Part shown: positions 1 through 64,000 of the stretch, piece by piece
How positions within the stretch are numbered: the first letter of the stretch is position 1
How the letters are laid out: every line of letters starts with the position of its first letter
Source of the DNA: Tetradesmus obliquus
Lineage: Eukaryota > Chlorophyta > Chlorophyceae > Sphaeropleales > Scenedesmaceae
Length of the DNA stretch: 64,000 nt
Assembly: GCA_030272155.1 (NCBI GenBank)
Contig: CP126195.1
Span: 558,001-622,000 of the forward strand
Direction: 5' to 3'
Notes under the pieces: generated by a model
What the model saw: the letters and a program-made list of their open reading frames with translations, nothing else
The model's database searches: none
Told to the model about the DNA's origin: nothing
Program-made: the position numbers and the translations under genes

Positions 1-91
1 GGTTGCCCTGTACTCATCACTCTTATTCTATACCATGTGCTGCATCCGTTCTGACACGATCTGTGTGCTTGGTGCTGGTGTCATGCTACAG

Positions 92-1626
92 ATACGGGCA
101 GCGCAGTGGCAACAGCAGCAGAGGTCGCACCGCAGCACGCCATCACGCTCACAGACAACGCGCTGTCTCACCTGCGCAAGCTGCAAAAGGAGGCTGGCAG
201 CGAGAGCCTGCTGCTGCGTGTGGGCGTGAAGCAGGGCGGCTGCAGCGGCATGTCATACGTCATGGACTTTGAGACAGACGCAAACATCAAGGTGCGGCAG
301 GGACTGGTCGCCTGAACACGGCCAGTACTAACAGTTTAGGCTGGGGTGTAGCAGGGATTCTTGTTAGAAGGCGCTGTTGAAGCTGCGGTGGGACATCAGC
401 AGTCATGTGTGGCTGCAGCAACAGCAGCAGGCATGGCACAAGATACACCTTGGTTGTGGTGTGTCATCACATTCAGCAGCACAGTTTTGGTAGCTGCCAA
501 GAGCTGGCGCAGCTATGTGTGGCCATCACACACAGCGCGCTTTGCTGCAGCTGTCAAGTTTGCTGCTGTCAAGTTATCTAGCGGAGTTTTGGGTGCACCA
601 GCAGCAGACGGCTGTGGCGTTGCTAGCTCTGTGCTGATCATCAGCAAGCGGCACCGATGTGCATATGTAAGGCACAGCCGTGCTCCTCCTGCTTGACATT
701 TCTCGTGTTGCTGCTGTGCCAAGCTTTGAACAGCCACTGCTGTTTGATGTGTGCCTGCATCATTACAACACCATTACCAGGAAGATGACTACATTCCTGA
801 GTACGAGGGCGGCTTTCGGCTGGCCTGCTGTACCTCTTGCTGCTGTATCCATTTGCTGCGTCACTGCACCGCGTCACTGCCCATCCCAACTTTAATGTGC
901 CTCGCACTGTGTCCAACAGGAGGACGACTACATCGTGGAGTACAGGGGCGGTTTCAGGCTGGCCTGCGACCACTCACAATGCTTGCTGAACCACTGTATG
1001 TGTGCCGCCGCCGCTGCAAAACTGAACAGGAGGACGACACCTTGCAAACAGGCGTTCTGTCGTCACGCGTCGCCTCGTTCGCTGCTGCTGTGGCAAGCAG
1101 CTACTATGGCCAGCTGCTTGTCATCTGACGTACATACTCTTTCATTTAATCTTATGCGCCGCAGGAGGACGACTATATTGTGGAGTATGAGGGCGGCTTC
1201 CGGCTGGCGTGCGACCCCAAGAGCCTGCTGTACCTCTTCGGCATGAGCCTGGACTACAGCGACGCACTCATCGGCGGCGGCTTCAACTTCAGGTATGCTT
1301 TGGCAGTGACCAGTCAACGTTTAGGGCTTGCTAGCTGTTGCGTTGGGCCTGCCAGCGTGCTGCGCACCACTGTCAACTTGCGACAGGGTCATGCAGGTGT
1401 TGCAAGCAGCATCAGAAGGCGTGCGCCTAAAGCGCAGGGCAGCTTTTGCAGCAGTGCATCGCATGTAACCTCACCTACTCCAGCACACTCCTCGACTCTG
1501 AAGATAATAGTCTGAAATGGGCAACCCTGGACTGATGTTGGTTTGCTGCCTGCCATTTCCTTGTTGCGCTGCAGCAACCCCAATGCTGAGAGCAGCTGTG
1601 GCTGCGGCAAGTCTTTCTCTGTCTAG
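92..1626 (+). CDS. SUFA1: Plastid-type SufA/IscA iron-sulfur cluster carrier, 5'-partial
   Basis: A-type Fe-S carrier of the HesB/IscA family, which receives or transfers clusters in the plastid SUF pathway. Exons 92-291, 1165-1292 and 1575-1626 join in phase (phase 0, then AG|C). The product reads [13 protein letters not shown], then [38 protein letters not shown] and [16 protein letters not shown] before TAG. The three cluster-ligand cysteines are present: one in GGCSG and two in CGCG. The [12 protein letters not shown] core is close to plant CpIscA. The first visible exon follows an acceptor (CTACAG at 86-91) and lacks an ATG, so the start and probable transit peptide lie upstream. Intron 1 holds three degenerate copies of the start of exon 1165-1292. 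Identity is firm; plastid location is inferred from similarity. Confidence 0.9.
781..1040 (+). repeat. Three exon echoes in SufA intron 1
   Basis: Copies of the acceptor plus the first part of the exon at 1165 begin at 781, 920 and 1030, each directly after a CAG. The first reads [16 protein letters not shown], the second [17 protein letters not shown], and the third only the EDD start. The true exon reads [20 protein letters not shown]. Spacing is about 139, 110 and 135 bp. None continues to a phase-correct donor, so I treat them as intronic. Confidence 0.85.
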
Positions 1627-4600
1627 CCGCGCCAATGGCGCTGCGCCAAATGGCATGCAGCAGCAGACTCGAACAGCGGGGATGCTGGAGCAGCTGGTAG
1701 ACAGTTATCCTGCCCAGGGCCTTACAAGTTTGGGCGTTGCAAGGGCCCGTCGGCTCGGTCACTTTGTGCTGCAAGGGTGCATGCTCTTTGTGTATACTAT
1801 GTTGGTGCAGCAGCGTTGGCGCATGTCAGGCTGCTGCGTACGTGTTTGTGTTGGGAGCGTATGGTTGGCTGGTATCAGGTAGACGGTACGGATGCAGGAC
1901 AGCGCGGTTGAAGAGTGGAGCGCTGTTTGCTGCTTGTGTTCAAAACACGCCAGGCACTGTGGTACTGTGGCGTCTACGTGGCGTCGGGTGGCGTCAACGT
2001 TTTGTTGGTGGTGAAGTGGCTGCTGTTTCACGCTGACACTACCAGTGGGTGTTGTTGTTGGTGGTGCCGCGCATGCACTTCAGACTGCGCGCTCAGCGCG
2101 TATGGCTTTTGGAGAATGGCTTGGAGAATGGCAGGCAGATTGATCTTTGACTGCATGGTGGTTATGAGTGCTGTAGGTCATGCAGTGCACTATCAACGTG
2201 CATCGCATATGCCAGCGCTGGTTGCGCTTGCCACTGCATTAGCTCATGTAAATGCTGCGGGATTTGAAGTCACACTGCGAGGGCCCGTCCTTTGAGAGGC
2301 ATGCATTTGATGCATGGAGCGTTGTCAGCACGCTGTGGACCGAAGGTGTTGATTGCCAGTTACTACTAGTAGGCTACGCAGTCAGCTGCAGTAGTGCGGC
2401 AGCTCCTGACCAAGCCGCTTGGCAAGACATGCAGCCATCATCTAAACTCCAGAAATGCACAGAAAGCACCGGCAGCACATGTGCTGTACATAAAGCACCA
2501 AGACGTAATTTGCCTCAGGCCTCCGGCAAACACCAAGCTAGCTTAGTGTGTACACACCAGTAAGCAGTCCCTTTGTCAACGTGCGCGGTACTGGCAAGCT
2601 TGACAAGCTGCGTCGATTGGTTCGCACCTACCACAGATCGAACGTGCTGAGGATACTTCCATGCTTTCATGCTATATTCAAACTCTCTGTGAACAGCCTG
2701 TGGGGTACAGTGTACCCCAAGTAGGAAATGCAGTACACATGCCTTTCATCACTGGGAGTTCATGGCATCAAGCTAACAACTAGCGACCGTATGACAGTCA
2801 ACTCACCAAGACGGCTTTGCCAGGCATTATGACTCAAACAGGCAAAGAGGCAAAGAAGCAACGTTGTGCTCACTGTGATGATGAGTGTCATAACAGCCTC
2901 CTGCCATACCGCGTCACACACTGTTGCCAGCCACAGTACACGACGACATCATGCATTGCTGCCCAATGCAAACCACAACCAAAGCACCCATTGTGGCTGC
3001 AACATGCAGCGCTTGACCCCGAAATGTCAATGCTGCGCAAGCTCAAAACATCAGTGCTGCTAAAGCTAAAACATCACCTTAGGACAGTGCTGCTGCCAGC
3101 AGTGCGCTGGCCTGCACAGGCATGGGTTGTGCATGGCAAGCGCAGCTGGATTCGGCAGTTGACGGTCCCAAGCCGCTGCAGCTGCTGCTGCAGCTGCTGG
3201 CCCACACCCATCAAGTGCAGGTTTCAAGCAAACCGTCAGGCACAGACTGTCCGAAAATGCACGATATCAACCATTCCTCAAGCACAACAAACATAAGCAA
3301 TATCCTGCATCCAATACAGACAAAGCCCCTGCGCAGCAGCACTGCCAGTAGGTGAACTGGCAAGCTCAAGGCAACACTCACACAATGGCAAGAGTGGAAA
3401 ATAGCGTGCAACAAAAACACATCCGCAGAAGCAACAGACTTTGCTGCGCACAGCCAAGCACAGTCAGTGGTGCCTAGGGGCTCCCAGTCCTGGCGGCTGC
3501 AACATACCTGGCAGCAACTTGCTGTTGAAAACAAAACAGCACATGCAGCACACAGCACGCAGCACGCAGCAGGAGCGCAATCATGCCGTGCCAGCAGTGC
3601 CGCAAACTGACCCGAGCCATTGCCCAAGGTCAAGCTCAGGGACAACATCCCGGTAGTGGTCTCCAGCAAATCATCATGCAAACGGAAGGTGCATGTATCG
3701 TAGCGCACAAAGGCTGATCTGCCATGGCATGCACACAGATACTACATCCAATGACTAGTACTCACCCTAATTTGGCATGCCGTGCTGCAATACAGCAAAC
3801 AGACACGCAAGCTGAAACACACAGATGGCCACACAGATCGACAGATACAGTCTTTGGCCCAAGGGCAGGCCCACACCATTGCTCACAGCCTATATGCTTT
3901 GTCAACCTTGGTCAACCCCTGCAGTGCACGTTGGCAGCCAGCAAGGCCTACTGGCGTCAACCACGCTTGGTTGAAGCACTGCCACGCACACATGGCTTCA
4001 TGGTACGTGCCCCGTTGGGCTTGCACCCTGCACGGTGCTCGTCCAACAAGGCAATGCAGCAAGCCTCAAAAAGTGCTCCCGAATCATGCACAAGGCAGCT
4101 GCATAGCTGCACAAGGGTGAGGCAACATAACACCCATCCGCACGATAGCCACCCAAAGTTTGGAAACTCGCCTTTACGCGCTGATCTACACCCAGCACAT
4201 ACAATCATCATGCATGCGCACAAACACCGCCAACCATCGGCTGTATCAACATATAACTTTCTAAATGTAATGCAGCAGGTCACAGCAGTCACCAACATCA
4301 GTTCCCTGCGATCCGGCCCCGTACTTCAACCTGCACCTTTTGAGTTGATCTAGCCATACAATTTCATCTAACCCTTCACACAACATAGCAATCCTCCCAA
4401 CACTGTCTCAAAATGGGATGCTCATTTAAGCGTCTGCTGCACCCACCAAAGTTTGCAATGCCTCTGATACATGGCGCACTGAAGGCAGGAAGATGTAACG
4501 TCACGTGACGTAACATAACCACACGACACTGAGGCTGTATTTTGCAGCGCCACACACTGCAGCCACCCTGCACAACAAACAGTGTGATGGTGGCCATGCG

Positions 4601-4960
4601 GGTGCCAAGCTGCAGCAGCAGCAGCAGCAGCAGATGCAGCAGCAGCAAGAAGACTTGTACCGCCCAGGGCATGTGCCATGTGCAGACACGTGCGCAGATG
4701 CACGAAACCAAGTGACTCAACATACTGCGGCCTGACACGGCTCAGCATGCAAGCACGCATGCATCGAGTTGCAACACACTCCACATTCCCAGCACGTCAG
4801 CCGCACACCACTGCAACGCCTGTAACACACTGCAGCAGCACGCGCAGCACAACAAAAGCTTGCTTACGCGCGAGGCACACACAAACACCGAGCCAACATA
4901 TGGTTACCACTGTGCGGTGTGATCGACATGCCCCGTGTTCCTCAGTGCCTAACACTCACG
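1627..4960. other. No supportable gene between convergent SufA and kinase genes
   Basis: This 3.3 kb holds the 3' flank of SufA on the plus strand and the 3' flank of the kinase on the minus strand. Open frames exist on both strands (for example at 2817-3296 and 3724-4353). Their translations are Cys/His/Gln-rich without recognisable domains, as expected from CAG-rich non-coding DNA. A short CAG run sits at 4615-4646. Confidence 0.6.
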
Positions 4961-4964
4961 GCAC

Positions 4965-5180
4965 CTCACAGGTCCAAGAGATGCAGCGCTCATGTGCCTC
5001 ACGTGTGAGATGCCGCGTGTCATGTGCCTCACGTGTCATGTGCCTCACGTGTGAGATGCCGCGTGTCATGTGCCTCACGTGTCATGTGCCTCACGTGTCA
5101 TGTGCCTCACGTGTCATGTGCCTCACGTGTGAGATGCCGCGTGCCAGACATCCATCACAGGTCTAAGATGAAGCGCTCCT
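4965..5180. repeat. CACGTG-containing minisatellite and echoes of the kinase 3' end
   Basis: From about 4990 to 5140 a 16-bp unit (CATGTGCCTCACGTGT) is repeated, interrupted by GAGATGCCGCGTGT units. Each 16-mer carries a palindromic CACGTG. The array is flanked by partial copies of the last kinase exon: ACAGGTCTAAGATGAAGCGC near 5155-5174 and a more diverged copy near 4970-4992. The true sequence is at 5271-5290. The array therefore lies just past the kinase stop codon in transcript sense. Confidence 0.8.
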
Positions 5181-5267
5181 GTAACAAACATGCATTGATC
5201 CCTTCAGCGCCTCATAACCAGAGCGCCCCACAGGTCTGATATGACAGGTGCCGCACACAGACATCCA

Positions 5268-6916
5268 TCACAGGTCTGAGATGAAGCGCTCCCGTGCCTC
5301 GCGGCTGTCCTGCATCACGCTGGTGAGCTGCTCAGCCAGCTGCGCCTCAACAGCAGCAAAGGACGGCCGCGAGAAGGGGTCGGCAGCCCAGCAGGCGGCC
5401 ATCAGCTCTGCAGCAGCAGCAGCAGTGGCGAGACAATGACAGCAGCGGATGCACACGGCTGAGCATATGGCGGTGGCAGCAAGCAGCCCCTGAGAGGTAC
5501 CAGCCATCCAGCAGTCGAGCAGCTGGCACACGGCTGAAGCTACAAATTATGAAGAGCCAAGTGCAGCTGCTACCGAGCATGTGACTAGAAAGAGGATACC
5601 ACGCATGATGCTGGTCTGGCTGCAGCGCTGCTGTGCGCCTCACCTGCATAGTCCTGGGGCATCTCTGGCGGCACTGGGGGCCGCTTCTGCCACAGCGCCA
5701 CCTGCTCAAACACCTCGCCTGGCGCAGCAGCAGACGCAGTGGCAGTAGCAGCAGCAGCAGCGAGACAGCACACAAAAAACGGTGAGCACCGGCTCTATTT
5801 AATTAGAGTGTCCATCTGATCCAGCAAACAAATGAGAGGGTTCGGCTGCTGCACACTGCTCAATGTAGTGCAGCGCAAAGAAGACAGTCCTGGATGTGGA
5901 GACCTCCCACATGAGGCAGGCGCCACAACAAAACAACACAAAATTATGCTGCTTGATTGATTGAATGAACGAATGACATTGTTCACCCACCGTAGTGCAG
6001 CCCGCTGAAGGCGATCTTGGATGTGAAGACCTCCCACATGAGGTTGATGCCACAACACAGCAGAACAACAGAAACAGAATGCTGCTCGACTCATCAGACC
6101 GATCACAATCCTTTGCCCACCGCAGTGCAGCCCTGAAAAGGCAATCTTGGATGTGAAGACCTGCCACATGAGGTTGATGCCGCAACAAAACAACAAATCA
6201 GATTGCTGCTCGACTCATCAGACCGATAACAATCCTTCGCCCACCATAGTGCAGCCCGCTGAAGGCGATCTTGGATGTGAAGACGTCCCACATGATGATG
6301 ATGATCACATCAACTTGAAGAGCAGCTATTCTTTATGGTCCAGTTGATATACAATTCAAAACCCACCGTAGTGCAGCTCGCTGAAGGCGATCTTGGATGT
6401 GAAGACCTCCCACATGAGGATGCCAAACGCGTACACGTCACCGGCAGGGCTCAGCCGCCCCAGCCGCAGCAGCTCCGGCGGACTGCAGCAGCAGCAGCAG
6501 CAGCAGCAGCAGGCAATGCACAAATTCAATTTGCAGTACTTCCTAGCAGTGGCCTGCCGCCACAGCATCAGCGTGCCACCACACAGCACCGCAGTGATGC
6601 TGATCGGGTGTTGAACAGTTGCCCAGCACAAGCAAATGTTTGTACAGTAGTCCGTTCACGCACAGGACAGTGATGATTGGCTGCAGCCGACAGCCAGCGC
6701 AGTGAGCAGCTGCATGGCTGCCAGCAGTACTGCCAACCGACGCAGTGCACCATAACCACAACCACAGGATGCACAGATGTGTGCTTCATCCAAAGTTGTG
6801 CCCTGCAGGGCGGTTACAAAACAATCTGAACACCGCCAGGCCCCGCTCGCTCACGTGTGGTTCATGGTGCCCATGGTGCGCGTGGACTTGTGTGACTGCC
6901 CCACCTGCAGCGCCCT

Positions 6917-6951
<35 letters not shown>

Positions 6952-8474
6952 TAAGATGAGAAGGTGCAAAGCATTGCTACTGTGAGCGAGAAGCACACCT
7001 ACCAAACTTGCGATGCGCCACCCCTAGCAATGCAGCCCTGGGTGTGCTACCACGCAGAAAGCACAAGTACAGCAGCTGCGCAACACTCAACATCCAACGC
7101 GTGGGGCACCGTCAAATCAGCACAGTAAACGTTGCTTGCATCAATGGGATGCATTTGCTGGCTGCTGGATGCTGCTGGCAGGCTGCGCTCACCTGCTGAG
7201 CCCAAAGTCAGACACCTGGCAGCAGCAGCAGCAGCAGCAACCCAGCAGCGAGAGTGTCAATGATTGCCACGACTAGCAATGGTCAGCAGCAGCTGTCAAG
7301 CAAGCTACCCAGCAGCTAGGTGACAGGCGGGAACCTGCAAACAAACAAGCAGGATCTGCATCTGAGCTGTCACATCTCAGCATTCACAACGGATGCAGTA
7401 GCACGCCGTATCAAACCTCAGACCAGCATGTATGCAGAGCAGCGCTAGAGTTGGAGCACTTGCACTTGTAGGCTTGAAGTTGGAGCACTTGCAGTTGTAG
7501 GCTCACCTTTGCAACACGCCCGTAGGGTGCTCCCTGCTCGTGCTTGATGAGCACGTTGCCTGCAGCAGGACAGCAGCAGCAGCAGCAGCAGCAGCAGCCA
7601 CCGTTGGTGCAGCACTCCCGTGCTGAGGCTGTGCTAAGGCTGATGATCGTCGCACCAAGGCCAGCTGCGCTTGTCAGGCAACTGACACGTTCTGCGTGGC
7701 ATTTTCAAGCGGACGTTTTCAAAACCACCACCACTAGCATCATCATAGTATTCTCCGCCAAGGTCGCACCAAACAACAGCAACGACTGCATGAATGAATG
7801 AGCTACGCGTGGTGTGTTGAAACTCGCCACCCACGTGTGTGTGTGTGTGACGATGAGGACACCCCATGCGCCTTCACGCTTGCTACTAAGCAACAACTGC
7901 CGCACCTGGCTTGAGGTCTCCGTGGATGACGCTCCTGCTGTGCAGGTAGTTCATGCCAGACGCAATGTCGCGCAGCAGCGTCAGCGCCAGCGCCTGCAGC
8001 CAGCAACAGCAGCTGAATCAACACAGGCACTTCCATTCTCAAAGCTGCCTTCCACTTGGTACACAGAGGCAATGCCCTTGCCAAAAACTTCCCAGGAGTT
8101 TCACAACCCTATATTTCACTTAAATTCTGCCGCGCGCCAAAGCCAAGCAGGCAGGCATGGGCAGCCAGCACTGTGTGCAGCATCAACAGCGGCGCTGCAA
8201 CTTGTCCCAGCTGCCTGATGAGCACTGGAAAGCATAACTGCAGCACGCTTTCAGAAACAGGTGCGATGCATTGCGCTGGCGAGCCATGCTTGACCATTAA
8301 CCCAGTGTCAGCAGGAATGGCTACTGTCATACATGGCAGCAGCAGCAGCAGCGCGCACCATCTTGCGGCCCCCTCCCGGCCTGCTGCTCTCCAGCCTGCC
8401 ATCAGTGAGCAGGTCCAGCAGTGTGCCGCCATCACAGAACTCCAGGATCAGCCTGCAGCAGCAGCAGCAGTAGC

Positions 8475-8509
<35 letters not shown>

Positions 8510-9497
8510 TGGGTGAAATGGGTGAGCAGGTGTAGCAGTGCGCCCTCATCAGAGCAGCCTGACAGTAGAATGCAGTAAACTGATAATGCGCCCAACTTGC
8601 TCTTGAGGAGCCTGCAGCACCACAATTGAAACCAACAACCTGCAGGACAACAACCTAAACACACATCTGCAGTGCCCAAACCAAAACCACGAGCCCACAG
8701 CACCATATCCCAGCCCACACTGGCATGCACCACACACGAAATAACTACGCACCAAGTCTGGGCCTCAGTCGCCTTGCCACCCCGACCGCCGCCACCGCCC
8801 CGCCTGCCGCCGCCGCCGCCGCCTCCCGTCGCGCTGCCGCTGCCCTTGCTGCCCTGCCGCCCTGCTGTTGCTGTCGCGTTGCCACCCGTTGTGTACATAT
8901 TTCCAAACTCATCCATCTCCAGATCATCCCCTACTGTCCAGCCAGATCCATTCACAGCCCCACCATGCTGTGGCTGGTTCAGCTGCACAAACCCCGGACG
9001 AACCACAACCACGTGATCTGACTGCTGCTGCTGCTGCTGCTGCAGCAGCTGCCCGGCGCTGCCGTTGCTGGCAGAGTGCGGCCCTGACTGCTGCTGCTGC
9101 TGCTGCTGTGGCATGAAAGGAATCAGCTGCACCGCGTGATGACCAGCAGCATTGCTCCTCGCAGTGCTTGGAGGAGGCGTGCCCAACCCTGAAACACCTG
9201 CCATGCCAGGTGTACTGCCAGCAGTGCAACTCAAACCTGTGAGGCCAGCTGCATAGCTGCCACCAGTGGTGCTGCCTGCACCAGCCAGCAGCCCTGCTGT
9301 GCTGCCAGCTGCTGCTGCTGCTGCTGCTGCTGCTGGCCAGCCTGCTGCTGACAGGCCGGCACTACCACCACCAGCAGCAGCAGCAGCAGCAGCAGTGGCA
9401 TCACCACTGGGAGAAGCTGCTGAATTTGTCAGTGCCCTGCGTGCAGCAGCGCTGCTCGTCTTGATTGGCCTGAGGCCATTGCTGCTGCCTGATAAGC

Positions 9498-9528
<31 letters not shown>

Positions 9529-9823
9529 ATCATGCTCTGGGGCTGACAGGCTAAAAGTCTCTGCCTCATGACCCTCTGCTACTGCTGCTGCTGCTGCTGC
9601 TGCTGGTGTGCTGTCAAACGCCGGCAGCGGTGCCGACACGCCCAGCTGCTGCTGTGCTGCCATGCGCTGCTGCTGCTGCGGCAGCATGAAAGGGGCCTTG
9701 CCTGACGGGGGCCCGATTGCAACAAACAGCTCTGGGCTGCCAGCTGCATTGGCAGCAGCGGATGCGTCAGAGGCGTCATCTCCTGCCTGGATTACTGCTG
9801 TGCTGCCGGCTGCATCATTGCAA

Positions 9824-9857
<34 letters not shown>

Positions 9858-10871
9858 TAGCAGCAGGCATATCAGACTCTGCTGCTGGTGCGGGCGCAGG
9901 TGCTGCTGCTGGCTCCGGTGCTGCTGCCGCCCTGACCCTGTTGCTGCCTGACGACCCCTGCCGTGCAACTGTATTGCTACAGCCAGCACCAGCACCAGTG
10001 CCAGCAGCAGCAGCACCAGCAGCAGCAGCACTGCCAAAGCCACTGACAAGAGGCAGCCCCACTACGCTGCTTCCTGCAGACGCATTGGATGCAGGCACAT
10101 GTGGTGTACTGCCTCCCACTGTATTGCATGGTGTACTGCCTGCAAGTGTACTGCCAAGTGTACTGCCTGTCACGACAACACCTGGCGGCTTGGGGAAGCT
10201 TTGCTTGCCGCTGTCATAGATGCTGCTGCTCTCTGTTACTGTCTGCATCTTCCGCCGCATGACTGCTGATGGCAGCTCATCTGTGCCTGAGCTAGGCCGC
10301 CTCGAATTTGGGGTGAGTAAAAGAGACGGTGACAGAGAGTTGGAAGAGGCTGTAGAAGGCTGGCAGTAGTGCTGCTGCTGCTGCTGCGGGAGGGGCGCTG
10401 AGTCATCAGCGCTGTCGCTTTGGGCCCATGTGACAAAGTGGTACGCTGCCACGATGTTGAGATGCCTGCAAGCATGCACAGCAAAACGAGTACAATTCAG
10501 CCACACGATCACCACAGAAAGATGTTGAGTGTCGCATTTGTGTGAGGCAGCAGCAGGCATGTGTATCAAGAGCACACTGCAGTGGCGCCGACTTCAAAGG
10601 CTGAATTAAGCCTGTACACATGCTTTGCACAGTGTTTGCCTGCACTGCCATGCCTGCTGCTGCCTCTGATGCTGTTGCTGCTGTGCAGCCCAACACCACT
10701 GCTACTGGCTTCTGCACAATAAGAACACCACTGCTACTGGCTGCTGTATGGTTCACTTGGCTGCTGATCATGCTGCTGCTGTTGCTCCACTACTGCTGCT
10801 GCACTTGATCTTGATGAGAGACCGCGCATCATCACCTGAAGCTCATGACCAGGTCCACCTCGCTGGCCACA

Positions 10872-10903
<32 letters not shown>

Positions 10904-13900
10904 AACTACCAAATGCTGCTGATGCTGCTGCCCATGAAAAACAATACATGTACTACCTACTGCATCACCTGAAGCTAATGAAAAGGTCCACCTCACTTGC
11001 CACTGCTGCTGCCACTGCTGCTGCCACTGCTGCTGCTGCTGCTGCTGCTGTGCTACTACCAATGCTACTGCAGCTGCAACCCCTGAAAGATGATACCTTT
11101 ACTACCCACTGCCTCACCTGAAGCTCATGACCAGGTCTACCTCGTTGGCCACTGCTGCTGCCGTGGTGCTGTCATGCTGCAGCACCTTGACAGCCACCGC
11201 CAGGTCACGCCACACGCCCTTGTACACGCGCCCAAAGCTGCCGGCACCTGCAGGAAACACAGCAAGCCACACCAGAAGCAGGAGAGCTGTAGCCAAATTG
11301 CACAGCACGAGCAGCTGCAGCACCATGCATGAAGAAAGAGCTGTTCTACCTAGAGACAAAGCATGTGAAGTGTCACTCGCTCCCTTCTCGCAGCTGCAGT
11401 GCTCACCCAGCAGCACGCCCAACCGGATCTTGTCATTCGGGGAAGGATCCCTGATTTCACTCACGTAAATACTCATGCCCTCACTCGCTGATCGCCTCTC
11501 TCCCTCCCTCTCTCTCTCTCCAGGCCAGATGCACTGGCCAGGGGCAGAGGGAGAGCAAATCTAATTACATTAAATGCTTGCAGGAAAGGGCAGCAGCAGC
11601 GGTAGCAGACTGCTGCTGCTGCACCTGATGGGAATCAACATGCCACATACTGTTTATGAATATTTACAATATTGATTATGGTTTTACCTTCAGCATATGT
11701 GACTGGTTTTACAGTTGGCTCTCTGCATGTCAAATGCTGGCTGCAGCACACTTGTTGCCTGGCAGCAGCTGCTGTCAGTGTTTGAACGCAGCAGAGATCT
11801 GCTGGTTTTACAGTCGCAGGGTTATGCAGCCATTGCTGCTGCTAAGCAAATTTGGCCAGATGCACACCGCAAGGTGCTGCCATTCTACCATTATCAGCAG
11901 ACGTCTGTGGTGTCAGCAAGGTGGCCACCTGGGTGAGGCAAGGGCGGAGCTCCAGCATGAGACGCTGAAATGCATGCCGGTCCCACTCTGTCGTTGCGCT
12001 GCAGCAACAGAGTTGCCGCTTGAGCCCAGTGCCTTGTTGAATGATACATGATGGAATGTTGCAGGCCCGAGTAACTCGACCTCAGAAACTGCGCACTGCG
12101 ACTGTCTCCGTTCTGCCTCCTCGATCTGATTATCAGCGGTAAGCATATATACATATATATGCTATAAAAGTAAATTGACGGGTCAGTAATGCACGAACTC
12201 CTGCGTGCACGAATGCAAGATGCGCCCACCAGAAGCTTCCAGCAGCAGCTGGCAGTGCCGGTGCAGAGCTTCCCCAGAACAAGTGACTGGGGCAGTGAAA
12301 GCCAGCAAAGACGGACGACATGATGAAATACATTTGCAGATACGCAGAAATACAAGACTCTCTCTGCCACTCTCTCTCTCGCTTACCCTTTTACTCTCTT
12401 ACTCTCACTCACCCAGCAGCACGCCCAGCCGTATCATGTCAATTGCCTTGGCGTGAGAGGGAGAGTGACAGGGTGTGAGGGGTAAAGGCAGTGAGTACGA
12501 CAGGGAGTGAGCGAGAGAGCAAAGGGCTGAAGGACTCACCCAGCAGCACGCCCAGCCGTATCTTGTCATTCGGCGAGGCGTCCCTGAACTCTGGGCAGGT
12601 GTGGCAGGCCAGCAGCTGCCAGCCGCCGCCCCTGCTGCCCACAGCCAGCGACTCCAGCGTGCCCGCAGCACCCCTGCAGCAGCAGCAGCAACAGGCACAA
12701 GATGATGTTATGTAGTGTCTCGAAGCATGTGCACCATCTCAGCACCTGGCCATCGCCAGCGCCAGCAGTCACTTTTACCACAGTAGCCCGCGCTGCAAAT
12801 GCATTCTATGATGCTGTCCAATGGCTATTGTACAGCAGGCAACCACTGAAAGCCATATAGAATCATAACAAGTTGTTACGCGTGGGTCATGGCACCATCC
12901 AAATACGGGCTGGGACATGTTTGCTTTCATCACTGCAGACCCATGCTTTTCCCGCCCACTGCCCATGCATCTATGTGTTGCGACATAGCCGCAAGCAAGC
13001 ACACACCCGTGGGCGCCAATGATGCAACTTCCTAAGACGTCTTTTGAGGCGCAAGTGCCTCACGTACTGCAGACCCAAACCCTCCCGCTCACTGCCAGTT
13101 CCCTGCTGCATTGTGACACATTGTGACACATTGTAACGCATTCTCGTGCATGCAACGCACCCGCGCGCCCCGATGATGTCACTCGGGTTGCTCTCATCCT
13201 GCAGCCCCTTGCTGCCAGCAGAAGCTGAGGGCGGAGGCTGAGGCTGGTAGCCTTCTTTTGCTGACTTTGCTGCTGCTGCCACTGACTCTGCTGCTGCTGC
13301 TGCCATGCGGCGCTTCTTGCGCTTGTAATACAGCAGCACTGCGGCAAGCGATGCCAGCAGCAGGACACCTGCAGCGCAGTGTAGGAGCAAGCAGCAAGTT
13401 GCACCGACTATTTGCATCATGCTGTACGCTCAGCAATAGTCATGTGGCCAACATGCATGTTAGCAGCCGCAACAAACAGTGCAACGCATGGCACGCATTC
13501 ATCAGCTGGTCGCTGCACTCGCATTGACAGATCCAAGTTGCTTCATACTGAGCTAGTACAGCACTGCAGCACACCCTTCCCCACCCATCCCCTTCCCCAC
13601 CAGCAACAACTGGCGTCTGCCCCTCACCTGCCACAACAACCGGCGCAGCAATTGCCGCCACATTGACGCCGCGCCCGCCACCCTGCCTTGCAGCTGCCTC
13701 CTCTGCCAACAGCGCATTCACCGCCTCATTCAAACACAGATCTCCGCCCCTTTCTGCCACACAAGCTTCTGATACATAGCTGAGGCACACTCGTGTGGTA
13801 TTCAGCTGCTGCACGGAGTAGCCGGCATAGTAGGCTTGCGTGTCGGCCACGTCGCCGGGTGACACGATGCTGCTCACGTCAGACGCACGCAATGAGCCTG

Positions 13901-15744
13901 CATGCAGCAGGCAGGGGTGGCGTAGTGTGGTGAAGATGCAGCAGGTAGGCGGCGTTCTGTTTGTTGCGCTTGCAGGAACCAGCTGGTCAAGGCGCTTTGA
14001 GTAGTTGCAGGCACTGAATGTTTGCAGGAGCATGCATGCAGCAAGCCCTGCAAACGGCTTGCAGACTTCAGAAGTGTAGTGTTACTTCAGAAGTACAAAC
14101 ACAGTTGTAGGGAAGTTCCACAACCCTGCGGCCCCGCCTGCTGCACACCTGGGTAATCAATGCCTTTATACGTGAATGTGCTCAGGGTGACTTTGTTGCT
14201 GGCCACATCTGTGACGCCATGGCCTGGCGGCGCACGCGGCGTTGCTTGCAGCGTAGCTACAAGGTCTGCAGCACTCGGTGCACACGCCAGGCGCAGCCGC
14301 ACCACATTTTCCATGAGCAGCACGGAGCTCGCGCCCTCCCCTGCGCACAGCAGCAGCAGCAGCAGTTGCGGCACCAAATGGCATTGCTGTGTGTTGCAGC
14401 CGCTGAACTGTCACAAAGAAGGGTGGTCTGCTACCCAGCATTTCAAGGCTTCCACAAACTGCAGCAGCCTGCAACCCACTGCTGCTACGGCGCAGCTGCC
14501 TCAATGAGCAAGGCAAGGCACACAACACAAACACACACAAACACGCACTGCAGTACCAGCTGCAGGCAGCCATGACACAAGCACCCATATAAAAGCAGCC
14601 CGGGGAGCTCCATTGCAAAGCACCCCACACACTCGCAAAGAAGGGAGTGCCTTAATGCAAACACCACTCCTGCAACACTACATGCTGGCTAATGCTCGAT
14701 GTGCATGGCCACTGACGCACTACACTTGCCTCTCCTGCAAACATCTTTCCTGCAAACCTCTGAATGCCGGCTCTTTCCCAGCATCTCCGCTGCAAACAGA
14801 CACACAAGACGGCTGCAAACAGACACACAAGAACACCGCTGGTCCAGACTTGCAGTGCAGCGCACCCACCAGCAAAGAAAGGGATGCCTTGACCAGAGCT
14901 CCTGCGGGCCCTGCCCAGTGCTATGTCGCGCACTGTGACTGTTACATTCTTTGCTATTAACGCCCGGCCCTCCAGGAACTCCAAGTTAATGGACGCGTAG
15001 TTGCCGGCTGCTTGGCTGAAGTTTGCTGTTGCGAGGGTGATGTTGCGGCTCAGCCGAAGGGGGTCCTCTGCCGGCCACGGCCATGGCTGCAGGACAACAC
15101 AGATGGCGTTGAAGCTACTGCTTTGACGAGTAACAACATGATAATGATGCTGATGATGACGATGATGCTGTAGGGCGATAGGCAGCAGGCATGACTGTGA
15201 TTCTGCAGGCGTGCTCGTTTGCTGTGCGCAACTTATAGGAACGGCATGGCAGGACGTCAGGCAGCACTGCATGGCATGCACACAGGCGTTGTTGATTGGC
15301 TGATATCTGATGCCGTTACAGCTGCAGCTTTGACAGCAGCGCACAGCAAGGTGGTGAGCTGTTATAATTTGAAATGTAAGTGAGCTATACAACTCGTAGA
15401 AGTGCATGTCGCATAGCCAAGCACATCTGCTGCTGCTGTTCCATTGCCACAAAGGAGCCTGATAAATTGAGGGCATGCTGCTTACACTGCAGGCTCAGAC
15501 CACTCACCCATATTGAAACATCGTGTGTAAGCAGTATGGTATCATACTGTGGGGACGCCAGTGCTGCCCTCATTGTCTTAAATGTGCTGTTTGCTGGGGT
15601 GTCCTGCTGCACAGCATTGATTACGTAGGCCGTCCTGCCCTGCTGTGCTGCTACATGACCACCGATCGCAGCAATAAGAACCACCAGAAACCATCTGAGA
15701 ACCGCTGGTGGCCATGCAGCACCTCCAGGCAGACCGAGCAGCAT
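5268..15744 (-). CDS. Receptor-like TKL-family protein kinase with split kinase domain
   Basis: Sixteen exons, all phase-consistent: 15508-15744, 14870-15086, 14149-14340, 13628-13897, 13161-13368, 12540-12673, 11118-11247, 8753-10465, 8359-8452, 7906-7993, 7507-7559, 7193-7215, 6855-6914, 6367-6482, 5644-5718 and 5268-5407. They give 1249 residues. A signal peptide (WFLVVLIAAIGGHVAAQQG) leads to a roughly 280-residue ectodomain with N-glycosylation sequons and no family I recognise. A membrane helix (GVLLLASLAAVLLYY, about 306-320) follows, then KRKKRR. Kinase motifs: GAGSFGRVYKG (about 420), VAVKVL with Lys440, HGDLKPGN (about 1089), DFG (about 1115), PPELL, DVYAFGILMWEVF, CWAADPFSRPSF. HGD replaces HRD, so it is a non-RD kinase. 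A poly-Gln/Ala/Gly insert of about 545 residues splits the N-lobe between HFVTWAQSD and TWLILEFCDGG. The ligand is unknown. Confidence 0.85.
5862..6302 (-). repeat. Four echoes of kinase exon 14 3' end
   Basis: Downstream of the true exon 14 end (6367), copies of its last 55 bases or so lie near 6243-6300, 6115-6175, 5987-6050 and 5862-5920. Each encodes a version of LMWEVFTSKIAFSGLHYG. The three copies nearest the exon keep a GTGGG donor; the most distant is diverged. Spacing is about 128 bp. All lie in intron 14. Confidence 0.85.
8500..8570 (-). repeat. Echo of kinase exon 9 inside intron 8
   Basis: The minus strand encodes CSDEGALLHLLTH, a diverged copy of CDGGTLLDLLTD in exon 9 (8359-8452). 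A CAG run separates it from the true exon. Only one copy is visible, so the call rests on a short match. Confidence 0.55.
8753..10465 (-). other. Low-complexity insert exon of the kinase N-lobe
   Basis: Exon 8 begins with RHLNIVAAYHFVTWAQSD (end of helix C and beta-4) and ends with GGKATEAQTW (start of beta-5). Between them are about 545 residues of Ala, Gln, Ser, Pro and Gly runs, including a GGGGGGGRRGGGGG block near the end. The frame stays open for 1713 bases on the minus strand, and both junction phases match the neighbours, so it is read as coding. In most kinases the equivalent stretch is a few residues. Confidence 0.75.
10835..11010 (-). repeat. Two echoes of kinase exon 7 3' end
   Basis: The true exon 7 ends ANEVDLVMSF(R) at 11118. 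Copies encoding ASEVDLVMSFR (about 10835-10870) and SEVDLFISF (about 10970-11010) follow in intron 7. Each is flanked by CTG/CAG runs and a GTGATG donor-like site. Confidence 0.8.
11403..12460 (-). repeat. Two echoes of kinase exon 6 3' end
   Basis: Exon 6 ends with SPNDKIRLGVLLG at 12540. Two more copies lie in intron 6: one near 12413-12460 (AIDMIRLGVLLG) and one near 11405-11460 (DPSPNDKIRLGVLLG). Both keep a GTGAG donor directly after the CTGG end. The distal copy is nearly intact although about 1.1 kb away. Confidence 0.8.
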
Positions 15745-17024
15745 GCCGTTTTGCTTGTCTTCAGCAGTCAGTAAGCCCAGCCCGCATGCTCTGGTTGTAT
15801 ATCAAGCATCAGCTTAGCATCATACAGCTGACGCGAATCAAAGACAGCCGGACAACACGGCACGGCAGCTTTGTGCACAGCCTTGGACACAGTGACTGAT
15901 CAACCCGCTCCTATGAGACAGATAACACACCATAGATGTCAAAAGTCACAGCTACAGCGATCGAGGCGTATACAAGGACGATCTAGGCACAGAAATCAGT
16001 GACAGAGGCACAGCAGCAAGTCGCGTCATGACTTCTCATTTCGGTTTCGCAGCCCACAAAGAGATCACGTCAGCGAATTTGATTGTTACTAGTGACAATG
16101 TGTGCGTTGTAACTCATGCGACTTACCAACAGCGTTGCACGGCGCGGACAGGGGTTAGCCGTGGCCGGCATGGCCATGCTGGCTCCAAGTGCTGGCCAGG
16201 ACCTAGGCTTGTGACCTCTGTCCCTCTGAGGTCCAGTGCGCCTGTCTGTTGATGCATGGCTATTTGGGCTCTTCTAAAGCCTAATTTGAATCACTGATCA
16301 GGCCATCAACTGTACACAGTGGACATGTTCATGCAGCTGCCGAAGTTGCAGCGCAGCCGCAAGCTATCAGTTGCAGGCAGTCTGCAAGTGCTACACCTGA
16401 ATGCACGGCCCCCATGACCCGCGCAAAACAAACTGTCACGGGCTCTGCTTATTATAGCTGCCTGGGGTCTTGCAGTTGCACACCTGGATGCACCCGCGTC
16501 AACTTGATGTGGTAACAGACCGTCTGTAACCTTGTGCCGCTTCTTTGGGGGTGGGAGGTCAATGGCATCTACATGGGCCCTTGAGCCCTGCCTGCAACAT
16601 TCAGCTGCTGTTGATGCATCAAGCATCATTGAACAAGTATCGGGTATGTGCAGTACCCGCACCTTGCTGCGGGCCAGCGACTCCATTACGTGGTGGCACT
16701 GATAGAAAGAGCCGTGCACGTGCTCTATCGGAGCAGCCTTGCCAGATGCACAGCGTTGTGGCCCTACCACCAGCCTCAGCAGCAGCAGCAGCAGCAGCTG
16801 GCAGTAACAGCACGCCGCAAATGTCTTCACAGCCAGCCGACTGGTGGTTCCAGCATGTCACTTCAGCCTCAGGAAGGTGCATCAGTTGCCAGTCAGCCAG
16901 CGAGGCGCCTCTGACGCACTGAAGGCACCATGCAGCTGCTGTTCGTTTTTGAAGCGATGCGTTGCACTATGGCCAAGCCTGATCCACAAACCATCCTCAA
17001 GTCGTCCACAGCGCCTGACTGGTG

Positions 17025-17049
17025 CATCCACAGCATGCTGCTGTGGATG
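17025..17049. repeat. Perfect 11-bp inverted repeat
   Basis: CATCCACAGCA and its exact reverse complement TGCTGTGGATG are separated by three bases (TGC). The structure could form a short hairpin. Its arm resembles the GTGGATG motif of the cluster at 19630-19790. Confidence 0.7.
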
Positions 17050-19629
17050 ACTGTTCAGTGGCTGCTCACAGAAGCTGTAAATGATGCCGTGGATGTGTTT
17101 TTAAGTGCATTCTATGGTTATTCAAGGACAGCACACCTGTGCAGCCGCAACAGTTGTACTGCAGGAGCCCCTCCTGGGGGGCCCCAGATGTCAGGTGCAG
17201 GTGCAGGCCTGGCAGGACACATGCACGGTAGAGGCAGACTATGCTACTTTCTTATTACTTGTAATCGTTCAGCCGTGGTTGTTGTACTACTGCAGTTCCC
17301 TTGCAACCCTGCAGGACTGGGCTGAAGCACTTGGTGTGCCGATGGCACATCTTGCTGCCAGCACAAACTGGGCGCCCATTTGTAATAATTTTTTGAATCA
17401 AACGGTTTGTTATAAAGAATGCGCCTGACAGCATTGGTCGCGCTTCTGACATCTGTTCAAACATCGTGGTTTGGAACTGACAGCCCACCCTAATGCGGAG
17501 CACCCCATGGCTGATGCAAGCGCAACATATGAAATTGAAGCTTTGACTTCAATGGACCTGCTTTCAACTGCGCCTGAGTAATGCCTGCGTACACAGCATC
17601 GTGAGGGGTTGCAGCGTACCTGCCGGGCTGCTTTTACAGCGATTGATGACGACATCTTCACGCAAAATATCACGTCGTAGCGATTACAATGAGTACAACA
17701 GGTTTAATGCAAGTGACCAGCCCAGGATCAGCCAGATCAACAGTGCTGCTACCAACAGCAACCATGGCTGTTGTGGGTGATCCTGGGCCCATCACTGTCG
17801 TGCGCCTGCTTCATTCGTTACTATATAAACATACTCTATGTCTCTAGCAGCGTTATTGCAGCGTTGACCACACTAGTGCCAGCTGATGCAGCAGGAGTTG
17901 CACAGCAGCAGGAGCAGCAGCAGGCATCCACAACATACATGCACGCCAAAGCACACATGTGTGGGCGGCAAATCCTGGACGCTGGATCTGCTATTGCACC
18001 AAACGTAAAGCAGCAGACAGCAGGTGAGCAAGCTGTGCAAGCCACTAGGCAGGTGGTGACATCAGCAGCTGACCCGAGCACAGCAGCGGACTGCAGTCCC
18101 TCTGCACGCATGTGCATCTTGTCCTGCAGGCAGTGAGCGGTGGATTTGTGAGGGGCAATCAGCCGTAGGGTCAACGCTTAGCCCGCAACAGCTTTGTCAC
18201 GGTAGCGCAAGTGAAGCAGTGCTGTGTGGCATACTGAACATGCATGAATTCACATGTATGTTGTTGCGCATGCATGGCTTACGGATCGCATTTGTGCACA
18301 TTTTAACACTGCGCAAAGGCTGCCACGGCTACATTCCTTGAATTAGATGCCAAGTTGTGAAGCTGCGCTGATGATGTCAAGCAACAACAGCACACTCAGC
18401 GGCTGCAACAGCTTGATGCCAGGTGAGAGGATCTGCTGCCAGGTGTACATCAGAAGCACAGGTTCAGCGACAGCTACATGACCCCAGAGGCAGTGCACAG
18501 CAACGACAACAGCTGGCAGTGGCTGCAGTAGCATGTGATGGCACTAGCTGCTGCAGCGGCTGCCCTGCATGCGCACGACATCACGGTAACACTGGCAGCA
18601 GAAGCAGCAGCAGCACCTGTGATGCATGTTGGCTTGGGTCGCACCACGGGGTGCCTGCAAGCATCAATGCAGTAGCAGCTGCCGTTTGCACAGCACTCAC
18701 CACACGTGATGGTTTGCTGCAGGTTCGTCCAGTGCATCGGGCTGTTTGCAGGCAAGCAGCCTGCAGCGCGACGGCTTTACTCGCGCACAACAATCTCACT
18801 GTCAACAACAGTCTGGAACTTGTTGACAGGTACGTGCAAGGTTGAGCATGCAGGGCGCCATCCAGGGTTCTGCAGCGCAACACAGATCGCATGCCTGCCT
18901 AGTGTCAGATCACCTCCGCAGCAGTAGCAGCGTCAGACTTGCGCCACATGTTGTGTGGGGTCTTGATATGCCAGTGCTTCTATGCTGAGAAGCAGCAGCA
19001 GCGGCCGGCCACTCCTTCAAGAAGCAGCGAAGTTGTACAATTCCTGCATGGGGGTTTGACAGCAGCAGCGCTGCTGTAGCAGTTGCACGTACAACACAGA
19101 CCCCTAACACACTTTGCTGCCTTTGTTGTTGCTGCTGCTGCTACTGCGACTGCTGCTGACTTGCCCAGTGCAGTGCAAGCTGATGTGCAGGTTACCGAGT
19201 TGCATGCTATGTGTTGCTGCAGCAAGCAGGCATCGTGGAGCTTTCATTCCATCAAATGCACGGTTTAGCAGCAGCTTAGGGCCTGACACAGCAAGACGGG
19301 CTGCTGGAGTGGCAAGCAGCATGCTACAGACTGAGCAGCATCAGACAGAACACAATGGTTCAGGTTGCATGTGGCAGGTCACAGCATGGTGTTGCGTTGC
19401 AGGGACATAGCACATCTTGCGGCATTCTTGTCTGTTTTTGTGTACATGTGGCCTGGTACTACAGGTGCAGCAGGAGCAGCAGTGACTTGGCCTTGCAAGC
19501 TTTGTACCTGCTGCTGCTTCTGTTGCTGCACGCTGTGCTCGCGTACCCGGCGCCAGCGCGACGCGAAATCATCGATTATTGTTATATATCATTGTTGAAC
19601 ATGTTTAATCAATGATTCGAGGCTGGTTT

Positions 19630-19790
19630 ACGCTATCCACAACTTCATCCACAAGTGTGCGAAGTTCATCCACACGCCATGTGGACCCAGACGGATGTGG
19701 ATGGCCTGTGGATGGCCGTAGTCCGCTGTGGATGGCACTGTGGATGACCTGATGTGGACGATTTGTGGATGAGTTGTGGATGGGCCTTGA
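19630..19790. repeat. TGTGGATG motif cluster with inverted left arm
   Basis: The left third carries CATCCACA-type copies (near 19632, 19644 and 19667). The right two thirds carry several TGTGGATG copies at irregular 10-20 bp spacing. The opposite orientations could fold into an imperfect hairpin. The motif resembles a bacterial DnaA box, but the context is eukaryotic and I assign no function. Confidence 0.65.
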
Positions 19791-20108
19791 CCAATTGGCT
19801 GTGCTGTGAGATGCGGGCATTCACAAAAGACAACCCCCAAGCAGTTGTGGAGCGCTTGCAGCCAAGCTGTACATCATTCATGTGAAAAAGATGCATTCCC
19901 GTACGTGCACCCTAGTGGTCACCCCCAGGTTTCTGCAGACCGTCCGCACAGGCTGTGCAGTGCTGCACAGCTATAGCATGCCATATCACACGGACGTTCT
20001 CCGGTCTAACGAACAGCCTTCGTGCCGAAAAAGTCATATGTCATACATTTAAGACGTCTTGAATTGTTTGTTGCAGCTAAGTTGTAGTGTTTGGTTGATG
20101 CACCCTGT

Positions 20109-20280
20109 TGGCGCCATTGTGCACCTCGGACGCAACTGCCACCGCCGGAAGGGCATCCAACATGTCTGGGAGTATAATAATATATGCGTTCCTAATCCAC
20201 ATACCCTGGAACTATGCGAGAGAATGTGCTGTTATCGCCGCCACTTTGCATCATCCTCACTGCGTAGCTCGTACATAAGT
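20109..20280 (+). promoter_or_regulatory. Conserved upstream region of secreted peptide gene 1
   Basis: It contains GTTGGCGCCATTGTGC (20109), a GGGAGTATAATAATATATGC block (20168) continued by GTTCCTAATCCACA, and CTCGTACATAA (20268), about 118 bases before the ATG. Related blocks occur in the same order before the other peptide genes while intervening bases differ. This supports shared promoter elements or a 5' UTR, although recent duplication alone could also conserve them. Confidence 0.6.
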
Positions 20281-20385
20281 GCTGCAGCTCTGCGATTACT
20301 GCTAAACACTCGTGACACAATCCACACTGCAATCGGCCGTTTTCGTTGCTCAATTACGTTTCCGTGCAACATCTTAGCTATTAAA

Positions 20386-20973
20386 ATGCAGAAGACGTCG
20401 TCGTGCAAGGCTGCACTTGCGCTGCTGCTGGCAGCCTGCCTGGTCATGGCTGCAGCCAGCCGGCCCCTGGCCAGCAGCAGCAGCACAACCACCCTGCTGG
20501 ACAGCAGCAGCACCACCCCTGGCACCCAAGCCCTGCTGCAGCCAGCAGCCACATCCATCCCTGTCCGCCGCCTGCTTGCAAAGCCTGTGAATCAGGCTGC
20601 CCAGAAGACCCTGGCAGGTCTCCTCAAAGCAGCCAAGGTGAGCAGCAGCTAACAGCTGTTCATCTCAATCCCGGCAGTACCATGTCTTCTGTTGACGACA
20701 GCTGCATCTGCACTACTGTACAGTCTTCAAGCTGAGCCGACTTGCGGTGCGACAGCCGTTTTCACAATTTTGCCTGCCAGCAACCTCCAAACAATGGACA
20801 GAAAAAAAACAGCTGAGCGTGTGGGTCATTCTGTAGGGAATGCTGCAAGGCCTGCAGCAGCTGCATACGCAGTTCCATGTGCAAGGCAGAGTGCAGCTAC
20901 TCGACACGTCAGTTGGCTGTGTATTGCTATTCTTATGCTACCATCTGCCTGCTGTTGGTCAAGCACCAACACC

Positions 20974-21057
<84 letters not shown>

Positions 21058-21129
21058 GCCGCCTGAACCACCTCTCGGCACGTGCTTCCTCTGCTGCCAC
21101 TGCAGAAGGCCAAGAAGTCAGGGCCCTAG
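20386..21129 (+). CDS. Small secreted cationic peptide, family copy 1
   Basis: Exons 20386-20637 and 21106-21129 give 91 residues. The N-terminus (MQKTSSCKAALALLLAACLV) is a clear secretory signal peptide with likely cleavage after the Ala-rich end near SRP (about 24). A Ser/Thr-rich spacer follows, then Arg-Arg at 61-62 and a tail rich in Lys, Leu and Ala. The tail contains LLAKPVNQAAQKTLAGLLKA and, after splicing, ends KKAKKSGP. It has no acidic residue, net charge is about +9, and it would suit an amphipathic helix. The tiny second exon is supported because copies 2 and 3 have the same phase, a Lys-rich sequence and a stop at the matching place. I know no family for it. An antimicrobial or signalling peptide is inferred from charge and layout only. 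Confidence 0.75.
20976..21060 (+). repeat. CTG microsatellite before the copy-1 acceptor
   Basis: About 28 CTG/CTA triplets end some 45 bases before the 3' splice site at 21105. CTG runs occupy the same place in the introns of the other three family members. Confidence 0.85.
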
Positions 21130-23420
21130 AAGGCTACCGCACACCTTTGCAAGCACCCAACTGTGTTTCAAGTGACACTCTAGCAGCGCACCCTACAAGA
21201 GAGCCGGCAGCAGCCAGTAAGGATGGTAACGCTGGATAGCGACTGCTGCTGCACTGTGACAGCCAGACTGCAGAAGCATCGGACCTCATACGGTGCCAGG
21301 CAAAGAGAATTGCACTGAAGATCGCATGCAGTGTAGCATGCAGGGACTCCGTTGATGTGTTGTTGGCGCGACCAATTGAAGCGTCGCCTTGGTGTGGGCA
21401 ATTAAGATATGACATAACTGTGTTACTGACAAAAGCGGTGACACTACTTTTGCGCTCTATTTTGCTGTTGATGTCGCACAGCGCGCAGCAGCGTGTGTGC
21501 CGCATCAGCACCACCTAGCGTAGCACTATGTGGGTTGCAGTCTTGGCTGCGATTGTCCACAGTCAATGCTTGAATTTGGGCGCGCAGGCGTGGGTCCTGC
21601 AGCCTGCTACAGCTGCAGCCTGCAAGTGATTCTTGGTGGTTGTGTAGCGAGTGGGTTTGGTGGTTGTGTAGCGAGTGGGTGGGGCGAAATTTTGAGGCAA
21701 GTACGTTTGGGGGCCTGCAATAGGGCAGCAACATTCTCAGAGCTGTCACCCATCTTTTGAATGCCATGTGGATGCACACCCACAGTGCACTATGATGGTT
21801 TGTCTTGCCATGAGTGTGGGATTCTTGCCTTGGTCTGCCATTCCAGATGGGCTGCGGCTGTAGATGATCATGCATGACTGTCACAGACCTTTTTTTTTGT
21901 TACCAGGGGGGGACGGAATCCTACTGGCTCGCTACCACAGCACAATTGGGCAAGCCCAACTGCCGGGAGCGGGAGGCAATGCCTCAGACCTTCTTTCATG
22001 TAGTGTACGAGTGTATGCAGCACTTGGGGCTTCACAGTCGGTGTTGGAATGTTATTGTTCTAGCAGCAGTAACTAGCCTGCTTTATGGTGCTCATTTTAA
22101 TGCTTGCACGGCCAGATGTTGATGATTACTGCGCTTTTGTTGTTCCTTGAAGTTGACCTATGTACACATCCAGCCATGCGTGCCATGCCTGCTTGTTTTG
22201 GGCACATCAAACTGCGGCGCCTGCAGTGCTGCAAATAACGTACATAGTGTGTTTTGGCAGACGCTGGTTGCGGCAGCAGACAATGGCGTTATGTGCATCT
22301 TTAGTGTTGTGTTGCTTGAGCAGCCATTCGCAGAAGGGGTTTGTTGGCTCAAGAAACAGTGACGATGTTGCTGATCATGACCATGGCGGTAGCTGGGTAG
22401 CTGGCTGGCTGGCTAGCTGGCTGGCTGCTCAGCTACAGCAGTGCACTGCAGTTTGTGTTTTCAAGTGTCCTCAAGAGGCCTCCATCTGTGGTGTCCTGCT
22501 TCTGGTGACGTATGTGCGGTCTGCTTTATTTAAGTGTGAGTGTGATGTCATAAATGGTATCATTGTATATATATGCCATACCCACTTATCAGCTCTCAGC
22601 AATGTAATTTGCTTGACCAGAGTTTTACAGCAGGTTTTGCCTGAGAGTGTTGACAACACAGATGGTGCCTTGTGTTTGCTGCATGCAGGCTGCTGCGCTG
22701 GTTGAATGCGGTTGTTGAGCTTCAGCATCATTTCAAAGTTATATGTAACAGTATCAATGTCAAAAAAAATAAATCCAGGTTGAAGCGGAGCTGCTGTCGT
22801 TATGCTGCTTGAGCCTGCTGCGGCAGTTGCCAGCTCGCAAAAGTGCCAAGTCTTGCAAGCTAAACAAACAATCGTACCTCTGAAGATGATACCCATGCAC
22901 AGGGCTACGGAAAGGGTGCAACGAATACAGCAGCAAGCACACGGCAGAGGATGTCCATCTAGATGGAAAAAGATCTGTTTTCCGTACAGACGGCCACAGC
23001 TCAAAGCGCACAGCCCGCCCAACAGGTTGCCGTTGCCGTTTCAAGATGCATCAGCAAAACTTGCACTGGATGAAGTAGGTGCATCCTTGTGCGCACGCTC
23101 AGCACACTTGCCACGCAGGCAGGCAGGCAGGCCTGCTCGGGCAGACTTGCAGTCAGCTGTGTGCACTGTCACGTGACAGCTTGACAGCTGCAGTGATTGG
23201 CAGGGTTATGGTTCAGCGATGACAAATCAAATACTGCAACTCTGGCGAAAATATCATTGACTTCTATGGTAGATTGGTGTGGTAGCGAGACTCGTAGGGG
23301 AGCTCCTCGAGGGCGGGAGACTCGGTGCATGACCGAGGTTTTGTCTCTCGGCCCTGCCCTATGCCCTCCGTAATTTCAGCTCTTTGAACATAAACCAAAT
23401 TATTTCATACTTTGGTAGCA
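21130..23420. other. Spacer between peptide genes 1 and 2
   Basis: No gene recognised. It contains a 24-bp direct repeat (TTGGTGGTTGTGTAGCGAGT core, two copies at 21631-21679). The segment near 21490-21560 (CAGCACCACCTAGC, then TGTGGGTTGCAG) is repeated near 24705-24745 in the next spacer. This shows that the duplicated unit includes 3' flanking DNA. Confidence 0.6.
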
Positions 23421-23478
23421 AAGCACGGTGCTGTTTGCGCAGAATGGCCGGCACACCTGCCAGCGCCGAACATTGGAT

Positions 23479-23596
23479 CGGGGAGTAGAATATGCGTTCC
23501 TAATGCACAAACAACCGACACCGATGCGAGGATTTTGCTTTATATATGCATAATGTGTTGTATGTGCGCACTGTCCGCTTGGAGGCTCGTACATAA
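23479..23596 (+). promoter_or_regulatory. Conserved upstream region of secreted peptide gene 2
   Basis: GGGGAGTAGAATATGCGTTC (from 23479), continuing CTAATGCACA, matches the element before copy 1. CTCGTACATAA at 23586-23596 is identical to copy 1 and lies 107 bases before the ATG. Confidence 0.6.
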
Positions 23597-23692
23597 CCAC
23601 TGCTGTCAGCGTTCCTCAACCGTGACACCAATTGCACTGCATCCGGCCCTCCATTGCCGTTCACTCTCCTGCACGGCAATCTCGCCATCAAA

Positions 23693-24231
23693 ATGAGCAA
23701 CTCATCGTCCTGCAAGGCTGCCCTTACGCTGCTGCTGGCAGCCTGCCTGGTCATGGCTGCAGCCAGCCGCCCCCTGGCCAGCAGCAGCAGCAGCAGCAGC
23801 ACAGCCACCCTGCTGGACAGCAGCAGCAGCACTGGCATCCGAGCCCTGATGCAGCCCATTGGTACAGTTGCCCCGATGGTCTCTGCCCGCCACCTTCTTG
23901 CAAAAGTGAAGAACCAGGCGAACGACAAGCTTGTGTCTTCTCTCCTCAAATCAGCCAAGGTGAGCAGCAGCTCGCTGTCAGTGGATTTCCATCAATGACA
24001 ACTGCCTTATCCTCTGCCCAATGAGCCTGTCATTGGCTCCCCAAAAGGGCAAGGTTACCTGTCAACCTCGAGATTGTGACAGCAACACTGCATATGACAA
24101 ATCTCGGAGCTGGCAGCTGTCGTTCCATTGCTGAAACGTGAGAGTGTTGAGCGCATGCCAGTACCTTTGTCCTCAGCTCGAATACCTGAGTAGTGGCTAG
24201 CGCTTGACTTCCACCACAGCCACCTGAACCA

Positions 24232-24283
<52 letters not shown>

Positions 24284-24338
24284 CACCTGGCCACTGCTAC
24301 CTCTGTCACCACAGAAAGCCCAGAAGGCAGGCCACTAG
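23693..24338 (+). CDS. Small secreted cationic peptide, family copy 2
   Basis: Exons 23693-23959 and 24315-24338 give 96 residues. The signal peptide includes SCKAALTLLLAACLVMAAAS, nearly identical to copy 1. The spacer is a Ser/Thr-rich run encoded by AGC repeats. The tail starts near ARHLLAK (about 65) and continues NQANDKLVSSLLKSAK, and exon 2 adds KAQKAGH then TAG. Net tail charge is about +7. Donor AAG|GTGAGCAGCAGC is shared with copy 1. The intron carries about 16 CTG triplets, ending 38 bases before the acceptor. The AAA GCC CAG AAG reading in exon 2 parallels AAG GCC AAG AAG of copy 1. Function unknown. Confidence 0.75.
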
Positions 24339-26395
24339 CGCCTAAAACAAGTCAAGTTGTTTTCCTCATGACACCCTGGGAGTGCAGCAGCAGCAGCAGC
24401 AGTGCTAGCAGCGGGCATTTTGACCTAATTGCCAGCAAGCAGCCATGTCACAACGGTTGTATGTGTGTGCACTGCGTAGGCTGCAGTCAGTCAGCACCTG
24501 GTCATAAATGAGTAACAACAACAACTGGCGAGCCTGTCTGCCATGTAGTGCATTGGTACACTTGGCTGCACTTGATGTGACCTCAGGCATGTGAGTGAGT
24601 CAGAGGTTCGACTTGAGGGTGGCTGCACATGTGTACAGGTGCAACAGCGTCGTGTGCTTCTTTTGGCTGCTGGCAGCTGCACAGTCTGCATGGTTGTGTA
24701 CGCTGCCTCAGCACCACCTAGCACCGCACCTTGTGGGTTGCAGCCTTTGCGGCAGTGTTTGAAGTTCCAAATTCAAAATTGTCTACGCCGAGGGCAGAAA
24801 TCACGGAGGGAAGAGGGCACGGCAGTGTTCTCCAGTCCGGCAGCGTTGTCAGTGGTGCAGTCGGCTGTTTTTTCTGCACCTGTGTTCCTGCTGCAGTCAC
24901 ACGCAGCACATTATCCTGGTGTTCTTCCCTGGTGTTTTTGGTCTGGTGTCTTGACATGATTCAAGGGGAATGGACTGTTTTGCACCAACAACATGTTGCT
25001 GAAGTTTGGAGACACAAGGCAGCAGTGTTCAGGGGGTTCAAACAACTGGTCTGTTGCCGTGTGCGATTACGCACGCGGTGCACAAGGCTGTGCTTCTGCA
25101 CCTATGTTCCTGCTGCAGGCGAGTGCCGCACATCATTCTGCTTCTGGGCATAATACAAGGGAAATGGGCTGTTTTGCTCCCACAAATATGTTGCTGAAAT
25201 TGTAAGACACAGACAGCAGTTGTTTACAGGGTTTTGACCAGTTGTTTGTTGCCATGTGCACGTTCACACGCGGTGCACTGCGGCGGCAGTAGCTGATAGC
25301 AATTTTGTCATGCGGATGCAGTGGTTGGCTGCTGGCCTTGTGCCAGAGGGCCGCTGTGCTACAGTCTGAATCAAAGGCAGAAACATGGTGTTTTCTGGGT
25401 CTCCAGTAGGTTGTATCTGCAGTGCAGCGCCTGAGAGTGTATTCTGCAGTCTCGGAGAGTGTTGTGCCAATGCTGGGGTGTTGGGCTCCACAACTTGACG
25501 GCTGGTGCCTGGATCTGCAGTGCACTGCAACATACTTGCTGCTGCAGGTGCCCTGGAGACCAGTTATGTTCTGTTCTGCTGTTGATTTGTTTGCAAGTCC
25601 TGTACAGGAATAACCACATTACGCTTGTGGCACACATGCAGTGATGCTGACTGGCTACTCAGGTGCATGTAGGTGTGGGTGTGCTTTCCTGGCTTGATGT
25701 CCGCTGGTTGTGCTGTGTTCGCGGATGCTAGTTGTGCCCGCCATCTGCTTGTACAGGCGAAGCCTATGGTGGTTTGGCACGCTGCAGCTGTACCTTTGGT
25801 AGCTGACACAAGCTGTTTCAGATCACTAGCAGCAAACGGCTCAGCCATTTGGCTCAGCAGTGCTGCAGCGTTGTAACACAATAACCTGCGCATTGCTACT
25901 GGAACTACCGAACACACTAGGTATCACGAGAGATTGTCTCTACACAGTGATCACCAGGCTTAGTAAGGATTCAGCACAGCTGACCAGTCCTGCAGTCATT
26001 GAGAGTGTCACCGCAGCACCATCATGGCAAGTGTGCCCGGTAGCACCGTGCAGTCAGATGCAGATTGTACGAGAGGCTGCACAGCTGCGTAACCAATCAC
26101 ATTACTGCCCTGGTCATAGGTGAAAGTTGAAAGTGTCTACGCTCTCTTTGCAGGGAGTGGAATTAACGGAGGGCAAAGGACAGGGCCATAACACCGGGTA
26201 ACAGTGCCACGGGACTCCCGCCCTTCCCCTACGACTGGTCAAAGGTGCATGCTGCTGGTCATGCCCAGCACCCTGGTCAGGTGAACTGTACGCCAGCAAT
26301 CTACATGATATTGTCTTCAGCGCTCTAAACCTTCTGTACTTTTCAGTTTGCGGCAATGAAAGATGTCGAATGCTTGCATAGTGAGAAAGTGGTGT
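24339..26395. other. Spacer between peptide genes 2 and 3, with a tandem repeat
   Basis: No gene recognised. From about 24870 to 25290 a unit of roughly 210 bp occurs twice, diverged. Both copies contain TTCTGCACCT, GTTCCTGCTGCAG, ATGTTGCTGAA and a CACGCGGTGCAC end. Open frames here have no family features. Confidence 0.55.
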
Positions 26396-26412
26396 TTGGT
26401 TCAAGCAACCTT

Positions 26413-26548
26413 GTTGGCGCCATCGTGCGCACGTGCACCTGCCGGCGCCGGGCATCGAATCCAATGGGGAGTAGGATATGCGATCCTCATACACGACACC
26501 TTCCGGAAGGGGAGTAGAACATGCAATGCTGATACACGACACTTCAAA
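26413..26548 (+). promoter_or_regulatory. Conserved upstream region of secreted peptide gene 3
   Basis: GTTGGCGCCATCGTGC (26413) matches copy 1 with one change. The GGGGAGTAGGATATGCGATC element (from about 26465) is duplicated here: a second version, GGGGAGTAGAACATGCAATG, follows at about 26509. Confidence 0.55.
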
Positions 26549-26707
26549 CCATGCTGCATACAAGCCGACTGCGTTTCCTGGGCATCATCTTCACAGCTCA
26601 TTCATCAAAGGCAGCTGCTGTCCGTGCTCAACCATCCCGGCACGAATATCACAAAATACGGCCTTCCCGTTGGACTCGTTACTGCACGGCAATCTCACCA
26701 TAACAAG

Positions 26708-27265
26708 ATGCACAAAACAATCTCCTGCAAGGCTGCGCTTGCGCTGCTGCTGGCAGCCTGCCTGGTCATGGCTGTAGCCAGCCGGCCCCTGGCCAACCGC
26801 CCCCTGGGGGCCAGCAGCAGCGCTGGCCTCGAGCCTGTGCTACAGCCCCCTGGCACATCACCAGTCACCCCGAAGTCGAACCGAAGTGTCCCCAAGCTCT
26901 ACAACCAGCTGAGCCAGAAGGCCGTGGTAGCTCTTGTCAAGTCGTCCAAGGTGAGCAGCGCCCAACTGCCGGACAGTGCTGGCACGAGCAGCACCGCTGC
27001 TTGCAGCAGACAGCAGCTGCTGCAGCTTTTTTTGCACTGCTGCACTGTCTGCTTAAGCCGGGCCAGCTTAAAAGAGGCAGCTTGATCGCTCACCGGATGG
27101 CTGTTGCACAACAACCATTGGAGCAGCTAGGCTTGTAGTGCCACTGGTTCCCATGCATTGTGCCAGGACTTCTGCCCATGCGAACACAGCAAGAGCTCAG
27201 CAACAGCAGGACATTAAATACTAGAAAAATTGAACAATGGCTGGTCTTACTACAATAACAGAGAA

Positions 27266-27320
<55 letters not shown>

Positions 27321-27384
27321 ACTTCCAACCCTGCTGCCTCTTTTGTCCTCACAGACGGAAAAGAAGGCAGCTACAGGCCCTTAG
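26708..27384 (+). CDS. Small secreted cationic peptide, family copy 3
   Basis: Exons 26708-26950 and 27355-27384 give 90 residues. The signal peptide includes ISCKAALALLLAACLVMAVA. The spacer is shorter and richer in Pro and Leu than in copies 1 and 2. The tail contains NRSVPKLYNQLSQKAVVALV, then KSSK at the splice point, and exon 2 adds TEKKAATGP then TAG. Net tail charge is about +7. The donor (AAG|GTGAGC), phase 0 and an intronic CTG run (27271-27312) match copies 1 and 2. The ATG context differs slightly, but GCACGGCAATCTC just upstream is shared with copy 2. Function unknown. Confidence 0.72.
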
Positions 27385-29340
27385 TGGCGTGCTTTTGGTA
27401 CACAATGAGATGCTTAGCTTTGCCTGACTTCCTGGAGGTGCAGCAGTAGCGTCGCACTGTTGTCACGGCGCAAGGTCAAAAGGCAGCCGCTCCAAAGCTT
27501 TACCCGCCCCTGACTGTGCAGCCGCCACAACTGTGCAGCAGCCAAGGGACGCTGCTGGCAGACTGCAGCAGAGCCAAGAGAACATAGCAGTGAGCAAAGC
27601 AATGCAGTCAAAGAATATTGCCATCATCAGAGCAGAGCTGTACTACCATTACTAATATCAGAGCCGTCAGCAGCCATTGCAATGCACTGCATTGAGCTGA
27701 GCTCAGTGGTTGTGCAATGCTGGACTGTGCCAGGCAGCACTTGAGCGAGTCCATGCTTTTTTGTTTGTTTGCGTCCTAGATTGCTGGTTCTGAGTGGAGT
27801 TTTGGACTAAAAAACATGGGTTTAGCAATTCTGTGTTGGCGAGGCGCAAGAGCTGTGGTGCACTGGTGTGCTGCTTTTGGCGAGGCACAGAATGCAGTGG
27901 AATGCATGCGGCCTCAGTGGCACCTGGGTTCCAAAATTTGACAGTTTTGACATTTTGAGGGTTTGTGGGCTTCAACCACAGCGGCAGTTACATTACGCAG
28001 TGTTATGTGACGATGCACAACATGCACAACATGAACGGCGCACACCTGTGTTCACGCAGCTTGCTGCGGTTACAGACAGCAAATAATCCCTTGGTTTGTT
28101 TCTTGACAGAAGAGCAATGCCTGGCTTTGCGGCATCCAGATACACAAAATTTGAATGTTGAAGCAGGGCAGCAGTATTACTAATTTCGTGTCTATCACGT
28201 TTTTTGCCATATGGGTGAGTGGTGCATGAAGTATGCATGGTCATTCCACACTAGTTGAGGCACTTTCTTTCACGGGGATGCTCTGCTTGGCTGCTTCCCT
28301 GCCGTTTAGTGGGCGGGAACTATGTTGAATGATCATGGATTTCTCATTTTTTGCTGTGAAATACACAGCGCTGGGGGCCCTGTAACTCTTAATGATCATG
28401 CATGGCAGTGTTGGATGTTAAGTACAAAGCATTTGGGTGGGAAGTACGCCGTATTCACGGTGAATAAGCATGCCTATGCATGCCGGTGCTTGATGTGAAG
28501 TACACACAATGTTTGGGGGCCATGGCCAATTGCGGACGACGACCATGCATGTTGTTGGATTTGCAGTACGCACGACAATTGCAGAGTGCCAGCAGTGAAC
28601 GGCGATGCTTGACATAGCTTTTCACACGCTGGCGAGATGTGCAAGGTGACACTTTGTGGCGTGTACAGCGCATACATTGCTTCATTGTCTGTCTGTAGAA
28701 TGGTATGGCGGATGTTTCAACCAGCTGTGCATGCAGCATGCCAGCGCTGGGTGCGATAATGTGTTGGCTTGAACACTGTCATTAATGTGAAGAGTGTGTG
28801 CATGCATGCGCGCGCATGTGTCAAATTGAATTTCAAGTTGGAAGGGGCTGCCAGGTTCTGGCACTGTGGCCACAGGGCCAAGCATGGCCTGCACTGCAGC
28901 ATGCACTAGCACCGCACCAGTTCTGCAGCGTTGCCGCGCAGCTGTCATGGGCCCCACTAAATGATGTACTATTGACTTTGCAGCCAGTCTACGAACTGAT
29001 CATCATGCAGTTTTGTCATCAGATGTTTGCATGTTGGTTGTGAGGCCGTGTGTCATATTGCGGGCGTGCTGTCATGACATGAATCACGTCACATCATGTG
29101 ATTTGAGCGTTGCCTGTGGATTCTGATGCCGTGTTGGCATGTAATTCCAATGCTTACATCACCCTAGGTGGCTGCAGCTGCCGAGCTCTTGATATGCAGC
29201 AGGCACTGGCAGGAGCAACTGACACAACTGCTGCCAGGCCTAAGTGCTGTGCACCGCGTGTCTGGTACTCTTGGACAATCGCATGCAGCCTACGATGTAC
29301 ACATTTATTCTTTGTGAACCATTCACTGCTATAGTTTTTC
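27385..29340. other. Spacer between peptide genes 3 and 4
   Basis: No gene recognised. Between about 28340 and 28600, diverged units containing GGATGTTAAGTAC / TGATGTGAAGTAC / GGATTTGCAGTAC recur at roughly 80-bp spacing. This suggests an old tandem repeat. Confidence 0.5.
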
Positions 29341-29620
29341 AGTCTGACCGACGACGCGCCATCGTCGACATCGGAGTTGCCACCCCGCCTCCTGCCTCCG
29401 CGGGATCGCCGGATCTGCGCTCAACGAGGTTGCCGCGTACGCCGCACGTTGTGCTTCGTACTTATAACACGAGCTACTTAAACAAGGCTGTGTTAGCGCT
29501 TCACTAGGCGGTGTGTTCTTGCTTCTGATAAACAATTCACATCAACATCCGCCAGCACCACTTCAGCAGAATTACGAACCCGTGCCGCCCGATCTTCCGG
29601 TTGCTTGCGTCTGACCTACC

Positions 29621-29630
29621 GTATATAAAA
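29621..29630 (+). promoter_or_regulatory. TATA-like element before peptide gene 4
   Basis: GTATATAAAA lies only 11 bases before the ATG at 29641. If it is a TATA box, transcription would start inside the model or a downstream ATG would be used, so it may simply be AT-rich 5' UTR. A CTTCGTACTTATAA stretch near 29453 is the likelier counterpart of the CTCGTACATAA element of copies 1 and 2. Confidence 0.35.
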
Positions 29631-29640
29631 CGAAAACACC

Positions 29641-30347
29641 ATGGTGCTTTCAAAGTCGTCCTGCAAGTTTGTGCTTGCCGGTGTTTTGGTCATCTGCCTG
29701 GTCATGGCTGTTTCCAGCCGCCCCCTCAGCAGCAGCTCTGGTCCTGCACACTCCTGTGGGGACAGCAGCACTGCTGTCAGGCCCAACTCCCTGCTGGACG
29801 CTGCAGGATGGGATGCTGTCCTGAGCTCTGTGCGGCGTCTGCTGGGAAGCGCGCCAGTCAACAAGGATCACATGAACCACATGAATGCCATCCGCAAGGA
29901 AGCAATCGTGGTAGGCTGCGTGATTTGCCACCTTGTCACCTGCATGGCACTTTCCGATCAACATCATAGAGAGCAAAGTCAAAGCTGCAGCTGCCTGTGT
30001 TGGGAAAAGCCTTGCTTCTGACTGCATCTTTTAGGCAGCAGCTGCAGTCTGAGTGTCATGTTGCTCGTGCCAGCAAACGGCAGTACCGCAAGTGAAGGTG
30101 CGGTGCAGCACTGGAGCAGCGCCCCAAGCCATAGCAAATCACCGATACTGCAGCCACATGCTTGTTTTCAATGAAGGCAATGTTTGTGATTGCCATGGCG
30201 ATGTATAATTTGTTGTCAAGACATGAACATGCCACTGACCTGAGTTGAGTACCAGCCTTGCTGGTGCTCGACTCAAGGGAGATTATGCTGTGCTCAGTAT
30301 CCGTGTCAGCAAAGCGGTGCTGCCCTCATGTTTTCGTGATTGAGAAC

Positions 30348-30403
<56 letters not shown>

Positions 30404-30462
30404 TGCTCCACCCGCACCAGCAGTTGGCGTTTCCCAAGGAAGCTGGTGCAGCAGGCGACTGA
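29641..30462 (+). CDS. Small secreted peptide, diverged family copy 4
   Basis: Exons 29641-29910 and 30421-30462 give 103 residues. The N-terminus (MVLSKSSCKFVLAGVLVICL) leads to VMAVSSRPLSSSS, matching the family signal peptide and junction. The tail begins VRRLLGS (about 64-70), like copies 1 and 2. It then diverges, with His, Met, Asp and Glu, and is only weakly basic (about +2). The donor is GTG|GTAGGC instead of AAG|GTGAGC. Exon 2, placed after a CTG run and ACCAG acceptor, would add QLAFPKEAGAAGD then TGA in phase 0. This exon is less secure than in the other copies. A changed role or early decay are both possible. Confidence 0.6.
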
Positions 30463-33150
30463 ATTTGTGGCTGCAGCCTATTGAGCCTGGCCTCGAAAAG
30501 TCACTGTTGGCGTCACTAACGCGCTACGTTGCCAGCCGGGCACTTGTGCCTGCGTGGTTCACATGCATATGCGCGCGTCCAGTGGCTGCCAGCCTGTCTG
30601 GATTGGTTATGTAGTGTTGCTGACGGCTGCAGCTACGCAGCTGTTCTATACTGAGCAATGTGATGGCTCGCAGGGCTAGTGCCTGAGGCAGGGTCGCGTC
30701 TCGGAGGCCTTGTTAACAAGGCTGTTGTTGTGTTGTTTACTGAACGTTGTTGTGTTGTTTACTGAACGTTGTTGTGTTGTACTGAAGCAGGAGCTTCTGG
30801 TTGCAAATTTCTAACTGCCTGCATACGGCGGCAGCTGCCGTGTTGACAGCAGCAGCACCGTAGGGTACGTCGGCAAACAATGATGCTGGTGTACAGGCCG
30901 CCTGACCTTTGATAGGTCTGCTAGCAGTTTTCAGCACAACTCTGTGAAGTTGTTGATGCTATGGCTTGCTAGGTAGCATGATGATGATGATGGTGATGAT
31001 GAAGTCTGAAGTTTTTGACAGTGAGGTTGTGGGGCGGTACCGCACCGGTACACCGGTGTAGCAGAGGATGAACCCGTGGGTGAGAAATGCACTGTTATGG
31101 ACACCTCGTTACTTCAGGGGGTTGTTAGCACGAGCTGTTCACTGCGCTCTGGATCATCCGATGATGCTAGCAGCAGCTGTAGTACTAGTAGTTTCTGCGG
31201 GTCCTATACCAGGATTTTTGGCCCCAGGTTGAACCGCATTTGATGAGCTGCCGTCTTGGACCGCATGTGAGTACGCTCGCGTACCAGCAGCGCTGCGGCT
31301 AGCCGGCGGTTTTGCATGCAACCCGCCTCATTAACTCCAGTCAGAGGGAGGAGTGGCAGGTGCTGAGGGAGCCGCCAGCATACAGTGGATTCAATGATGC
31401 TTTGATAGCTTTGACAGCTTGCAATGATGCTTTGACAGCCTGCCTTGCCAATTGACAAGTTGCCTGAAGTTGAGGTGTGACAGGGCTTGCAAAAAAAAGA
31501 CAGGGCTTGCACGTGGGCCGTTGCATACTTGAGATGCGAGTGTGCACATGTACATGCAGTACCTTGCAGGAAAGCTGCTTTGCTTGTAGAATAGTTTCAG
31601 GCATGACTGCACTGTGTTTGCACTGCGTATTGCCATGATGTTCATGAAAGGTGAAGTTGAACTTGCGTAGCCGCAGCGCAACCTTGTGAAGTTTTCTAGG
31701 CTTCTGGTGTGGCACTTCACACCGTTGAATCGGCCAGCATGGTCACCTACTTGGTTATATATCAGTTGTAGAACTGGGGCTTTGTGTCAGCCTGCTCAAT
31801 CGGTCTGCTTCCTGTTGAACTTGCCTGCCAGACGGATTGTGCTTTCAACGCTGACTGTCTACAATTGAGGAGCATCACGTGGGGGCCCAAGCACCGCAGT
31901 GGACGTGCGACGTGCAGAGACAGCTGATGCATACTCATCACAAAACGTTCGTGCTGCTGAGCAACCTGGATGTGCAGGATCACAGCTGCTGACTGTGATG
32001 CGGCTGGCATGCCAGCTGGCAGCTTTTGTATTTGAACAGCAATGCCACAAGGAGTGCAACACCGTTGCAGCGTCTGTAACTTTGCATTGTGTGTGTCGTG
32101 CTGTCCTCCTCATACAACGATGCTACTGCACTTTGAAAACAGGAGGCACACTGCGGCTCACACTGATGTAACACCAGTTGTTGCAATGGGCACTGTTGCC
32201 TGCACCTGCTGCCTCGTTCTCAGCGTCAACCGCGCCCAGGGCTGAGACAGCCTGCCCAACAAGCAGCAAAGCACACAGCCAGTTGAATACACAGAGCTGC
32301 TGCAGCTTCCTCGCATCAGTCAACATGCTGGCACGCCTTGCAGTCAGCAGTGTGCAACCATAAGGCGTGTAACAACATGCTGTGTACTGCCAGCGCTCGG
32401 TGCACACATGCTGCGTGGATTGGGCGGGCATCCTGATACCAAGTGCAGCGATCATGCTTCTATTCTTTTTCTATGGAAGGCAGCATAGCAGCCTGCATGC
32501 TCCACACCTCAGCTGGCCCAAGCTGCAAAAGGTGGCCCACCAGCTGTCTTATTGTTTCTATATGCATTCAAAATATAATTTACATATAAAATATATGTAA
32601 AAGTCACTGGTACCTCCTAATGCAGTGGCACTGTGACGCAGCATGCCATGCAATGTGTGCTGCTGGCAGGTCCTGGCAACAACCACAGAAACCACCACAG
32701 AAAAAACAATTGCATTGCAGCAGCCAATGTGCAAGAACTGCTGCATGCTGGCGCCCGATTGTCAAGATCTATAGACAATTGCTCAAGGAGCAGCTGAGTA
32801 TGCCCACTGCCCCCAACTAGCTCTTCCAGTGCATATGAATTGGCAACACAACGCGTTCCCTGCTGCAGGCGACGGTACTGCCAGCTGGCGTCGCGCGCAT
32901 GCACGGCATGTGCGTGCATACGTTCAGTCCCGCAACTTCGATGGCGTAGCAGGGAACAGCAGGAAGAGAGGGTGTTGTAGCAGCACACCGCTAGTGCTGG
33001 GAACCTTGGTAGTCTGTGATGTGTGTTCACCTGCCTCCCATGCCTGTTAGAAGCTGGTGTGGATTCTGCTGATATGCATGTGCACAGGCAGCACTGGGTG
33101 GCGCTGGCGGCACCTGCCAGAAGCGCCACAGGCAGGGCTTGTGATGATGG
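30463..33150. other. Intergenic region after the peptide cluster
   Basis: No gene supported. A 23-bp unit (TGTTGTGTTGTTTACTGAACG core) is repeated about three times at 30723-30785, and ATG/GTG trinucleotides form a short run at 30979-31005. Minus-strand frames at 31204-31715 and 32617-33486 have no domain. The latter runs through the echo units beyond the mini-RNase III stop. Confidence 0.5.
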
Positions 33151-33600
33151 TGACATGACGCTGCGAGGCATCTGCTGTTGGCATGACGCTGCGAGGCATC
33201 TGCTGTCGGCAGAGCCCTGCTGCTCTGACAGAACTTCCAGAACCTCCAGAACTTCCAGACCTTCCAGAGCTCTGCTGCGTGCTGGCAGCGCTGCTGCAGC
33301 GGCGTCGTGCCTGTTGAACAAGGAATGGCAGCGCTGGCGACAGCAGGCTAGGCAGCTGTTTGGCATCATCATCTCCCGGCAGACGCTGTGGCCTCCTGCT
33401 CCTCTCTGGAATCTGCTGCGGGCTGGCAGGGCTACTGCTTGAGGGCGGTGTGCCAATTGTGGCTGCGGCGGCAGCAAGCTAGGCAACCGCTGTTATTCAT
33501 CTGCCGGCAGATTCTGTTGCCTCCCGCTGCTCCAGACTTTGCTGGGGGCTGGCAGCGCTGCTGCTGCCTGGCGTTGTGCCTGTTTGCAGCAAACTGTGGC
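33150..33600 (-). repeat. Echoes of the mini-RNase III terminal exon, beyond its stop
   Basis: Three diverged copies of the C-terminal coding end (true version SSSAASPQQTVEEQAAADP, exon 33635-33793) lie downstream in transcript sense near 33500-33590, 33370-33440 and 33230-33310. They read SSSAASPQQSLEQREATES, SSPASPQQIPER and CSSAASTQQSSGR. The distal one includes a short TTCCAGAAC repeat. Confidence 0.7.
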
Positions 33601-33634
33601 TGTGTTGGGCGCAGGATGCGCAGCTGGTCTGGGG

Positions 33635-34937
33635 TCACGCACTGGAGGTGGGATCTGCGGCCGCTTGCTCTTCCACTGTTTGCTGTGGGCTGGCAGCGCT
33701 GCTGCTGCCGCCTGGCGTGCCTGGTTGTGGTGGCAGCAGCGCACCCACCAGCAGCTCTAGACGGCGAGGGTCGCTTAGGTGCAGGTGGCCCACCTGCGAT
33801 ATGCACCGGTTGCAGCAATGTGGGCTTCCTTGCCTGATGGGGCATTTCTGCTACTACACGCATATGCACACGACCGCATCCGTACCTGTTGAAGCACCAT
33901 TGCAGCCGCATGCAACGACACACGCCCACAAAGCAGCTGTGCATTGCCAGCGTAGCATAGGAGTCAGCGATCCACCAGGGCCTCCAGCATCTGATTACCA
34001 ACACCTACCGCCACAATATGCAAGCATCACACCAGCAACCAGCCGGACACTGCCAGCCACCCACCAGCGCCTGCATCGCGGTCGCCTTTCTGTACGCCGG
34101 TGCTGCTACCACACGCATTAAACACATCCATACATAAACTCATCACTCTTGCAATAACCCACCAGGGTTTCCAGAGCTGTGGCCTTCCTGTACGCCTCTG
34201 CTGCTGCTGCAAGGCTTGCACGGCACAACCTTGTCACTGCCTTTGACCACCTTCAACAGCCACCAACTCCTTCAAGAAAATACGTGCAAAGCAGCCAAGC
34301 AGCAACAGTGCAACTGCCAGCGACCCACCAGGGCCTCCAGTTCTGTTGCCTTCCTGTACGCCACTGCTGCCGCCACACGCAACACAAATACATCCACACA
34401 TACACTCATCACTGTTGCAGCAACGCACCAGGGCCTCAAGTGCTGTGGCCTTCCTGTAAGCCTCTGCTGCCGCCACACACAACACAAACACATCCACATC
34501 ACAAATCACAGTATAACAATTGCAGCAGCCCACCAAAGCCTCCAGAGCTGTGGCCTTCCTGTCCGCCTCTGCTGCTGCTGCAAGGTCTACACAGCACAAC
34601 GTCCCTGCCTTTGACCACTTTCAACAGCCACCTCAAGCAGCACCGAAAAGCCAAAACACCAAAAGGCAGCCCAGCAGCATCAGCAAAATAGTCAGCAGCC
34701 CACCAGCGCCTCCAGAGCTGCCGCCTTCCTGCAAGCCTCTGCTGCCGCCGCATGCAACACAAACACATCCACACATCACACTACAACAGTTGCAGCCACC
34801 CACCAGGGCCTCCAGAGCTGTCGCTTTCCTGTACGCTTCTGCTGCTGCAGGGCTGTCGAAGCGCTTCCGCAGCTTGACAGCCTGCCAGGCAGCGATGCGG
34901 CGCAGCAGCGCAGCCTCAGCAGCAGTCAGCTGCAGCG

Positions 34938-34972
<35 letters not shown>

Positions 34973-35981
34973 AGCAGCTGATCGAACAAGGCTGCCTGCA
35001 GGTTGTGGGTTTGGGGAGTGAAGCAATGTATGCAGAGGGGTGCTGGTGAGCAGTGGGCAACAGCGTGATGTGTTACTGCTGGGTGTGACATGAGCATGTT
35101 GTGTATGGTATGCAGCCGTAGTAGCGTGCTGCACGGCCTGGCACATGCTGTTTGTTGTGCTGCTGGGTCAAACGACTTGGTCATAGTTGTCCCAATAGTC
35201 AAGCAAAGCAGCGTGTGCCGTTACCTGTCCTTCTGCAGTCACGTAAGGCCGCACCGCGCTCTGGTACAGTGAGTGGTGCTTTGGGGGGTTGAGGAAGTGG
35301 CGCCGCACACACAGCTGCAGTGCAGGAGAACCAACAAGAAGCCCTCTGTTGTGTCAATGCTGGCACAAAGCACAAGGTGATGAGCAGTGCTGATCTGGCC
35401 AGCTGTTGCAGCACTTTGCGAGTGAGCCAGCTCCAAAGAAGCTGTACTGCAGCTGCTGAAGCTCTACTCGCAGAGCGCCTCACCTAGCATGCAGCTGCAA
35501 AGGCAAGTGGCAGCCGCAGTAACACATGGGTGCTGCTAAAGAATTGTGTAGCAGACTGCAGGGCTGCTGCTGCTGATGCTGCTCGATGGCTGACTGCTGC
35601 TGCTGCTGCTGCTGCTGCTGCCATTGTTGCAGGGAGCCGGGTGGCTCCTGCACACAGCTGGCCAATACAGCTACTACTCACACTCCAGATAGCATCGCCA
35701 AGGAAGGCTAGCGCCAGTGTATCGTCTGCTGTACTGCTGACAGCTTTGATTGGTTTGCTATTGCTGGCAGCAGCGGCTTGTATGCTTCTGCGAGGAGTGC
35801 GGCACGCTGCAAAGAAGCTGGCTGCTGGCCGTAACCTAGTTTGTGACGGCAGCGTTGATTGTTCAGCTAGGCTGGAAAAGCGTGTGAATCCAGATGTTGG
35901 TACAGTTGTGCTGCTGCATTTGTGCCTACACCCTGCTTGTCCATGATGTTGCTGTAGCTGCGTCATGTTGCTGGCATGCAT
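33635..35981 (-). CDS. Mini-ribonuclease III, probably plastid-targeted
   Basis: Exons 35682-35981, 35225-35314, 34804-34995 and 33635-33793 join in phase 0 throughout and give 246 residues. The family is the dimeric RNase III catalytic domain without a dsRNA-binding domain (bacterial MrnC, plant RNC3/4), which matures 23S rRNA or removes introns in plastids. Visible motifs: LALAFLGDAIWS (Asp about 96), LCVRRHFLNPPKHH, SLYQSAVRPYVTAEGQAALF, AEAYRKATALEAL (Glu about 192) and VGHLHLSDPRRLELLVGAL. The match to the bacterial order GDA - VRxHL - SAxxQA - YRxATxxEALxGYLyL is complete. The first 80 or so residues are Ser/Arg/Ala-rich and suit a transit peptide; start at 35981 or Met6. A serine run from CAG repeats interrupts the domain near residue 140. 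It is divergent from the ZIP gene, 361 bp away. Confidence 0.88.
33970..34795 (-). repeat. Seven echoes of mini-RNase III exon 3 3' end
   Basis: Intron 3 is filled with copies of the exon end coding EAYRKATALEAL plus its donor. They start near 33976, 34060, 34158, 34325, 34425, 34528 and 34698, with the true copy at 34804. Spacing alternates between about 100 and about 168 bp. Copies at 34158 and 34528 share a longer tail (CCTTTGACCACCTTCAACAG-like), giving a higher-order period of about 370 bp. Confidence 0.85.
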
Positions 35982-36342
35982 GCTGCAGCTTGTGCTACGC
36001 AGCAGCCTGGCCTGGCAGCACCAGAAATTGTCAACACACAGTTGTAGAGGGGATATAGCACAGATGATCTATGATGGGGCTTCGGGTGGAGCAACTTTGA
36101 CCGACTGTTACTGTCACACAGGGCACAGGGGTCAAGAGATGCTGGCTGCATCGTTCCGCAAGGCAAGTATGCCAATACCACGGATCTTTGTTACAACTGA
36201 ACTGAGAGCGCACAAACAAGCAAACAGAGACCTGCGCAGGACAGCGTAGGGAGAGGCCACACTGGCCTGAGCAGACGTTAGCCATCCCTTGGGCGTTTTT
36301 TTCAGCGAGGCTTAGCCTTCGCTGTTCCCACGCCTTAAGGAG
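35982..36342. promoter_or_regulatory. Shared 5' region of mini-RNase III and ZIP genes
   Basis: Only 361 bases separate the two start codons on opposite strands, so this interval must hold both 5' UTRs and promoters. No clear TATA box was seen on either strand. An alternative upstream exon for ZIP within it cannot be excluded. Confidence 0.5.
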
Positions 36343-39300
36343 ATGGTGAGCATGGCGGGCAGCTACATTCAGCTTTCTTGGGACACCGGTCCTCTCACGC
36401 TCCCAGTCAGCCTCATTCGATCACCTCGTTCTGCAGGCAGTTCAAGGAAATGTTGCCCTGGCCTTCGGGCTGGTCGTGGCTGCCGGCATGTGCACATGCT
36501 TCGGAGCCATGCTGGTGTTCTGCACCAGCCTCGCAAACCACCGGGTGCTGGCTGCAGCACTGGGTGCTTCAGCAGGCGTGATGATGGTGAGAGATCGGCC
36601 AGCATCTTGAAGGCTGAACTAAGCATGGAATCTATCTAGCACAGTCCGCTCACTACAGCAGCTCACTGGACCCGTCAACCCTGGACCTGTGTGCTTTGTT
36701 CTTGCAGCGGTGATGTCAGATGCACGAGGATGCAGTGCCACACCTCCAGTGGTTTGCAGCAGCATGCTTGCATTGCTGCTCTGGCTGCACCCCCACATCC
36801 CATCACCCCTGACCCTCTCATCTCACAGCCCACAAGTCACCCTTCCTCCCTGCCATCTGCCACCTGCCATGCAGTACGTGAGCTTTGTTGAGATCACCAA
36901 CAAAGCAGTCACCGCGTTTGCTGATGCCGGCATGCCCGCTCACGAGGCAGCCCGCTACGCCACCTTCTCATTCTTCCTGGGTGTGGTTGCCACCTGGCTG
37001 CTGGGCAAGCTGGTGGACTGCCTTGCCACAGCAGCACGCGTTATTCAGGCCAGGAAGGTGCGAAGCATTCTGTGATGGATAAGCAGATGTCAGTGGGTGC
37101 GTTGTCAGAGATAGGATGGCACACAGCATCCAGGACCAGACACCAAAAAGCGCAAACAAGCAGTGAGGCATGCGCTGTGGGGTGATGTTTGGTGTCTGTG
37201 GGCATCCGGCCCTTTTGCAAGGTTGTTTGGTGATCGTAATAGCATTCGGTTGCAATGCCATGGTTGCTATGCCATGGATTTTTTTTGAGTGCTCACACCG
37301 GCCGTTGCTTGCTGCTTGCAGGAGCGTCTCGCTGCAAGCGGCCGTGCTGGACGCTGTGCGCAGTTCTCTCTGTGCTCCTGCATTCCTGGCGCTGGCAGCA
37401 AGGCAGCCGCAGCAGCAGACGTCGAGTCTGGCGGCGCAACTGCCACAGTGGTAACTGCCGGCAGTCTTCATCATCAGCAGCTGGATGTTGACGCATGCGG
37501 CGCAGCAACAGACCAAGCAGCCAAGAACCACACCACCTCCTCTTCCGCAGCCGCTAGCAAGGGCCCTACAGTGTCAGCTGATGCAGCGGCCGTTGACCCG
37601 CTTGCTGCACCAGCTGTGCCGCCTATGGTGCTGGCTGCAAGCGGCTGCAAGTGCGGCTCTGCAGCATCGTCTGTGGATGGCTCTGTCACCATGTGCGACT
37701 GCTGCTGCGAGGGAGTGCCGCCTGCAGCACCCCTGGAGATCCCCCCACAGGTGAACAGGCTGCTTCGTTGTGGACAGAGAGTTTTCATATAGCATGTAAG
37801 TATCCTGAGCACGTCCGATCGGAATGTGGCGTAGTGCTGGCAGGGTGGCATGTGCAGCCACTGCTCTGATGAACCTGTCGCCTTGTAGGCGCCGTGTGCG
37901 GTGCACACCATTGGATATCGACTTGGTGCTGCCCGCTGACTGCCAGCTGAATGTGGCAGGAGCTGCTGCATGAGCTTTTTTAAACTGTTGGATCGACTAT
38001 ACCGCGGCTGCTGCGTGTTGCTTCGGTTGCTTGCTTGCAGGAGAACCTCCAGCTGGCGTCCAGCCCTGCATGCAGTCGTCTGGCACGCAGGACACCAGTA
38101 TTTTACTGTCTGCTGTGTGGTGAACCCAAGGTGGTTTGAAAGTGGCTTTCTCCTCTGAGTTCACCTCTTGCTAGAAATACGTGTAATTGATTGATTGATT
38201 GTGTGGTGTGCGCTTGCAGGAGAACCAGCAGCTGGCGGCCATGATCGCGTCCGACCCGCACGCCCCTGACCCTGGCGCGCACGATACCAATACATAATAT
38301 TTTCCTGTCTGCTGTGTGGTGTGTGCTTGCAGGAGAACCAGCAGCTGGCGGCCATGATCGCGTCTGACCCGCACGCCGCTGACCTGGCGCGCACCGGGCT
38401 GCTGACGGGGCTGGCGGTGGGCCTGCACAACCTGCCTGAGGGCCTGGCCACGTTTGTGGCCACACTGGCCTCACCCTCTGCTGGCATTGCCATCGCTGTG
38501 GCCATGTGAGTGGTTATTTGCGTGATTTGCATGTGTACTGAAGGCCTGGCCACCTTTGTGGCCACGCTGGCCTCGCCATCCGCTGGCACTGCCATCTCTG
38601 TCGCCATGTGAGTGCATCTGTGTGTATGGCATCTGTAAAGGGAGGCCTGGCCACGTTTGTGGCCACGCTGGCATCACCCTCTGCTGGCATTTCCATCGCG
38701 GTCGCCATGTGAGTTGTGCATCCTTTGTGTATTAAAAATGTCAGGATGTCATGAGTATGCATGCGCGCCCTGCTCTACTTGCTTGCCCATTGCTTCTTGT
38801 TTGCATGCAGTGCGCTGCACAACATTCCGGAGGGCGTCGGCGTCGGCAAGCCCATCTACCACGCCACCCTCCTGTGCATACTCTGTACATGCCCTTGACT
38901 GTCCTGTTTTGCTGTTCCCTGCTGTTTGTTTGCTGCAGTGCGCTGCACAACATCCCGGAGGGCGTCGTCGTGGCCATGCCCATCTACTACGCCACCCTCC
39001 TGTACATGCCCTTGACTGTCCTGTTGTGCTGTTCTGTTCCTGTTTCGATGCTGCAGTGCGCTGCACAACATCCCCGAGGGTGTTGTCGTGGCCATGCCCA
39101 TCTACTACGCCACTCACCCAAATGCACTGCACCCTCAATATTGCATCCTTTTTCTGTGCATGCAGTGCGCTGCACAACATCCCTGAAGGCGTCGTCGTGG
39201 CCATGCCCATCTACTACGCCACCAAGTCCCGCTGGCGCGCCTTTGGCTGGTCCTTTGTGAGCGGCGTTGCAGAGCCCATCGGCGGCTTGCTGGGCTATGC

Positions 39301-39505
39301 TGTGCTTGCAGGAAACGGCATGTCCCCGATCGCTTTTGCAGTCATGTTTGGCTTTGTGGCGGGCATGATGGTGTACATCAGCGTGCGTGAGCTGATTCCA
39401 ACCGCGCTGCGCTACGACCCGACAGATAAGGCGGTGACCAGCTCATGCATTCTGGGCATGGCAGTGATGGCCAGCAGCTTGCTGCTGTTCAAGGCGCAGG
39501 GCTGA
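36343..39505 (+). CDS. ZIP-family divalent metal transporter
   Basis: Exons 36343-36345 (the ATG alone), 36437-36586, 36875-37057, 37322-37750, 38333-38505 and 39166-39505 close in phase and give 425 residues. The protein would move zinc, iron or similar ions into the cytosol. Helix segments include [20 protein letters not shown] and [20 protein letters not shown]. The metal-site helices carry [11 protein letters not shown] (His about 287) and, after an AT|T split codon, [20 protein letters not shown] (His about 316), the signature of the ZupT/GufA branch. A cytosolic loop of about 140 residues (exon 4) is Ala/Ser-rich with a Cys cluster (CKCGS, CDCCCEG) that could bind metal. Subcellular location is not evident. 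Exons 5 and 6 have echo copies on three boundaries. The single-codon first exon is an inference. Confidence 0.88.
38041..38283 (+). repeat. Two echoes of ZIP exon 5 5' end
   Basis: CAG|GAGAACC-type copies start at 38041 (about 24 bases matching) and 38220 (about 60 bases matching, [16 protein letters not shown]). Both precede the true exon at 38333. The second ends with a one-base shift (CCTGACCCTGGCG for GCTGACCTGGCG), so it could not replace the exon in frame. Confidence 0.85.
38541..38708 (+). repeat. Two echoes of ZIP exon 5 3' end
   Basis: Copies of [20 protein letters not shown] with an intact GCCAT|GTGAGT donor end at 38606 and 38708. The true exon ends at 38505. Spacing is about 101 bp. 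A cell could splice from any of the three donors. Confidence 0.88.
38811..39114 (+). repeat. Three echoes of ZIP exon 6 5' end
   Basis: Copies of TGCAG|TGCGCTGCACAAC start at 38811, 38939 and 39057, before the true exon at 39166. Each codes [19 protein letters not shown] or a close variant (the first reads [12 protein letters not shown]). Each diverges right after the ACC triplet. Spacing is about 128, 118 and 109 bp. Confidence 0.88.
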
Positions 39506-40994
39506 GGGGCTGGCTGTTGGGTGGGCTGCTGTTTGCTTAGCGGTCACCAGTGTACGCGGTTGAGGGTGCCGGCTGACTGTGGGGATTGCTGCTTTGCTTT
39601 CCGTCGTCAGTGTGTGCAGCTGGCGGCCGGCTGGCTGTGCGGTGAGTTGCTTTTTGCCCAGTCAGCAGTGGGGTGTAACAAACAGTTGGTTTGTGGCGAG
39701 AGCAGAGCTGAGTGCGCTCCTGTCGTGGGACGGAGATGTTTGTCGTGTCAAATATCACTTTTGTCAATGTTTGGGTAGACGGCCAGCTACCAGCACAGTG
39801 TGCGGCGCATTGTGCAGTACAGGGCCAGCCAAGCGAGCGGCTTTTGGTGGATGATTACTGTGCAGCTGTAAGTGCTGCTGCTGCGTGATTTGCAGCAATT
39901 CTGGCGTCGTCAATGATACTATGATACTAGTATTCCTGATGATGCAGCGAACACATGCGCGTCAAGCAAACAGTGCTGTCGTTACGTGCTTGCCACAGCA
40001 GTGTATGTGGCATGTGTGCGTGTGTTTCAGAGTGTAGTTTCTGCACGACAGCTGTAGTTCTTCTTTGCAGCGATGGTTGCAGCGACAGCAGGCATGCCAC
40101 CAACAATGGGTAACATGATGATGATGAGCAGGCATGCCACCAATCTGGTTGCTGCCAGGAGAGGCTGTTGTGTTTACTAGATGAGCTGCAGCAGCAGGAC
40201 ACATGTTGTCGTGCGTGCAATAGGCTTGCAGGTGCATGTGCGCATCCACACTCTGAGTCTGGCTGTGGTGTGAGATATGTCTTATGCAGTGTGCTCATCC
40301 TGCTGTTGTCTTGTTGGACAGCTCCTGCTGCCGCTGGGGCCATAGCTTCCAAAGCTTTCGGTAAACCATCAATCCGAATTGCTTTTCAACATGCATCTTA
40401 GGCACACCCAACTGCCGGTGTCGGCGATTGATTTGAACCAGCAGTTCCTGTCTGACCAAGGGTGCAGCGACTTTCAAAGTCTGTCGTGTGCCACCTCTAA
40501 GAGGAAAGAGTGCTAAATGTGTAAAAATATTCTTTTGACACAAACACTGGGCAGCCGGCAACGAGCCAGAGCGTTTGATGCATTTGCCCGCGATAGGGTT
40601 AGGAGCTAGATCCGAGTGATCCTTGCCTATGTCGGGCAGCAACTTTCCCACGATCGAGTTTGTTCTTATTGACATATGCTGATTCTTTAGGCAACTGGAT
40701 GTAGCAGTGCTGCTGCTTGCTTGCGTGTACCTGTGGTGTGTCGCACTGGGCACAGGGCATCGGGCGATCTTCAGCGGTGTACACAACTGTTCACTCAATT
40801 CAGGCATCACAGTACGTTATGTTGTCAGTTGTCGCCCTTTAGCCCGCTGATAATTGATTCCTTCTTCGTCGTCGCACTATCTACCTCTGGCCATCCCATC
40901 GCCAACCGTTCCTCGTGATCTTGTTCCAGCTTCATCTGTCGCATATTTTACAAGCCTACGGGATGCAGCTTTAGTCACCTGGGCCTGAGTGGAG
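39506..40994. other. Intergenic, no gene supported
   Basis: This interval holds the 3' flank of ZIP and the upstream region of the Ala/Gln-rich gene. Open frames on both strands lack domain features. The stretch 40840-40990 (pyrimidine-rich, with CTTCTTCGTCGTCGC) is the likely promoter or 5' UTR of the next gene. Confidence 0.5.
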
Positions 40995-41606
40995 ATGGCA
41001 CAGCCCTTGTCCCAAAGTTCTCGCCTGGGCAGCTTCAAGCTAGACCTGGACGATGTGGTTTTCAGCACGGACGATGAGGCGAGCCCGGAGCTGCTGGTGC
41101 CGCAGCAGGTGCAGGCAGCGGCAGCAGCAGCAGGCTACTCTGAGGCCATCCCTGGTGAGTCAGCACAGCAGCGGCCCCGGAACGGCTCCAGCGCGCGTTT
41201 CAGCATTCGAATAGGGTTATGTCTGAGTCTGAGGCTTGATGCAGGCAGTGCACGGCGTGTGCGAGTAGCTGCAGGGTTGTTGGCCAGCCTGCTGCTGTCT
41301 TAGCACTGCCCCATCCTAATGGCCTGTGCATGATTGAATCATCACCTCCAGGACCACTCGTGGCAGGCCCAGGCTGGAACAGCAGTTGTTCTGTGTGGAT
41401 TGTAATATATATGTTTCCAGTTTGAGTGCGCTGCCCTTTCGAGGCGGTGCAGTGCACCTTGCTTGAGCACATGGTGCAGGAGAACAGTCCAGTTTCCTTG
41501 CACATGTTCAACTTGCAGTGCTGACGCTGCGATACACAGCTGCGCAAGATTCACTGGCACAGAACACACCCATGGTGACACACCCAAGGTTCCGACCCCT
41601 TGCTGC

Positions 41607-41653
<47 letters not shown>

Positions 41654-43425
41654 ACTGCTGCACTGCTGCTGCTGCTGCTGCTGCAGGCGGGCGGCAGCAC
41701 CAGGTGAAGCATGCCCCCTCTGGCTCCTACACTGCGCCGCCAGCCGGCAAGCGATCCAAGCTGGACGCGCACCTGGTGGGTTGGCTTGTGGCTTGTTTCA
41801 ATTGAGAGTGGGGGTTGAAGTAGATGTGACGTCGCTGTGACACTCGTTGGTAGCTGGCTGGCCAGCACTTCCACATGGAAACGCACCTGGTCAGTGCGAT
41901 ATAAGGTGATGTAGCCAGCAAGTTACAAGATCTTGTCATACAACATGAATCAAAGTGATGTCGCCGCTGGTTGACTCAAAAGTGATGCCCTTCACCTCCG
42001 TTATGGTATTTGATGAGACGGCTGACGGGACGGCTGGATTGCCACACGCATGCAGATGCCGCTGTGCACGGCCGGCATGCTGCTTGCTTGCTTGCTTGTG
42101 TTGCCGGTTGGTTTTGGCCTTGCAGGGTGCTGCTCTACCTGGTTGCAGTGTGCATGCTATGCTCTATGCACGACCAAAAGCAACTCACGTCTCTGCAGTG
42201 GCTGTCCCGCATCAAGGCATGTTGCGCTCCTGAGCGTAGCGTTTGAGACACGTGATTACTTATTGCAGTCGTGCCAAGTGTTTGTGCTGCTCACACTGAC
42301 CCACAGCCTGGTGGCGGCACACTAAGCGTTTCCGCACGACCCAGTTGTCTAATGGGTGATCTTCTGACATACCGTCATGCTGGCACACTGCTGCGTCGGC
42401 GCTAACCGCACACATGCACTTCTGTTAATCTAGCACTTGAACAGCCAGTCATTCCTTTCCACATGCCACACTGGTGCTGTTGATGCCCTACAGGCTTCAT
42501 CAGCAGCAGATACAGCAGATGCAGCAGACGCAGCAGGTGGCAGTGACGCCTCAGCCCTCAAGGATGCTGGCGTCACCGCCGCCTGTGAAGTTCACGGTGA
42601 CGACATCAAATCCATGGTGGGAACTTCACAGTCGGTGACGCTGCCAGGTGTCACTACGCCTCCGCCGGTGACAACAACCAAGAAGCACCAGCACCTGCTG
42701 CCATTCCAGCCAGCAAAGCAGTCTGGCATTACAGGTGTAACTAGCAGCAGGCTGCGCAAGGCACAGCCGGCGGCTGCAAGTATTGACTCAGCAGCAGCAG
42801 CAGCAGCAGCAGCAGGGAGTAGATCTGATGTGTTGCAGAGTGACTCGGGTGCAGGGCTGGCTAACATGTCAGCAGCTGCTGCAGGCACGGCAGCAGTAGC
42901 GGCTGCACTGACTGCTGCCTTAGCAGGGCCTGCTTGCACAAAGCAAGATGTGAGCGATGCAGCAGCAGCAGCAGCAGCAGCAGATGCTGATGTTGCTGAC
43001 GCTGCCAGTCCTGATGTGAAGGCGGGTGCAGCCAATGCCAGAGACCAGCGCAAACAGCAGCAGCAGCAGCAGCAGCAGCAGGTGGCTGACACAGCAGCAG
43101 CAGCGCCTGCCAAGAACCTCACGAGCGACCTGGAGCAAAGCACAGCAGCAGCTGACACGCCAGCTGCAGCCTCTGAGGAAGCTTCTGCTGCTGCTGAGCA
43201 AAGCAGTGATCCTAAGCAAGAGCAGCAGCAGCAACAGCAGCAGCCACCAGAGCGGAGTGGCAGTGGCGGCATTGGTGCCGTAGGTGGCCTTATCAGGTGG
43301 CTCTCTGGTGGTAAGAGGGCCAGCAGGGCAGCCAAGCCAGCAGCAGCAGCAGCAGCAGCGGAAGATGCAGCGGCAGCCAAGTTGGTGTCGGATCTGACGG
43401 CATCCATGTTTGCCAGTGTGGTGGC

Positions 43426-43462
<37 letters not shown>

Positions 43463-43706
43463 GAGACAGAGGCGGCGGCTGTGCGCGAGCTGAATGAAGA
43501 GCAGCAGCAGCAGCAGCAGCAGGCGGCAGCAGCGGCTGGAAACAGCAGTAGCAGTGACAAAGCAGGTTGCAATCCTGCAGCAGCAGCAGCAGCAGCAGCA
43601 GCCGCAGCTGCTATTGAAGAGTCTGAGCAGCAGCAGGAGGCGTCTGGCCTGGCACCTGCAGCTGTAGGAGGTGCCATTGCTGCTGCAGCAGCTGTGGCAG
43701 GTGCCA

Positions 43707-43739
<33 letters not shown>

Positions 43740-43933
43740 TTGCCTCTAGTTCCACAGCAGATGGCCAGGACGGCCCTACAGCAGGACCTGCTGCTGCTGC
43801 TGCTGCTGCTGCTGGCCTGCCTCCAGCGGCCCCCACTCTAAAGCGCACTGGCAGCAGCAGCGGCAGCGGCAGTGGAGGCAGCGGCCGCTTTGGACTGTTT
43901 GGCTGGCTGCGCAGGTCTGGATCCAGTGGCAAC

Positions 43934-43975
<42 letters not shown>

Positions 43976-45236
43976 CCAGCAGCAGATTGTGATGAGGCTG
44001 ATATGCAGCAGCTGGTGGCGAAGATAACGCGAGAGATGATTGACAAAGTGGTCCAGCAGCAGCAGCAGGGAGATGGCGAGACAACGCCTGCACAGCCTGC
44101 TGCTGCTGCTGCTGTCAGTACACCTTTTGGAGCAGCAGCAAACGCGCAGCAGCAGCAACAGCAGGATGCTGCGGGGTGCGCTGCTGCATCACAGACAGAT
44201 GCGCCACCAGCAGCAACAGCAGCAGCTGCAGATCCTCTGGCTGCAGCAGACAGCAGCGGAGACCCATTGGCTGCAAGTGCATTTGCAGCAGCAGCAGCAG
44301 CAGCAGCAGGTGGCAGTGGTGGTCGGCTGCTACCGCGTGGCAACAGCAATGGCAGCAGCAGCAGCGGCGCAGTGGATGCTCGAGAGGCTGCAGAGGCATC
44401 TGCGCTAAGCCCCAGCGGAGGTTCAGGGCTTAGGAGTTTTAATTTCGGCTCAGTCAGCAGCAGCTCTGGCTCTTTCGGCGGCCCTGTAGCCCTTCAGGGT
44501 TCAGGTTTCAGTGGCGGCGGTTCAGGGTTTTATGGCCTGCCTGCGACGCCACCTTCAACCCCAGCCTGCCTGTCCAGGGCACCATCTGATCGCAGCGAAA
44601 CCCTCAGCAAAACCCTGCCTGACCTTGGCAGTAGCCCCAGTGACGCTGCATTTGGCAGGGAGGGATCTGGCAGTTCAGGTTCTGGACTCACCCTAAACCT
44701 CAGCCCTCTGACAGGGCTTATGGGTGGTGAGGGTTTAGGGTATAGCGGCAGGCGCAGCGGCAGCTGGGCTCCTCCAAGTACACCTGCAGGCACCCCTGCT
44801 TTGGGCAATAGTGCTGCTCCCACACCTGCTAACACCCCAGCATTGTCGGCAGCAGCATCAGGCACGAGCACACCTGCTGCTGCTGCTGCTGGGGCCGGTG
44901 CTGTTGCTGCTGCGGCGGTGGCTGCATTGGCAGCTGGTGGCGGCTTTGCTGCCGCGAGTGGTTCCACATCATCCGGCAGCAGCGTGCATGGTGGGGCTAC
45001 AACAGAGGATGCAGCAGCAGCAGCAGCAGCAGCAGGGGGTGGTGCTGCTGCTGGCGGCCCTGCTGCGCAGCTGCTGAGCAGTAAGAGCTTCAAAGAGAAG
45101 ATGATGGCTCTGGCAGAAGAGGAGGAGGAAGAGGAAGAAGAGGAGCAGCAGCAGCAGCAGCAGGATGCGGCTGCTGCCCTGCAACAGGACCAACCTCAGG
45201 CTGGGGTGCAGGCAAGCAGCTCTGCTGCTGGCGAGT

Positions 45237-45276
<40 letters not shown>

Positions 45277-47969
45277 GGAGCCAGGTGCTGGTTTGCGTCT
45301 GCAGCAGCAGGAAGGGGAGCCAGACGATGACATGTCACCATTCAGAGCAGCAGCAGTAGCAGATGACGCTTCTTATGACGCCGCAACAGTTTCAGAAGAT
45401 GCCGAACCCTCGACGCCCACAGCTGCTGCTGGCGCCACTGCAGCGGCAGCAGCAGCAGCAGCAGCAGTCAGCCCCACCAGCAGCAGCAGCAGCAGCAGGT
45501 CGCTGTCGAGCAGGCTGTCAAGTGTGAGGAGGCATCAGTTGAGTGAGATTCCGGAAGATGCTCCCATAGCGCCACCCATTGCAGAAGAAGCAGACGAGGA
45601 ATCAGCAGCAGCAGCAGCACTACAGCCTGCAGCTGGGGTTACTGCTGCTGCTGCTGCTGCGGGTGGTGCAGCCAAAGGCAGCGAGGCTGGCAGCAGTAGC
45701 AGCAGCAGCGTGAGCTCTCCAGTCGCCAACCACCATCATAATGTTACCAATATAGCTGTCTCATGCCTTACACCAGGAGCTTATGAGGACGTTGCAGCAG
45801 ATGCAGCTGGCAGCAGCAACCTGACCGCAGGCTCGCTCGACCACTACTCTGACGCAGCAGTAGCAGCAGCAGCAGCAGCAGTGGACAACAGTGATGCCTG
45901 CAGTGTGAGCAGCGTGGACTCCCGCAGCAGCAGCAGCAGGGCCCTTGCTGGCGGCGGCGGCAGCGGCATGGTGCTTGATGGAGTTCCGCTTGATGAAATG
46001 GCGCTACGCTTTGTTAGAACCTCGTCACTAGATCTCAGCAGCGGCGGTTCTGCGTGCGGCGGCGGTTTAGGTTCAGGGCAGATGACGGCGACGGCTGCAG
46101 GCTACACGCCGGGGCGCAGCCCGATAGTTTCAAGCGGCGCTGCTGCTGCTGCTGCTGCGGCTGCTGGTGTGGCAGTGTGTGGGAAGCCGAACCTGTGGCG
46201 TAACTCTGCGCCTGGCGGCTATGGGCTTAGCTACTCGCATAGCAGGAGTTCTTCTGCAGGTGGGTTTGACGTTCCCTGTGAAGTATAGGCTTGATTGTGA
46301 AGTTCTCGGTGGAGCTGAGGCTGAAACAGTGCTGTGTTGCGTGGCTTGTTGGGCTGATTCATGCGCACCGCGTGGCTTGCATGCACAGTATGCTTGTTGC
46401 GCGTGTTGCACCACAAATAGGCAACAGACCTCAATCTCTATGACAGCATAATCAAGCCACAGCGCCACTGCCATCGCCCTTGCCTTTGCGGCAGCAGGTG
46501 CTGTTCTGTGCCACTGCCTTGACACAGAAGCATATGAATAGTATCACTCACTTGTCTGTTGTTTCTCATCTGCCGCAGGATCATCCAAGGATGACTTATT
46601 TGGGCCCCAAGCCGCTGCTGCTGCTGCTACTGCTGCTGGCGTCAGCAGCAGCAGCAGAGTCAGCATCGCAGCAGCGCCTCCTCGGCGCACAGTCAGCAGT
46701 GAAAACGCTGACTTGACTGCTGCAGCTGCTGCTGCTGTGGCAGCAACAGCAGCCACTACTGGTGCCGCTGCTGCTGCTGCATCCACTGGCCACCCTAAGC
46801 AGCAAGAGGTCCTGCCAGAGCAGCCAACAGCTCTCAATGCCGACTCAGCAGCAGCAGCAGCAGCAGCAGCAGTGGATGCCACAGCCGCCAGCACCAGCAG
46901 CAGTGAAGCTCACGGGGACTTGCCGCCCCCTAAGCTGCCGCCACATGTAGTAGCAGCGGCATTTGAGGCAGCAGCAGCAACACCGTCTCCACAGCAGCTC
47001 AAAACACGCAGCCGGCTGCACCCTGAAGCAGCAGCAGCAGCAGCAGCAGCTGGTAAGCAGCAGCAGGATGAGGAAGCAGAAGGCATGGCAGCTGCTGCTG
47101 CAGATCCTGCAAGCCCAAGCAGCTGCTTTGCACAGGCAACAAGCGGCAGCGCTGCTGCTGCTGCTGCTGCTGGTGATCCTGGCAGTACTAGCCGCAGTGT
47201 GAGCAGCAAAGCAGTGACAGCTGGCTCCAGGGCTGCAGCTGCTGACACAGCAGCAGCAGCAGAGGGAGATGACGGCGCTGCTCCTGCAGCGTTTGCCGAG
47301 TATGCTGCTGCTGCACCAGCTGCAGTGGTGTTTGATGCAGCGCCTGCTACCCAGCAGCAGCAGCCTAACACAGCAGAAGGCCAAGGCGAGTCATCTGCTT
47401 CTTCCACTGCTGCTGCTGCTGCTGCTGCTGCCGGCCTGACTCGCAGCGCCAGCGGCGGCTGTGGCAACAGCAGCAGCCATGCCCGGAAGGCCCTGTTTGA
47501 TGAGTCAACAAAGCTGCGCATTCAGCAGGTGCTGCAGCAGCCACACGAGCACCCAAAAGCTGCCACACCTCGCATGTTTGGCATAACATCGGCATCCGGC
47601 ACAGCTGTGATGGATGTGCCAAAAGAGCTGCCTGCAGCCGCTGCTGTGGCGGTTAATGCAGAGGTGGCATCAGTGGGCGGGGTAGGCGACAGTCTGTGTA
47701 GTCTGGATGCTGTTGATGGCATCAGCAGCGCTGCTGGGGTGGGTGGCAAGGCTGGCAGCAGGCGCACCTCAGCTGATATGGCAGCTGCGCCAGCAGCTAA
47801 TGCAGCTGCAGCAGCAGAGGTGAATGCCAAAGCCGCACCAGCAGCAGCAGCAGCAGGCAAGCTTGGGCCGTCAGGTGCTGCTGCCGGCAGTGTGCAGCAG
47901 CAGCAGCAGCAGCGCAAGCAAGCCAAGTGGTGGGCTTGCAGCTGCTTTGGCGGCTCTGCTGCCAACTGA
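40995..47969 (+). CDS. Large Ala/Gln/Ser-rich protein with a duplicated W-L module
   Basis: Exons 40995-41154, 41687-41775, 42494-46259 and 46579-47969 join in phase (G|GC, 0, G|GA) and give 1801 residues. The start reads MAQPLSQSSRLGSFKLDLDD. Most of the chain is Ala, Gln and Ser runs plus TP/SP-rich stretches such as PPSTPAGTPALG. Structured islands are few. GLIRWLSGGKRASR (about 348) is followed by KLVSDLTASMFASVV (about 379). A second version, GLFGWLRRSGSS (about 550), is followed by MQQLVAKITREMIDKVV (about 587). SFKEKMMALAEEEE (about 948) comes later, and the end is KWWACSCFGG plus SAAN. I recognise no family. A scaffold or regulatory role would be a guess. A small extra exon near 42126 cannot be excluded. 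Confidence 0.72.
41604..41686 (+). repeat. CTG microsatellite abutting a 3' splice site
   Basis: About 15 CTG triplets, two CACTG breaks and eight more CTG triplets run directly into the CAG acceptor at 41684-41686 of the 1801-residue gene. The layout resembles that in the peptide-gene introns. Confidence 0.85.
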
Positions 47970-50212
47970 GCCAATGCAGTAATGGATTGGTTGGATCACT
48001 GCTGCTGGGCTGGCAGCAGCAGCAGCAGCTGCAGCAGGGACTGTCAGCACAGCAGTGCTGCTGGGGGAGAGCTAGCTGCATCTGAAGCGGCGATTGTGGC
48101 CACGGTTGGGCCAAAAACAAAAACAAAAAACATCGGTACACGCAATGTGAGCGTCGCGCTGACGTCTCTTCCATTACCATCAGGTTGTGTAGCTCTGAGG
48201 TCTGTCTGTGTGAGCGTTTGCTTGAGGGTGTTAGGCCAGCTGGGTGGTCTGTTGCTGTTGTGCCAGAGAAGCGGGTGTCGTGTGGCTGATGATCGGTGTT
48301 GTATGATCTGTTTCGTTTGTGCAGGCGCACAGCAGGCGCCTCCTCAGCTGCTTGCAGATGTGCATTGTGCCACTGGCCGAATGCAGTAGATGGCTAATGG
48401 AGTAGGTGGTTGCTCAATGAGCCTGTCATTGGCTCGAAAACGGGCTGTGTTCCCCGACGGATCGTGATGATGTGTACAGGCTGGAGTGCCTCGTGCCACA
48501 CAGCTGACAGCAGCAGAAGCACATGCGTCTGTCAGTGGTGACGTCACTGCATGTTGAGTCAACAAGGTTGAGCTGCTTGCTGGCAGAAGGGAGACCTGCA
48601 TGTTATTATTCAGCACTGCAAGCGTTACAAGTTGAGGGGGCCATACATCAGGACGGCTGAGCGTACAGGCCTTTTGCTTTTGGAGGCAGTTGTGAATATG
48701 CACTGGCGCTGCGGTTCAAGCGTGACAGATGCTCACAAGCACTGCTGCACGCATGCACGTACGTGGCCTTGCTGCGTGCATTGCCGTTACAACAAGCAAG
48801 CAGCAGGTTTGGTTGGCGGGCAGCTTGCCATGCCCAGACAGGACGACAATTCATGTTTGATGCAGCAGTGACTGATGTATACACATACGTCTAATCTATA
48901 GTACAGGATGTATCTATATATTGACAGTGAATTTACCTGCTGGTTGTTTCTATGGTGAAGGCTGCTGCGGTTGGGATCTGCGCGTTGCTAGAAGATGTTG
49001 TGCTGGTGCTGTTGGAAATGAAGCATTTCAGCTGCAGCCGTGGGTGTGGCTGGGTAGATCATGTCTAACATAGCATGTTTTGTTGGCAGATGTTGGTAGA
49101 GTTGAAGAATTGCTAACTTCCAGCAGTCTCACACATGTTTACTTGCACGTGTGGCGGAGCCCTGGTATAGACCATGTGAACTAGCTGTGCACGTCAAGGT
49201 GGTTTGTGGGTAAGCGTGTTGTGTGCCACTCGGCTGTCACAGAGCACGCAGAGGTTTGAGTTCAACTGTCGTGTTATGTAAGAAAGAGGGGTTCAGGCTG
49301 CCAATGTCTGCCCCGTCAGGCCAGCACGAATTTGTGCCAATAGTTACCTCCCGTTTATATGTGAAGTTCGTAATATTTGTGCTCTTCTATGTGATGTGTG
49401 CTGTCGACTGCGACTAGTTGGGCGCGAAACCCTGCTTCTACGCACGCTGAGCGCTGCGCACGTATCTTGCCTTATTGGCTTCTGCACAACGATTAATTGA
49501 ATAATGCAGTGTCACGCAACCAGGCATGTGGTGTCGGAGGCCTTGGCTGACAGATATCCATACAGGGACCCGCCATTCGAAAAGGCGAGCACATTTGGCA
49601 GCTGCACACACCACTCAGCTGCCATAGTGACTCGCAAGTAGTGAAAACAGCCTGCTTTGCCCTGCAACGCCCTGCAACCTTCCTGTCCTACAGGAGCCCA
49701 GAGCAGATGAAGTAGCAGAGGCATATGGCGACAGGCAGATACCAAAGGCAAGTTTTTCATGGGGTTGAACCTCATTTGAGTGACAGCCCGAGCTGAGCTG
49801 TTTGCAGCTCCAAATCCTTTCAGGTGTTAGTGGTGGCGTATGCCGCGTGAGTACACCAGTGTAACCCTTCTCTCTCTCTCTCTCAAAAAGGCAAGCCCTG
49901 CATGCATGCACCACTGCTGCTTGCGCGCAGCAGTAGGCCGCAACATGATGTCTGAATAATCACCTCTAGTTTAAGTGCATTTCAGGGACGTGGTATTCAT
50001 GCTCAGCCAGCAAGCACGCCATGTTCTATGCACAACAACAGCAGCAAGTTGCCTGCTGCTGGGCTGCAGCGCGCACCTGCATTTGTATTGCTGCCCCATG
50101 CATCAACATGCTTGGACTGTTATAAAAGCAAAGGTTTGCATCCAATCCTGGCTCACTTCCTCCATACATGCACTTCTGCTCGCTTTACCATGCTGAATCA
50201 CGCCATGTGCAG
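47970..50212. other. Intergenic or unresolved 5' part of the ARM gene
   Basis: No complete gene seen. A plus-strand open stretch from the ATG at 49504 reads TRHVVSEALADRYPYRDPPF and looks protein-like, so it may be the first exon of the ARM gene. The only end I can place is a weak GC-type donor after 49584. Simple CT repeats lie at 49868-49884. Confidence 0.4.
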
Positions 50213-52448
50213 CTGGTGTCTGTGCTGCGCCTGAGTGAGGAGCAGCTGCCAGAAGCTGAGCGGCTGCACTGCCTCAAGCTGTTCAGCAACCTGCTTTCGA
50301 CACAGGTGTGCAGCAGCGAAACAGGCAGCTGCAGGACACCTGCTAGCTTGCAGGAACCATGCTGTGGCATGCGTAATCCGTGCAACAGCGGCGGTAACAA
50401 TGGCATCCACCTGTATGACCCGTGCAGAAAGTGAACCCATTACAGAAAGCCACTTTCAGCAGCGGGCTTGCTGAGTCTGAGCCGTCATATGAATCTGTGA
50501 ACCCTGTGTGCTTGCAGGAAACCAAAGTCAGAGCCATCCAGGCAGGAGCCCTGCAGCCACTGCTGGCCTGGCTGGGCAATGACAGCAGCAGCGCAGCAGT
50601 GCGGCAGCTGTGCTGCAGGAGCATCGGCAGCATCTGCCAGCTGCAGCAGGGCAGGGCAGCGTTTACGGAAGCTGGTGGGATCCCTGTGCTCACAAAGGCG
50701 CTGGAAACCACACCAGATGCAGCAGTGGCAGCAATGAAGGTGGGCTTCTCACGCATAATGTAACCAGCAGAGTACTCACAGCAAGCTTGGTCCACTGCTG
50801 CTGCAGGTGCAATCGTAGACAGTAAGATTAGCTGCTCCTGGGATGAGGCGGCCTGGCACTGCATGTGCCATGAACCATTGTTGCACGCTGCAGCAGCCGC
50901 AGTATATGCGTGTATACAGCACCCAGTGCAACAGCAATGGGCTTGCCAGTCCAGGCATCCACGCACATCTACATATCTGGCAGCCTTGTGTGTTCGCTGC
51001 AATGCTCTAGCGCCCCGCCTGGCCAGGCCAGCGCAGCTGCTGCTCAACTGACACCGTCGCGCTGTCTGCAGGTGCTGGCTTGCTGTGCTGACGGGCGCAG
51101 CCGGCTGCATGCCTCACCTGCGCGTGTGACAGCAGCGCTGGTGGAGCTGGTGGGGCACCCCGGCAGCAGCTGGGCGGCAGCAACAGACGCAGTGGTGTGC
51201 ATCACAGGTGCGTGTGTGTGTGAGCCGAGCAACACAGGCTGGCACTTGATGTGCTGCAGACAGCAGCTGCTTCAAACATAGCAAGATGCAGCAGCCGTGT
51301 GACAACATTGTGTGACAATATGGTGAGTGACCATGTGCCCGACTCTCCTGCAGGGCTGTGCTACTCTGATGAGGGCGTGATTGATGCCCTGGCCTGCCAA
51401 GCCCCCCGCTGCCTGCAGCAGCTGTCAGGCCGTGCGCTGAAGCACCACGCGTGCCTGTCGCAGGCGCCGCAGCCGCCGGCGGCAGCAGCGGCGCAGCTGC
51501 TGGCCGCGCTGCGTGCTGCGGCTGAGGCGCTGCTGGTGGTGGGGCACCATGCGGACGGCAAGGCGCAACTGCGCCAGTCGGAGTGCATCCCAGGTGAGCA
51601 CACTGGCTGCAGCTGCAGTGCGACAAAGGCAGTCCTGGCGCACTGCTGTCCTTTGCTGCTGTGTGCTGCAGTGCTGGCTGACATGCTGGGCGTGGCTGAT
51701 GGCCAGGTGCAGGCCTCCGCGGCAGTACATGTGAAAGGACAAATTTAGACAAAGCCAGGATCGCAAAGGACGCTGGTAATGCACATATGGTAATGCACAT
51801 ATGGTAATGCACATGTGCCTCTGGCTCTCGCCAACTTTTGCGTTACTCTGCTGGTGTTCGCTGCGTGTGGCACTGCACTGCAGTGCTGGCTGGCATGCTT
51901 GGCGTGGCTGATGGCCAGGTGCAGGCCTCAGCGGCAGCTTGCCTGGCTGCGCTGGCCATCGAGGTGGACAGCAAGGTGCCGGTGGTGGCTGCTGCTGCAC
52001 CGGCCCTCATCAAGCTGGCGCAGGGCGGAGAGCCGGTGAGGGCCTGGCCTCACCACAGCCCATGTGGCGCATGATTGCTGCACCTCTGCACTGCAGTAGC
52101 CGCACGGGAAGCTGAACACTTGCCTGCTCCCTCATGCAGGCCACCCTCCTAGCTATGCATGTTGATGCTGGTCATCTGTCCACCTCCTGCGTGTTCCATA
52201 TGCTCTGTCCTGTGGCGCAGGTGGCCGCTACCGCCGCGCGCACCGCGCTGCTGTGTGCCGCGGAGCACCTGGATGCGCGGCGCAAGCTGGAGCTGCTGCT
52301 CAAGCCTAATGAACTGCAGGCGCTGCTGCAGCCGGTGGGGCAGCTGCAGCAGGTGCCTCCCGACTACAAGTATGTGGTGTGGAGCGCGGAGCCGCTGCCG
52401 CCGCGGTTTGGGTCTGGGGATGGTGCTGCTGGCAGCTCAGAGAGCTGA
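50213..52448 (+). CDS. Armadillo-repeat protein, RSPH14/RSP8-like candidate, 5' incomplete
   Basis: Exons 50213-50305, 50518-50739, 51072-51207, 51354-51593, 51884-52035 and 52221-52448 join in phase to 356 residues. Helical repeats are visible: AIQAGALQPLLAWLGND with AVRQLCCRSIGSICQLQQGR, FTEAGGIPVLTKALE, VLAGMLGVADGQVQASAAAC with LAALAIEVDSK, APALIKLAQGG and AARTALLCAAEHLDARRK. The C-terminus (DYKYVVWSAEPLPPRFG) is distinctive. Length and repeat pattern suit the radial spoke ARM protein of cilia (human RSPH14), but I cannot exclude another ARM protein. The N-terminal exon or exons are missing; a candidate lies at 49504. One exon echo precedes 51884. Confidence 0.6.
51672..51815 (+). repeat. 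Echo of an ARM exon start, plus 14-bp repeats
   Basis: TGCAG|TGCTGGCTGACATGC at 51672 copies the exon start at 51884 for about 55 bases (VLADMLGVADGQVQASAA), then diverges. A short repeat (TGGTAATGCACATA, three copies, about 51775-51815) follows it. Confidence 0.85.
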
Positions 52449-53041
52449 GGGTGGTACACATTGGGCTGAGGGGGTGGTGGGGGGTTGAAGCGTGCAGCAG
52501 CTGCGTAGGCAAGCAGTGTGTCGAGCTGTGGGCGACCTATGCTCACTGAGGCTTGATATTGTGTAAGACGCTGACCTGCATGCGCGGCTCAGCTAGCCGC
52601 TGTCATTGCATGGAGCTTGTGTTGTAGGGTGCTCAAGTTGCGAGATCATTTTACTGGCAGGTGCTGTGGGCATCACGGCGTTGTTGCTGGGCAGTACAAT
52701 CCGCCACCTAGCAGGCTGTAGCGTGCCTAATCGAGCAAAGCAGACGTCAAAGCAGTAACAACAACGAGTTTGGTTCACTGAATTTTTCTCATAGTGACAG
52801 TGACATGTGACGTGCAGGCTAGGCTTCAATGTGTATGTGCGCGCTTGCTCAGGTGTGCCTGGGGCTGTAGCAGCTGTACAGTACCAGCTGTTATCTCCGG
52901 GTTTGCGCCAAACGCAGCAGGCGATGGCTTGTTATGAAAAACCAGTCGCATCTGTGTATTCAGCCGCATGCAGCTTAGCTGGCAGCGTAACCAGCTGTAA
53001 GAGATCGCACGCAAGCGAAAGCCCCAGTCTCGCTCTCTCTC
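52449..53041. other. Short intergenic region
   Basis: This is the 3' flank of the ARM gene and the 5' flank of the YciI gene. No gene or repeat of note was seen. Confidence 0.6.
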
Positions 53042-53962
53042 ATGGCACTGCGCTGCAGCACCAGGGCATTCGCAACTGCCGCTCGTAGCTGTTTGACGTC
53101 GGTTGCTGTCAGGCCCGCCACTCACTCTCGCCACGCGCGTGTTGCCTGCATGGCTTCAGCAGCAGGAGCAGCAGCAGCAGGCCCAAAGTACTTCATCCTT
53201 AACTACAAGTACGTGACGCAGTTACAGCAACTGCTGCACCATAAGGTTCCTTACAGTCATCTACCGAATGTACTGCGATCAAGCAGTTGTAGCAGCAGGG
53301 ACTTGTGGCAGCAACTGCCACAGCAGCGGTGGCAGCACTGGCACCCCAGCGCGCACCCAACTCTACCCCTGCATACTGCCACCTCGCTCAATCACCACCT
53401 CAACTTAACGTTTACAAACTGTGTTCAGGTATGTGCCAGACATTGTTGAGAGGCGCGGGCCCTACAGGGAGGCCCACCTTGCAGGAGCCAACAAGAAGCT
53501 GGAGGCAGGGCAGCTGGTGATGGCAGGTGAGGAGGGCAGCAGCAGCAGCAGGGCTTGCAGCAGCAGGGCAGCAGCAGCAATAGCAGCAGCAGCAGCAGGA
53601 GCAGACGTCAGCGCCAGCAATCGACGTGTGGTAGTAGTAGCAGTGTAACAGCCGCAGCTCACTCCCAACACTTGCTGCCTGCAGCAGTTTGCTTGCAGCA
53701 ACCAGCGCACGGTGTGCACACAGGACCATGAACTCATACAACAAGCAGTGCAACCAGTTGATGTTGGAAATGCCAGGTACCAAAAGAAATGTGCCGTGCT
53801 GCAGGTGCTGCTGGCGATCCAGTGGAGGGGGCAGTGTTCATCTTCAAGAACATCACCAAGGATGACATTGAGGCATTTGTGAAGGCAGACCCATACGTGC
53901 AGAATGGGCTGGTGCCAGACTACAGCATCAAGCCTTATGCAGTGGTGGTGGGCAGCCCTTGA
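53042..53962 (+). CDS. YciI-family (YCII-related) organelle protein
   Basis: Exons 53042-53208, 53429-53526 and 53805-53962 join in phase (AA|G, G|GT) to 140 residues. YciI proteins are small dimeric alpha-beta barrels, and most have no assigned reaction. The family pattern is clear: YFILNYKYVPDIVERRGPYR, EAHLAGANKKLEAGQLVMAG, GAAGDPVEGAVFIFKN, then DDIEAFVKADPYVQNGLV and YSIKPYAVV. His in REAHL and Asp in KADPYV are the conserved polar residues. About 45 N-terminal residues (ALRCSTRAFATAARSCL onward) are rich in Ala, Arg and Ser and suit an organelle transit peptide. A second copy of the C-terminal end, also with a stop, lies about 210 bases downstream. Confidence 0.88.
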
Positions 53963-53965
53963 AAG

Positions 53966-53966
<1 letters not shown>

Positions 53967-54031
<65 letters not shown>
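53967..54031 (+). repeat. CAG microsatellite in the YciI 3' UTR
   Basis: About 21 AGC/CAG triplets begin five bases after the TGA. The run lies in the predicted 3' UTR and in transcript sense is CAG, the opposite of the intronic CTG runs. Confidence 0.85.
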
Positions 54032-54033
<2 letters not shown>

Positions 54034-54117
54034 CAATGGCCTTGTGCAAGGCTGCAAGTCAAGCCCTGGCAGGCCATGATAGCAGCAGCAGCCGCAGCAG
54101 GAGCGTCAGCACTTTCA

Positions 54118-54177
54118 AACGGCATGGTGCCCACCTTCAGCATGAAGCCGAATGCAGTGGCGGTGAGTGACCCATGA
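54118..54177 (+). repeat. Echo of the YciI C-terminal coding end with its own stop
   Basis: It reads NGMVPTFSMKPNAVAVSDP followed by TGA. This matches NGLVPDYSIKPYAVVVGSP and TGA of the true exon. The copy keeps the frame and the stop, so it could serve as an alternative terminal exon if spliced. Confidence 0.8.
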
Positions 54178-55205
54178 GCACTGTCGGCGCGGTGGCAGCT
54201 CTTGCTCTGCTCTTTGGCTTGGCGAGCTTTAAACGTGGGTGCAACATTCAAGTTTTGTAACTGAGCCCCATCAACCCAGTTGAACTCCCCGGGGATGGCG
54301 GTTGACATCGGTTGCTGTATTTGTCATAATCATAGATCCGGGGCGCTTGTTGGTGCCATTGCAGCCATCTCAATATCACCATATCAGGCAGCCTGGGCTG
54401 TAAATGGGCTGGCAAAACAATGGGCTGGCCATATGCAATACAGATGGCCGTGGTTGGCCCATTGGGAACATGGCGGTGTCACAGAGATCTGCAGTACAGA
54501 ACTCTTCTGTTGATCTTTGTCCTTGTGTTACCAAGATGGTCAGCCTGACCTTCTCTGAAATAGTGCAACCGTGAAAAGACACTTCACAAATGGTAAATGC
54601 ACAACTGCGCACCTGCAAGCAATGCTGGATCAAAAGCCCCCCTGCCCGAAGGCTCCTGGTACTCCTGCTGTGTTGGTAATGTCGTGCTGATCGCTTGCAG
54701 CATGAGCGACGACAAAACATTCCACCACAGCCGCATAGCAAACTTTGAGCCATTTGCCGCTGCACTGCTTGATAACCAAAAATCTGTTTCATGGCTTGAA
54801 ATAATGACACATCACACATCAGTTAGCTGCACCTGACGGAGCACACCAGCTGCCGTACTGTTCAGAAGTGCAGCTGCTAAACCAATAGCAGAGCCGAAAC
54901 CCCGGCAGGCTGCATTGGGCTGCTGTCAATATACAGCGCCACCGAAGCAGGCTGCAACCAAAACAAGCAGCTATGAATGGTCACGACCGCGCAGCAGCTG
55001 CATGTGGCAGAAACCCAGCAGCTAGCTCCTGCCAGTCCTCCTAATTGGTGCTGCTGCTGCTGCTGCTGCTGCTGCTTCAGCTGCCACCCAGAAAGAATGT
55101 GTGCTGCTACATCAGGTGCGCCTGACTCCTGCAGCACCTGCTACTGCTGTCATCTTCGTGTCTTGTCAACAGCAGCAGCCAACTGCCCACTTGGCAGGGT
55201 GCCTA
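54178..55205. other. Intergenic between convergent YciI and peroxiredoxin B
   Basis: No gene supported. A CTG run lies at 55050-55076. Frames on both strands lack domains. Confidence 0.55.
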
Positions 55206-57385
55206 TCAGGCCTTGGGGAAGGAGAAGTACTCCTTGCTCCCCTTAGGAGTGGGCTTCATGGTCCTGCAGGCAAGCACAGCACGGCGCCGACGTGTTAGCA
55301 GGTGCTGCTCAATGCTCAATGCTGAGTCACCCGCAGAACACGCTCTGCCAGCGATGGTCAACGGTTGAACACCAGTCAAAAGTTGGGGCGATTAATACTT
55401 GGCGGTACGCCGGCAGTCGGTGAACTGCTAGAAATTCATGTTCTTGGTATTTGGTTTGGTTTGAGTGGAGTACAGCACCAACTGCCGCTGTTGTTGCAAT
55501 CGACTGCACCGCACCTGTCTCCTGGCCTCCAGCCAGCTGGGCACACCACATCTGGGTTGGCCTGCACGTGCTGCACAGCCTGCAGCACAAAGACAATAGA
55601 AAGTAGTCACATGGTGACGGCAGCAGGGGCAATCATCAGCATGAGTTAAACACCATACTCAGGTTGGCCTGCACGAGCTGCACAGCCTGCAGCACAAAGA
55701 CAATAGACAAAGTAGTCAAGATGACGGCAGCAGGGGCCATTAGCAGCACTGCTTGAATACAACATCAGGCTTGCATGCTGACCAGCCTGCAGCACAGCAC
55801 ATGGACAGCGCTGACACGGCAGCAGCAAAACACTCATCACCTCAGCCTGCTAGTGCACGAGGTTTATCCGCAGCAACACCCAGAGGCTGATGATGAAGCT
55901 TTCGGGAAGACCGCAAGACGGCCTGCAAGGCCACAGGTGACGCTAGCATCACCAAGGCCACAGGTGACGCTAGCATCACCAAGGCCACAGGTGACGCTAG
56001 CATCGAACCAAACGCAGCCACGGCCACGTACCGCCAAGATGCGAATGGTCTCTTCTACGTTGCGCCCGAATGCCAGGTTGTTGATGGTGGCGTGCTGCAC
56101 CACTCCCTCCTTGTCAATGATGAACAGGCCACGCAGTGCGATGCCCTCATCAGTCAGCACACCGTAGGCCTCGCTGATCTTCTTGCTCAGATCTGACACC
56201 AGGGGGTAGGCCAGGTCGCCTACACCACCTGCAGTACAAGAGCGGCAGTGCAGAATGCGAGGCTCAGCACAGATTGTATGGGCAGTCCAATAGTATACGT
56301 AGTGCGGCAACCAGGGTTGGGAGCTTCGTAGTTTGTGGTTCGAGACTGCTGCACGGCACAGGTCCACTATGTAATGCTGCAGCTGTGTTACAGGCACGCT
56401 GCTGTTGTCACCAGGACTCTCCCCTCATTGCGCGACTGGCGCGTCCACTGCAGGTGTGTCGCTTGCGACAAACATATAACAGGCACACAACAGACATACC
56501 GCTGCCTGCTCACCCACATTGCGGGCGTGGCGCGTCCACTGCAGGTGTGTAGCATGCAGGCATCACAAACCTATGCACCACAGCGGCACCAGCGCTGGAC
56601 TCCACCCTCGTTGCGCGGCTGGCGTGTCCACTGCAGGTGTCTCGCATGCAGGCACTCCGCACGCGACAAACAACTCCAAAAGTGCATCAAACATACTCTT
56701 CTCTGCTCACCCTCTTTGCGCGGCTGGCACGTCCACAGCAAGTGAATGGCATGCAGCCACAACACACATTATACAGGGCAGTCGTGATGCGGTCTGATGC
56801 AGCGCTGAGCAAACATACTGCTGTCTGATCACCTTCGTTGCGCGGCTGGCGCGTCCACTGCAGGTGTGCGTACTGGCTGTCCACGCTCACGCCCAGCACC
56901 TGAGCGTTCATGGCCTCAAACTCATCGTGCCTGTCGCTGTAGGCGGTCAGTTCCGTGGGGCCTGCAGCAGCAGCAGCAGCACCAGCAGGGATTGCTTAGG
57001 CATACAAAGAGATAGCTGGGGTGGGTGCTGTGCCAATTGATGTGGCAGTGTGTTCAATTGCCAATGGTGTTCAGCAGCAGCAGCAGCAGCAGCAGCAGCG
57101 GCGGCAGCGCATGGTGGGACACACGAGAAGGTGCGGTTGCGTGTGTGGTGCGCGAGCCGCAGGCGATCAACTGCAGGGTCAAGTGTGTAGCAACGGATAG
57201 CAATGCAGCTGCAGTGGGCTGTAGGTGCGGTTTGTGCCGCTTGTTCTATCTGGCAGTGCTGGTCATCCTGCTCTGTGCAGCTGCCACTGCTGATGCCTGC
57301 TTCCTGTGCCGCTGCTGCCGCTGCTGCTGCTGCTCCTGCTGCCACTCACAGACAAAGGTGAAGTCCAGTGGGTAGAAGAACAGCA

Positions 57386-57442
<57 letters not shown>

Positions 57443-58164
57443 GTCGCCACACTCAGTGTTGGGTTGCAGAAGCAAGTATAACTCAACTGGGTGCCCCCCA
57501 AATTCTCATGCAAAACTGTCAGATGTGCATCTCCTCTTGTCTGCTGTGAACGTTATACAGGCCACTGCATGCTTAATTATTCTGCTGGAGCTGCAACAGC
57601 TGCTGGTGGCAGCATTGGCTGCTTGATCGCCATTCCATTGACAGCGCCATGCGCACTGAATCACCAACCACTGCTGCTAGTTGTGTGAACGCATGCTCAC
57701 CACGTACTTGCCCTTGAATGACTCAAGGGACACCTCCTTGAACTCATCGTTGTGCACTGCAGGAAAACACACGACACAGCGTGTCAACTTTAATTACAGT
57801 ATAGGTACATGCCATTGCAGGGTCACGAAAGGCCTGATCATTGGTGAAGCCATGTAAAAGTGGCTACACCGACAGTGGCATCCATTGCTGAACAGCAGCT
57901 GTGCAAAGTCGCAAGCCGCGCCTGCTGCCCTCACCATCCACAGCAGCATTGCAACACACTTGATGTATGGTTCTGTGTGCATAGGTTGTAACAAGCATGG
58001 AATCCATTGCTGCACAGAAGAACCGCGGGTGTGCAAAAGCACAAGCCGTGCCTGCTGCATCTGCTGCTCTCACCAGCCACTGCCTTGAACTCTGGCGCCT
58101 TGCTACCCACAAAGGCAGCTGAGCTGCAGGCAACACCAGCTGCAAGCACAGCCAGCAGCAGCAA
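55206..58164 (-). CDS. 2-Cys peroxiredoxin paralogue B, start unresolved
   Basis: Exons 58074-58164 (upper limit uncertain), 57701-57756, 57350-57386, 56833-56961, 56032-56228, 55515-55579 and 55206-55263 join in phase. The enzyme reduces H2O2 and organic peroxides using thioredoxin. Peroxidatic Cys is in [14 protein letters not shown], with the codon split T|GC between exons, and resolving Cys is in [15 protein letters not shown]. The end is [30 protein letters not shown] replaces the GGLG of paralogue A; with the YF end it still resembles hyperoxidation-sensitive enzymes. The first visible exon encodes [20 protein letters not shown] without an ATG in frame, so an upstream exon is needed. 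Targeting (secretory or plastid) is therefore open. It has seven visible exons against four in A, so the introns are not shared one-to-one. Confidence 0.82.
55640..55700 (-). repeat. Echo of peroxiredoxin B exon [10 protein letters not shown]
   Basis: Upstream in transcript sense of the true exon (55515-55579), a copy reads [12 protein letters not shown] after a CTGCAG acceptor. Flanking intron sequence (GCACAAAGACAATAGA) is duplicated with it. Confidence 0.8.
55923..56004 (-). repeat. 27-bp minisatellite, three copies
   Basis: The unit GGCCACAGGTGACGCTAGCA plus TCACCAA is repeated three times in the intron directly after the donor of peroxiredoxin B exon 56032-56228. The copies are almost identical, so the expansion is recent. 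Confidence 0.85.
56430..56750 (-). repeat. Four echoes of peroxiredoxin B exon 4 3' end
   Basis: The true exon ends [14 protein letters not shown] at 56833. Copies of the ACCTGCAGTGGACGCGCC region lie near 56716-56750, 56611-56645, 56519-56550 and 56430-56460, all in the following intron. Spacing is about 85-115 bp. Confidence 0.82.
57387..57439 (-). repeat. CTG run (transcript sense) at a peroxiredoxin B acceptor
   Basis: About 17 triplets lie immediately upstream of exon 57350-57386 in transcript sense, ending in the CCAG acceptor. Confidence 0.8.
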
Positions 58165-59424
58165 CGTGCACCTGCGTCATTTGTAAGCAGATGGCAGATT
58201 GAAAGCAGGTGTGAAGCGCAGAAGCATTGGCAGGGTGATGTAGCCAGGTGGCCAGGATCGTAGATACAACATTGCTGGTGGTGCTGTGAGCGTTGTGCAT
58301 CTACCAATGCGATGATCACGACATCAGCAGGCTTCCTACTGCAGATGTGCTGCTGTGCTGGCATGGCAACTGCTGCTGCTGTTGCTGTCAGTGCTGCTGG
58401 CGTGTCCCACAACACATCGCTGCTCGATCGCGATTGCAGTATATTTATCAGTCGGATGCTGAATCACCGAGCATCAGGAGCACGGCATCGCGCATCTCCA
58501 TATCCAAGTCACCTGGCCATGGTGGTTGCTTCTGTTCGCAAGCTATATGGGCAAACTGAGATATCTGCGATGCAACAATAACAAGGCTATGATGTTGAGG
58601 AATGCCAATAGGCTGATCGGACAGGCTGTGCCTGCGACGTCTTGAGAAACTGCAGGAGAAGAGGTTGAGTCGGAAGATGCTCCAAGTACACACCTGTCAA
58701 CGTGCTTTGCTGCAATGATGTGCTTTGCAAACAGTATTCCCTCAGCAGCATTCGCAAATTGAGCCGGTGAAGGTGGCGGTGTCACCTGCGGTACATGACA
58801 TAGTGTCACTACTGCTGTTCCCAGCCCACCGTGGCTTCAAGTGTTGCTGCTGTCGTATGAAGGCCACGCAGCTGCTGCCGTGCTTTCACTGTGCTTGGTC
58901 GTTCACGAGCCGGTTCCGTGGTAGATGTCATCAAAGGGCATTCTGCAGCAGCCATTGCTGCTGCATGTAATCTCTTGAACCTTTCCAGGCTGTACACACG
59001 GCAGCCACCTCCACAAGCTGTTGTAAACACGGAGTTTGCAGAGTTTTATAAGCATGCAAAGCAATGGATCAATTGTACAATATGTTGTGTTCAGTGCAAC
59101 GGTTGCCAAGCCACATCCCCAGCCGTGATAGAGATCCAGAAGTCACTGACAAGCGCACGTTGCATCACTACCCCAAACACAAGAAATCGGTCAATCGCTG
59201 CTCCCAGTCAGTTCACATTGCTCTGCCGCTGCCGAAATCTTCTCTCCTGCCCTGCTGCTGCTGCTGCAACGCTCCCAATCACGAGACAGGCGCATGAGCA
59301 GCACAGATCTCTTCAATACAGCCGCCAGCAAGCATAGCAGCCGCCCCGACTGCAACATCTGCAGCTCCGGAGGCCAGCCGCCACAAGATTGTCATAACGA
59401 CACTGTAACAATTGTTATAACGCT
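58165..59424. other. Region between the two peroxiredoxin genes
   Basis: It should contain the missing first exon and promoter of paralogue B. One candidate on the minus strand is an ATG-started stretch near 58830-58960 rich in Ala, Thr and Arg (TSTTEPARERPSTVKARQQL). I could not connect it in phase with confidence. No other gene was seen. Confidence 0.4.
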
Positions 59425-62262
59425 TTAGATGGCTGCGAAGTACTCCTTGCTGCCCTTGGGGTCGGGCTTCATGGTCTTGTCTCCGGGCTTCCAGCCTGCT
59501 GGGCACACCTCGTCGGGGTTGCTCTGCACGTACTGGATGGCCTGCACGCATCGAAACAAAAAGGGGAAAGAAAGGCGGCAGCACGGATACAGCATCAGCA
59601 GCAGGAGGCGACAACAGCATGGCGCACGCAGGCTGGCAGCTGCGCCCATGCACATACATTGCGGCAAGCAAGCAGCCCCAGGATAAAATGTTGCATGCAA
59701 GCAGGCTACATTACTGCTTTGCAGCAAGCAGGAGCTTTTGGGTGGCAGTCAGAATGCGCAGGCCGCATCCACGCCGCATCCATATTCTGCAAATGCAATG
59801 AATTATTGCACAGTATGCACCAGCCATGCATTGAAAAATTCGCTGCCCTTTCATGAATGGCTTGTCACAGCACTGCCGTGTGTCAAAGCAGCGCACCTGC
59901 AGGGTGCGCAGGGTCTCATCAACGCTGCGGCCGAAGGCCAGGTTGTTGATGGTGGCGTGCTGCACCACTCCCTCCTTGTCAATGATGAACAGGCCGCGCA
60001 GTGCGATGCCCTCATCGGTCAGCACACCGTAGGCCTCGCTGATCTCCTTCTTGAGGTCAGCCACCAGGGGGTAGGCCAGGTCACCCAGGCCGCCTGTTAC
60101 GTCAGGCAGAAATAACATGAAAAGTAACAGGTGTATGTTGGTGCGTGTTGTGTGGAAGTTGTATGTGGGTGGGTGGCTGCCAGGGCCTCGCTGATCTCAA
60201 GAAGGAGAAATAACATGAAAAGTAACAGGTGTATGTTAGAGCATGTTGTGGGGACCATATGTGTGTGGGTGGCTGCCAGGGCCTCGCTGATCTCCTTCTT
60301 GAGGTCATCAGGGGGTAGGCCAGGTCACCCAGGCCGCCTGTTACATTGAGCGAAATGACAGGAAATGTAACAGTTATATGTTGCTGCAAGTTGTGTGGGG
60401 ATTGAATGTGAGTGGGTGGCTGCCAGGGCCTCGCTGATTTCCTTCTTGAGGTCAGCCACCAGGGGGTAGGCAAGGTCACCCAGGCCGCCTGTTATGAGGA
60501 ATAGGATTAACAGGAAACGTAATAAGTATATGTTAGTGCTTTTTGTGGAGAATGTATGTGTGTGGGTGGCTGCCAGGGCCTCGCTGATCTCTTTCTTGAG
60601 GTCAGCCACCAGGGGGTAGGCCAGGTCACCCAGGCCGCCTGTTACAGCAGGCAGAAATAACATGAAAAGTAACACGTGTATGTTAGTGTGTGTTGTGGAG
60701 ACTGTATGTGTGTGGGTGGCTGCCAAGGCCTCGCTGATCTCCTTCTTGAGGTCAGCCACCAGGGGGTAGGCCAGGTCACCCAGGCCGCCTGTTACATCAG
60801 AAATAACAGAAGCGTTTTCAGTTTTCGAGTCAGCAACCAAGGGGTAAGACAGAGGTCGTGCAAATCGCCCGTCACAGGAAGATAAGTAACCGAACATTTG
60901 CTGTCAATGATCACTTGCATTTGCTAACAGCAGGTGGCATCGGCCACTTGTGCAGGTGTGGGACACGAGGGTCCAAGATAAGGCCAGCAAGCCAAGCAGC
61001 GGCACACAGGCCAGCTGCTGTTGTCCTGCACCATCCTCACAGCCGGCTTCTGTCAACATGCATTTCCATAAGATCACATCAGTCTGTTGATCTGCCACTC
61101 ACCCTCCTTGCGGTCGGTCTGGATCCAGGCCAGGTGGGTGAACTGGGAGTCCACAGACACGCCCAGCACCTCAGCGCCGATGGACTTGAACTCTGCGTGC
61201 CTGTCGGAGAAGGCGGTGATCTCCGTGGGGCACACGAATGTGAAGTCCAGCGGGTAGAAGAAGAGCACCACGTACTGGCCCTTGTACTTGTCCAGGGACA
61301 CGTCCACAAACTCCTGGTCAAACACTGCAGGGTGGAATGACAGACAGGATGGCGACAGGGAGCGCAGGCAGGTGAGAGGGTGAGAAGGGTGCACTGTGAG
61401 GTGCTTGTCCAGGGACAGCGGAGGGAAAGGAAAGGAGCAGGAGGTGCACTGTGAGGTACTTGTCCAGTGACACGTCCACAAACTCCTGGTTAAACACTGC
61501 AGGGTGGAGCGACGATGGTTTGCAGCGGAGCATGGGAGGACAGCAGAAGAGGCACAGGGGAGGTATGGGGGTGGGATGCAGTAGGAGGGGCGTGGTGGGT
61601 GTAGTGCGGGGTGGAGCAGCGATGGACGTCGCAGGAGAATCTATGCCGCTGCTAGTTGCTGAAAAAACCGCAGGGACACGTTTTCCATGAACTTTCAACA
61701 GTACTGCGCTGTTGATTCCTGCAAGACTCAGCTGCTGGTGCTGGTATTGGCTAGGAGACTGCCTGCCCAAAAGCAGCCACACAACACAGCTGCTGTAGTG
61801 TGGCTACTGCCGCTGCAGTGCCTCATTGGCTGCACGCTGCATCTGTGACAAACAACATGATTAATTCAAGACGTTCGCGACTGCTGCTGCTGCACTTGCA
61901 AGGCTGCTGGCTGCTGAGACACCACATTCCAGACAAGCGATCAAGCAAACTTCTCCCACGGTGCCAAGTGTCAGGGCCAGTCTACCGATGCAATTTCGTC
62001 AACCTATAAATGTTTTATGTCAGCAGGGGTCGTCAATTGCTGCGATCCTCAGTTGTCTGGCACTGGTATTCTCCAGAGCGTTCTCACCTGCGGTTGCCTT
62101 GAAGGCGGGCGCCTTGCTGCCGATCAGGGGTGCAGCTGCGTTCACCACAACTGCGTTACGCCTGGAGGCACGCACCACCTGGCGAGCGGCCACGCGGGCA
62201 GGGGCAGCTGTCTGCCTGGTGGCACGAGCCACGCTCATGTTGCGGGATGCGCAGAGGGCCAT
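59425..62262 (-). CDS. PRX1: Plastid 2-Cys peroxiredoxin A
   Basis: Exons 62088-62262, 61103-61324, 59897-60093 and 59425-59541 join in phase to 236 residues, the usual length for algal plastid 2-Cys peroxiredoxin. It reduces peroxides in the stroma with electrons from thioredoxins or NTRC. The Arg/Ala-rich transit peptide ([20 protein letters not shown]) precedes [15 protein letters not shown]. Peroxidatic Cys90 is in [17 protein letters not shown] and resolving Cys211 in [55 protein letters not shown] and [19 protein letters not shown] are canonical. GGLG plus the terminal KEYFAAI mark the sensitive type that can be over-oxidised. Introns before exons 2 and 3 contain echo arrays. Confidence 0.95.
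60180..60860 (-). repeat. Tandem array of peroxiredoxin A exon 3 5' end
   Basis: Four near-complete copies (about 60283-60345, 60428-60494, 60578-60644, 60728-60794) and two partial ones (near 60182 and 60820) repeat the acceptor plus [20 protein letters not shown]. Three successive intervals are 148-150 bp. The intron part of the unit (CTGCCAGGGCC, TGTGTGTGGGTGG, ACATGAAAAGTAAC) is repeated too, so the whole unit expanded. After EISE the copies switch to ALAATH instead of AYGVLT. Confidence 0.9.
61390..61502 (-). repeat. Echoes of peroxiredoxin A exon 2 5' end
   Basis: The copy at about 61449-61494 reads [18 protein letters not shown] after CTGCAG. The true exon reads [21 protein letters not shown] shorter copy (LDKHLTVH) lies at about 61390-61425. 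Both sit in intron 1. Confidence 0.85.
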
Positions 62263-62549
62263 TGTGACTGGAGATGCGATCGATCAGGTACTGATGATGT
62301 TCAATGGCAGCAGCGTTGGCCGATAAGAGCGACGCGAGCAGTGCAGTGTTTACTGGCCGTAAAACACTACTACTGCGTATGACCGTCGCTTGACTTCAGG
62401 CAAACACGCTCATTCAGTATTTATTACGTTTTAACATGCAATGTAGATACTTGTGACTGCCAATGAGCGTTTGGCGACTGCCAGGCTCCAAAGTTTGACC
62501 AACACAGCAGCCTGTATTTTGAGGGCAGCTGCGACCTCCTGTGGCAGCG

Positions 62550-64000
62550 TCACACTTCGAGCTGCTGCCCTTCCTCGTGCGGCATGTCAACCACCACACA
62601 GCCCTTGCACGCACGAGCCACTAGCACTGCCTGCATCTCTGCAGCAGTCAAGCCGCTGTCTCCCCACAGCTCCACGCGCTGCAGCTGTGCTGCTCGTGCC
62701 AACCCCTCAGCTGCTGCTGGCCCAAGATAGCCACACAGCCCTTGCAGTGCCACGATCTTCAGCTGTGGTAGCTCTGCAGCAGCAGCCAGTAGCTCCTGCA
62801 AGGCCTCCTTGTCCTGCTGCTGCGGCAGCTCCTCACTGCAGCCTGCAGTCCCTTCTGGCTGCTGCTCAGTTGCCCTGCTGCCGAAGCCTCCTGCAAGCCG
62901 CAGCTCCTGCAGGCCTGTGAGCTGCGCCAATGTCACACAAAAGTCGCGCGGTAGGTCACACTTGAGGCCCAGGTAGGTGAGGCCGGACAGCTGCGCCAGG
63001 TGCGGCAGCCCAGCTGCAGGCAGCAGGCCGCCATCGTAGCGCTTCAGCTGCGTCCTTTCCCTGTGGAAGACAAAGCCATCCTCGTCTTGTTCTGCTGCGG
63101 GAAAGTAGTACACGCTGGAGTCGATTGACAGGTGGCGTAGTGGCAACATTGGCCAGTAAGGGCCGTGTGACACCACTTTGTTGCCATCAAGTGCTGCAGC
63201 GCGTAGCCCGCTTGCATGGTCTCCAGCAGGGCAATCTGCCGCACAATAGCGCAGCTGCAGGCTAGTGAGGCAGCCTCCATGTGCTGCATCCATTTCCTGC
63301 AGCTGCTCCTGCGAAAGCCCTGCTGCTCGCTCTATGGCCAGCGTCTGCATCTTTGACAGCTGCAGCAGCTGGGCCATGTCCCGCGGCTGCATAAGCCCCA
63401 ACTGCAGCACCTCCAAGCTTGCAGGAAGCACTGCACGCACGCCATCATTGTCGTCCGATGCCCGAGGCCAGTAGCCGTGGCCCCATGCCTCAAACTCTGG
63501 TTCTCCCATGGCTGCTGCTGGTGCGCGCAACTCTGTAAGGCAGGTGAGGTGCGCCAGGTTGCTCAGGTAGGTTGGCAGCCTGCTCTGCACCAACACATCG
63601 CCCAAGCTCGTGTCTTCGCAGAAGCGTGCTGGCAGTACCACAACCTTCTGCAGTGAAGATGGCAGGTACTGTGCCAAGTCCAAGGTGTACTCTGTGGGTA
63701 GGGCCGCAGCGCTGCCAGAGGCAAAGTAGGTGGTGGTGAGTGCTGTGAGCTGCCTCAGGTGGCGCAGTGCCGGCCACAGCTCCCCAAGCACATGTACATT
63801 GTGATGAAAGCGAGTGCTCCAGTGAAGGGAGAGCTCGCGAAGTTGATTGAGGCCTGCCAGAGCCCGGTGCATGATTGCGAGCTCCTGGATGTCGTAGGTG
63901 TACTGGTGGGTGGTGATGACTGCGTCGTCCGCATCTGAATCTTCGCTGCTCTGCCTGTTTGAGAGAGCCAGGCCATACCAGCCACTCACTGCATCGAAGT
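62550..64000 (-). CDS. Leucine-rich-repeat protein, 5'-partial
   Basis: One open exon runs from the window edge to TGA at 62550-62552 (about 483 residues). Leucine-rich repeats run the full length: LNQLRELSLHW, LRHLRQLTALTT, LAHLTCLTELRA, LPASLEVLQLGL, LSKMQTLAIERAAGLS, CLTSLQLRYC, LRHLSIDSS, LAQLSGLTYLGLKC, LAQLTGLQELRLAGG, LPQLKIVALQGLCGYLG and LQRVELWGDSGLT. Spacing is irregular, as in algal F-box/LRR or adaptor proteins. No F-box or membrane helix is inside the window, so the N-terminal part decides the class. The frame is open before the first visible residues (FDAVSGWYGLALSN), so the start lies outside. It is on the same strand as peroxiredoxin A, 287 bases upstream of that start codon. 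Confidence 0.8.
   Translation of the reverse strand, partial: FDAVSGWYGLALSNRQSSEDSDADDAVITTHQYTYDIQELAIMHRALAGLNQLRELSLHWSTRFHHNVHVLGELWPALRHLRQLTALTTTYFASGSAAALPTEYTLDLAQYLPSSLQKVVVLPARFCEDTSLGDVLVQSRLPTYLSNLAHLTCLTELRAPAAAMGEPEFEAWGHGYWPRASDDNDGVRAVLPASLEVLQLGLMQPRDMAQLLQLSKMQTLAIERAAGLSQEQLQEMDAAHGGCLTSLQLRYCAADCPAGDHASGLRAAALDGNKVVSHGPYWPMLPLRHLSIDSSVYYFPAAEQDEDGFVFHRERTQLKRYDGGLLPAAGLPHLAQLSGLTYLGLKCDLPRDFCVTLAQLTGLQELRLAGGFGSRATEQQPEGTAGCSEELPQQQDKEALQELLAAAAELPQLKIVALQGLCGYLGPAAAEGLARAAQLQRVELWGDSGLTAAEMQAVLVARACKGCVVVDMPHEEGQQLEV

What the first reader, a model, noticed from the sequence alone, without database searches (positions are those of the whole stretch)
781..61502. Exon echoes: tandem arrays repeating exon edges with their splice sites, in most multi-exon genes here
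At least ten exon boundaries in seven genes (SufA, kinase, mini-RNase III, ZIP, ARM, both peroxiredoxins), plus the end of YciI, are accompanied by 1-7 copies of one edge of the exon. When the edge is the 5' end, copies sit upstream and keep the CAG acceptor. When it is the 3' end, copies sit downstream and usually keep the GT donor. Copies are about 25-65 bp of exon inside 90-170 bp units. This polarity is too regular for random duplication. Known ideas that could apply are intron birth by tandem duplication of exon DNA with an AGGT core, and replication slippage. An inferred alternative is that the spare sites tune splicing. I know of no description of such arrays as a general feature of a genome.
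Basis: partly seen in the sequence, partly recalled or inferred. Interest (0 to 1): 0.93.

Follow-up and report, generated by a model that had tools for sequence, protein, structure and literature searches.

The report
Exon-edge copies repeated in algal introns
In this green alga many introns hold one or more partial copies of the neighbouring exon edge, splice site included, and although at least one such copy is known to be cut out, the copies have changed over time as if their protein sequence still mattered.

Summary
The window (13 of 16 local arrays) and 240 kb elsewhere in the same 104.7 Mb genome (53 of 87 arrays, curated by eye, no transcripts) carry 1-6 copies of an exon edge with its splice site, mostly 85-250 bp apart (median 125). 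A D1-protease fragment identical to PDB 1FC6 points to Scenedesmus (Tetradesmus) obliquus; that gene has its own copy, absent from the crystallised protein. The 'polarity' proves nothing: geometry forces it. Three findings are unexpected. (1) Similarity between copies usually stops at the splice consensus: exon side alike in 117 of 118 adjacent pairs, intron side in 42. (2) The splice dinucleotide equals the exon's in 113 of 118 aligned copies. (3) Differences favour third codon positions (219 of 350 exon-copy, 157 of 286 copy-copy), beyond what simulated neutral copying gives (shares at most 0.46 and 0.40). Two peroxiredoxin paralogues share one intron but carry arrays at opposite ends, so these arrays are younger than the intron. 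Best reading: recurrent local duplication across splice junctions, with the copies held under exon-like selection, most likely through exchange with the exon. That last step is inferred.

The parts
778..1216 (+). Acceptor-type array, SufA-like gene (name recalled): intact acceptor ends 1164, copies with AG at 780 and 919
   Evidence: no Pfam match for the 42-aa fragment
5865..6422 (-). Donor-type array, protein kinase gene: intact donor at 6366, copies at 6244, 6120, 5990 keep GT; a further unit downstream has lost it and is not in the retention count
   Evidence: Pfam PF07714
10830..11183 (-). Donor-type array: intact donor at 11117, copies at 10968 and 10835
11393..12587 (-). Donor-type copies: intact donor at 12539, copies at 12412 and about 1.1 kb downstream at 11406
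34049..34848 (-).
   Evidence: no Pfam match
38032..38394 (+). Acceptor-type array, ZIP transporter exon: intact acceptor 38332, copies at 38040 and 38219
   Evidence: Pfam PF02535 E 0.0014, below the curated cut-off
38436..38732 (+). Donor-type array at the other end of the same ZIP exon: intact donor 38506, copies 38608 and 38709
38791..39223 (+). Acceptor-type array, next ZIP exon: intact acceptor 39165, copies 38810, 38938, 39056
   Evidence: Pfam PF02535 E 1.7e-17
51666..51937 (+).
   Evidence: no Pfam match
55555..55796 (-). Acceptor-type array, late exon of peroxiredoxin 1: intact 55580, copy 55687; a third copy at 55787 is weak on the exon side
56414..56868 (-). Donor-type array of peroxiredoxin 1: intact donor 56832, copies 56710, 56605, 56513 keep GT, copy 56422 has lost it
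   Evidence: Pfam PF00578
60031..60808 (-). Acceptor-type array of peroxiredoxin 2, in the intron homologous to that of peroxiredoxin 1: intact 60094, copies 60338, 60489, 60639, 60789
   Evidence: Pfam PF00578
61284..61508 (-). Acceptor-type copy, earlier exon of peroxiredoxin 2: intact 61325, copy 61497
   Evidence: Pfam PF00578

Best explanation
These are local tandem duplications that span a splice junction, arising again and again across this algal genome at existing introns. The copy joined to the exon body stays the exon; the others are spliced out with the intron (shown for one gene by its known protein). The copies do not simply decay: their amino-acid-determining bases and splice sites are kept better than third positions and the intron spacer. 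I infer that the copies keep exchanging with the exon edge (collapse or unequal exchange between direct repeats about 125 bp apart), so a damaged copy is a standing risk of a damaged exon and is selected against at a strength about equal to the exchange rate. In a very large population that is enough. Purely intronic duplicates lack this protection and fade, which would explain why the surviving arrays sit at exon edges.
For: A class of arrays found at all 14 sampled places outside the window, in exon-edge form at 12 of them, with spacing mostly 85-250 bp. One D1-protease copy is absent from the crystallised protein. Similarity steps down at the splice consensus, also between two copies: donor exon-copy match 0.87 at +5, 0.43 at +7; copy-copy 0.84, 0.32. 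Exon side alike in 117 of 118 adjacent pairs, intron side in 42. Splice dinucleotide equal to the exon's in 113 of 118 aligned copies. Codon positions 1/2/3: exon-copy 72/59/219, copy-copy 69/60/157; third share above one third in 35 arrays and below in 6, and 17 against 3; random frames give 0.33 for exon-copy. pN/pS 0.21 exon-copy, 0.31 copy-copy; copy-copy 0.20 where introns still align, 0.34 where not, 0.45 in between. Where introns align, mean identity is 0.86-0.87 intron, 0.96 codon 1+2, 0.80-0.82 codon 3. Simulated neutral copying from the exon stays at or below 0.46 and 0.40. In alignments of 36 bp or more, exon-copy mismatches at codon 1+2 rise away from the splice site (6, 12, 14, 16 of 312 each) while codon 3 stays flat, as expected if collapse always exposes the splice-proximal part. 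The bias is stronger in arrays with several copies (0.64-0.67) than in two-copy arrays (0.51).
Against: No exchange event was seen. A simple simulation of two-way exchange, with damaged copies only barred from the exon, did not raise the third share above 0.49 exon-copy and 0.43 copy-copy, so selection on copies is needed and its strength is assumed. The copy nearest the exon is not more constrained than farther ones. In two-copy arrays the bias (40 of 78) is close to the neutral bound. The distance trend is not clean: copy-copy 7, 14, 8, 18 of 192, and with 45-bp alignments exon-copy 3, 7, 10, 7, 11 of 210 while codon 3 also falls (21, 14, 19, 15, 11 of 105). Changes unique to one copy (39/31/64) could by themselves be neutral change plus older exon states. 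Five exon-copy pairs with doubtful intron similarity have pN/pS 0.98. The D1-protease copy itself looks near-neutral (4 amino-acid and 3 silent changes, counted by hand). Copies whose alignment stops short of the site are not in the retention count, so it leans high. The absence of spacings below 85 bp is unexplained. Edges were curated by eye.
Confidence: 0.42

Rival explanations
1. Plain neutral tandem duplication across junctions: copies are dead from birth and decay, and exon-edge arrays are seen because the intact exon keeps one partner unchanged.
For: Some young arrays repeat the whole unit, intron part included, at 97-98% identity (ClpP S5 19320; S28 3505); polarity and splice sites follow from geometry; the D1-protease copy carries 4 amino-acid changes; two-copy arrays are near the neutral bound.
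Against: Copy-copy differences should be equal over codon positions; they are 69/60/157, and pN/pS is 0.20 in the 20 copy-copy pairs whose introns still align. One-way copying is bounded at third shares 0.46 and 0.40 in simulation. Exon pieces can be identical over 55 bp with no intron similarity beside them (S15 210).
Confidence: 0.2
2. The copies are directly functional: alternative exon edges or mini-exons that reach translated transcripts at some stage, so they are under ordinary coding selection.
For: pN/pS 0.2-0.3 and kept splice dinucleotides are what coding exon edges would show.
Against: Spacing shows no preference for multiples of three (33 of 127 gaps); spacers between copies are mostly unrelated; no partner splice site was evident at the far end in the alignments looked at by eye (not counted); 9 of 90 copies carry an in-register stop within 45 bp; the D1-protease copy is absent from the known protein.
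Confidence: 0.15
3. Duplication by staggered breaks with fill-in and filler (piece, unrelated insert, piece again), favoured or only tolerated where the piece ends at a splice consensus.
For: Near-identical exon pieces with unrelated sequence on the intron side (ClpP S5 19096 at 96%, S15 210); similarity ends near +6 or -3.
Against: It does not by itself give silent-site differences between copies; 42 of 118 adjacent pairs share the spacer next to the site; it gives no reason for ends at the splice consensus.
Confidence: 0.12
4. Intron birth by tandem duplication of exon sequence with an AGGT core.
For: Many donor anchors read CAG|GTG, usable as acceptor and donor; the model is established elsewhere (PMC3443670, passages).
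Against: The peroxiredoxin paralogues share the intron but not the arrays; acceptor sites such as those of SufA and ClpP lack GT.
Confidence: 0.04
5. Assembly artefact.
For: None beyond the repetitive nature.
Against: Copies differ from each other (median identity 0.86-0.92 in the exon part) and exon-edge arrays occur at 12 of the 14 sampled places as well as in the window.
Confidence: 0.01

Closest known systems
Junction-crossing tandem duplication in the potato RdRp gene (PMC4974935; abstract and passages seen)
   Same: The duplicated piece holds the end of an intron, its acceptor and the start of the next exon.
   Different: One gene, one duplication, and it made a new intron. Here there are dozens of arrays in 304 kb, at donors as well as acceptors, inside existing introns where tested, with coding-like divergence between copies.
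Tandem genomic duplication model of intron gain (Rogers 1989; Hellsten 2011; as told in PMC3443670 and PMC4974935, passages seen)
   Same: Local duplication at splice-site-like sequence.
   Different: That model needs an exonic AGGT segment and creates an intron between the two AGGT copies; here the splice site already exists and the peroxiredoxin intron is older than its arrays.
Dual-specific splice sites in polyubiquitin arrays (PMC10809524; abstract and outline seen)
   Same: Tandem repeats each bearing a site; many donor arrays here read CAG|GTG.
   Different: Ubiquitin repeats are whole coding monomers; here units are partial exons and spacing shows no preference for multiples of three.
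Introner elements (PMC9860276; search listing and start of abstract seen)
   Same: Repetitive sequence in many introns.
   Different: Introners are elements spread over many genes; a unit of the peroxiredoxin array finds only its own array and one match about 4 kb away at the paralogue (one unit tested).

Membership tests
Intron gain by exonic AGGT duplication | Duplicated segment is exonic and contains AGGT | tested here: not met
   Pieces include the existing junction; acceptor arrays such as SufA CAG|GAGG and ClpP CAG|ACCA lack GT. Many donor arrays do read CAG|GTG
Intron gain by exonic AGGT duplication | Intron absent before the duplication | tested here: not met
   Peroxiredoxin paralogues share the intron (GAAG|GT and GAGG|GT to CAG|G) and carry arrays at opposite ends; one gene pair only
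Junction-crossing tandem duplication (potato RdRp type) | Duplicate spans an intron-exon boundary | tested here: met
   66 arrays curated by eye; in 76 of 118 adjacent pairs the intron side beyond the consensus is not alike
Junction-crossing tandem duplication (potato RdRp type) | Duplicate creates a new intron | tested here: not met
   In the D1 protease the protein runs straight from the upstream exon to the intact copy; other genes not tested
Introners | Same sequence in introns of many unrelated genes | tested here: not met
   (one 295-bp piece tested): all four matches within 4.7 kb
Tandem alternative exons (Dscam type) | Each copy is flanked by both splice sites and used in transcripts | tested here: inconclusive
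   No partner site seen by eye at the far end (not counted); no transcripts available

The most novel reading that the evidence does not exclude
Spliced-out copies of exon edges are held under amino-acid and splice-site selection across a whole genome because they recombine with the exon: selection acts on a sequence for what it may become, not for what it does now.
Probability: 0.33. Interest if true: 0.93.

Novelty: new variant of a known kind. Interest (0 to 1): 0.8.

Why it matters
If it holds, introns of this alga are a record of past exon-edge copying. It would make second-order selection (selection on mutational risk) measurable from sequence, with very many replicate arrays (53 per 240 kb would be roughly 23,000 in the genome, an extrapolation from places I fixed by hand). 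It also warns annotators: such copies look like exons to gene finders; the exon track used here called 60329-60788, the peroxiredoxin 2 array, an exon.

Tried and rejected
Self-trained gene finders drifted to CAG repeats or merged strands; only the coding score and site matrices were kept, for an exon track, placement tests and reading frames.

Random placement: one search gives 59 of 99 against 39 expected at score 5, but is inflated by copies predicted as exons. One search uses only coding evidence outside the array: 70 against 41 and 35 (cut-off 3), 59 against 36 and 30 (5), 41 against 27 and 24 (8), 26 against 21 and 18 (12), 15 against 15.4 and 12.8 (16).

Boundary test without gene models: donor motifs pile up 5-8 bp inside the 3' end of similarity (42 in the last 9 bp against 11-23 in deeper bins, on pairs that are not independent); the acceptor version was uninformative because CAG repeats satisfy the matrix.

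Two-way exchange without a cost of damaged copies was simulated and does not reach the observed values. Nearest-copy effect: none.

Dropped rows: of 66 curated arrays two were left out of the profile and retention counts (S21 623, anchor wrong; S28 5798, a 37/42-bp minisatellite) and two gave no aligned copy (S23 591, where the copy has lost GT; S25 3805). Copies whose alignment ends before the site (for example the last kinase unit) are not counted. Before the drop, 121 of 127 copies kept the site. Of 64 arrays put to the frame test, 16 had no clear frame, leaving 48; 43 had exon-copy differences and 21 copy-copy differences. The 34 of 87 sampled arrays not counted as exon-edge are minisatellites, protein repeats, satellite-like or unclear; two of them (S11 17496, 18722) I did not see.

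Whole-genome Pfam tables (13+149+92+30 matches, only the best candidates scored), read by eye: at least five places repeat the same profile stretch next door as exon-edge copies would (S41 on C16; Helicase_C at C14:674610 and C14:3487950; AAA at C12:706563 and C7:5449444). One kinase place (C15:1399073) does not fit the polarity clearly. Short copies are below that search's reach.

Literature: (open-licence PMC only) listed no account of such arrays; two searches returned nothing, the others were judged from titles and starts of abstracts.

An earlier count gave 77 arrays outside the window; the right number is 87.
Full report
WHAT WAS CHECKED. The window is G000:C5:558001-622000 of an unnamed 104.66 Mb, 17-contig genome. 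I held 304 kb: the window, ten 20-kb places and four 10-kb places on contigs 1-14. Places were fixed by hand at 1.0 Mb (2.0 Mb on C5), not drawn at random.

ORGANISM. A fragment found with Pfam PF03572 on C3 is identical over the 61 aligned residues to PDB 1FC6, photosystem II D1 protease, and exon translations joined as spliced match 126 of 126 residues. That 1FC6 comes from Scenedesmus (Tetradesmus) obliquus is recalled, not from a call.

THE ARRAYS. Self-BLAST with CAG-type repeats filtered gives 103 local arrays, 16 in the window and 87 elsewhere. A separate ungapped offset scan gives 93 clusters; the shortest period is 90-149 bp in 54 of them and 40-89 bp in only 2, with 328 pairs against 2 at control offsets. 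BLAST itself may hide periods below about 50 (recalled), so the gap rests on the scan; Tandem Repeats Finder shows fewer rows at 30-74 bp (12) than at 90-134 (24). I saw alignments of all but two of the sampled arrays, usually one pair each (the output was cut and S11 17496 and 18722 were not shown) and anchored 66 arrays as exon-edge, 32 donor and 34 acceptor, 13 of them in the window. Spacing between successive copies: donor 54 gaps, minimum 86, median 130; acceptor 65 gaps, minimum 85, median 125, with the S28 minisatellite left out. The exon part is 16-129 bp, median 54, over 64 arrays.

GEOMETRY. A duplicate containing a junction leaves only one copy joined to the exon body; the rest must lie on the intron side and start with the same splice site.

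SPLICED OUT. The D1-protease gene has an acceptor-type copy 91 bp upstream of its exon (GANVVCMLVNRGDLVL against GVNVARMLVDRGDLVL). The crystallised protein runs from GLFPAG straight into VNVARMLVDRG, so the copy is not in that protein.

OLDER INTRONS. The tandem peroxiredoxins share an intron of the same position and phase. Peroxiredoxin 1 has a donor-side array in it, peroxiredoxin 2 an acceptor-side array. Those arrays arose after the gene duplication, in an existing intron.

WHERE SIMILARITY STOPS. Anchored at the splice site without gaps (118 copies), exon-copy match is about 0.9 next to the site and fades slowly into the exon, but drops at the splice consensus: donor 0.87 at +5, 0.70 at +6, 0.43 at +7; acceptor 0.97 at -3, 0.86 at -4, 0.74 at -5 and -6, 0.4-0.65 from -7 to -13. 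The same step appears between two copies (25 donor and 31 acceptor pairs). With gaps allowed and spacers of different arrays as control, the exon side is alike in 117 of 118 adjacent pairs, the intron side in 42. The copies thus keep what an exon edge needs and mostly not its surroundings. The 42 pairs that share intron sequence show that tandem duplication of the larger unit does happen.

HOW COPIES CHANGE. Reading frames were taken from the exon alone (48 arrays). Differences by codon position are 72/59/219 exon-copy (43 arrays; third share 0.63, bootstrap by array 0.56-0.68) and 69/60/157 copy-copy (21 arrays; 0.55, 0.50-0.61). Random frames give 0.33 for exon-copy, at most 0.51 in 500 trials. 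pN/pS is 0.21 and 0.31; copy-copy it is 0.20, 0.45 and 0.34 for pairs with alignable, doubtful and unalike introns. The bias is not due to base composition: within each base, third positions differ more. With three or more copies, changes unique to the exon are 4/2/28, those unique to one copy 39/31/64 (61 silent, 73 not, against 24% silent for random changes). Taken alone, that last figure would also fit neutral copies plus older exon states; but simulated one-way neutral copying stays at or below 0.46 (exon-copy) and 0.40 (copy-copy). Where introns still align (30 exon-copy, 20 copy-copy pairs), mean identity is 0.86-0.87 in introns, 0.96 at codon positions 1+2 and 0.80-0.82 at position 3. 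If the clock is equal, copies change amino acids at roughly 0.3-0.4 of the silent rate, the exon at about 0.04 (my arithmetic). The splice dinucleotide equals the exon's in 113 of 118 aligned copies, against 0.81 for exon dinucleotides within 10 bp; copies whose alignment stops before the site are not counted, so this leans high.

MECHANISM. Shown: the arrays, their position, spliced-out status in one gene, the similarity step, the codon bias. Inferred: exchange with the exon edge. Direct repeats of this size and distance are expected to collapse (recalled); a collapse puts a copy's splice-proximal part into the exon. The cost of a damaged copy is then about the collapse rate, and textbook fixation theory gives amino-acid change at 0.35 of neutral when twice population size times that rate is about 1.9 (my calculation, not simulated). 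Fitting: in exon-copy alignments of 36 bp or more (52 pairs, 30 arrays) codon 1+2 mismatches rise with distance from the splice site (6, 12, 14, 16 of 312) while codon 3 is flat (28, 27, 31, 31 of 156); pairs are not independent. Less clean: copy-copy 7, 14, 8, 18 of 192, and with 45-bp alignments 3, 7, 10, 7, 11 of 210 with codon 3 falling too. The bias is stronger in multi-copy arrays. Not fitting: no nearest-copy effect, and simple exchange without such a cost fails in simulation.

ALTERNATIVES. Direct coding use is not excluded without transcripts, but gaps show no preference for multiples of three (33 of 127), spacers are mostly unrelated and 9 of 90 copies have an in-register stop. Neutral decay conflicts with the codon bias, least so in two-copy arrays (0.51). 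Intron birth conflicts with the peroxiredoxins.

NOVELTY. The closest print seen is the potato RdRp duplication across an intron-exon boundary (PMC4974935, abstract and passages), one case that created an intron. Ten searches of the held library listed no genome-wide account. I call it a new variant of a known kind; the constraint on spliced-out copies would be the new part.

Noticed in passing
window 20377-29726: Stretches recur at about 3-kb steps (20377-20650/23684-23972, 23669-23780/26682-26795, 26723-26790/29659-29726): a larger tandem organisation that I did not relate to exon edges.
   Followed up: no
L009-L010 (C3:1000001-1020000): This 20 kb has almost no CAG-type repeat (1.1% against about 10-20% in the other places) and none of its three arrays was placed at an exon edge; it may be a mobile or foreign insert.
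   Followed up: no
66 curated arrays: No spacing below 85 bp in 119 gaps of either donor or acceptor type (S28 minisatellite left out); reason unknown.
   Followed up: partly
donor-type arrays, for example L006 near 5269 and L025 near 6240, minus strand: Many donor-type sites read CAG|GTG and might serve as acceptor and donor, as in recursive splicing.
   Followed up: no
L006 9320-9859: ClpP donor array of five 118-bp units about 97-98% identical, intron included: a young array.
   Followed up: partly
window 55000-61700: Two tandem AhpC/TSA-family peroxiredoxin genes on the minus strand.
   Followed up: yes
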